Below are positions 1 through 58,921 of a DNA stretch of 58,921 nucleotides, piece by piece; the stretch's first letter is position 1, and every line of letters starts with the position of its first letter. The notes under the pieces are model-generated. The model searched no databases and was not told the origin of the DNA. It saw only the letters and a list, made by a program, of their open reading frames with translations. This stretch comes from Saccoglossus kowalevskii (lineage: Eukaryota; Hemichordata; Enteropneusta; Harrimaniidae). The stretch covers positions 1 through 58,921 of the forward strand of contig NW_003143917.1 of NCBI RefSeq assembly GCF_000003605.2, written 5' to 3'. The translations under genes and the position numbers were made by a program.

Positions 1-654
1 TCACCTTCGCTCATATTTATAATATAATCATGGTCCTTCGCTCTTATTTATAATATAAACGTGGTCCTTCGCTCATATTTATAATATAAACGTGGTCCTT
101 CGCTCATATGTATAATATAAACGTGGTCCTTCGCTCATATTTATAATATAAACGTGGTCCTTCGCTCATAGGTATAATATAAACGTGGTCCTTCGCTCAT
201 ATTTATAATATAAACGTGGTCCTTCGCTCATATGTATAATATAAACGTGGTCCTTCGCTCATATTTATAATATAAACATGGTCCTTCGCTCATATGTATA
301 ATATAAACGTGGTCCTTCGCTCATATTTATAATATAAACGTGGTCCTTCGCTCATATGTATAATATAAACGTGGTCCTTCGCTCATATGTATAATATAAA
401 CGTGGTCCTTCGCTCATATTTGTCACGTAATCACGGTCCTTCGCTCTTATTTATAAAATAATCGTGGTCCTTCGCTCATTTTTATAATATAAACGTCGTC
501 CTTCGCTCATTTTTATCACGTAATCATGGTCCTTCGCTCATATTCATAATATAATCGTGGTCCTTCGCTCATATTTATCACGTAATCGTGGTCCTTCGCT
601 CTTATTTATAATATAAACGTGGTCCTTCGCTCATATTTATAATATAAACGTGGT
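1..654 (+). repeat. Duplicated block, copy 1 (partner 7,895-8,548)
   Basis: At offset 7,894 this block matches 7,895-8,548 closely, including the rare CATAGGTATAAT monomer (ggta at 171 and 8,065) and TTATAAAATAATCG (near 451 and 8,345). From about 250 to 840 it also matches 17,900-18,490 at offset 17,650, giving three copies. The first three bases (TCA) differ from the partner (GGT), which may only reflect the window edge. Confidence 0.85.
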
Positions 655-1950
655 CCTTCGCTCATATTCATAATATAAACGTGGTCCTTCGATTATTTTT
701 ATAATATAAAAGTGGTCTTTCGCTCATATTTATAATATAAACGTGGTCCTTCGCTCATATTTATCACCAAATCATGGTCCTTCGCTCATATTTATAATAT
801 AATCATGGTCCTTCGCTCATATTTATAATATAATCGTGGTCCTTCGCTTATATTTATATTATAATCGTGTCCTTTGCTCTTATTTATAATATAATCGTGG
901 TCCTTCGCTCATATTTATAATATAAACGTGGTCCATCGCTCATTTTTATCACGTAATCATGGTCCTTCGCTCATATTTGTCACGTAATCACGGTCCTTCG
1001 CGCTTATTTATAATATAATCGTGGTCCTTCGCTCAATTTTATAATATAATCGTGGTCCTTTGCTCATATTTATAATATAATCGTGGTCCTTCGCTCATTT
1101 TTATAATATAAACGTCGACCTTCGCTCATTTTTATTACGTAATCATGGTCCTTCGCTCATATTTATAATATAATCGTGGTCCTTCGCTTATATTTATAAT
1201 ATAATCGTGTCCTTCGCTCTTATTTATAATATAATCGTGGTCCTTCGCTCATATTTATAATATAAACGTGGTCCTTCGCTCATATTTATCACCTAATCAT
1301 GGTCCTTCGCTCATATTTATAATATAATCATGGTCCTTCGCTCTTATTTATAATATAAATGTGGTCCTTCGCTCATATTTATAATATAAACGTGGTCCTT
1401 CGCTCATATTCATAATATAAACGTGGTCCTTCGCTCATATGTATAATATAAACGTGGTCCTTCGCTCATATTTATAATATAATCGTGGTCCTTCGCTCAT
1501 ATTTATCACGTAATCGTGGTCCTTCGCTCTTATTTATAATATAATCATGGTCCTTCGCTCATATTTATAATATAATCGCGGTCCTTCGCCTATATTTATA
1601 ATATAATCGTGTCCTTCGCTCTTATTTATAATATAATCGTGGTCCTTCGCTCATATTTATAATATAAACGTGGTCCATCGCTCATTTTTATCACGTAATC
1701 ATGGTCCTTCGCTCATATTTGTCACGTAATCACGGTCCTTCGCTCTTATTTATAATATAATCGTGGTCCTTCGCTCAATTTTATAATATAATCGTGGTCC
1801 TTCGCTCATATTTATAATATAATCGTGGTCCTTCGCTCATTTTTATAATATAAACGTCGACCTTCGCTCATTTTTATTACGTAATCATGGTCCTTCGCTC
1901 ATATTTATAATATAATCGTGGTCCTTCGCTCATATTTATAATATAATCGT

Positions 1951-2445
1951 GCTCGTTCGCTCATATTTATAGTTTAATCGTGGTGATTCGCTCATTTTTA
2001 TCTCGTAATCATGGTCATTCGCTCATATTTACAATGAAAACGAGGTCCTTCGCTCATATTTATAATATAAACGTGGTTTTTCGCTCATATGTATAATATA
2101 AACGTGGTCCTTCGCTCATATTTGTCACGTAATCACGGTCCTTCGCTCTTATTTATAATATAATCGTGGTCCTTCGCTCATTTTTATAATATAAACGTCG
2201 TCCTTCGCTCATTTTTATCACGTAATCATGGTCCTTCGCTCATATTCATAATATAATCGTGGTCCTTCGCTAATATTTATCACGTAATCGTGGTCCTTCG
2301 CTCTTATTTATAATATAAACGTGGTCCTTCGCTCATATTTATAATATAAACGTGGTCCTTCGCTCATATTAATAATATAAACGTGGTCCTTCGATTATAT
2401 TTATAATATAAACGTGGTCTTTCGCTTATATTTATAATATAAACG
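1951..2445 (+). repeat. Block led by aberrant monomers, copy 1 (partner 5,358-5,852)
   Basis: It opens with five unusually diverged monomers: GTGCTCGTTCGC, TTTATAGTTTAATCG, GTGGTGATTCGC with TTATCTCGTAATCATGG, GTCATTCGC, and TTACAATGAAAACGAGG. The block matches 5,358-5,852 at offset 3,407, through the CATATTAATAATATAAAC monomer (2,371 and 5,778). A truncated relic, GTGCTCGTCGCTC, occurs near 34,478. These monomers are the most divergent in family A. Confidence 0.85.
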
Positions 2446-3599
2446 TGGTCCTTCGCTCATATTTATCACGTAATCATGGTCCTTCGCTCATATTTATAAT
2501 ATAATCATGGTCCTTCGCTCTTATTTATAATATAAACGTGATCCTTCGCTCATATTTATAATATAAACGTGGTCCTTCGCTCATATTCATAATATAAACG
2601 TGATCCTTCGCTCATATGTATAATATAAACGTGGTCCTTCGCTCATATTTATAATATAAACGTGGTCCTTCGGTCATATTTATAATATAAACGTGGTCCT
2701 TCGCTCATATGTATAATATAAACGTGGTCCTTCGCTCATATTTATAATATAAACGTGGTCCTTCGCTCATATGTATAATATAAACGTGGTCCTTCGCTCA
2801 TATGTATAATATAAACGTGGTCCTTCGCTCATATTTGTCACGTAATCACGGTCCTTCGCTCTTATTTATAATATAATCTTGGTCCTTCGCTCATTTTTAT
2901 AATATAAACGTCGTCCTTCGCTCATTTTTATCACGTAATCATGGTCCTTCGCTCATATTCATAATATAATCGTGGTCCTTCGCTCATATTTATCACGTAA
3001 TCGTGGTCCTTCGCTCTTATTTATAATATAAACGTGGTCCTTCGCTCATATTTATAATATAAACGTGGTCCTTCGCTCATATTCATAATATAAACGTGGT
3101 CCTTCGATTATTTTTATAATATAAAAGTGGTCTTTCGCTCATATTTATAATATAAACGTGGTCCTTCGCTCATATTTATCACCTAATCATGGTCCTTCGC
3201 TCATATTTATAATATAATCGTGGTCCTTTGCTCATATTTATAATATAATCGTGGTCCTTCGCTCATTTTTATAATATAAACGTCGACCTTCGCTCATTTT
3301 TATTACGTAATCATGGTCCTTCGCTCATATTTATAATATAATCGTGGTCCTTCGCTTATATTTATAATATAATCGTGTCCTTCGCTCTTATTTATAATAT
3401 AATCGTGGTCCTTCGCTCATATTTATAATATAAACGTGGTCCTTCGCTCATATTTATCACCTAATCATGGTCCTTCGCTCATATTTATAATATAATCATG
3501 GTCCTTCGCTCTTATTTATAATATAAATGTGGTCCTTCGCTCATATTTATAATATAAACGTGGTCCTTCGCTCATATTCATAATATAAACGTGGTCCTT

Positions 3600-4340
3600 C
3601 GCTCATATGTATAATATAAACGTGGTCCTTCGCTCATATTCATAATATAAACGTGGTCCTTCGCTCATATGTATAATATAAACGTCGTCCTTCGCTCATA
3701 TTTATAATATAAACGTCGTCCTTCGCTCATATTTATAATATAAACGTGGTCCTTCGCTCATATGTATAATATAAACGTGGTCCTTCGCTCATATTTATAA
3801 TATAAACGTGGTCCTTCGCTCATATGTATAATATAAACGTGGTCCTTCGCTCATATGAATAATATAAACGTGGTCCTTCGCTCATATTTGTCACGTAATC
3901 ACGGTCCTTCGCTCTTATTTATAATATAATCGTGGTCCTTCGCTCATTTTTATAATATAAACGTCGTCCTTCGCTCATTTTTATCACGTAATCATGGTCC
4001 TTTGCTCATATTCAAAATATAATCGTGGTCCTTCGCTCATATTTATCACGTAATCGTGGTCCTTTGCTCTTATTTATAATATAAACGTGGTCCTTCGCTC
4101 ATATTTATAATATAAACGTGGTCCTTCGCTCATATTCATAATATAAACGTGGTCCTTCGATTATATTTATAATATAAACGTGGTCTTTCGCTTATATTTA
4201 TAATATAAACGTGGTCCTTCGCTCATATTTATCACCTAATCATGGTCCTTCGCTCATATTTATAATATAATCATGGTCCTTCGCTCTTATTTATAATATC
4301 AATGTGGTCCTTCGCTCATATTTATAATATAAACGTGGTC
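3600..4340 (+). repeat. Three-copy block with CATATGAATAAT monomer, copy 1
   Basis: Contains two successive CGTCGTCC monomers (3,683 and one unit on) and the rare CATATGAATAAT monomer (3,852). It matches about 8,700-9,415 at offset 5,076, and its right part matches 17,221-17,890. The limits are approximate because flanking monomers are themselves similar. Confidence 0.8.
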
Positions 4341-5357
4341 CTTCGCTCATATTCATAATATAAACGTGGTCCTTCGCTCATATGTATAATATAAACGTGG
4401 TCCTTCGCTCATATTTATAATATAATCGTGGTCCTTCGCTCATATTTGTCACGTAATCACGGTCCTTCGCTCTTATTTATAATATAATCTTGGTCCTTCG
4501 CTCATTTTTATAATATAAACGTCGTCCTTCGCTCATTTTTATCACGTAATCATGGTCCTTCGCTCATATTAATAATATAATCGTGGTCCTTCGCTCATAT
4601 TTATCACGTAATCGTGGTCCTTCGCTCTTATTTATAATATAAACGTGGTCCTTCGCTCATATTTATAATATAAATGTGGTCCTTCGCTCATATTCATAAT
4701 ATAAACGTGGTCCTTCGATTATTTTTATAATATAAACGTGGTCTTTCGCTCATATTTATAATATAAACGTGGTCCTTCGCTCATATTTATCACCTAATCA
4801 TGGTCCTTCGCTCATATTTATAATATAATCATGGTCCTTCGCTCATATTTATAATATAATCGTGGTCCTTCGCTTATATTTATAATATAATCGTGTCCTT
4901 CGCTCTTATTTATAATATAATCGTGGTCCTTCGCTCATATTTATAATATAAACGTGGTCCATCGCTCATTTTTATCACGTAATCATGGTCCTTCGCTCAT
5001 ATTTGTCACGTAATCACGGTCCTTCGCGCTTATTTATAATATAATCGTGGTCCTTCGCTCAATTTTATAATATAATCGTGGTCCTTCGCTCATATTTATA
5101 ATATAATCGTGGTCCTTCGCTTATATTTATAATATAATCGTGTCCTTCGCTCTTATTTATAATATAATCGTGGTCCTTCGCTCATATTTATAATATAAAC
5201 GTGGTCCATCGCTCATTTTTATCACGTAATCATGGTCCTTCGCTCATATTTGTCACGTAATCAAGGTCCTTCGCGCTTATTTATAATATAATCGTGGTCC
5301 TTCGCTCAATTTTATAATATAATCGTGGTCCTTCGCTCATATTTATAATATAATCGT

Positions 5358-5852
5358 GCTCGTTCGCTCATATTTATAGTTTAATCGTGGTGATTCGCTC
5401 ATTTTTATCTCGTAATCATGGTCATTCGCTCATATTTACAATGAAAACGAGGTCCTTCGCTCATATTTATAATATAAACGTGGTTTTTCGCTCATATGTA
5501 TAATATAAACGTGGTCCTTCGCTCATATTTGTCACGTAATCACGGTCCTTCGCTCTTATTTATAATATAATCGTGGTCCTTCGCTCATTTTTATAATATA
5601 AACGTCGTCCTTCGCTCATTTTTATCACGTAATCATGGTCCTTCGCTCATATTCATAATATAATCGTGGTCCTTCGCTAATATTTATCACGTAATCGTGG
5701 TCCTTCGCTCTTATTTATAATATAAACGTGGTCCTTCGCTCATATTTATAATATAAACGTGGTCCTTCGCTCATATTAATAATATAAACGTGGTCCTTCG
5801 ATTATATTTATAATATAAACGTGGTCTTTCGCTTATATTTATAATATAAACG
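5358..5852 (+). repeat. Block led by aberrant monomers, copy 2
   Basis: Second copy of 1,951-2,445, with the same five diverged leading monomers. Its left flank lacks the GTCGACC and TATTACGTAATCA monomers that precede copy 1, and its right flank switches to CCTTTGCTC at 5,850, so the duplication ends are visible on both sides. Confidence 0.85.
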
Positions 5853-5913
5853 TGGTCCTTTGCTCATATTTATAATATAATCGTGGTCCTTCGCTCATTT
5901 TTATAATATAAAC

Positions 5914-6407
5914 GTCGACCTTCGCTCATTTTTATTACGTAATCATGGTCCTTCGCTCATATTTATAATATAATCGTGGTCCTTCGCTTATATTTATAAT
6001 ATAATCGTGTCCTTCGCTCTTATTTATAATATAATCGTGGTCCTTCGCTCATATTTATAATATAAACGTGGTCCTTCGCTCATATTTATCACCTAATCAT
6101 GGTCCTTCGCTCATATTTATAATATAATCATGGTCCTTCGCTCATATTTATAATATTACCGTGGTCCTTCGCTTATATTTATAATATAATCGTGTCCTTC
6201 GCTCTTATTTATAATATAATCGTGGTCCTTCGCTCATGTTTATAATATAAACGTGGTCCTTCGCTCATATTTGTCACGTAATCACGGTCCTTCGCGCTTA
6301 TTTATAATATAATCGTGGTCCTACGCTCAATTTTATAATATAATCGTGGTCCTTTGCTCATATTTATAATATAATCGTGGTCCTTCGCTCATTTTTATAA
6401 TATAAAC
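5914..6407 (+). repeat. 494-bp higher-order module of family A (type copy)
   Basis: The distance between successive GTCGAC (or homologous) monomers is repeatedly 494 bp: 5,914 to 6,408, 11,887 to 12,381, 15,793 to 16,287, 19,197 to 19,691, 20,527 to 21,021, 21,486 to 21,980, and, counting point-mutated sites, about 7,120 to 7,614 and 32,032 to 32,526. This equals 16 monomers minus 2 bp, because each module holds two 30-bp TCGTGTCC monomers (for example at 6,006 and 6,191). The order inside is the SalI monomer, the TATTACGTAATCA monomer, then A+T monomers, a CACCTAATCATGG monomer, a GTCACGTAATCACGG monomer and a CTCAATTTTATAAT monomer. Confidence 0.85.
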
Positions 6408-7894
6408 GTCGACCTTCGCTCATTTTTATTACGTAATCATGGTCCTTCGCTCATATTCATAATATAATCGTGGTCCTTCGCTCATATTTATCACGTAATC
6501 GTGGTCCTTCGCTCTTATTTATAATATAAACGTGGTCCTTCGCTCATATTTATAATATAAACGTGGTCCTTCGCTCATATTCATAATATAAACGTGGTCC
6601 TTCGATTATTTTTATAATATAAACTTGGTCTTTCGCTCATATTTATAATATAAACGTGGTCCTTCGCTCATATTAATAATATAAACGTGGTCCTTCGATT
6701 ATTTTTATAATATAAACGTGGTCTTTCGCTCATATTTATAATATAAACGTGGTCCTTCGCTCATATTTATCACCTAATCATGGTCCTTCGCTCATATTTA
6801 TAATATAATCATGGTCCTTCGCTCATATTTATAATATAATCGTGGTCCTTCGCTTATATTTATATTATGATCGTGTCCTTCGCTCTTATTTATAATATAA
6901 TCGTGGTCCTTCGCTCATATTTATAATATAAACGTGGTCCATCGCTCATTTTTATCACGTAATCATGGTCCTTCGCTCATATTTGTCACGTAATCACGGT
7001 CCTTCGCGCTTATTTATAATATAATCGTGGTCCTTCGCTCAATTTTATAATATAATCGTGGTCCTTTGCTCATATTTATAATATAATCGTGGTCCTTCGC
7101 TCATTTTTATAATATAAACGTCAACCTTCGCTCATTTTTATTACGTAATCATGGTCCTTCGCTCATATTTATAATATAATCGTGGTCCTTCGCTTATATT
7201 TATAATATAATCGTGTCCTTCGCTCTTATTTATAATATAATCGTGGTCCTTCGCTCATATTTATAATATAAACGTGGTCCTTCGCTCATATTTATCACCT
7301 AATCATGGTCCTTCGCTCATATTTATAATATAATCATGGTCCTTCGCTCATATTTATAATATTATCGTGGTCCTTCGCTTATATTTATAATATAATCGTG
7401 TCCTTCGCTCTTATTTATAATATAATCGTGGTCCTTCGCTCATATTTATAATATAAACGTGGTCCTTCGCTCATATTTGTCACGTAATCACGGTCCTTCG
7501 CGCTTATTTATAATATAATCGTGGTCCTACGCTCAATTTTATAATATAATCGTGGTCCTTTGCTCATATTTATAATATAATCGTGGTCCTTCGCTCATTT
7601 TTATAATATAAACGTCGACCTTCGCTCATTTTTATTACGTAATCATGGTCCTTCGCTCATATTCATAATATAATCGTGGTCCTTCGCTCATATTTATCAC
7701 GTAATCGTGGTCCTTCGCTCTTATTTATAATATAAACGTGGTCCTTCGCTCATATTTATAATATAAACGTGGTCCTTCGCTCATATTCATAATATAAACG
7801 TGGTCCTTCGATTATATTTATAATATAAACGTGGTCTTTCGCCCATATTTATAATATAAACGTGGTCCTTCGCTCATATTTATCACCTAATCAT

Positions 7895-8548
7895 GGTCCT
7901 TCGCTCATATTTATAATATAATCATGGTCCTTCGCTCTTATTTATAATATAAACGTGGTCCTTCGCTCATATTTATAATATAAACGTGGTCCTTCGCTCA
8001 TATGTATAATATAAACGTGGTCCTTCGCTCATATTTATAATATAAACGTGGTCCTTCGCTCATAGGTATAATATAAACGTGGTCCTTCGCTCATATTTAT
8101 AATATAAACGTGGTCCTTCGCTCATATGTATAATATAAACGTGGTCCTTCGCTCATATTTATAATATAAACATGGTCCTTCGCTCATATGTATAATATAA
8201 ACGTGGTCCTTCGCTCATATTTATAATATAAACGTGGTCCTTCGCTCATATGTATAATATAAACGTGGTCCTTCGCTCATATGTATAATATAAACGTGGT
8301 CCTTCGCTCATATTTGTCACGTAATCACGGTCCTTCGCTCTTATTTATAAAATAATCGTGGTCCTTCGCTCATTTTTATAATATAAACGTCGTCCTTCGC
8401 TCATTTTTATCACGTAATCATGGTCCTTCGCTCATATTCATAATATAATCGTGGTCCTTCGCTCATATTTATCACGTAATCGTGGTCCTTCGCTCTTATT
8501 TATAATATAAACGTGGTCCTTCGCTCATATTTATAATATAAACGTGGT
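7895..8548 (+). repeat. Duplicated block, copy 2 of 1-654
   Basis: Copy of the window's first 654 bp, with the same succession of CATATGTATAAT, CATAGGTATAAT, GTCACGTAATCACGG and CGTCGTCC monomers. Homology stops at 8,549, where a C is missing from GTGGTCTTCGC and the next monomer changes type. That stop coincides with an indel-rich patch. Confidence 0.85.
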
Positions 8549-8700
8549 CTTCGCTCATATGTATAATATAAACGTGGTCCTTCGCTCATATTTATAATAT
8601 AATCGTGGTCCTTTCGCTCATATTTATCACGTAATCGTGGTCTTTCGCTCTTATTTATAATATAAACGTGGTCCTTCGCTAATATTATAATATAAACGTG
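8540..8700. repeat. Indel-rich patch in A1
   Basis: Off-length monomers cluster here: GTGGTCTTCGC (one C short), GTGGTCCTTTCGC (one T extra) and CTAATATTATAATATAAAC (one T short). The patch sits exactly at the right end of the 7,895-8,548 duplicate. Confidence 0.75.
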
Positions 8701-9505
8701 GTCCTTCGCTCATATTCATAATATAAACGTGGTCCTTCGCTCATATGTATAATATAAACGTCGTCCTTCGCTCATATTTATAATATAAACGTCGTCCTTC
8801 GCTCATATTTATAATATAAACGTGGTCCTTCGCTCATATGTATAATATAAACGTGGTCCTTCGCTCATATTTATAATATAAACGTGGTCCTTCGCTCATA
8901 TGTATAATATAAACGTGGTCCTTCGCTCATATGAATAATATAAACGTGGTCCTTCGCTCATATTTGTCACGTAATCACGGTCCTTCGCTCTTATTTATAA
9001 TATAATCGTGGTCCTTCGCTCATTTTTATAATATAAACGTCGTCCTTCGCTCATTTTTATCACGTAATCATGGTCCTTTGCTCATATTCATAATATAATC
9101 GTGGTCCTTCGCTCATATTTATCACGTAATCGTGGTCCTTCGCTCTTATTTATAATATAAACGTGGTCCTTCGCTCATATTTATAATATAAACGTGGTCC
9201 TTCGCTCATATTCATAATATAAACGTGGTCCTTCGATTATATTTATAATATAAACGTGGTCTTTCGCTTATATTTATAATATAAACGTGGTCCTTCGCTC
9301 ATATTTATCATCTAATCATGGTCCTTCGCTCATATTTATAATATAATCATGGTCCTTCGCTCTTATTTATAATATAAATGCGGTCCTTCGCTCATATTTA
9401 TAATATAAACGTGGTCCTTCGCTCATATTCATAATATAAACGTGGTCCTTCGCTCATATGTATAATATAAACGTGGTCCTTCGCTCATATTTATAATATA
9501 AACGT
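8700..9505 (+). repeat. Three-copy block with CATATGAATAAT monomer, copy 2
   Basis: Shares CATATGAATAAT (8,928) with copy 1. With 17,221-17,898 (offset 8,393) it shares both that monomer and the unique TTATCATCTAATCATGG monomer (9,308 and 17,701). Copies 2 and 3 therefore have a more recent common source than either has with copy 1, which reads CACCTAATCATGG at that point. Confidence 0.8.
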
Positions 9506-12459
9506 GGTCCTTCGGTCATATTTATAATATAAACGTGGTCCTTCGCTCATATGTATAATATAAACGTGGTCCTTCGCTCATATTTATAATATAAACGTGG
9601 TCCTTCGCTCATATGTATAATATAAACGTGGTCCTTCGCTCATATGTATAATATAAACGTGGTCCTTCGCTCATATTTGTCACGTAATCACGGTCCTTCG
9701 CTCTTATTTATAATATAATCTTGGTCCTTCGCTCATTTTTATAATATAAACGTCGTCCTTCGCTCATTTTTATCACGTAATCATGGTCCTTCGCTCATAT
9801 TCATAATATAATCGTGGTCCTTCGCTCATATTTATCACGTAATCGTGGTCCTTCGCTCTTATTTATAATATAAACGTCGTCCTTCGCTCATTTTTATCAC
9901 GTAATCATGGTCCTTCGCTCATATTCATAATATAAACGTGGTCCTTCGCTCATATTCATAATATAAACGTGGTCCTTCGATTATTTTTATAATATAAAAG
10001 TGGTCTTTCGCTCATATTTATAATATAAACGTGGTCCTTCGCTCATATTTATCACCTAATCATGGTCCTTCGCTCATATTTATAATATAATCGTGGTCCT
10101 TTGCTCATATTTATAATATAATCGTGGTCCTTCGCTCATTTTTATAATATAAACGTCGACCTTCGCTCATTTTTATCACGTAATCATGGTCTTCGCTCAT
10201 ATTTATAATATAATCATGGTCCTTCGCTCTTATTTATAATATAAATGTGGTCCTTCGCTCATATTTATAATATAAACGTTGTCCTTCGCTCATATTCATA
10301 ATATAAACGTGGTCCTTCGCTCATATGTATAATATAAACGTGGTCCTTCGCTCATATTTGTCACGTAATCACGGTCCTTCGCTCTTATTTATAATATAAT
10401 CTTGGTCCTTTGCTCATTTTTATAATATAAACGTCGTCCTTCGCTCATATTCATAATATAATCGTGGTCCTTCGCTCATATTTATCAAGTAATCGTGGTC
10501 CTTCGCTCTTATTTATAATATAAACGTGGTCCTTTGCTCATATTTATAATATAAACGTGGTCCTTCGCTCATATTCATAATATAAACGTGGTCCTTCGAT
10601 TATTTTTATAATATAAACGTGGTCTTTCGCTCATATTTATAATATAAACGTGGTCCTTCGCTCATATTTATCACCTAATCATGGTCCTTCGCTCATATTT
10701 ATAATATAATCATGGTCCTTCGCTCATATTTATAATATAATCGTGGTCCTTCGCTTATATTTATATTATAATCGTGTCCTTCGCTCTTATTTATAATATA
10801 ATCGTGGTCCTTCGCTCATATTTATAATATAAACGTGGTCCATCGCTCATTTTTATCACGTAATCATGGTCCTTCGCTCATATTTGTCACGTAATCACGG
10901 TCCTTCGCGCTTATTTATAATATAATCGTGGTCCTTCGCTCAATTTTATAATATAATCGTGGTCCTTTGCTCATATTTATAATATAATCGTGGTCCTTCG
11001 CTCATTTTTATAATATAAACGTCGACCTTCGCTCATTTTTATTACGTAATCATGGTCCTTCGCTCATATTTATAATATAATCGTGGTCCTTCGCTTATAT
11101 TTATAATATAATCGTGTCCTTCGCTCTTATTTATAATATAATCGTGGTCCTTCGCTCATATTTATAATATAAACGTGGTCCTTTGCTCATATTTATCACC
11201 TAATCATGGTCCTTCGCTCATATTTATAATATAATCATGGTCCTTCGCTCATATTTATAATATAATCGTGGTCCTTCGCTTATATTTATAATATAATCGT
11301 GTCCTTCGCTCTTATTTATAATATAATCGTGGTCCTTCGCTCATATTTATAATATAAACGTGGTCCTTCGCTCATATTTGTCACGTAATCACGGTCCTTC
11401 GCGCTTATTTATAATATAATCGTGGTCCTTCGCTCAATTTTATAATATAATCGTGGTCCTTTGCTCATATTTATAATATAATCGTGGTCCTTCGCTCTTA
11501 TTTATAATATAATCATGGTCCTTCGCTCATTTTTATAATATATACGTCGACCTTCGCTCATATTTATAATATAAACGTGGTCCTTCGCTCATATTCATAA
11601 TATAAACGTGGTCCTTCGATTATATTTATAATATAAACGTAGTCTTTCGCCCATATTTATAATATAAACGTGGTCCTTCGCTCATATTTATCACCTAATC
11701 ATGGTCCTTCGCTCATATTTATAATATAATCATGGTACTTCGCTCTTATTTATAATATAAACGTGGTCCTTCGCTCATATTTATAATATAAACGTGGTCC
11801 TTCGCTCATATTCATAATATAAACGTGGTCCTTCGCTCATATGTATAATATAAACGTGGTCCTTCGCTCATATCTATATTATAAACGTCGACCTTCGCTC
11901 ATTTTTATTACGTAATCATGGTCCTTCGCTCATATTTATAATATAATCGTGGTCCTTCGCTTATATTTATAATATAATCGTGTCCTTCGCTCTTATTTAT
12001 AATATAATCGTGGTCCTTCGCTCATATTTATAATATAAACGTGGTCCTTCGCTCATATTTATCACCTAATCATGGTCCTTCGCTCATATTTATAATATAA
12101 TCATGGTCCTTCGCTCATATTTATAATATAATCGTGGTCCTTCGCTTATATTTATAATATAATCGTGTCCTTCGCTCTTATTTATAATATAATCGTGGTC
12201 TTTCGCTCATATTTATAATATAAACGTGGTCCTTCGCTCATATTTGTCACGTAATCACGGTCCTTCGCGCTTATTTATAATATAATCGTGGTCCTTCGCT
12301 CAATTTTATAATATAATCGTGGTCCTTTGCTCATATTTATAATATAATCGTGGTCCTTCGCTCATTTTTATAATATAAACGTCGACCTTCGCTCATTTTT
12401 ATTACGTAATCATGGTCCTTCGCTCATATTCATAATATAATCGTGGTCCTTCGCTCATA

Positions 12460-13260
12460 TTTAATCACGTAATCGTGGTTCCTTCGCTCTTATTTATAAT
12501 ATAAACGTGGTCCTTTGCTCATATTTATAATATAAACGTGGTCCTTCGCTCATATTCATAATATAAACGTGGTCCTTCGATTATTTTTATAATATAAACG
12601 TGGTCTTTCGCTCATATTTATAATATAAACGTGGTCCTTCGCTCATATTTATCACCTAATCATGGTCCTTCGCTCATATTTATAATATAATCATGGTCCT
12701 TCGCTCATATTTATAATATAATCGTGGTCCTTCGCTTATATTTATATTATAATCGTGTCCTTCGCTCTTATTTATAATATAATCGTGGTCCTTCGCTCAT
12801 ATTTATAATATAAACGTGGTCCTTCGCTCATATTCATAATATAAACGTGGTCCTTCGATTATATTTATAATATAAACGTGGTCTTTCGCCCATATTTATA
12901 ATATAAACGTGGTCCTTCGCTCATATTTATCACCTAATCATGGTCCTTCGCTCATATTTATAATATAATCATGGTACTTCGCTCTTATTTATAATATAAA
13001 CGTGGTCCTTCGCTCATATTTATAATATAAACGTGGTCCCTTCGCTCATATTCATAATATAAACGTGGTCCTTCGCTCATATGAATATTATAAACGTGGT
13101 CCATCGCTCATAATTATAATATAAACGTCGACCTTCGCTCATATTCATAATATAAACGTGTCTTCGATTATTTTATAATATAAACGTGGTCTTTCGCTCA
13201 TATTATAATATAAACGTGGTCCTTCGCTCATATTTATCGCATAATCATGGTCTTTCGCTC
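12460..13260. repeat. Scattered off-length monomers in A1
   Basis: Irregular units include TTTAATCACG and GTGGTTCCTTCGC near 12,462-12,485, GTGGTCCCTTCGC near 13,036, ACGTGTCTTCGATTATTTTATAAT near 13,158-13,175 (two shortened monomers), CTCATATTATAATATAAAC near 13,198, and TTATCGCATAATCATGG near 13,232. Monomers between these sites keep the 31-bp length. Confidence 0.7.
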
Positions 13261-14610
13261 ATTTTTATAATATAATCATGGTCCTTCGCTCATATTTATA
13301 ATATAATCGTGGTCCTTCGCTCATTTTTATAATATAAACGTCGCCCTTCGCTCATTTTTATCACGTAATCATGGTCCTTCGCTCATATTTATAATATAAT
13401 CATGGTCCTTCGCTCTTATTTATAATATAAATGTGGTCCTTCGCTCATATTTATAATATAAACGTTGTCCTTTCGCTCATATTCATAATATAAACGTGGT
13501 CCTTCGCTCATATGTATAATATAAACGTGGTTCTTCGCTCATATGTATAATATAAACGTGGTCCTTCGCTCATATTTGTCACGTAATCACGGTCCTTCGC
13601 TCTTATTTATAATATAATCTTGGTCCTTTGCTCATTTTTATAATATAAACGTCGTCCTTCGCTCATTTTTATCACGTAATCATGGTCCTTCGCTCATATT
13701 CATAATATAATCGTGGTCCTTCGCTCATATTTATCACGTAATCGTGGTCCTTCGCTCTTATTTATAATATAAACGTGGTCCTTCGCTCATATTTATAATA
13801 TAAACGTGGTCCTTCGCTCATATTCATAATATAAACGTGGTCCTTCGATTATTTTTATAATATAAACGTGGTCTTTCGCTCATATTTATAATATAAACGT
13901 GGTCCTTCGCTCATATTTATCACCTAATCATGGTCCTTCGCTCATTTTTATAATATAATCATGGTCCTTCGCTCATATTTATAATATAATCGTGGTCCTT
14001 CGCTCATTTTTATAATATAAACGTCGCCCTTCGCTCATTTTTATCACGTAATCATGGTCCTTCGCTCATATTTATAATATAATCATGGTCCTTCGCTCTT
14101 ATTTATAATATAAATGTGGTCCTTCGCTCATATTTATAATATAAACGTTGTCCTTCGCTCATATTCATAATATAAACGTGGTCCTTCGCTCATATGTATA
14201 ATATAAACGTGGTTCTTCGCTCATATGTATAATATAAACGTGGTCCTTCGCTCATATTTGTCACGTAATCACGGTCCTTCGCTCTTATTTATAATATAAT
14301 CTTGGTCCTTTGCTCATTTTTATAATATAAACGTCGTCCTTCGCTCATATTCATAATATAATCGTGGTCCTTCGCTCATATTTATCACGTAATCGTGGTC
14401 CTTCGCTCTTATTTATAATATAAACGTGGTCCTTTGCTCATATTTATAATATAAACGTGGTCCTTCGCTCATATTCATAATATAAACGTGGTCCTTCGAT
14501 TATTTTTATAATATAAACGTGGTCTTTCGCTCATATTTATAATATAAACGTGGTCCTTCGCTCATATTTATCACCTAATCATGGTCCTTCGCTCATATTT
14601 ATAATATAAT
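13245..14610 (+). repeat. Tandem duplication of about 0.68 kb in A1
   Basis: Two adjacent copies lie at an offset of 682-683 bp (22 monomers, plus a stray T near 13,470). Shared rarities are CGTCGCCC (13,339 and 14,022), AACGTTG (13,461 and 14,144) and GTGGTTCTTCGC (ttctt at 13,531 and 14,213). The second copy lacks one CATTTTTATCACGTAATCA monomer present near 13,661, so it is one unit shorter. A related module, less complete, sits at about 10,195-10,640. Confidence 0.8.
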
Positions 14611-14807
14611 CATGGTCCTTCGCTCATATTTATAATATAATCGTGGTCCTTCGCTTATATTTATATTATAATCGTGTCCTTCGCTCTTATTTATAATATA
14701 ATCGTGGTCCTTCGCTCATATTTATAATATAAACGTGGTCCATCGCTCATTTTTATCACGTAATCATGGTCCTTCGCTCATATTTGTCACGTAATCACGG
14801 TCCTTCG

Positions 14808-14965
14808 CGCTTTATTTATAATATAAATCGTGGTCCTTTCGCTCAATTTTATAATATAAATCGTGGTCCTTTGCTCATATTTATAATATAATCGTGGTCC
14901 TTCGCTCATATATTATAATATAAACGTCGACCTTCGCTTCATTTTTATTACGTATCGTGGTCCTT
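14808..14965. repeat. Indel-rich patch in A1 with missing monomers
   Basis: Compared with its copy in A2 (about 31,920-32,160), this stretch has single-base insertions (GCGCTTTATTTAT, ATATAAATCGTGG twice, CCTTTCGCTC, CGCTTCATTT). It also joins TTACGTA directly to TCGTGG, dropping about three monomers. The A1-to-A2 offset therefore jumps from 17,111 to 17,198 across it. This resembles a collapsed or mis-joined assembly point. Confidence 0.75.
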
Positions 14966-17220
14966 CGCTCATATTTATAATATAAACGTGGTCCTTTGCT
15001 CATATTTATCACCTAATCATGGTCCTTCGCTCATATTTATAATATAATCATGGTCCTTCGCTCATATTTATAATATAATCGTGGTCCTTCGCTTATATTT
15101 ATAATATAATCGTGTCCTTCGCTCTTATTTATAATATAATCGTGGTCCTTCGCTCATATTTATAATATAAACGTGGTCCTTCGCTCATATTTGTCACGTA
15201 ATCACGGTCCTTCGCGCTTATTTATAATATAATCGTGGTCCTTCGCTCAATTTTATAATATAATCGTGGTCCTTTGCTCATATTTATAATATAATCGTGG
15301 TCCTTCGCTCATTTTTATAATATATACTTCGACCTTCGCTCATTTTTATTACGTAATCATGGTCCTTCGCTCATATTCATAATATAATCGTGGTCCTTCG
15401 CTCATATTTATCACGTAATCGTGGTCCTTCGCTCATATTTATAATATAAACGAGGTCCTTCGCTCATATTTATAATATAAACGTGGTCCTTCGCTCATAT
15501 TCATAATATAAACGTGGTCCTTCGATTATATTTATAATATAAACGTGGTCTTTCGCCCATATTTATAATATAAACGTGGTCCTTCGCTCATATTTATCAC
15601 CTAATCATGGTCCTTCGCTCATATTTATAATATAATCATGGTACTTCGCTCTTATTTATAATATAAACGTGGTCCTTCGCTCATATTTATAATATAAACG
15701 TGGTCCTTCGCTCATATTCATAATATAAACGTGGTCCTTCGCTCATATGTATAATATAAACGTGGTCCTTCGCTCATATTTATAATATAAACGTCGACCT
15801 TCGCTCAATTTTATTACGTAATCATGGTCCTTCGCTCATATTTATAATATAATCGTGGTCCTTCGCTTATATTTATAATATAATCGTGTCCTTCGCTCTT
15901 ATTTATAATATAATCGTGGTCCTTCGCTCATATTTATAATATAAACGTGGTCCTTCGCTCATATTTATCACCTAATCATGGTCCTTCGCTCATATTTATA
16001 ATATAATCATGGTCCTTCGCTCATATTTATAATATAATCGTGGTCCTTCGCTTATATTTATAATATAATCGTGTCCTTCGCTCTTATTTATAATATAATC
16101 GTGGTCTTTCGCTCATATTTATAATATAAACGTGGTCCTTCGCTCATATTTGTCACGTAATCACGGTCCTTCGCGCTTATTTATAATATAATCGTGGTCC
16201 TTCGCTCAATTTTATAATATAATCGTGGTCCTTTGCTCATATTTATAATATAATCGTGGTCCTTCGCTCATTTTTATAATATAAACGTCGACCTTCGCTC
16301 ATTTTTATTACGTAATCATGGTCCTTCGCTCATATTCATAATATAATCGTGGTCCTTCGCTCATATTTATCACGTAATCGTGGTCCTTCGCTCTTATTCA
16401 TAATATAAACGTGGTCCTTCGCTCATATTTATAATATAAACGTGGTCCTTCGCTCATATTCATAATATAAACGTGGTCCTTCGATTATATTTATAATATA
16501 AACGTGGTCTTTCGCCCATATTTATAATATAAACGTGGTCCTTCGCTCATATTTATCACCTAATCATGGTCCTTCGCTCATATTTATAATATAATCATGG
16601 TCCTTCGCTCATATTTATAATATAAACGTGGTCCATCGCTCATTTTTATCACGTAATCATGGTCCTTCGCTCATATTTGTCACGTAATCACGGTCCTTCG
16701 CGCTTATTTATAATATAATCGTGGTCCTTCGCTCAATTTTATAATATAATCGTGGTCCTTTGCTCATATTTATAATATAATCGTGGTCCTTCGCTCATTT
16801 TTATAATATAAACGTCGACCTTCGCTCATTTTTATTACGTAATCATGGTCCTTCGCTCATATTTATAATATAATCGTGGTCCTTCGCTTATATTTATAAT
16901 ATAATCGTGTCCTTCGCTCTTATTTATAATATAATCGTGGTCCTTCGCTCATATTTATAATATAAACGTGGTCCTTTGCTCATATTTATCACCTAATCAT
17001 GGTCCTTCGCTCATATTTATAATATAATCATGGTCCTTCGCTCATATTTATAATATAATCGTGGTCCTTCGCTTATATTTATAATATAATCGTGTCCTTC
17101 GCTCTTATTTATAATATAATCGTGGTCCTTCGCTCATATTTATAATATAAACGTGGTCCTTCGCTCATATTTGTCACGTAATCACGGTCCTTCGCGCTTA
17201 TTTATAATATAATCGTGGTC

Positions 17221-17898
17221 CTTCGCTCATATGTATAATATAAACGTGGTCCTTCGCTCATATTTATAATATAAACGTGGTCCTTCGCTCATATGTATAA
17301 TATAAACGTGGTCCTTCGCTCATATGAATAATATAAACGTGGTCCTTCGCTCATATTTGTCACGTAATCACGGTCATTCGCTCTTATTTATAATATAATC
17401 GTGGTCCTTCGCTCATTTTTATAATATAAACGTCGTCCTTCGCTCATTTTTATCACGTAATCATGGTCCTTTGCTCATATTCATAATATAATCGTGGTCC
17501 TTCGCTCATATTTATCACGTAATCGTGGTCCTTCGCTCTTATTTATAATATAAACGTGGTCCTTCGCTCATATTTATAATATAAACGTGGTCCTTCGCTC
17601 ATATTCATAATATAAACGTGGTCCTTCGATTATATTTATAATATAAACGTGGTCTTTCGCTTATATTTATAATATAAACGTGGTCCTTCGCTCATATTTA
17701 TCATCTAATCATGGTCCTTCGCTCATATTTATAATATAATCATGGTCCTTCGCTCTTATTTATAATATAAATGTGGTCCTTCGCTCATATTTATAATATA
17801 AACGTGGTCCTTCGCTCATATTCATAATATAAACGTGGTCCTTCGCTCATATGTATAATATAAACGTGGTCCTTCGCTCATATTTATAATATAATCGT
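17221..17898 (+). repeat. Three-copy block with CATATGAATAAT monomer, copy 3
   Basis: Matches 8,828-9,505. Its left edge joins directly to a family-A CGCGCTTATTTATAAT monomer that is absent before copy 2, so the insertion edge can be placed near 17,215. The right edge at about 17,895 passes straight into the 17,900-18,490 block. Confidence 0.8.
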
Positions 17899-17899
17899 G

Positions 17900-18490
17900 G
17901 TCCTTCGCTCATATTTATAATATAAACGTGGTCCTTCGCTCATATGTATAATATAAACGTGGTCCTTCGCTCATATTTATAATATAAACGTGGTCCTTCG
18001 CTCATATGTATAATATAAACGTGGTCCTTCGCTCATATGTATAATATAAACGTGGTCCTTCGCTCATATTTGTCACGTAATCACGGTCCTTCGCTCTTAT
18101 TTATAAAATAATCGTGGTCCTTCGCTCATTTTTATAATATAAACGTCGTCCTTCGCTCATTTTTATCACGTAATCATGGTCCTTCGCTCATATTCATAAT
18201 ATAATCGTGGTCCTTCGCTCATATTTATCACGTAATCGTGGTCCTTCGCTCTTATTTATAATATAAACGTGGTCCTTCGCTCATATTTATAATATAAACG
18301 TGGTCCTTCGCTCATATTCATAATATAAACGTGGTCCTTCGATTATATTTATAATATAAACGTGGTCTTTCGCTCATATTTATAATATAAACGTGGTCCT
18401 TCGCTCATATTTATCACCTAATCATGGTCCTTCGCTCATATTTATAATATAATCATGGTCCTTCGCTTATATTTATAATATAATCGTGGT
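17900..18490 (+). repeat. Duplicated block, copy 3 of 250-840
   Basis: Matches 250-840 at offset 17,650, including the rare TTATAAAATAATCG monomer (18,101) and the downstream TTCGATTAT and CACCTAATCATGG monomers. It follows directly on another duplicated block (17,221-17,898), so this part of A1 is a mosaic of copies drawn from different source positions. Confidence 0.8.
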
Positions 18491-21400
18491 CCTTCGCCTA
18501 TATTTATAACATAATCGTGTCCTTCGCTCTTATTTATAATATAATCGTGGTCCTTCGCTCATATTTATAATATAAACGTGGTCCATCGCTCATTTTTACC
18601 ACGTAATCATGGTCCTTCGCTCATATTTGTCACGTAATCACGGTCCTTCGCTCTTATTTATAATATAAACGTGATCCTTCGCTCATATGTATAATATAAA
18701 CGTGGTCCTTTGCTCATATTTATAATATAAACGTGGTCCTTCGCTCATATTCATAATATAAACGTGGTCCTTCGATTATTTTTATAATATAAACGTGGTC
18801 TTTCGCTCATATTTATAATATAAACGTGGTCCTTCGCTCATATTTATCACCTAATCATGGTCCTTCGCTCATATTTATAATATAATCATGGTCCTTCGCT
18901 CATATTTATAATATAATCGTGGTCCTTCGCTTATATTTATATTATAATCGTGTCCTTCGCTCTTATTTATAATATAATCGTGGTCCTTCGCTCATATTTA
19001 TAATATAAACGTGGTCCATCGCTCATTTTTATCACGTAATCATGGTCCTTCGCTCATATTTGTCACGTAATCACGGTCCTTCGCGCTTATTTATAATATA
19101 ATCGTGGTCCTTCGCTCAATTTTATAATATAATCGTGGTCCTTTGCTCATATTTATAATATAATCGTGGTCCTTCGCTCATTTTTATAATATAAACGTCG
19201 ACCTTCGCTCATTTTTATTACGTAATCATGGTCCTTCGCTCATATTTATAATATAATCGTGGTCCTTCGCTTATATTTATAATATAATCGTGTCCTTCGC
19301 TCTTATTTATAATATAATCGTGGTCCTTCGCTCATATTTATAATATAAACGTGGTCCTTCGCTCATATTTATCACCTAATCATGGTCCTTCGCTCATATT
19401 TATAATATAATCATGGTCCTTCGCTCATATTTATAATATTACCGTGGTCCTTCGCTTATATTTATAATATAATCGTGTCCTTCGCTCTTATTTATAATAT
19501 AATCGTGGTCCTTCGCTCATATTTATAATATAAACGTGGTCCTTCGCTCATATTTGTCACGTAATCACGGTCCTTCGCGCTTATTTATAATATAATCGTG
19601 GTCCTACGCTCAATTTTATAATATAATCGTGGTCCTTTGCTCATATTTATAATATAATCGTGGTCCTTCGCTCATTTTTATAATATAAACGTCGACCTTC
19701 GCTCATTTTTATTACGTAATCATGGTCCTTCGCTCATATTCATAATATAATCGTGGTCCTTCGCTCATATTTATCACGTAATCGTGGTCCTTCGCTCTTA
19801 TTTATAATATAAACGTGGTCCTTCGCTCATATTTATAATATAAACGTGGTCCTTCGCTCATATTCATAATATAAACGTGGTCCTTCGATTATATTTATAA
19901 TATAAACGTGGTCTTTCGCCCATATTTATAATATAAACGTGGTCCTTCGCTCATATTTATCACCTAATCATGGTCCTTCGCTCATATTTATAATATAATC
20001 ATGGTCCTTCGCTCTTATTTATAATATAAACGTGGTCCTTCGCTCATATTTATAATATAAACGTGGTCCTTCGCTCATATGTATAATATAAACGTGGTCC
20101 TTCGCTCATATTTATAATATAAACGTGGTCCTTCGCTCATATTTATAATATAAACGTGGTCCTTCGCTCATATTTATCACCTAATCATGGTCCTTCGCTC
20201 ATATTTATAATATAATCATGGTCCTTCGCTCATATTTATAATATAATCGTGGTCCTTCGCTTATATTTATATTATAATCGTGTCCTTCGCTCTTATTTAT
20301 AATATAATCGTGGTCCTTCGCTCATATTTATAATATAAACGTGGTCCATCGCTCATTTTTATCACGTAATCATGGTCCTTCGCTCATATTTGTCACGTAA
20401 TCACGGTCCTTCGCGCTTATTTATAATATAATCGTGGTCCTTCGCTCAATTTTATAATATAATCGTGGTCCTTTGCTCATATTTATAATATAATCGTGGT
20501 CCTTCGCTCATTTTTATAATATAAACGTCGACCTTCGCTCATTTTTATTACGTAATCATGGTCCTTCGCTCATATTTATAATATAATCGTGGTCCTTCGC
20601 TTATATTTATAATATAATCGTGTCCTTCGCTCTTATTTATAATATAATCGTGGTCCTTCGCTCATATTTATAATATAAACGTGGTCCTTCGCTCATATTT
20701 ATCACCTAATCATGGTCCTTCGCTCATATTTATAATATAATCATGGTCCTTCGCTCATATTTATAATATAATCGTGGTCCTTCGCTTATATTTATAATAT
20801 AATCGTGTCCTTCGCTCTTATTTATAATATAATCGTGGTCTTTCGCTCATATTTATAATATAAACGTGGTCCTTCGCTCATATTTGTCACGTAATCACGG
20901 TCCTTCGCGCTTATTTATAATATAATCGTGGTCCTTCGCTCAATTTTATAATATAATCGTGGTCCTTTGCTCATATTTATAATATAATCGTGGTCCTTCG
21001 CTCATTTTTATAATATATACGTCGACCTTCGCTCATTTTTATTACGTAATCATGGTCCTTCGCTCATATTCATAATATAATCGTGGTCCTTCGCTCATAT
21101 TTATCACGTAATCGTGGTCCTTCGCTCATATTTATAATATAAACGTGGTCCTTCGCTCATATTTATAATATAAACGTGGTCCTTCGCTCATATTCATAAT
21201 ATAAACGTGGTCCTTCGATTATATTTATAATATAAACGTGGTCTTTCGCCCATATTTATAATATAAACGTGGTCCTTCGCTCATATTTATCACCTAATCA
21301 TGGTCCTTCGCTCATATTTATAATATAATCATGGTACTTCGCTCTTATTTATAATATAAACGTGGTCCTTCGCTCATATTTATAATATAAACGTGGTCCT

Positions 21401-23360
21401 TCGCTCATATTCATAATATAAACGTGGTCCTTCGCTCATATGTATAGTATAAACGTGGTCCTTCGCTCATATTTATAATATAAACGTCGACCTTCGCTCA
21501 TTTTTATTACGTAATCATGGTCCTTCGCTCATATTTATAATATAATCGTGGTCCTTCGCTTATATTTATAATATAATCGTGTCCTTCGCTCTTATTTATA
21601 ATATAATCGTGGTCCTTCGCTCATATTTATAATATAAACGTGGTCCTTCGCTCATATTTATCACCTAATCATGGTCCTTCGCTCTTATTTATAATATAAT
21701 CATGGTCCTTCGCTCATATTTATAATATAATCGTGGTCCTTCGCTTATATTTATAATATAATCGTGTCCTTCGCTCTTATTTATAATATAATCGTGGTCT
21801 TTCGCTCATATTTATAATATAAACGTGGTCCTTCGCTCATATTTGTCACGTAATCACGGTCCTTCGCGCTTATTTATAATATAATCGTGGTCCTTCGCTC
21901 AATTTTATAATATAATCGTGGTCCTTTGCTCATATTTATAATATAATCGTGGTCCTTCGCTCATTTTTATAATATAAACGTCGACCTTCGCTCATTTTTA
22001 TTACGTAATCATGGTCCTTCGCTCATATTCATAATATAATCGTGGTCCTTCGCTCATATTTATCACGTAATCGTGGTCCTTCGCTCTTATTCATAATATA
22101 AACGTGGTCCTTCGCTCATATTTATAATATAAACGTGGTCCTTCGCTCATATTAATAATATAAACGTGGTCCTTCGATTATATTTATAATATAAACGTGG
22201 TCTTTCGCTTATATTTATAATATAAACGTGGTCCTTCGCTCATATTTATCACGTAATCATGGTCCTTCGCTCATATTTATAATATAATCATGGTCCTTCG
22301 CTCTTATTTATAATATAAACGTGATCCTTCGCTCATATTTATAATATAAACGTGGTCCTTCGTTCATATTCATAATATAAACGTGATCCTTCGCTCATAT
22401 GTATAATATAAACGTGGTCCTTCGCTCATATTTATAATATAAACGTGGTCCTTCGCTCATATTTATAATATAAACGTGGTCCTTCGCTCATATGTATAAT
22501 ATAAACGTGGTCCTTCGCTCATATTTATAATATAAACGTGGTCCTTCGCTCATATGTATAATATAAACGTGGTCCTTCGCTCATATGTATAATATAAACG
22601 TGGTCCTTCGCTCATATTTGTCACGTAATCACGGTCCTTCGCTCTTATTTATAATATAATCTTGGTCCTTCGCTCATTTTTATAATATAAACGTGGTCCT
22701 TCGCTCATATTCATAATATAATCGTGGTCCTTCGCTCATATTTATCACGTAATCGTGGTCCTTCGCTCTTATTTATAATATAAACGTGGTCCTTCGCTCA
22801 TATTTATAATATAAACGTGGTCCTTCGCTCATATTCATAATATAAACGTGGTCCTTCGATTATGTTTATAATATAAACGTGGTCTTTCGCTCATATTTAT
22901 AATATAAACGTGGTCCTTCGCTCATATTTATCACCTAATCATGGTCCTTCGCTCATATTTATAATATAATCATGGTCCTTCGCTCATATTTATAATATAA
23001 TCGTGGTCCTTCGCTTATATTTATATTATAATCGTGTCCTTCGCTCTTATTTATAATATAATCGTGGTCCTTCGCTCATATTTATAATATAAACGTGGTC
23101 CATCGCTCATTTTTATCACGTAATCATGGTCCTTCGCTCATATTTGTCACGTAATCACGGTCCTTCGCGCTTATTTATAATATAATCGTGGTCCTTCGCT
23201 CAATTTTATAATATAATCGTGGTCCTTTGCTCATATTTATAATATAATCGTGGTCCTTCGCTCATTTTTATAATATAAAAGTCGACCTTCGCTCATTTTT
23301 ATTACGTAATCATGGTCCTTCGCTCATTTTTATCACGTAATCATGGTCCTTCGCTCATAT

Positions 23361-23445
23361 TTTTAATAAAAACGTGGTCTTCGCTCATATTTATATCGTA
23401 CTCATAGTCCTTCGCTCATATTTATCACGTATTGGGGTCCTCGCT
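23361..23445. repeat. Degenerate A1/B1 junction monomers
   Basis: Register and sequence break down here. One unit reads TTTTTAATAAAAACGTGGTCTTCGC and lacks a C, another reads TATATCGTACTCATAGTCC, and a third ends CACGTATTGGGGTCCTCGC. Upstream monomers are family A (a GTCGACC monomer at 23,281); downstream monomers are family B (TTATAAGATAAACGTGGTTC at 23,450 onward). This is either a real ancient junction that has not been homogenised or a poorly resolved assembly seam. Confidence 0.75.
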
Positions 23446-25699
23446 CATATTTATAAGATAAACGTGGTTCTTCGCTCATATTTATCACGTACTCATGGTC
23501 CTTCGCTCATATTTATAATATAAACGTTGTCCTTCGCTCATACTAATAATTTAAACGTGGTCCTTCGCTCTTATTTATAATATAAACGTGGTCCTTCGCT
23601 CATATTTATCACGTAATCGTGGTCCTTCGCTCATATTTATGATATAAACGTGGTCCTTCGCTCATATTTGTCACGTAATCACGGTCCTTCGCTCATATTT
23701 ATAATATAATCGTGGTCCTTCGCTCTTATTTATAATATAAACGTGGTCCTTCGCTCATATTTATGATATAAACGTGGTCCTTCGCTCATATTTATAATAT
23801 AAACGTGGTCTTTTGCTCATATTTATAATATAAACGTGGTTTTTTGCTCATATTTATAATATAAACGTGGTCCTTCGCTCATATTTATATTATACACGTG
23901 GTCCTTCGCTCATATTTGTCACGTAATCATGGTCCTTCACTCATATTTATAATACGAACGTGGTCCTTTGCTCATATTTATAATATAAACGTGGTACTTC
24001 GCTCATATTTATAATATAAACATGGTCCTTCGCTCATATTTATAATATACACGTGGTCCTTCGCTCATATTTGTCACGTAATCATGGTCCTTCGCTCATA
24101 TTTATAATATAAACGTCGTCCTTCGCTCATATTTTATAAGATAAAACGTGGTTCTTCGCTCATATTTATAAGATAAACGTGGTTCTTCGCTCATATTTTA
24201 TCACGTACTCATGGTCCTTCGCTCATATTTATAATATAAACGTTGTCCTTCGCTCATACTAATAATATAAACGTGGTCCCTTCGCTCTTATTTATAATAT
24301 AAACGTGGTCCTTCGCTCATATTTATCACGTAATCGTGGTCCTTCGCTCATATTTATGATATAAACGTGGTCCTTCGCTCATATTTGTCACGTAATCACG
24401 GTCCTTCGCTCATATTTATAATATAATCGTGGTCCTTCGCTCTTATTTATAATATAAACGTGGTCCTTCGCTCATATTTATGATATAAACGTGGTCCTTC
24501 GCTCATATTTATAATATAAACCTGGTCCTTCGCTCTTATTTATAATATAAACGTGGTCCTTCGCTCATATTTATAATATAAACGTGGTCCTTCGCTCATA
24601 TTTATGATATAAACGTGGTCCTTCGCTCATATTTATAATATAAACCTGGTCCTTCGCTCTTATTTATAATATAAACGTGGTCCTTCGCTCATATTTATAA
24701 TATAAACGTGGTCCTTCGCTCATATTTATAATATAAACGTGGTCCTTCGCTCATATTTATAATATAAACGTGGTCCTTCGCTCATATTTATGATATAAAC
24801 GTGGTCCTTCGCTCATATTTATAATATAAACCTGGTCCTTCACTCTTATTTATAATATAAACGTGGTCCTTCGCTCATATTTATAATATAAACGTGGTCC
24901 TTCGCTCATATTTATAATATAATCGTGGTCCTTCGCTCTTATTTATAATATAAACGTGGTCCTTCGCTCATATTTATGATATAAACGTGGTCCTTCGCTC
25001 ATATTTATAATATAAACCTGGTCCTTCGCTCTTATTTATAATATAAACGTGGTCCTTCGCTCTTATTTATAATATAAACGTGGTCCTTCGCTCATATTTA
25101 TAATATAAACGTGGTCTTTCGCTCATATTTATCACCTAATCATGGTCCTTCGCTCATATTTATAATATAAACGTGGTCCTTCGCTCATATTTATAATATA
25201 AACGTGGTCCTTCGCTCATATTTATAATATAAACGTGGTCCTTCGCTCATATTTATAATATAAACGTGGTCCTTCGCTCATATTTATAATATAAACGTGG
25301 TCCTTTGCTCATATTTATAATATAAATGTGGTCCTTCGCTCATATTTATCACGTAATCGTGGTCTTTCGCTCTTATTTATAATATAAACGTGGTCCTTCG
25401 CTCATATTTATAATATAAACGTGGTCCTTCGCTCATGTTTATAATATAAACGTGGTCCTTCGCTCATATTTATAATATAAACGTGGTCCTTTGCTCATAT
25501 TTATAATATAAACGTGCTCCTTCGCTCATATGTATAATATAAACGTGGTTCTTTGCTCATATTTATAACGTACTCATGGTCCTTCGCTCATATTTCTAAT
25601 ATAAACGTGGTCCTTCGCTCATATTTATAATATAAACGTGGTCTTTTGCTCATATTTATAATATAAACGTGGTCCTTTGCTCATATTTATAACGTACTC

Positions 25700-28600
25700 G
25701 TGGTCCTTCGCTCATATTTATAATACGAACGTGGTCCTTTGCTCATATTTATAATATAAACGTGGTCCTTTGCTCATATTTATAATATAAACGTGGTCCT
25801 TCGCTCATATTTATATTATACACGTGGTCCTTCGCTCATATTTGTCACGTAATCATGGTCCTTCACTCATATTTATAATAGGAACGTGGTCCTTTGCTCA
25901 TATTTATAATATAAACGTGGTCCTTCGCTCATATTTATAATATAAACATGGTCCTGCGCTCATATTTATAATATACACGTGGTCCTTTGCTCATATTTAT
26001 AATATAAACGTGGTCCTTCGCCGGCTCTTATGTATTATATAAACGTGGTCCTTCGCTCATATTTATAATATAAACGTGGTCCTTTGCTCATATTTATAAC
26101 GTACTCATGGTCCTTCGCTCATATTTATAATACGAACGTGGTCCTTTGCTCATATTTATAATATAAACGTGGTCTTTTGCTCATATTTATAACATAAACG
26201 TGGTCCTTCGCTCATATTTATAATATAAACGTGGTCCTTCGCTCATATTTATAATATAAACGTGGTCCTTTGCTCATATTTATAATATAAATGTGGTCCT
26301 TCGCTCATATTTATCACGTAATCGTGGTCTTTCGCTCTTATTTATAATATAAACGTGGTCCTTCGCTCATATTTATAATATAAACGTGGTTCTTCGCTCA
26401 CGTTTATAATATAAACGTGGTCCTTCGCTCATATTTATAAAATAAACGTGGTCCTTTGCTCATATTTATAATATAAACGTGCTCCTTCGCTCATATGTAT
26501 AATATAAACGTGGTCCTTTGCTCATATTTATAACGTACTCATGGTCCTTCACTCATATTTATAATATAAACGTGGTCCTTCGCTCATATTTATAATATAA
26601 ACGTGATCTTTTGCTCATATTTATAATATAAACGTGGTCCTTCGCTCATATTTATATTATACACGTGGTCCTTCGCTCATATTTGTCACGTAATCATGGT
26701 CCTTCACTCATATTTATAATACGAACGTGGTCCTTTGCTCATATTTATAATATAAACGTGGTCCTTCGCTCATATTTATAATATAAACATGGTCCTTCGC
26801 TCATATTTATAATATACACGTGGTCCTTCGCTCATATTTGTCACGTAATCATGGTCCTTCGCTCATATTTATAATATAAATGTGGTCCTTCGCTCATATT
26901 TATAAGATAAACGTGGTTCTTCGCTCATATTTATAAGATAAACGTGGTTCTTCGCTCATATTTATCACGTACTCATGGTCCTTCGCTCATATTTATAATA
27001 TAAACGTTGTCCTTCGCTCATACTAATAATATAAACGTGGTCCTTCGCTCTTATTTATAATATAAACGTGGTCCTTCGCTCATATTTATCACGTAATCGT
27101 GGTCCTTCGCTCATATTTATGATATAAACGTGGTCCTTCGCTCATATTTATAATATAATCGTGGTCCTTCGCTCTTATTTATAATATAAACGTGGTCCTT
27201 CGCTCATATTTATGATATAAACGTGGTCCTTCGCTCATATTTATAATATAAACCTGGTCCTTCGCTCTTATGTATAATATAAACGTGGTCCTTCGCTCTT
27301 ATTTATAATATAAACGTGGTCCTTCGCTCTTATTTATAATATAAACGTGATCCTTCGCTCATATTTATAATATACACGTGGTCCTTCGCTCATATTTGTC
27401 ACGTAATCATGGTCCTTCACTCATATTTATAATACGAACGTGGTCCTTTGCTCATATTTATAATATAAACGTGGTCCTTCGCTCATATTTGTAATATAAA
27501 CATGGTCCTTCGCTCATATTCATAATATACACGTGGTCCTTCGCTCATATTTATAGTATAAACGTCGTCCTTTGCTTATATTTATAATATAAACGTGGTC
27601 CTTCGCCGGCTCATATGTATTATATAAACGTGGTCCTTCGCTCATATTTATAATATAAACGTGGTCCTTTGCTCATATTTATAACGTACTCATGGCCCTT
27701 CGCTCATATTTATAATACGAACGTGGTCCTTTGCTCATATTTATAATATAAACGTGGTCTTTTGCTCATATTTATAATATAAACGTGGTCCTTCGCTCAT
27801 ATTTATATTATACACGTGGTCCTTCGCACATATTTGTCACGTAATCATGGTCCTTCACTCATATTTATAATACGAACGTGGTCCTTTGCTCATATTTATA
27901 ATATAAACGTGGTCCTTCGCTCATATTTATAATATAGACATGGTCCTTCGCTCATATTTATAATATACACGTGGTCCTTCGCTCATATTTGTCACGTAAT
28001 CATGGTCCTTCGCTCATATTTATAATATAAACGTGGTCCTTCGCTCATATTTATAAGATAAACGTGGTTCTTCGCTCATATTTATAAGATAAACGTGGTT
28101 CTTCGCTCATATTTATCACGTACTCATGGTCCTTCGCTCATATTTATAATATAAACGTTGTCCTTCGCTCATACTAATAATATAAACGTGGTCCTTCGCT
28201 CTTATTTATAATATAAACGTGGTCCTTCGCTCATATTTATCACGTAATCGTGGTCCTTCGCTCATATTTATGATATAAACGTGGTCCTTCGCTCTTATTT
28301 ATAATATAAACGTGGTCCTTCGCTCATATTTATGATATAAACGTGGTCCTTCGCTCATATTTATAATATAAACCTGGTCCTTCGCTCTTATTTATAATAT
28401 AAACGTGGTCCTTCGCTCTTATTTATAATATAAACGTGGTCCTTCGCTCTTACTTATAATATAAACGTGGTCCTTCGCTCATATTTATAATATAAACGTG
28501 GTCCTTCGCTCATATTTATCACCTAATCATGGTCCTTCGCTCATATTTATAATATAAACGTGGTCCTTCGCTCATATTTATGATATAAACGTGGTCCTTC

Positions 28601-28984
28601 GCTCATATTTATAATATAAACGTGGTCCTTCGCTCATATTTATAATATAAACGTGGTCCTTTGCTCATATTTATAATATAAATGTGGTCCTTCGCTCATA
28701 TTTATCACGTAATCGTGGTCCTTCGCTCTTATTTATAATATAAACGTGGTCCTTCGCTCATATTTATAATATAAACGTGGTCCTTCGCTCATGTTTATAA
28801 TATAAACGTGGTCCTTCGCTCATATTTATAATATAAACGTGGTCCTTCGCTCATATTTATATTATACACGTGGTCCTTCGCTCATATTTGTCACGTAATC
28901 ATGGTCCTTCACTCATATTTATAATACGAACGTGGTCCTTTGCTCATATTTATAATATAAACGTGGTACTTCGCTCATATTTAT
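25700..28984 (+). repeat. Long family-B segmental duplication, copy 1 (partner 42,585-45,834)
   Basis: About 3.3 kb is colinear with 42,585-45,834. The offset is 16,885 bp at the left (AATAGGAACG, ggaac at 25,881 and 42,766; TTATAAAATAAACG at 26,436 and 43,321). It is 16,916 bp in the middle and 16,850 bp at the right (CTCTTACTTATAAT at 28,451 and 45,301). Each shift is explained by monomers gained or lost: the partner has one extra monomer near 44,100 and lacks a 66-bp pair that here includes the CGGC monomer at 27,606. Homology ends at about 28,984, where TTATCACC replaces TTATAATA. Confidence 0.85.
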
Positions 28985-29239
28985 CACCTAATCATGGTCC
29001 TTCGCTCATATTTATAATATAAACGTGGTCCTTCGCGCATATTTATGATATAAACGTGGTCCTTCGCTCATATTTATAATATAAACGTGGTCCTTCGCTC
29101 ATATTTATAATATAAATGTGGTCCTTCGCTCATATTTATAATATAAACGTCGTCCTTCGCTCATATTTATAATATAAACGTGGTCCTTTGCTCATATTTA
29201 TAATATAAATGTGGTCCTTCGCTCATATTTATCACGTAA

Positions 29240-30185
29240 TCGTGGTCTTTCGCTCTTATTTATAATATAAACGTGGTCCTTCACTCATATTTATAATATA
29301 AACGTGGTCCTTCGCTCATGTTTATAATATAAACGTGGTCCTTCGCTCATATTTATAATATAAACGTGGTCCTTTGCTCATATTTATAATATAAACGTGC
29401 TCCTTCGCTCATATGTATAATATAAACGTGGTCCTTTGCTCATATTTATAATATAAACGTGGTCTTTTGCTCATATTTATAATATAAACGTGGTCTTTTG
29501 CTCATATTTATAATATAAACGTGGTCCTTCGCTCATATTTATATTATACACGTGGTCCTTCGCTCATATTTGTCACGTAATCATGGTCCTTCACTCATAT
29601 TTATAATACGAACGTGGTCCTTTGCTCATATTTATAATATAAACGTGGTACTTCGCTCATATTTATAATATAAACATGGTCCTTCGCTCATATTTATAAT
29701 ATACACGTGGTCCTTCGCTCATATTTGTCACGTAATCATGGTCCTTCGCTCATATTTATAATATAAACGTCGTCCTTCGCTCATATTTATAAGATAAACG
29801 TGGTTCTTCGCTCATATTTATAAGATAAACGTGGTTCTTCGCTCATATTTATCACGTACTCATGGTCCTTCGCTCATATTTATAATATAAACGTTGTCCT
29901 TCGCTCATACTAATAATATAAACGTGGTCCTTCGCTCTTATTTATAATATAAACGTGGTCCTTCGCTCATATTTATCACGTAATCGTGGTCCTTCGCTCA
30001 TATTTATGATATAAACGTGGTCCTTCGCTCATATTTGTCACGTAATCACGGTCCTTCGCTCATATTTATAATATAATCGTGGTCCTTCGCTCTTATTTAT
30101 AATATAAACGTGGTCCTTCGCTCATATTTATGATATAAACGTGGTCCTTCGCTCATATTTATAATATAAACCTGGTCCTTCGCTC
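29240..30185 (+). repeat. Family-B block, copy 1 (partners 46,528-47,472 and 52,745-53,569)
   Basis: Matches 46,528-47,472 at offset 17,288 (ATATGTATAA at 29,411 and 46,699; TACTAAT at 29,908 and 47,196). Its right part, extending to 30,525, matches 52,745-53,569 at offset 23,044 (CGTCGTCC at 29,768 and 52,812; AACCTGG at 30,171 and 53,215). It includes an ordered run of rare monomers: CGTCGTCC, two AAGATAAACG units, CACGTACTCATGG, AACGTTG, ACTAATAAT, CACGTAATCGTGG, TATGATATAAACG and GTCACGTAATCACGG. Confidence 0.85.
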
Positions 30186-31119
30186 TTATTTATAATATAA
30201 ACGTGGTCCTTCGCTCATATTTATAATATAAACGTGGTCCTTCGCTCATATTTATGATATAAACGTGGTCCTTCGCTCATATTTATAATATAAACCTGGT
30301 CCTTCGCTCTTATTTATAATATAAACGTGGTCCTTCGCTCATATTTATAATATAAACGTGGTCCTTCGCTCATATTTATAATATAATCGTGGTCCTTCGC
30401 TCTTATTTATAATATAAACGTGGTCCTTCGCTCATATTTATGATATAAACGTGGTCCTTCGCTCATATTTATAATATAAACCTGGTCCTTCGCTCTTATT
30501 TATAATATAAACGTGGTCCTTCGCTCTTATTTATAATATAAACGTGGTCCTTCGCTCATATTTATAATATAAACGTGGTCCTTTGCTCATATTTATAATA
30601 TAAATGTGGTCCTTCTCTCATATTTATCACGTAATCGTGGTCTTTCGCTCTTATTTATAATATAAACGTGGTCCTTCGCTCATATTTATAATATAAACGT
30701 GGTCCTTCGCTCATATTTATAATATAAACGTGGTCCTTTGCTCATATTTATAATATAAACGTGCTCCTTCGCTCATATGTATAATATAAACGTGGTCCTT
30801 TGCTCATATTTATAACGTACTCATGGTCCTTCGCTCATATTTATAATATAAACGTGGTCCTTCGCTCATATTTATAATATAAACGTGGTCTTTTGCTCAT
30901 ATTTATAATATAAACGTGGTCCTTTGCTCATATTTATAACGTACTCGTGGTCCTTCGCTCATATTTATAATACGAACGTGGTCCTTTGCTCATATTTATA
31001 ATATAAACGTGGTCCTTTGCTCATATTTATAATATAAACGTGGTCCTTCGCTCATATTTATATTATACACGTGGTCCTTCGCTCATATTTGTCACGTAAT
31101 CATGGTCCTTCACTCATAT

Positions 31120-31240
31120 TTATAATACGAACATGGTCCTTTGCTCATATTTTATAATATAAACGTGGTCCTTCGCTCATATTTATAATATAAACGTGGT
31201 CCTTCGCTCATATTTATAATATAAACGTGGTCCTTCGCTC
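31120..31240. repeat. B1/A2 junction
   Basis: Family-B monomers (TATTATACACG, GTCACGTAATCATGG, AATACGAACATGG) end here, then a 32-bp monomer with one extra T (CATATTTTATAATATAAAC near 31,147) leads through canonical monomers into the family-A CATATGTATAAT series. Sequence 30,776-31,170 matches 58,321-58,715 at offset 27,545, including the extra T and the rare AACATGG. The two loci then diverge: 58,731 onward continues as family B whereas 31,200 onward becomes family A. The break in a shared block therefore places the junction at about 31,170-31,215. Confidence 0.75.
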
Positions 31241-34200
31241 ATATGTATAATATAAACGTGGTCCTTCGCTCATATTTATAATATAAACGTGGTCCTTCGC
31301 TCATATGTATAATATAAACGTGGTCCTTCGCTCATATGTATAATATAAACGTGGTCCTTCGCTCATATTTGTCACGTAATCACGGTCCTTCGCTCTTATT
31401 TATAATATAATCTTGGTCCTTCGCTCATTTTTATAATATAAACGTGGTCCTTCGCTCATATTCATAATATAATCGTGGTCCTTCGCTCATATTTATCACG
31501 TAATCGTGGTCCTTCGCTCTTATTTATAATATAAACGTGGTCCTTTGCTCATATTTATAATATAAACGTGGTCCTTCGCTCATATTCATAATATAAACGT
31601 GGTCCTTCGATTATTTTTATAATATAAACGTGGTCTTTCGCTCATATTTATAATATAAACGTGGTCCTTCGCTCATATTTATCACCTAATCATGGTCCTT
31701 CGCTCATATTTATAATATAATCATGGTCCTTCGCTCATATTTATAATATAATCGTGGTCCTTCGCTTATATTTATATTATAATCGTGTCCTTCGCTCTTA
31801 TTTATAATATAATCGTGGTCCTTCGCTCATATTTATAATATAAACGTGGTCCATCGCTCATTTTTATCACGTAATCATGGTCCTTCGCTCATATTTGTCA
31901 CGTAATCACGGTCCTTCGCGCTTATTTATAATATAATCGTGGTCCTTCGCTCAATTTTATAATATAATCGTGGTCCTTTGCTCATATTTATAATATAATC
32001 GTGGTCCTTCGCTCATTTTTATAATATAAACGTCGACCTTCGCTCATTTTTATTACGTAATCATGGTCCTTCGCTCATATTTATAATATAATCGTGGTCC
32101 TTCGCTTATATTTATAATATAATCGTGTCCTTCGCTCTTATTTATAATATAATCGTGGTCCTTCGCTCATATTTATAATATAAACGTGGTCCTTTGCTCA
32201 TATTTATCACCTAATCATGGTCCTTCGCTCATATTTATAATATAATCATGGTCCTTCGCTCATATTTATAATATAATCGTGGTCCTTCGCTTATATTTAT
32301 AATATAATCGTGTCCTTCGCTCTTATTTATAATATAATCGTGGTCCTTCGCTCATATTTATAATATAAACGTGGTCCTTCGCTCATATTTGTCACGTAAT
32401 CACGGTCCTTCGCGCTTATTTATAATATAATCGTGGTCCTTCGCTCAATTTTATAATATAATCGTGGTCCTTTGCTCATATTTATAATATAATCGTGGTC
32501 CTTCGCTCATTTTTATAATATATACTTCGACCTTCGCTCATTTTTATTACGTAATCATGGTCCTTCGCTCATATTCATAATATAATCGTGGTCCTTCGCT
32601 CATATTTATCACGTAATCGTGGTCCTTCGCTCATATTTATAATATAAACGTGGTCCTTCGCTCATATTTATAATATAAACGTGGTCCTTCGCTCATATTC
32701 ATAATATAAACGTGGTCCTTCGATTATATTTATAATATAAACGTGGTCTTTCGCCCATATTTATAATATAAACGTGGTCCTTCGCTCATATTTATCACCT
32801 AATCATGGTCCTTCGCTCATATTTATAATATAATCATGGTACTTCGCTCTTATTTATAATATAAACGTGGTCCTTCGCTCATATTTATAATATAAACGTG
32901 GTCCTTCGCTCATATTCATAATATAAACGTGGTCCTTCGCTCATATGTATAATATAAACGTGGTCCTTCGCTCATATTTATAATATAAACGTCGACCTTC
33001 GCTCATTTTTATTACGTAATCATGGTCCTTCGCTCATATTTATAATATAATCGTGGTCCTTCGCTCATATTTATCACGTAATCGTGGTCCTTCGCTCTTA
33101 TTTATAATATAAACGTGGTCCTTCGCTCATATTTATAATATAAACGTGGTCCTTCGCTCATATTCATAATATAAACGTGGTCCTTCGATTATTTTTATAA
33201 TATAAACTTGGTCTTTCGCTCATATTTATAATATAAACGTGGTCCTTCGCTCATATTAATAATATAAACGTGGTCCTTCGATTATATTTATAATATAAAC
33301 GTGGTTCTTTCGCTTATATTTATAATATAATCGTGGTCCTTCGCTCATATTTATCACGTAATCATGGTCCTTCGCTCATATTTATAATTATAATCATGGT
33401 CCTTTCGCTCTTATTTATAATAATAAACGTGGTCCTTTGGTCATATTTATAATATAAACGTGGTCCTTCGTTCATATTCATAATATAAATGGGGTCCTTT
33501 GGTCATAATTATAATATAAATGTGGTCCTTCGCTCATATTTATAATATAAACGTGGTCCTTCGCTCATATTTATAATATAAACGTGGTCCTTCGCTCATA
33601 TGTATAATATAAACGTGGTCCTTCGCTCATATTTATAATATAAACGTGGTCCTTCGCTCATATGTATAATATAAACGTGGTCCTTCGCTCATATGTATAA
33701 TATAAACGTGGTCCTTCGCTCATATTTGTCACGTAATCACGGTCCTTCGCTCTTATTTATAATATAATCTTGGTCCTTCGCTCATTTTTATAATATAAAC
33801 GTGGTCCTTCGCTCATATTCATAATATAATCGTGGTCCTTCGCTCATATTTATCACGTAATCGTGGTCCTTCGCTCTTATTTATAATATAAACGTGGTCC
33901 TTCGCTCATATTTATAATATAAACGTGGTCCTTCGCTCATATTCATAATATAAACGTGGTCCTTCGATTATATTTATAATATAAACGTGGTCTTTCGCTC
34001 ATATTTATAATATAAACGTGGTCCTTCGCTCATATTTATCACCTAATCATGGTCCTTCGCTCATATTTATAATATAATCATGGTCCTTCGCTCATATTTA
34101 TAATATAATCGTGGTCCTTCGCCTATATTTATAACATAATCGTGTCCTTCGCTCTTATTTATAATATAATCGTGGTCCTTCGCTCATATTTATAATATAA

Positions 34201-37200
34201 ACGTGGTCCATCGCTCATTTTTATCACGTAATCATGGTCCTTCGCTCATATTTGTCACGTAATCACGGTCCTTCGCTCATTTATAATATAATCGTGGTCC
34301 TTCGCTCAATTTTATAATATAATCGTGGTCCTTCGCTCATATTTATAATATAATCGTGGTCCTTCGCTCATTTTTATAATATAAACGTCGACCTTCGCTC
34401 ATTTTTATTACGTAATCATGGTCCTTCGCTCATATTTATAATATAATCGTGGTCCTTCGCTCATATTTATAATATAATCGTGCTCGTCGCTCTTATTTAT
34501 AATATAAATGTTGTCCTTCGCTCATATTTATAATATAAACGTTGTCCTTCGCTCATATTCATAATATAAACGTGGTCCTTCGCTCATATGTATAATATAA
34601 ACGTGGTTCTTCGCTCATATGTATAATATAAACGTGGTCCTTCGCTCATATTTGTCACGTAATCACGGTCCTTCGCTCTTATTTATAATATAATCTTGGT
34701 CCTTTGCTCATTTTTATAATATAAACGTCGTCCTTCGCTCATTTTTATCACGTAATCATGGTCCTTCGCTCATATTCATAATATAATCGTGGTCCTTCGC
34801 TCATATTTATCACGTAATCGTGGTCCTTCGCTCTTATTTATAATATAAACGTGGTCCTTCGCTCATATTTATAATATAAACGTGGTCCTTCGCTCATATT
34901 CATAATATAAACGTGGTCCTTCGATTATTTTTATAATATAAACTTGGTCTTTCGCTCATATTTATAATATAAACGTGGTCCTTCGCTCATATTTATCACC
35001 TAATCATGGTCCTTCGCTCATATTTATAATATAATCATGGTCCTTCGCTCATATTTATAATATAATCGTGGTCCTTCGCTCATTTTTATAATATAAACGT
35101 GGTCCTTCGCTCATTTTTATCACGTAATCATGGTCCTTCGCTCATATTTATAATATAATCATGGTCCTTCGCTCTTATTTATAATATAAATGTGGTCCTT
35201 CGCTCATATTTATAATATAAACGTGGTCCTTCGCTCATATTCATAATATAAACGTGGTCCTTCGCTCATATGTATAATATAAACGTGGTCCTTCGCTCAT
35301 ATGTATAATATAAACGTGGTCCTTCGCTCATATTTGTCACGTAATCACGGTCCTTCGCTCTTATTTATAATATAATCTTGGTCCTTCGCTCATTTTTATA
35401 ATATAATCGTCGTCCTTCGCTCATTTTTATCACGTAATCATGGTCCTTCGCTCATATTCATAATATAATCGTGGTCCTTCGCTCATATTTATCACGTAAT
35501 CGTGGTCCTTCGCTCTTATTTATAATATAAACGTGGTCATTCGATTATTTTTATAATATAAACGTGGTCCTTCGCTCATATTTATAATATAAACGTGGTC
35601 CTTCGCTCATATTTATCACCTAATCATGGTCCTTCGCTCATATTTATAATATAATCATGGTCCTTCGCTCATATTTATAATATAATCGTGGTCCTTCGCT
35701 TATATTTATATTATAATCGTGTCCTTCGCTCTTATTTATAATATAATCGTGGTCCTTCGCTCATATTTATAATATAAACGTGGTCCATCGCTCATTTTTA
35801 TCACGTAATCATGGTCCTTCGCTCATATTTGTCACGTAATCACGGTCCTTCGCGCTTATTTATAATATAATCGTGGTCCTTCGCTCAATTTTATAATATA
35901 ATCGTGGTCCTTTGCTCATATTTATAATATAATCGTGGTCCTTCGCTCATTTTTATAATATAAACGTCAACCTTCGCTCATTTTTATTACGTAATCATGG
36001 TCCTTCGCTCATATTTATAATATAATCGTGGTCCTTCGCTTATATTTATAATATAATCGTGTCCTTCGCTCTTATTTATAATATAATCGTGGTCCTTCGC
36101 TCATATTTATCATATAAACGTGGTCCTTCGCTCATATTTATCACCTAATCATGGTCCTTCGCTCATATTTATAATATAATCATGGTCCTTCGCTCATATT
36201 TATAATATTATCGTGGTCCTTCGCTTATATTTATAATATAATCGTGTCCTTCGCTCTTATTTATAATATAATCGTGGTCCTTCGCTCATATTTATAATAT
36301 AAACGTGGTCCTTCGCTCATATTTGTCACGTAATCACGGTGCTTCGCGCTTATTTATAATATAATCGTGGTCCTTCGCTCAATTTTATAATATAATCGTG
36401 GTCCTTTGCTCATATTTATAATATAATCTTGGTCCTTCGCTCATTTTTATAATATAAACGTCGTCCTTCGCTCATTTTTATCACGTAATCATGGTCCTTC
36501 GCTCATATTCATAATATAATCGTGGTCCTTCGCTCATATTTATCACGTAATCGTGGTCCTTCGCTCTTATTTATAATATAAACGTGGTCCTTCGCTCATA
36601 TTTATAATATAAACGTGGTCCTTCGCTCATATTCATAATATAAACGTGGTCCTTCGATTATTTTTATAATATAAACTTGGTCTTTCGCTCATATTTATAA
36701 TATAAACGTGGTCCTTCGCTCATATTAATAATATAAACGTGGTCCTTCGATTATATTTATAATATAAACGTGGTCTTTCGCTTATATTTATAATATAATC
36801 GTGGTCCTTCGCTCATATTTATCACGTAATCATGGTCCTTCGCTCATATTTATAATATAATCATGGTCCTTCGCTCTTATTTATAATATAAACGTGATCC
36901 TTCGCTCATATTTATAATATAAACGTGGTCCTTCGTTCATATTCATAATATAAACGTGATCCTTCGCTCATATGTATAATATAAACGTGGTCCTTCGCTC
37001 ATATTTATAATATAAACGTGGTCCTTCGCTCATATTTATAATATAAACGTGGTCCTTCGCTCATATGTATAATATAAACGTGGTCCTTCGCTCATATTTA
37101 TAATATAAACGTGGTCCTTCGCTCATATGTATAATATAAACGTGGTCCTTCGCTCATATGTATAATATAAACGTGGTCCTTCGCTCATATTTGTCACGTA

Positions 37201-37650
37201 ATCACGGTCCTTCGCTCTTATTTATAATATAATCTTGGTCCTTCGCTCATTTTTATAATATAAACGTGGTCCTTCGCTCATATTCATAATATAATCGTGG
37301 TCCTTCGCTCATATTTATCACGTAATCGTGGTCCTTCGCTCTTATTTATAATATAAACGTGGTCCTTTGCTCATATTTATAATATAAACGTGGTCCTTCG
37401 CTCATATTCATAATATAAACGTGGTCCTTCGATTATTTTTATAATATAAACGTGGTCTTTCGCTCATATTTATAATATAAACGTGGTCCTTCGCTCATAT
37501 TTATCACCTAATCATGGTCCTTCGCTCATATTTATAATATAATCATGGTCCTTCGCTCATATTTATAATATAATCGTGGTCCTTCGCTTATATTTATATT
37601 ATAATCGTGTCCTTCGCTCTTATTTATAATATAATCGTGGTCCTTCGCTC
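31151..37650 (+). repeat. Satellite domain A2 (second family-A block)
   Basis: Family-A markers return: GTCGAC at 32,032, 32,991 and 34,387, 30-bp TCGTGTCC monomers, TTCGATTAT monomers and GTCACGTAATCACGG monomers. About 31,370-33,000 matches 14,250-15,800 of A1 at offsets of 17.1-17.2 kb. The shared rarities are TATATACTTCGACC (15,321 and 32,519) and CATGGTACTTCGC (tacttcgct at 15,642 and 32,840). The end of A2 (about 36,700-37,640) matches 22,130-23,070 of A1 at offset 14,573, sharing CGTTCATATTCAT (22,361 and 36,934). A2 thus looks like a rearranged copy of parts of A1 set between two family-B blocks. Confidence 0.82.
33301..33510. repeat. Indel-rich patch inside A2
   Basis: This is a copy of 36,768-36,980, as shown by flanking AACTTGG (33,206 and 36,675) and CGTTCATATTCAT (33,469 and 36,934). 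The patch carries four single-base insertions within about 130 bp (GGTTCTTTCGC, ATAATTATAATCATGG, CCTTTCGCTC and ATAATAATAAACG). A few substitutions follow (CCTTTGGTC, AATGGGGTCC). Flanking copies have no such indels, so consensus errors are a likely cause. Confidence 0.8.
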
Positions 37651-37760
37651 ATATTTTATAATATAAACGTGGGTCCTGTCGCGTCATATTTATAATATAA
37701 ACGTGGTCCTCGCTCATATTTGTAATATAAACATGGTCCTTCGCTCATAATTCATAATAT
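37651..37760. repeat. Scrambled A2/B2 junction
   Basis: Several off-length monomers occur together: CATATTTTATAATATAAAC (one extra T), ACGTGGGTCCTGTCGCGTC (several inserted or changed bases), GTGGTCCTCGCTCAT (one T missing) and CTCATAATTCATAATATAC (extra base). To the left the phase matches A1 near 23,090; to the right the sequence joins the family-B TTTGTAATATAAACATGG monomers in the phase of 27,480. The concentration of small errors exactly at the family switch could mark a true recombination point or an assembly join. Confidence 0.75.
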
Positions 37761-40700
37761 ACACGTGGTCCTTCGCTCATATTTATAGTATAAACGTGGT
37801 CCTTTGCTCATATTTATAATATAAACGTGGTCCTTCGCCGGCTCATATGTATTATATAAACGTGGTCCTTCGCTCATATTTATAATATAAACGTGGTCCT
37901 TTGCTCATATTTATAACGTACTCATGGCCCTTCGCTTATATTTATAATACGAACGTTGTCCTTTGCTCATATTTATAATATAAACGTGGTCTTTTGCTCA
38001 TATTTATAATATAAACGTGGTCCTTTGCTCATATTTATATTATACACGTGGTCCTTCGCTCATATTTGTCACGTAATCATGGTCCTTCACTCATATTTAT
38101 AATACGAACGTGGTCCTTTGCTCATATTTATAATATAAACGTGGTCCTTCGCTCATATTTATAATATAGACATGGTCCTTCGCTCATATTTATAATATAC
38201 ACGTGGTCCTTCGCTCATATTTGTCACGTAATCATGGTCCTTCGCTCATATTTATAATATAAACGTGGTCCTTCGCTCATATTTATAAGATAAACATGGT
38301 TCTTCGCTCATATTTATAAGATAAACGTGGTTCTTCGCTCATATTTATCACGTACTCATGGTCCTTCGCTCATATTTATAATATAAACGTTGTCCTTCGC
38401 TCATACTAATAATATAAACGTGGTCCTTCGCTCTTATTTATAATATAAACGTGGTCCTTCGCTCATATTTATCACGTAATCGTGGTCCTTCGCTCATATT
38501 TATGATATAAACGTGGTCCTTCGCTCATATTTGTCACGTAATCACGGTCTTTCGCTCATATTTATAATATAATCGTGGTCCTTCGCTCTTATTTATAATA
38601 TAAACGTGGTCCTTCGCTCATATTTATGATATAAACGTGGTCCTTCGCTCATATTTATAATATAAACCTGGTCCTTCGCTCTTATTTATATATAAACGTG
38701 GTCCTTCGCTCTTATTTATAATATAAACGTGGTCCTTCGCTCTTATTTATAATATAAACGTGGTCCTTCGCTCATATTTATAATATAAACGTGGTCCTTC
38801 TCTCATATTTATCACCTAATCATGGTCCTTCGCTCATATGTATAATATAAACGTGGTTCTTCGCTCATATTTATGATATAGACGTGATCCTTCGCTCATA
38901 TTTATAATATAAACGTGTTCCTTCGCTCATATTTATAATATAAACGTGGTCCTTCGCTCATATTTATAATATAAACGTGGTCCTTCGCTCATATTTATAA
39001 TATAAACGTGGTCCTTTGCTCATATTTATAATATAAATGTGGTCCTTCGCTCATATTTATCACGTAATCGTGGTCCTTCGCTCTTATTTATAATATAAAC
39101 GTGGTCCTTCGCTCATATTTATAATATAAACATGGTCCTTCGCTCATATTTAAAATATACACGTGGTCCTTCGCTCATATTTGTCACGTAATCATGGTCC
39201 TTCACTCATATTTATAATGCGAACGTGGTCCTTTGCTCATATTTATAATATAAACGTGGTCCTTCGCTCATATTTATAATATAAACATGGTCCTTCGCTC
39301 ATATTCATAATATACACGTGGTCCTTCGCTAATATTTATAATATAAACGTGGTCCTTTGCTCATATTTATAATATAAGCGTGGTCCTTCGCCGGCTCATA
39401 TGTATTATATAAACGTGGTCCTTCGCTCATATTTATAATATAAACGTGGTCCTTTGCTCATATTTAGAACGTACTCGTGGTCCTTCGCTCATATTTATAA
39501 TACGAACGTGGTCCTTTGCTCATATTTATAATATAAACGTGATCTTTTGCTCATATTTATAATATAAACGTGGTCCTTCGCTCATATTTATATTATACAC
39601 GTGGTCCTTCGCTCATATTTGTCACGTAATCATGGTCCTTCACTCATATTTATAATACGAACGTGGTCCTTTGCTCATATTTATAATATAAACGTGGTCC
39701 TTCGCTCATATTTATAATATAAACATGGTCCTTCGCTCATATTTATAATATACACGTGGTCCTTCGCTCATATTTGTCACGTAATCATGGTCCTTCGCTC
39801 ATATTTATCATATAAACGTGGTCCTTCGCTCATATTTATAAGATAAACGTGGTTCTTCGCTCATATTTATAAGATAAACGTGGTCCTTCGCTCATATTTA
39901 TCACGTACGCATGGTCCTTCGCTCATATTTATAATATAAACGTTGTCCTTCGCTCATACTAATAATATAAACGTGGTCCTTCGCTCTTATTTATAATATA
40001 AACGTGGTCCTTCGCTCATATTTATCACGTAATCGTGGTCCTTCGCTCATATTTATGATATAAACGTGGTCCTTCGCTCATATTTGTCACGTAATCACGG
40101 TCCTTCGCTCATATTTATAATATAATCGTGGTCCTTCGCTCTTATTTATAATATAAACGTGGTCCTTCGCTCATATTTATGATATAAACGTGGTCCTTCG
40201 CTCATATTTATAATATAAACCTGGTCCTTCGCTGTTATTTATAATATAAACGTGGTCCTTCGCTCTTATTTATAATATAAACGTGGTCCTTCGCTCTTAT
40301 TTATAATATAAACGTGGTCCTTCGCTCATATTTATAATATACACGTGGTCCTTCGCTCATATTTGTCACGTAATCATGGTCCTTCACTCATATTTATAAT
40401 ACGAACGTGGTCCTTTGCTCATATTTATAATATAAACGTGGTCCTTCGCTCATATTTGTAATATAAACATGGTCCTTCGCTCATATTCATAATATACACG
40501 TGGTCCTTCGCTCATATTTATAGTATAAACGTGGTCCTTTGCTCATATTTATAATATAAACGTGGTCCTTCGCCGGCTCATATGTATTATATAAACGTGG
40601 TCCTTCGCTCATATTTATAATATAAACGTGGTCCTTTGCTCATATTTATAACGTACTCATGGCCCTTCGCTTATATTTATAATACGAACGTTGTCCTTTG

Positions 40701-41470
40701 CTCATATTTATAATATAAACGTGGTCTTTTGCTCATATTTATAATATAAACGTGGTCCTTTGCTCATATTTATATTATACACGTGGTCCTTCGCTCATAT
40801 TTGTCACGTAATCATGGTCCTTCACTCATATTTATAATACGAACGTGGTCCTTTGCTCATATTTATAATATAAACGTGGTCCTTCGCTCATATTTATAAT
40901 ATAGACATGGTCCTTCGCTCATATTTATAATATACACGTGGTCCTTCGCTCATATTTGTCACGTAATCATGGTCCTTCGCTCATATTTATAATATAAACG
41001 TGGTCCTTCGCTCATATTTATAAGATAAACATGGTTCTTCGCTCATATTTATAAGATAAACGTGGTTCTTCGCTCATATTTATCACGTACTCATGGTCCT
41101 TCGCTCATATTTATAATATAAACGTTGTCCTTCGCTCATACTAATAATATAAACGTGGTCCTTCGCTCTTATTTATAATATAAACGTGGTCCTTCGCTCA
41201 TATTTATCACGTAATCGTGGTCCTTCGCTCATATTTATGATATAAACGTGGTCCTTCGCTCATATTTGTCACGTAATCACGGTCTTTCGCTCATATTTAT
41301 AATATAATCGTGGTCCTTCGCTCTTATTTATAATATAAACGTGGTCCTTCGCTCATATTTATGATATAAACGTGGTCCTTCGCTCATATTTATAATATAA
41401 ACCTGGTCCTTCGCTCTTATTTATAATATAAACGTGGTCCTTCGCTCTTATTTATAATATAAACGTGGTC
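37761..41470 (+). repeat. Overlapping 2,735-bp and 1,182-bp higher-order periods in B2
   Basis: About 37,720-38,760 recurs at 40,455-41,495 with offset 2,735 (88 monomers plus small indels). Shared rarities include CTTATATTTATAATACGAACG followed by TTGTCC (37,931 and 40,666), TATAGTATAAACG (37,787 and 40,522) and AAGATAAACATGG (38,287 and 41,022). Superimposed on this, the CGGC monomers at 39,391, 40,573 and 41,755 are spaced exactly 1,182 bp (38 monomers plus the 4-bp insert), and the next, at 42,906, is 1,151 bp on (37 monomers plus 4). Confidence 0.82.
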
Positions 41471-42584
41471 CTTCGCTCTTATTTATAATATAAACGTGGT
41501 CCTTCGCTCATATTTATAATATACACGTGGTCCTTCGCTCATATTTGTCACGTAATCATGGTCCTTCACTCATATTTATAATACGAACGTGGTCCTTTGC
41601 TCATATTTATAATATAAACGTGGTCCTTCGCTCATATTTGTAATATAAACATGGTCCTTCGCTCATATTCATAATATACACGTGGTCCTTCGCTCATATT
41701 TATAGTATAAACGTGGTCCTTTGCTCATATTTATAATATAAACGTGGTCCTTCGCCGGCTCATATGTATTATATAAACGTAGTCATTCGCTCATATTTAT
41801 AATATAAACGTGGTCCTTTGCTCATATTTATAACGTACTCATGGCCCTTCGCTCATATTTATAATACGAACGTGGTCCTTTGCTCATATTTATAATATAA
41901 ACGTGGTCTTTTGCTCATATTTATAATATAAACGTGGTCCTTCGCTCATATTTATATTATACACGTGGTCCTTCGCTCATATTTGTCACGTAATCATGGT
42001 CCTTTACTCATATTTATAATACGAACGTGGTCCTTTGCTCATATTAATAATATAATCGTGGTCCTTCGCTCTTATTTGTAATATTAACGTGGTCCTTCGC
42101 TCATATTTGTGATATAAACGTGGTCCTTCGCTCATATTTATAATATAAACGTGGTCCTTCGCTCTTATTTATAATGTAAACGTGGTCCTTCGCTCTTATT
42201 TATAATGTAAACGTGGTCCTTCGCTCTTATTTATAATATAAACGTGGTCCTTCGCTCATATTTATAATATAAACGTGGTCCTTCTCTCATATTTATAATA
42301 TAATCATGGTCCTTCGCTCATATTTATAATATAAACGTGGTTCTTCGCTCATATTCATGATATAAACGTGATCCTTCGCTCATATTTATAATATAAACGT
42401 GATCCTTCGCTCATATTTATAATATAAACGTGGTCCTTCGCTCATATTTATAATATAAACGTGGTCCTTCGCTCATATTTATAATATAAACGTGGTCCTT
42501 CGCTCATATTTATAATATAAACGTGGTCCTTTGCTCATATTTATAATATAAATGTGGTCCTTCGCTCATATTTATCACGTAATC

Positions 42585-45500
42585 GTGGTCCTTCGCTCAT
42601 ATTTATAATACGAACGTGGTCCTTTGCTCATATTTATAATATAAACGTGGTCCTTTGCTCATATTTATAATATAAACGTGGTCCTTCGCTCATATTTATA
42701 TTATACACGTGGTCCTTCGCTCATATTTGTCACGTAATCATGGTCCTTCACTCATATTTATAATAGGAACGTGGTCCTTTGCTCATATTTATAATATAAA
42801 CGTGGTCCTTCGCTCATATTTATAATATAAACATGGTCCTGCGCTCATATTTATAATATACACGTGGTCCTTTGCTCATATTTATAATATAAACGTGGTC
42901 CTTCGCCGGCTCTTATGTATTATATAAACGTGGTCCTTCGCTCATATTTATAATATAAACGTGGTCCTTTGCTCATATTTATAACGTACTCATGGTCCTT
43001 CGCTCATATTTATAATACGAACGTGGTCCTTTGCTCATATTTATAATATAAACGTGGTCTTTTGCTCATATTTATAACATAAACGTGGTCCTTCGCTCAT
43101 ATTTATAATATAAACGTGGTCCTTCGCTCATATTTATAATATAAACGTGGTCCTTTGCTCATATTTATAATATAAATGTGGTCCTTCGCTCATATTTATC
43201 ACGTAATCGTGGTCTTTCGCTCTTATTTATAATATAAACGTGGTCCTTCTCTCATATTTATAATATAAACGTGGTTCTTCGCTCATGTTTATAATATAAA
43301 CGTGGTCCTTCGCTCATATTTATAAAATAAACGTGGTCCTTTGCTCATATTTATAATATAAACGTGCTCCTTCGCTCATATGTATAATATAAACGTGCTC
43401 CTTTGCTCATATTTATAACGTACTCATGGTCCTTCACTCATATTTATAATATAAACGTGGTCCTTCGCTCATATTTATAATATAAACGTGATCTTTTGCT
43501 CATATTTATAATATAAACGTGGTCCTTCGCTCATATTTATATTATACACGTGGTCCTTCGCTCATATTTGTCACGTAATCATGGTCCTTCACTCATATTT
43601 ATAATACGAACGTGGTCCTTTGCTCATATTTATAATATAAACGTGGTCCTTCGCTCATATTTATAATATAAACATGGTCCTTCGCTCATATTTATAATAT
43701 ACACGTGGTCCTTCGCTCATATTTGTCACGTAATCATGGTCCTTCGCTCATATTTATAATATAAACGTGGTCCTTCGCTCATATTTATAAGATAAACGTG
43801 GTTCTTCGCTCATATTTATAAGATAAACGTGGTTCTTCGCTCATATTTATCACGTACTCATGGTCCTTCGCTCATATTTATAATATAAACGTTGTACTTC
43901 GCTCATACTAATAATATAAACGTGGTCCTTCGCTCTTATTTATAATATAAACGTGGTCCTTCGCTCATATTTATCACGTAATCGTGGTCCTTCGCTCATA
44001 TTTATGATATAAACGTGGTCCTTCGCTCATATTTATAATATAATCGTGGTCCTTCGCTCTTATTTATAATATAAACGTGGTCCTTCGCTCATATTTATAA
44101 TATAAACGTGGTCCTTCGCTCATATTTATAATATAAACGTGGTCCTTCGCTCATATTTATAATATAAACGTGGTCCTTCGCTCTTATTTATAATATAAAC
44201 GTGGTCCTTCGCTCTTATTTATAATATAAACGTGGTCCTTCGCTCTTATTTATAATATAAACGTGGTCCTTCGCTCATATTTATAATATACACGTGGTCC
44301 TTCGCTCATATTTGTCACGTAATCATGGTCCTTCACTCATATTTATAATACGAACGTGGTCCTTTGCTCATATTTATAATATAAACGTGGTCCTTCGCTC
44401 ATATTTGTAATATAAACATGGTCCTTCGCTCATATTCATAATATACACGTGGTCCTTCGCTCATATTTATAGTATAAACGTCGTCCTTTGCTTATATTTA
44501 TAATATAAACGTGGTCCTTTGCTCATATTTATAACGTACTCATGGCCCTTCGCTCATATTTATAATACGAACGTGGTCCTTTGCTCATATTTATAATATA
44601 AACGTGGTCTTTTGCTCATATTTATAATATAAACGTGGTCCTTCGCTCATATTTATATTATACACGTGGTCCTTCGCTCATATTTGTCACGTAATCATGG
44701 TCCTTCACTCATATTTATAATACGAACGTGGTCCTTTGCTCATATTTATAATATAAACGTGGTCCTTCGCTCATATTTATAATATAGACATGGTCCTTCG
44801 CTCATATTTATAATATACACGTGGTCCTTCGCTCATATTTGTCACGTAATCATGGTCCTTCGCTCATATTTATAATATAAACGTGGTCCTTCGCTCATAT
44901 TTATAAGATAAACGTGGTTCTTCGCTCATATTTATAAGATAAACGTGGTTCTTCGCTCATATTTATCACGTACTCATGGTCCTTCGCTCATATTTATAAT
45001 ATAAACGTTGTCCTTCGCTCATACTAATAATATAAACGTGGTCCTTCGCTCTTATTTATAATATAAACGTGGTCCTTCGCTCATATTTATCACGTAATCG
45101 TGGTCCTTCGCTCATATTTATGATATAAACGTGGTCCTTCGCTCTTATTTATAATATAAACGTGGTCCTTCGCTCATATTTATGATATAAACGTGGTCCT
45201 TCGCTCATATTTATAATATAAACCTGGTCCTTCGCTCTTATTTATAATATAAACGTGGTCCTTCGCTCTTATTTATAATATAAACGTGGTCCTTCGCTCT
45301 TACTTATAATATAAACGTGGTCCTTCGCTCATATTTATAATATAAACGTGGTCCTTCGCTCATATTTATCACCTAATCATGGTCCTTCGCTCATATTTAT
45401 AATATAAACGTGGTCCTTCGCTCATATTTATGATATAAACGTGGTCCTTCGCTCATATTTATAATATAAACGTGGTCCTTCGCTCATATTTATAATATAA

Positions 45501-45834
45501 ACGTGGTCCTTTGCTCATATTTATAATATAAATGTGGTCCTTCGCTCATATTTATCACGTAATCGTGGTCCTTCGCTCTTATTTATAATATAAACGTGGT
45601 CCTTCGCTCATATTTATAATATAAACGTGGTCCTTCGCTCATGTTTATAATATAAACGTGGTCCTTCGCTCATATTTATAATATAAACGTGGTCCTTCGC
45701 TCATATTTATATTATACACGTGGTCCTTCGCTCATATTTGTCACGTAATCATGGTCCTTCACTCATATTTATAATACGAACGTGGTCCTTTGCTCATATT
45801 TATAATATAAACGTGGTACTTCGCTCATATTTAT
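42585..45834 (+). repeat. Long family-B segmental duplication, copy 2
   Basis: Partner of 25,700-28,984. Near 44,510 it has lost exactly two units (35 + 31 bp) relative to copy 1, including the CGGC-insertion monomer, while the 31-bp register is kept on both sides. Its left edge joins a CACGTAATCGTGG monomer where copy 1 has CACGTACTCGTGG. Confidence 0.85.
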
Positions 45835-46527
45835 AATATAAACGTGATCCTTCGCTCATATTTATAATATACACGTGGTCCTTCGCTCATATTTGTCACG
45901 TAATCATGGTCCTTCACTCATATTTATAATACGAACGCGGTCCTTCGGTCATATTAATAATCTAAACGTGGTACTTCGCTCATATGTATAATATAAACGT
46001 GGTTCTTCGCTCATATTTGTAATATAAACATGGTCCTTCGCTCATATTCATAACATACACGTGGTCCTTCGCTCATATTTATAGTATAAACGTGGTCCTT
46101 TGCTCATATTTATAATATAAACGTGGTCCTTCGCCGGCTCATATGTATTATATAAACGTGGTCCTTCGCTCATATTTATAATATAAACGTGGTCCTTTGC
46201 TCATATTTATAACGTACTCATGGCCCTTCGCTCATATTTATAATACGAACGTGGTCCTTTGCTCATATTTATAATATAAACGTGGTCTTTTGCTCATATT
46301 TATAATATAAACGTGGTCCTTCGCTCATATTTATATTATACACGTGGTCCTTCGCTCATATTTGTCACGTAATCATGGTCCTTCACTCATATTTATAATA
46401 CGAATGTGGTCCTTTGCTCATATTTATAATATAAACGTGGTCCTTCGCTCATATTTATAATATAGACATGGTCCTTCGCTCATATTTATAATATACACGT
46501 GGTCCTTCGCTCATATTTGTCACGTAA

Positions 46528-47472
46528 TCATGGTCCTTCGCTCTTATTTATAATATAAACGTGGTCCTTCGCTCATATTTATAATATAAACGTGGTCCTT
46601 CGCTCATGTTTATAATATAAACGTGGTCCTTCGCTCATATTTATAATATAAACGTGGTCCTTTGCTCATATTTATAATATAAACGTGCTCCTTCGCTCAT
46701 ATGTATAATATAAACGTGGTCCTTTGCTCATATTTATAATATAAACGTGGTCTTTTGCTCATATTTATAATATAAACGTGGTCTTTTGCTCATATTTATA
46801 ATATAAACGTGGTCCTTCGCTCATATTTATATTATACACGTGGTCCTTCGCTCATATTTGTCACGTAATCATGGTCCTTCACTCATATTTATAATACGAA
46901 CGTGGTCCTTTGCTCATATTTATAATATAAACGTGGTACTTCGCTCATATTTATAATATAAACATGGTCCTTCGCTCATATTTATAATATACACGTGGTC
47001 CTTCGCTCATATTTGTCACGTAATCATGGTCCTTCGCTCATATTTATAATATAAACGTCGTCCTTCGCTCATATTTATAAGATAAACGTGGTTCTTCGCT
47101 CATATTTATAAGATAAACGTTGTTCTTCGCTCATATTTATCACGTACTCATGGTCCTTCGCTCATATTTATAATATAAACGTTGTCCTTCGCTCATACTA
47201 ATAATATGAACGTGGTCCTTCGCTCTTATTTATAATATAAACGTGGTCCTTCGCTCATATTTATCACGTAATCGTGGTCCTTCGCTCATATTTATGATAT
47301 AAACGTGGTCCTTCGCTCATATTTGTCACGTAATCACGGTCCTTCGCTCATATTTATAATATAATCGTGGTCCTTCGCTCTTATTTATAATACAAACGTG
47401 GTCCTTCGCTCATATTTATGATATAAACGTGGTCCTTCGCTCATATTTATAATATAAACCTGGTCCTTCGCT
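46528..47472 (+). repeat. Family-B block, copy 2 of 29,240-30,185
   Basis: Same monomer order as 29,240-30,185, with small differences such as AACGTTGTTCTT near 47,118 and AATATGAACG near 47,207. Together with 42,585-45,834 it shows that about 4.5 kb of B1 is represented a second time in B2, separated by a longer insert (45,835-46,527 versus 28,985-29,239). Confidence 0.82.
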
Positions 47473-49740
47473 CATATTTATAATATAAACATGGTCCTTC
47501 GCTCATATTTATAATATACATGTGATCCTTCGCTCATATTTGTCACGTAATCATGGTCCTTCGCTCATATTTATAATATAAACGTGTTCCTTCGCTCATA
47601 TTTATAAGATAAACGTGGTTCTTCGCTCATATTTATAAGATAAACGTGGTTCTTCGCTCATATTTATCACGTACTCATGGTCCTTCGCTCATATTTATAA
47701 TATAAACGTTGTCCTTCGCTCATACTAATAATATAAACGTGGTCCTTCGCTCTTATTTATAATATAAACGTGGTCCTTCGCTCATATTTATCACGTAATC
47801 GTGGTCCTTCGCTCATATTTATGATATAAACGTGGTCCTTCGCTCATATTTGTCACATAATCACGGTCCTTCGCTCATATTTATAATATAATCGTGGTCC
47901 TTCGCTCTTATTTGTAATATAAACGTGGTCCTTCGCTCATATTTATGATATAAACGTGGTCCTTCGCTCATATTTATAATATAAACGTGGTCCTTCGCTC
48001 TTATTTATAATGTAAACGTGGTCCTTCGCTCTTATTTATAATATAAACGTGGTCCTTCGCTCTTATTTATAATATAAACGTGGTCCTTCGCTCATATTTA
48101 TAATATAAACGTGGTCCTTCGCTCATATTTATCACCTAATCATGGTCCTTCGCTCATATTTATAATATAAACGTGGTTCTTCGCTCATATTTATGATATA
48201 GACGTGATCCTTCGCTCATATTTATAATATAAACGTGGTCCTTCGCTCATATTTATAATATAAACGTGGTCCTTCGCTCATATTTATAATATAAACGTGG
48301 TCCTTCGCTCATATTTATAATATAAACGTGGTCCTTTGCTCATATTTATAATATAAATGTGGTCCTTCGCTCATATTTATCACGTAATCGTGGTCCTTCG
48401 CTCTTATTTATAATATAAACGTGGTCCTTCGCTCATATTTATAATATAAACATGGTCTTTCGCTCATATTTATAATATACACGTGGTCCTTCGCTCATAT
48501 TTATATTATACACGTGGTCCTTCGCTCATATTTGTCACGTAATCATGGTCCTTCACTCATATTTATAATAGGAACGTGGTCCTTTGCTCATATTTATAAT
48601 ATAAACGTGGTCCTTCGCTCATATTTATAATATAAACATGGTCCTGCGCTCATATTTATAATATAAACGTGGTCCTTTGCTCATATTTATAATATAAACG
48701 TGGTCCTTCGCCGGCTCATATGTATTATATAAAACATGGTCCTTCGCTCATATTTATAATATAAACGTGGTCCTTTGCTCATATTTATAACGTACTCGTG
48801 GTCCTTCGCTCATATTTATATGACGAACGTGGTCCTTTGCTCATATTTATAATATAAACGTGGTCCTTTGCTCATATTTATAATATAAACGTGGTCCTTC
48901 GCTCATATTTATATTATACACGTGGTCCTTCGCTCATATTTGTCACGTAATCATGGCCCTTCACTCATATTTATAATACGAACGTGGTCCTTTGCTCATA
49001 TTTATAATATAAACGTGGTCCTTCGCTCATATTTATAATATAAACATGGTCCTTCGCTCATATTTATAATATACACGTGGTCCTTCGCTCATATTTATAA
49101 TATAAACGTGGTCCTTTGCTCATATTTATAATATAAACGTGGTCTTTTGCTCATATTTATAATATAAACGTGGTCTTTTGCTCATATTTATAATATAAAC
49201 GTGGTCCTTCGCTCATATTTATAATATAAACGTGGTCCTTCGCTTATATTTATAATATAAACGTGGTCCTTCGCTCATATTTATAATATAAACGTGGTCC
49301 TTCGCTCATATTTATAATATAAACGTGGTCCTTTGCTCATATTTAAAATATAAATGTGGTCCTTCGCTCATATTTATCACGTAATCGTGGTCTTTCGCTC
49401 TTATTTATAATATAAACGTGGTCCTTCGCTCATATTTATAATATAAACGTGGTCCTTCGCTCATGTTTATAATATAAACGTGGTCCTTCGCTCATATTTA
49501 TAATATAAACGTGGTCCTTTGCTCATATTTATAATATAAACGTGCTCCTTCGCTCATATGTATAATATAAACGTGGTCCTTTGCTCATATTTATAACGTA
49601 TTCATGGTCCTTCGCTCATATTTATAATAGAAACGTGGTCCTTCGCTCATATTTATAATATAAACGTGGTCCTTTGCTCATATTTATAATATAAACGTGG
49701 TCCTTTGCTCATATTTATAACGTACTCGTGGTCCTTCGCT

Positions 49741-51174
49741 CATATTTATAATACGAACGTGGTCCTTTGCTCCTATTTATACTATAAACGTGGTCCTTTG
49801 CTCATATTAATAATATAAACGTGGTCCTTCGCTCATATTTATATTATACACGTGGTCCTTCGCTCATATTTGTCACGTAATCATGGTCCTTCACTTATAT
49901 TTATAATACGAACGTGGTCCTTTGCTCATATTTATAATATAAACGTGGTCCTTCGCTCATGTTTATAATATAAACGTGGTCCTTCGCTCATATTTATAAT
50001 ATAAACGTGGTCCTTTGCTCATATTTATAATATAAACGTGCTCCTTCGCTCATATGTATAATATAAACGTGGTCCTTTGCTCATATTTATAACGTACTCA
50101 TGGTCCTTCGCTCATATTTATAATATAAACGTGGTCCTTCGCTCATATTTATAATATAAACGTGGTCCTTTGCTCATATTTATAATATAAACGTGGTCCT
50201 TCGCCGGCTCATATGTATTATATAAACGTGGTCCTTCGCTCATATTTATAATATAAACGTGGTCCTTTGCTCATATTTATAACGTACTCGTGGTCCTTCG
50301 CTCATATTTATAATACGAACGTGGTCCTTTGCTCATATTTATAATATAAACGTGGTACTTTGCTCATATTTATAATATAAACGTGGTCCTTCGCTCATAT
50401 TTATATTATACACGTGGTCCTTCGCTCATATTTGTCACGTAATCATGGTCCTTCACTCATATTTATAATACGAACGTGGTCCTTTGCTCCTATTTATACT
50501 ATAAACGTGGTCCTTTGCTCATATTTATAATATAAACGTGGTCCTTCGCTCATATTTATATTATACACGTGGTCCTTCGCTCATATTTGTCACGTAATCA
50601 TGGTCCTTCACTCATATTTATAATACGAACGTGGTCCTTTGCTCATATTTATAATATAAACGTGGTCCTTCGCTCATGTTTATAATATAAACGTGGTCCT
50701 TCGCTCATATTTATAATATAAACGTGGTCCTTTGCTCATATTTATAATATAAACGTGCTCCTTCGCTCATATGTATAATATAAACGTGGTCCTTTGCTCA
50801 TATTTATAACGTACTCATGGTCCTTCGCTCATATTTATAATATAAACGTGGTCCTTCGCTCATATTTATAATATAAACGTGGTCCTTTGCTCATATTTAT
50901 AATATAAACGTGGTCCTTCGCCGGCTCATATGTATTATATAAACGTGGTCCTTCGCTCATATTTATAATATAAACGTGGTCCTTTGCTCATATTTATAAC
51001 GTACTCGTGGTCCTTCGCTCATATTTATAATACGAACGTGGTCCTTTGCTCATATTTATAATATAAACGTGGTACTTTGCTCATATTTATAATATAAACG
51101 TGGTCCTTCGCTCATATTTATATTATACACGTGGTCCTTCGCTCATATTTGTCACGTAATCATGGTCCTTCACT
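49741..51174 (+). repeat. Exact-register 717-bp tandem duplication
   Basis: Two adjacent copies, 49,741-50,457 and 50,458-51,174, are 717 bp each (23 monomers, one carrying the 4-bp CGGC insert). Shared rarities at constant offset 717 are TCCTATTTATACTATAAAC (49,771 and 50,488), CATGTTTATAAT (gttt at 49,961 and 50,678), CGCCGGCTC (50,204 and 50,921) and GTGGTACTTTGC (50,356 and 51,073). I noticed two differences: ATTAATAAT versus ATTTATAAT near 49,808, and CACTTATAT versus CACTCATAT near 49,893. This is the most recent-looking duplication in the window. Confidence 0.88.
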
Positions 51175-51699
51175 CATATTTATAATACGAACGTGGTCCT
51201 TTGCTCATATTTATAATATAAACGTGGTCCTTCGCTCATATTTATAATATAAACATGGTCCTTCGCTCATATTTATAATATACACGTGGTCCTTCGCTCA
51301 TATTTATAATATAAACGTGGTCCTTTGCTCATATTTATAACGTACTCATGGTCCTTCGCTCATATTTATAATACGAACGTGGTCCTTTGCTCATATTTAT
51401 AATATAAACGTGGTCTTTTGCTCATATTTATAATATAAACGTGGTCCTTCGCTCATATTTATATTATACACGTGGTCCTTCGCTCATATTTGTCACGTAA
51501 TCATGGTCCTTCACTCATATTTATAATACGAACGTGGTCCTTTGCTCATATTTATAATATAAACGTGGAACTTCGCTCATATTTATAATATAAACATGGT
51601 CCTTCGCTCATATTTATAATATACACGTGGTCCTTCGCTCATATTTGTCACGTAATCATGGTCTTTCGCTCATATTTATAATATAAACGTGGTCCTTCG

Positions 51700-52050
51700 C
51701 TCATATTTATAATATAAAACATGGTCCTTCGCTTATATTTATAATATACACGTGGTCCTTCGCTCATATTTATAAATATAAACGTGGTCCTTTGCTCATA
51801 TTTATAACGTACTCATAGTCCTTCGCTCATATTTATAATACCAAACGTGGTTCTTTGCTCATATTTAATAATAATAAACGTGGTCTTTTGCTCATATTTA
51901 TAAATATAACGGGATCTTTTGCTCATATTTATAATATTAAACGTTGTTCCTTCGCTTATATTTATATTATACACGTGGTCCTTCGCTCATATTTTGTCAC
52001 GTAAATCATGGTCCTTCACTCATATTTATATACGAACGTGGTCCTTTGCT
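51700..52050. repeat. Indel-rich patch in B2
   Basis: Successive units show extra bases: TATAAAACATGG, TTTATAAATATAAACG, ATACCAAACG, TTTAATAATAATAAACG, TTTATAAATATAACGGGATC, AATATTAAACG and TTTTGTCACGTAAATCATGG. One later unit has a deletion (TTTATATACGAACG). Distance counting supports a net gain: the CGGC sites at 50,921 and 55,708 are 4,787 bp apart, whereas 154 monomers plus 4 would be 4,778. The single 69-codon open frame of the window starts in this patch. Confidence 0.8.
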
Positions 52051-52471
52051 CATATTTATAATATAAACGTGGTACTTCGCTCATATTTATCACCTAATCA
52101 TGGTCCTTCGCTCATATTTATAATATAAACGTGGTCCTTCGCTCATATTTGTCACGTAATCATGGTCCTTCGCTCATATTTATAATATAAACGTGGTCCT
52201 TCGCTCATATTTATAATATAAATGTGGTCCTTCGCTCATATTTATAATATAAACGTGGTCCTTCGCTCATATTTATAATATAAATGTGGTCCTTCGCTCA
52301 TATTTATCACGTAATCGTGGTCTTTCGCTCTTATTTATAATATAAACGTGGTCCTTCGCTCATATTTATAATATAAACGTGGTCCTTCGCTCATGTTTAT
52401 AATATAAACGTGGTCCTTCGCTCATATTTATAATATAAACGTGGTCCTATGCTCATATTTATAATATAAAC

Positions 52472-52719
52472 GTGCTCCTTCGCTCATATGTATAATATAA
52501 ACGTGGTCCTTCGCTCATATTTATAATATAAACGTGGTCTTTTGCTCATATTTATAATATAAACGTGGTTTTTTGCTCATATTTATAATATAAACGTGCT
52601 CCTTCGCTCATATGTATAATATAAACGTGGTCCTTCGCTCATATTTATAATATAAACGTGGTCTTTTGCTCATATTTATAATATAAACGTGGTTTTTTGC
52701 TCATATTTATAATATAAAC
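52472..52719 (+). repeat. Four-monomer (124-bp) tandem duplication
   Basis: The monomer order GTGCTCC plus CATATGTATAAT, a canonical unit, GTGGTCTTTTGC, then GTGGTTTTTTGC is repeated twice in direct succession (GTGCTCC at 52,472 and 52,596). The same doubled tetramer occurs at 54,394 and 54,518, and a single copy starts at 53,588. Confidence 0.85.
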
Positions 52720-52744
52720 GTGGTCCTTCGCTCATATTTATATT

Positions 52745-53569
52745 ATACACGTGGTCCTTCGCTCATATTTGTCACGTAATCATGGTCCTTCGCTCATATT
52801 TATAATATAAACGTCGTCCTTCGCTCATATTTATAAGATAAACGTGGTTCTTCGCTCATATTTATAAGATAAACGTGGTTCTTCGCTCATATTTATCACG
52901 TACTCATGGTCCTTCGCTCATATTTATAATATAAACGTTGTCCTTCGCTCATACTAATAATATAAACGTGGTCCTTCGCTCTTATTTATAATATAAACGT
53001 GGTCCTTCGCTCATATTTATCACGTAATCGTGGTCCTTCGCTCATATTTATGATATAAACGTGGTCCTTCGCTCATATTTGTCACGTAATCACGGTCCTT
53101 CGCTCATATTTATAATATAATCGTGGTCCTTCGCTCTTATTTATAATATAAACGTGGTCCTTCGCTCATATTTATGATATAAACGTGGTCCTTCGCTCAT
53201 ATTTATAATATAAACCTGGTCCTTCGCTCTTATTTATAATATAAACGTGGTCCTTCGCTCATATTTATAATATAAACGTGGTCCTTCGCTCATATTTATG
53301 ATATAAACGTGGTCCTTCGCTCATATTTATAATATAAACCTGGTCCTTCGCTCTTATTTATAATATAAACGTGGTCCTTCGCTCATATTTATAATATAAA
53401 CGTGGTCCTTCGCTCATATTTATAATATAATCGTGGTCCTTCGCTCTTATTTATAATATAAACGTGGTCCTTCGCTCATATTTATGATATAAACGTGGTC
53501 CTTCGCTCATATTTATAATATAAACCTGGTCCTTCGCTCTTATTTATAATATAAACGTGGTCCTTCGCT
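52745..53569 (+). repeat. Family-B block, copy 3 of 29,701-30,525
   Basis: Colinear with 29,701-30,525 at offset 23,044. It ends where CTCTTATTTATAAT in B1 is replaced by CTCATATTTATAAT. The AAACCTGG monomers at 53,215, 53,339 and 53,525 keep the 124- and 186-bp spacing found at 30,171, 30,295 and 30,481 and, in part, at 24,521, 24,645, 24,831 and 25,017. Confidence 0.82.
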
Positions 53570-54393
53570 CATATTTATAATATAAACGTGCTCCTTCGCT
53601 CATATGTATAATATAAACGTGGTCCTTCGCTCATATTTATAATATAAACGTGGTCTTTTGCTCATATTTATAATATAAACGTGGTTTTTTGCTCATATTT
53701 ATAATATAAACGTGGTCCTTCGCTCATATTTATATTATACACGTAGTCCTTCGCTCATATTTGTCACGTAATCATGGTCCTTCACTCATATTTATAATAC
53801 GAACGTGGTCCTTTGCTCATATTTATAATATAAACGTGGTACTTCGCTCATATTTATAATATAAACATGGTCCTTCGCTCATATTTATAATATACACGTG
53901 GTCCTTCGCTCATATTTGTCACGTAATCATGGTCCTTCGCTCATATTTATAATATAAACGTCGTCCTTCGCTCATATTTATAAGATAAACGTGGTTCTTC
54001 GCTCATATTTATAAGATAAACGTGGTTCTTCGCTCATATTTATCACGTAATCGTGGTCCTTCGCTCATATTTATGATATAAACGTGGTCCTTCGCTCATA
54101 TTTGTCACGTAATCACGGTCCTTCGCTCATATTTATAATATAATCGTGGTCCTTCGCTCATATTTATAATATAAACGTGGTCCTTCGCTCATATTTATAA
54201 TATAAATGTGGTCCTTCGCTCATATTTATCACGTAATCGTGGTCTTTCGCTCTTATTTATAATATAAACGTGGTCCTTCGCTCATATTTATAATATAAAC
54301 GTGGTCCTTCGCTCATATTTATAATATAAACGTGGTCCTTCGCTCATATTTATAATATAAACGTGGTCCTTTGCTCATATTTATAATATAAAC

Positions 54394-54641
54394 GTGCTCC
54401 TTCGCTCATATGTATAATATAAACGTGGTCCTTCGCTCATATTTATAATATAAACGTGGTCTTTTGCTCATATTTATAATATAAACGTGGTTTTTTGCTC
54501 ATATTTATAATATAAACGTGCTCCTTCGCTCATATGTATAATATAAACGTGGTCCTTCGCTCATATTTATAATATAAAAGTGGTCTTTTGCTCATATTTA
54601 TAATATAAACGTGGTTTTTTGCTCATATTTATAATATAAAC
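54394..54641 (+). repeat. Second occurrence of the doubled 124-bp tetramer
   Basis: Same doubled tetramer as 52,472-52,719, with one difference noted in the second half (AATATAAAAGTGG near 54,575). Its presence at two places shows that the doubled form itself was copied. Confidence 0.83.
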
Positions 54642-57600
54642 GTGGTCCTTCGCTCATATTTATATTATACACGTGGTCCTTCGCTCATATTTGACACGTA
54701 ATCATGGTCCTTCGCTCATATTTATAATATAAACGTCGTCCTTCGCTCATATTTATAAGATAAACGTGGTTCTTCGCTCATATTTATAAGATAAACGTGG
54801 TTCTTCGCTCATATTTATCACGTACTCATGGTCCTTCGCTCATATTTATAATATAAACGTTGTCCTTCGCTCATACTAATAATATAAACGTGGTCCTTCG
54901 CTCTTATTTATAATATAAACGTGGTCCTTCGCTCATATTTATCACGTAATCGTGGTCCTTCGCTCATATTTATGATATAAACTTGGTCCTTCGCTCTTAT
55001 TTATAATATAAACGTGGTCCTACGCTCATATTTATGATATAAACGTGGTCCTTCGCTCATATTTATAATATAAACCTGGTCCTTCGCTCTTATTTATAAT
55101 ATAAACGTGGTCCTTCGCTCTTATTTATAATATAAACGTGGTCCTTCGCTCTTATTTATAATATAAACGTGGTCCTTCGCTCATATTTATAATATAAACG
55201 TGGTCCTTCGCTCATATTTATCACCTAATCATGGTCCTTCGCTCATATTTATAATATAAACGTGGTCCTTCGCTCATATTTATAATATAAACGTGGTCCT
55301 TCGCTCATATTTATAATATAAACGTGGTCCTTTGCTCATATTTATAATATAAATGTGGTCCTTCGCTCATATTTATCACGTAATCGTGGTCCTTCGCTCT
55401 TATTTATAATATAAACGTGGTCCTTCGCTCATATTTATAATATAAACATGGTCCTTCGCTCATATTTATAATATACACGTGGTCCTTCGCTCATATTTGT
55501 CACGTAATCATGGTCCTTCACTCATATTTATAATACGAACGTGGTCGTTTTCTCATATTTATAATATAAACGTGATCCTTCGCTCATATTTATAATATAA
55601 ACATGGTCCTTCGCTCATATTCATAATATACACGTGGTCCTTCGCTAATATTTATAAATATAAACGTGGTCCTTTGCTCATATTTATAATATAAACGTGG
55701 TCCTTCGCCGGCTCATATGTATTATATAAACGTGGTCCTTCGCTCATATTTATAATATAAACGTGGTCCTTTGCTCATATTTATAACGTACTCGTGGTCC
55801 TTCGCTCATATTTATAATACGAACGTGGTCCTTTGCTCATATTTATAATATAAACGTGATCTTTTGCTCATATTTATAATATAACCGTGGTCCTTCGCTC
55901 ATATTTATATTATACACGTGGTCCTTCGCTCATATTTGTCACGTAATCATGGTCCTTCACTCATATTTATAATACGAACGTGGTCCTTTGCTCATATTTA
56001 TAATATAAACGTGGTCCTTCGCTCATATTTATAATATAAACACGGTCCTTCGCTCATATTTATAATATACACGTGGTCCTTCGCTCATATTTGTCACGTA
56101 ATCATGGTCCTTCGCTCATATTTATAATATAAACGTGGTCCTTCGCTCATATTTATAAGATAAACGTGGTTCTTCGCTCATATTTATAAGATAAACGTGG
56201 TTCTTCGCTCATATTTATCACGTACTCATGGTCCTTCGCTCATATTTATAATATAAACGTTGTCCTTCGCTCATACTAATAATATAAACGTGGTCCTTCG
56301 CTCTTATTTATAATATAAACGTGGTCCTTCGCTCATATTTATCACGTAATCGTGGTCATTCGCTCATATTTATGATATAAACGTGGTCCTTCGCTCATAT
56401 TTATAATATAATCGTGGTCCTTCGCTCTTATTTATAATATAAACGTGGTCCTTCGCTCATATTTATGATATAAACGTGGTCCTTCGCTCATATTTATAAT
56501 ATAAACCTGGTCCTTCGCTCTTATTTATAATATAAACGTGGTCCTTCGCTCTTATTTATAATATAAACGTGGTCCTTCGCTCATATTTATGATATAAACG
56601 TGGTCTTTCGCTCATATTTATCACCTAATCATGGTCCTTCGCTCATATTTATAATATAAACGTGGTCCTTCGCTCATATTTATGATATAAACGTGGTCCT
56701 TCGCTCATATTTATAATATAAACGTGGTCCTTCGCTCATATTTATAATATAAACGTGGTCCTTCGCTCATATTTATAATATAAACGTGGTCCTTCGCTCA
56801 TATTTATAATATAAATGTGGTCCTTCTCTCATATTTATCACGTAATCGTGGTCTTTCGCTCTTATTTATAATATAAACGTGGTCCTTCGCTCATATTTAT
56901 AATATAAACGTGGTCCTTCGCTCATATTTATAATATAAACGTGGTCCTTTGCTCATATTTATAATATAAACGTGCTCCTTCGCTCATATGTATAATATAA
57001 ACGTGGTCCTTTGCTCATATTTATAACGTACTCATGGTCCTTCGCTCATATTTATAATATAAACGTGGTCCTTCGCTCATATTTATAATATAAACGTGGT
57101 CTTTTGCACATATTTATAATATAAACATGGTTCTTTCGCTCATATTTATAATATACACGTGGTCCTTTGCTCATATTTATAATATAAACGTGGTCTTTTG
57201 CTCATATTTATAACATAAACGTGGTCCTTCGCTCATATTTATAATATAAACGTGGTCCTTCGCTCATATTTATAATATAAACGTGGTCCTTTGCTCATAT
57301 TTATAACGTACTCATGGTCCTTCGCTCATATTTATAATACGAACGTGGTCCTTTGCTCATATTTATAATATAAACGTGGTCTTTTGCTCATATTTATAAC
57401 ATAAACGTGGTCCTTCGCTCATATTTATAATATAAACGTGGTCCTTCGCTCATATTTATAATATAAACGTGGTCCTTTGCTCATATTTATAATATAAATG
57501 TGGTTCTTCGCTCATATTTATAAGATAAACGTTGTTCTTCGCTCATATTTATCACGTACTCATGGTCCTTCGCTCATATTTATAATATAAACGTTGTCCT

Positions 57601-58890
57601 TCGCTCATACTAATAATATAAACGTGGTCCTTCGCTCTTATTTATAATATAAACGTGGTCCTTCGCTCATATTTATCACGTAATCGTGGTCCTTCGCTCA
57701 TATTTATGATATAAACGTGGTCCTTCGCTCATATTTGTCACATGATCACGGTCCTTCGCTCATATTTATAATATAATCGTGGTCCTTCGCTCTTATTTGT
57801 AATATAAACGTGGTCCTTCGCTCATATTTATGATATAAACGTGGTCCTTCGCTCATATTTATAATATAAACGTGGTCCTTCGCTCTTATTTATAATGTAA
57901 ACGTGGTCCTTCGCTCTTATTTATAATATAAACGTGGTCCTTCGCTCTTATTTATAATATAAACGTGGTCCTTCGCTCATATTTATAATATAAACGTGGT
58001 CCTTCGCTCATATTTATCACCTAATCATGATCCTTCGCTCATATTTATAATATAAACGTGGTTCTTCGCTCAAATTTATGATATAGACGTGATCCTTCGC
58101 TCATATTTATAATATAAACGTGGTCCTTCGCTCATATTTATAATATAAACGTGGTCCTTCGCTCATATTTATAATATAAACGTGGTCCTTCGCTCATATT
58201 TATAATATAAACGTGGTCCTTCGCTCATATTTATAATATAAACGTGGTCCTTCGCTCATATTTATAATATAAACGTGGTCCTTCGCTCATATTTATAATA
58301 TAAACGTGGTCCTTCGCTCATATGTATAATATAAACGTGGTCCTTCGCTCATATTTATAACGTACTCATGGTCCTTCGCTCATATTTATAATATAAACGT
58401 GGTCCTTCGCTCATATTTATAATATAAACGTGGTCTTTCGCTCATATTTATAATATAAACGTGGTCCTTTGCTCATATTTATAACGTACTCGTGGTCCTT
58501 CGCTCATATTTATAATACGAACGTGGTCCTTTGCTCATATTTATAATATAAACGTGGTCCTTTGCTCATATTTATAATATAAACGTGGTCCTTCGCTCAT
58601 ATTTATATTATACACGTGGTCCTTCGCTCATATTTGTCACGTAATCATGGTCCTTCACTCATATTTATAATACGAACATGGTCCTTTGCTCATATTTTAT
58701 AATATAAACGTGGTCCTTCGCTCATATTTATAATATAAACATGGTCCTGCGCTCATATTTATAATATACACGTGGTCCTTTGCTCATATTTGTCACGTAA
58801 TCATGGTCCTTCACTCATATTTATAATACGAACGTGGTCCTTTGCTCATATTTATAATATAAACGTGGTCCTTCGCTCATATTTACAATA

Positions 58891-58921
58891 TAAACATGGT
58901 CCTTTGCTCAAATTTTATTGA
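58891..58921. repeat. Divergent last monomer at the right window edge
   Basis: The final unit reads normally to CCTTTGCTCA and then departs from the consensus as AATTTTATTGA. It may be the start of array decay, a diverged family member resembling TTTTTATTACG, or simply the sequence end; one partial monomer is too little to tell. Confidence 0.4.

Follow-up and report, generated by a model that had tools for sequence, protein, structure and literature searches.

Growth of satellite DNA from tandem repeats borne by dispersed elements is already known. The foldback transposon Tetris of Drosophila virilis is described as carrying an internal tandem repeat, the TIR-220 satellite, that also forms longer arrays (PMC4079207), and the Ogre-derived satellites of Lathyrus sativus are presented as short arrays within copies of the element that occasionally expand to great length (PMC7004042). 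In Crassostrea gigas, Helitron-associated satellites are reported as short scattered arrays lying between conserved element ends (PMC8268682). A patchwork of higher-order repeat blocks has been described for orangutan alpha-satellite (PMC12428378), and a 31-bp basic unit, fixed inside monomers of 0.7–1 kb with a G+C content of 46–55%, is given for ruminant satellite I (PMC7288315, PMC7835801, PMC2760882).

The locus described here resembles each of these systems in part. What is new is a 31-bp repeat in a dispersed element of the Saccoglossus kowalevskii genome, together with a long array of that repeat built from two families. As in Tetris, the same repeat is found in tandem within an element and also in longer arrays, but the unit measures 31 bp and is present in 1,899 copies, compared with about 220 bp and up to 66 copies in the Tetris description (PMC4079207). 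As with the Ogre satellites, short dispersed arrays in element copies exist alongside a long array; the carrier there is a named LTR retrotransposon, whereas the carrier here is unclassified (PMC7004042). Short scattered arrays with conserved flanks are a feature shared with C. gigas, although the units in the part of Table 1 considered range from 48 bp to more than 2 kb (PMC8268682), against 31 bp here. Several families of variant order occupy blocks of one array, as in alpha-satellite higher-order repeats (PMC12428378), but on a 31-bp unit and with no regular higher-order period. Ruminant satellite I has the 31-bp basic unit in common with our array (PMC7288315, PMC7835801, PMC2760882) and was rejected as its identity, as no 0.7–1 kb period is present and base counts gave a G+C content of 33.5%, compared with the 46–55% described. 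An assembly of 572 Mb would also be small for a ruminant.

A contig made of a single 31-bp tandem array

The window, that is, the whole stretch of DNA analysed (58,921 bases, the entire contig C3503 of an assembly of 572,110,611 bases in 4,830 contigs), is a single tandem array. TRF returned one row, from 4 to 58915, with a period of 31 and 1899.5 copies, and wrap-around alignment yielded 1,899 monomers, 274 of them distinct, with a mean identity of 92.6% to the array consensus, GGTCCTTCGCTCATATTTATAATATAAACGT. The core TTCGCTC was found 1,453 times on the plus strand of the window and its complement not once. Seven open reading frames of at least 60 codons were present, the longest of 72 codons; no Rfam match at gathering score was detected in the window, and its ends shared no exact overlap of 15–2999 bases, so there was no sign of a circle. 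The contig is thus satellite DNA: long, head-to-tail, non-coding and made of one unit. Searches with monomer patterns produced no match in collections of viral contigs or genome contigs (a looser pattern, with 868 hits in the window, leaves about half of its monomers undetected), positions 1–2000 matched nothing among plasmids or phages, and short monomer stretches used as text gave no match in the literature searched.

Monomer variants follow one another in a preferred order, as in higher-order repeats. The entropy of the next monomer was 2.04 bits, compared with 3.83 bits (sd 0.02) in 20 shuffles.

Two families of monomers in four alternating blocks

A preliminary description had read this DNA as an unbroken 31-bp array of two families alternating as A1–B1–A2–B2 with little mixing, and had placed the joins at 23.4, 31.2 and 37.7 kb. 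The single TRF row agrees with the first part, and an unsupervised two-state HMM recovered the four blocks. Clustering was by exact monomer type, and the earlier coordinates were not used; monomer clustering had been named as one analysis that could refute the blocks, and it brought out the block structure. The best of eight random starts divided the window into 32–23435, 23436–31197, 31198–37638 and 37639–58921 (the remaining starts of that run gave equal or worse likelihoods), in agreement with the joins noted before. In a second run, the best of four starts set the joins at 23345, 31198 and 37735, and from the two runs the join positions are precise to about four monomers. The blocks are as follows.

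1..23435, plus strand: block A1, family A; about 756 monomers, with an irregular recurrence at about 126 monomers (3.9 kb)
23436..31197, plus strand: block B1, family B; 250 monomers
31198..37638, plus strand: block A2, family A; 208 monomers
37639..58921, plus strand: block B2, family B; 685 monomers, reaching the contig end

The 20-monomer bins had a first singular value of 16.1, whereas 100 shuffles reached at most 8.4. So that the next test would not be circular, diagnostic monomer types were drawn from A1 and B2 alone: those with three or more occurrences in one of these blocks and none in the other, which gave 31 A types and 26 B types. Scored with these types, the held-out block A2 contained 88 A and 0 B among 206 monomers and B1 contained 1 A and 100 B among 248 (12 monomers were left out: 4, 2 and 5 at the three joins, and the last one). 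With the roles swapped, and types seen at least twice, A1 scored 370 A and 5 B among 753 monomers, and B2 scored 4 A and 249 B among 680. A three-state HMM (segments of at least 20 monomers) kept A as one state and divided B into two; with four states, A was also split. One regular higher-order period was not found, as the best recurrence of A1, at 126 monomers, was irregular (13% of less common monomers matching) and B2 had several weak lags.

Overall divergence was nearly equal within and between families (A–A 13.0%, B–B 12.0%, A–B 13.2%; 12.9, 11.9 and 12.9% when recalculated on a sample), and the distinction between A and B is one of variant usage and order. A common ancestral order for the two families was sought and rejected: the best A1–B2 match over 30 monomers (92.2%) equalled the shuffled mean (92.2%), there was no excess at 40 monomers either, and the best match over 20 monomers (94.4%) was marginally above the maximum of ten shuffles (94.0%). 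For A1 with A2, and likewise for B1 with B2, the best 20- and 30-monomer windows had an identity of 100%. With no clear monomer order in common, A and B have the appearance of two patterns that were built separately from the same monomer.

Joins between the blocks

The three joins, and one further patch of private monomers that is not a join, are located as follows.

23345..23465, plus strand: A1/B1 join; four private monomers, of which three measure 30 bp
31136..31228, plus strand: B1/A2 join; in register, within monomers of common type and free of a private patch
37639..37766, plus strand: A2/B2 join; four private monomers of 33, 33, 30 and 32 bp
33303..33523, plus strand: indel-rich private patch, not a join; eight monomers on each side match the place starting at 36524 exactly and in step

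The A and B units that meet at 23.4 kb are different from those that meet at 37.7 kb. Past the last unit common to both A ends, A1 has nine further monomers that keep to A order, one of which is private. B2 begins about 18 monomers earlier in B order than B1. When the joint context of 8+8 monomers was sought elsewhere in the window, the best places required 28 and 27 edits for the two A-to-B joins and 23 for the B-to-A join, compared with 60 random positions with a four-monomer gap, for which the median was 5 and the 90th percentile 22; neither A-to-B context has a close match in the rest of the window. We read the two A-to-B joins as the products of separate events and not as copies of one boundary, and the B1/A2 join looks like a homologous exchange at shared monomers.

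Private monomers (153 in total, one of them cut by the contig end; 40 of the uncut ones of odd length) are clustered along the array: 28 five-monomer windows held at least four, against a mean of 0.4 and a maximum of 5 in 500 shuffles. Odd-length private monomers account for three of four and four of four at the A-to-B joins, and at least three of them lie near one another at 1.7% of all positions; the B-to-A join has no such patch. Indel-rich patches lie at 13.0, 14.8, 23.4, 33.4, 37.7 and 51.7–52.0 kb. Of 47 private indels in the patches chosen for this count, 36 adjoin an identical base, as consensus errors often do, although the patches were chosen by odd length and the indel excess itself is therefore circular. 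The patch at 33.3–33.5 kb has perfectly collinear sequence on both sides, and a patch is therefore no sure sign of a rearrangement. Noise in the consensus, at places where the assembly is weakly joined, may have given rise to the indel-rich patches, or they may be scars left by mutation.

These observations raise the possibility that A and B arrays, from other loci or from two haplotypes, were fused by the assembly at one or both A-to-B joins, in which case the alternation would be partly artificial. Both of these joins do lie within indel-rich private runs, the collinear patch indicates that such runs can be noise and not history, and the contig consists of satellite alone. Genome-wide, the best matches to the two A-to-B joins were of 88% and 90%, which points the same way as a weak absence, because the search skips very common words and the window is missing from its own list of hits. 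Against a chimera, no 20-monomer stretch of A1 matches B2 at more than 94.4% (a comparison of A1 with B2 only), a difference that accurate reads should be able to resolve; the B1/A2 join has no patch, and the similarities of A1 to A2 and of B1 to B2 show that blocks of the same family belong together. We regard such a chimera as a serious alternative, though less likely than not.

The same order could also have come about if conversion or break-induced template switching had inserted A2, as a 6.4-kb A segment, into a B array that was continuous before. In native B order the last monomers of B1 can be read as running on into the first of B2 (40347 is one place that allows this), and the end of A1 and start of A2 cannot be read so in A, where 275 of 300 random pairs were as good or better at six monomers per side. 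The fit in B is not evidence by itself, however, because 175, 130 and 104 of 300 random pairs were equal to it at 4, 5 and 6 monomers per side, respectively, which is not significant. This insertion seems to us unlikely.

Long-range similarity between blocks of the same family

The preliminary description had also proposed a duplicated segment of about 17 kb, spanning an A/B boundary and later rearranged, from offsets that do exist. Identical runs of 36 monomers at 16,850 bp (27849 and 44699) and of 17 monomers at 17,288 bp link B1 to B2, and runs of 15 and 14 identical monomers link A1 to A2 at 17,198 and 17,111 bp. The distance of about 17 kb, for which a dot-plot diagonal had been suggested as a check, had no special place between A1 and A2. 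Coverage of A2 by A1 matches of at least 97% was 0.71 in the 21.0-kb bin, 0.66 at 24.5 kb and 0.64 at 15.0 kb, followed by 0.60 at 17.0 kb, 0.56 at 30.5 kb and 0.54 at 19.0 kb. The A1–A2 matches at 17.2, 21.0 and 24.9 kb are spaced by about 3.9 kb, like the 126-monomer recurrence within A1. Between B1 and B2 a preference for about 17 kb does exist: at the same threshold the 16.5–17.0 kb bin was the best (0.60), followed by 0.52 at 23.0 kb, and the best similarity joins the following parts.

25485..30328, plus strand: B1 part of the best B1–B2 similarity; offset 16.85–17.29 kb, 97–98%
42370..47616, plus strand: B2 part of the same similarity; offset 16.85–17.29 kb, 97–98%

A single tandem duplication of about 17 kb across an A/B boundary, with later rearrangement, would account for this offset, kept across about 4.8 kb, and for the match of 97.5% between the A ends across 36 monomers at an offset of 14,573 bp. 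It is also in keeping with 14180–20311 against 31291–37638 as the top-scoring of the separate A1–A2 alignments (248, compared with 227 and 205) in a permissive gapped search, whose self-alignments drifted between harmonics and are cited for this model only. On the other side, A2 is covered by A1 equally well or better at 15, 21 and 24.5 kb, and the 17.0–17.5 kb bin alone reached 0.18 between B1 and B2, while that at 23.0 kb reached 0.52. Near the joins the offsets are of 14.6–14.9 kb: the A side has 14,573 bp, and the B side 14,863 bp for a piece of only 11 monomers, 8 of them identical. A duplicated boundary should occur twice, yet different units meet at the two A-to-B boundaries, so a single boundary-spanning duplication is not the simple reading; a duplication from which two stretches next to the joins were later deleted would be an alternative, but a less simple one.

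With its multiple A offsets and unlike boundaries, the 17-kb duplication as sole cause was rejected as the leading model, and we consider it very improbable. The part of the proposal that stands is that blocks of the same family are related at long range, with B1 and B2 preferring about 17 kb; the part that falls is the single copy spanning a boundary. In any case, the observation of the blocks is right and unusually clean, the duplication model is partly right, and caution about the assembly applies at two of the three joins.

The same repeat in a dispersed element

Outside the window, the 31-bp repeat was detected at 77–95% identity on at least 15 other contigs, and C2885 is a further, sixteenth one. 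The genome search skips very common words and leaves the window unlisted, so these counts are lower bounds and other long arrays could be missed. The loci retrieved from 15 contigs comprised 16 arrays of 371–3,471 bp with 627 monomers in total, 12 of them with other sequence on both sides. Fifteen of the 16 right flanks could be aligned by eye over about 80–200 bp (C370 was the exception, and C2196 and C2501 were partial). In 11 of the 16 arrays a common right terminus was present within four mismatches, ending in GTGAGTACC or a near variant and followed by unrelated DNA. The right end of the element bears several copies of GGTCCTTCG, the same letters as the start of the monomer. A left flank is common to C948, C3820 (minus strand), C4304 and C4031, at 87–95% over 0.35–1.5 kb (that of C4031 stops at its contig end), with older relatives on C1560 and C2501 at about 71–78%.

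These short arrays have flanks in common, and the 31-bp repeat therefore belongs to a dispersed repeated element, within copies of which the same unit forms short arrays, as in Tetris and Ogre. Inverted and repeated copies of its left flank suggest that the carrier is modular and foldback-like in build, and the element is presumably mobile. The right end alone could be recognised in the retrieved loci, where neither a left end nor target duplications were seen, and no Pfam match was detected in the nine open reading frames scanned of 25 listed. Helitrons have a 3' end of CTRR. A Helitron-borne repeat was considered and rejected here, as the right terminus in the 11 copies lacks a CTRR end.

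Of 330 dispersed monomer types, 32 were also found in the window, covering 204 of the 627 monomers; so few are expected if each array was homogenised on its own. The A consensus is identical to the dispersed consensus and that of B differs at position 28. The arrays were also compared in 12-monomer windows (15 arrays, the 11-monomer array on C2752 being omitted as too short), and B was nearer in more windows for 10 of the 15 and A for 5. Since the consensus favours A and the windows favour B, neither family is clearly older. Over 372 bp, the best matches of the dispersed arrays were of 86–95% to A and 86–96% to B, and most differed from the shuffled control by no more than about 2 points. The C3820 plus-strand array stood out furthest, with an excess of 3.3 points to B (95.7 against 92.4), and B was the nearer family in 27 of its 28 windows. 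A search among the 15 for separate progenitors of A and of B brought out no clear one.

Probable origin and remodelling of the array

On balance, we think it probable that an element-related satellite expanded to form this contig and was remodelled by exchange out of register. The 31-bp unit is associated with the dispersed element as its internal tandem repeat, and the long array would have grown out of one of these element-borne arrays, in the direction from element to satellite. The A and B orders may then have been built separately, by unequal exchange that repeatedly duplicated stretches of some 10–60 monomers; this is suggested by the many matches of 97–100%, which occur at numerous offsets. 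When the window was compared with itself, 20-monomer stretches matching at 97% or more formed 232 gapless runs. At least one out-of-register exchange or segmental copying event would have put A2 within B and so given the order A–B–A–B. Homologous exchange at monomers common to A and B would account for the B1/A2 join, and each A-to-B join would go back to an event of its own.

Several observations sit less easily with this explanation. A long ancestral satellite captured by the element would look alike; both A-to-B joins fall in indel-rich patches that are possibly assembly joints; none of the dispersed arrays can clearly be called ancestral to A or B; the A1–B2 match over 20 monomers marginally exceeds shuffles; and the insertion of A2 in a continuous B array received no significant support.

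A more specific history would have two separately amplified arrays of one element repeat united and then block-shuffled at single 31-bp units, the A-to-B points keeping mutation-rich scars in the form of private small indels. We hold this to be improbable; if true, the contig would record individual error-prone exchange events in a young satellite. Under the favoured explanation, of an element-related satellite remodelled by exchange, the array most likely behaves as ordinary satellite DNA, and no cellular function is needed. This genome has one repeat in two states: short arrays borne by an element, and a long array of two families that presents some 1,900 monomers in order. The long array can therefore be used to test how families of a satellite are kept distinct or become mixed within a single array. 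The joins between its blocks are few and closely placed.

Recurrence and private patches within the window

An 11-monomer stretch adjoining the end of the family B block B1 (30825-31166) recurs close to the contig end, at 58370-58711, with 10 of the 11 monomers identical. Two monomer types are exclusive to these two intervals, and both lie inside the shared stretch. Clusters of private, indel-rich monomers were found within blocks at two further places:

13035-13279, private, indel-rich patch within a block
51691-52039, private, indel-rich patch within a block

The flanks of these two patches have a loose joint match elsewhere, with 19 edits over 16 monomers (8 on each side), a value falling between the 75th and 90th percentiles of 60 random positions in the window. 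The contig stops partway through the last monomer (58898-58921), whose final part has a few bases that do not match the repeat; this might perhaps represent either an error at the contig end or the first bases of the array's edge.

Arrangement and flanks of the dispersed arrays

Among the short arrays of the same repeat on other contigs, locus L010 carries two in opposite orientation, separated by approximately 5.5 kb:

C3820:10243-10923, minus strand, array
C3820:16384-17629, plus strand, array

The common right end, shared by 11 of the 16 dispersed arrays, points outward on both, an arrangement like that of a foldback-like element. At locus L020 the repeat orientation reverses over a few bases near C4632:19425, where a 2-kb minus-strand array is followed directly by a short plus-strand piece. 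A second, degenerate tandem repeat was detected in the left flanks of L025 (C948), L029 (C3820) and L039 (C370), its copies being spaced about 155-160 bp apart on C948; seven overlapping matches to it lie on C370.

Conserved and variable columns of the monomer

Columns 1-12 of the 31-bp monomer (GGTCCTTCGCTC) are well conserved in both the window and the dispersed arrays, whereas columns 21-30, in the stretch 19-31, take two alternative forms, TAATATAAAC and TCACGTAATC, both of which occur in the window and among the dispersed arrays. This difference between conserved and variable columns could reflect either a site bound by a protein or an effect of mutation.
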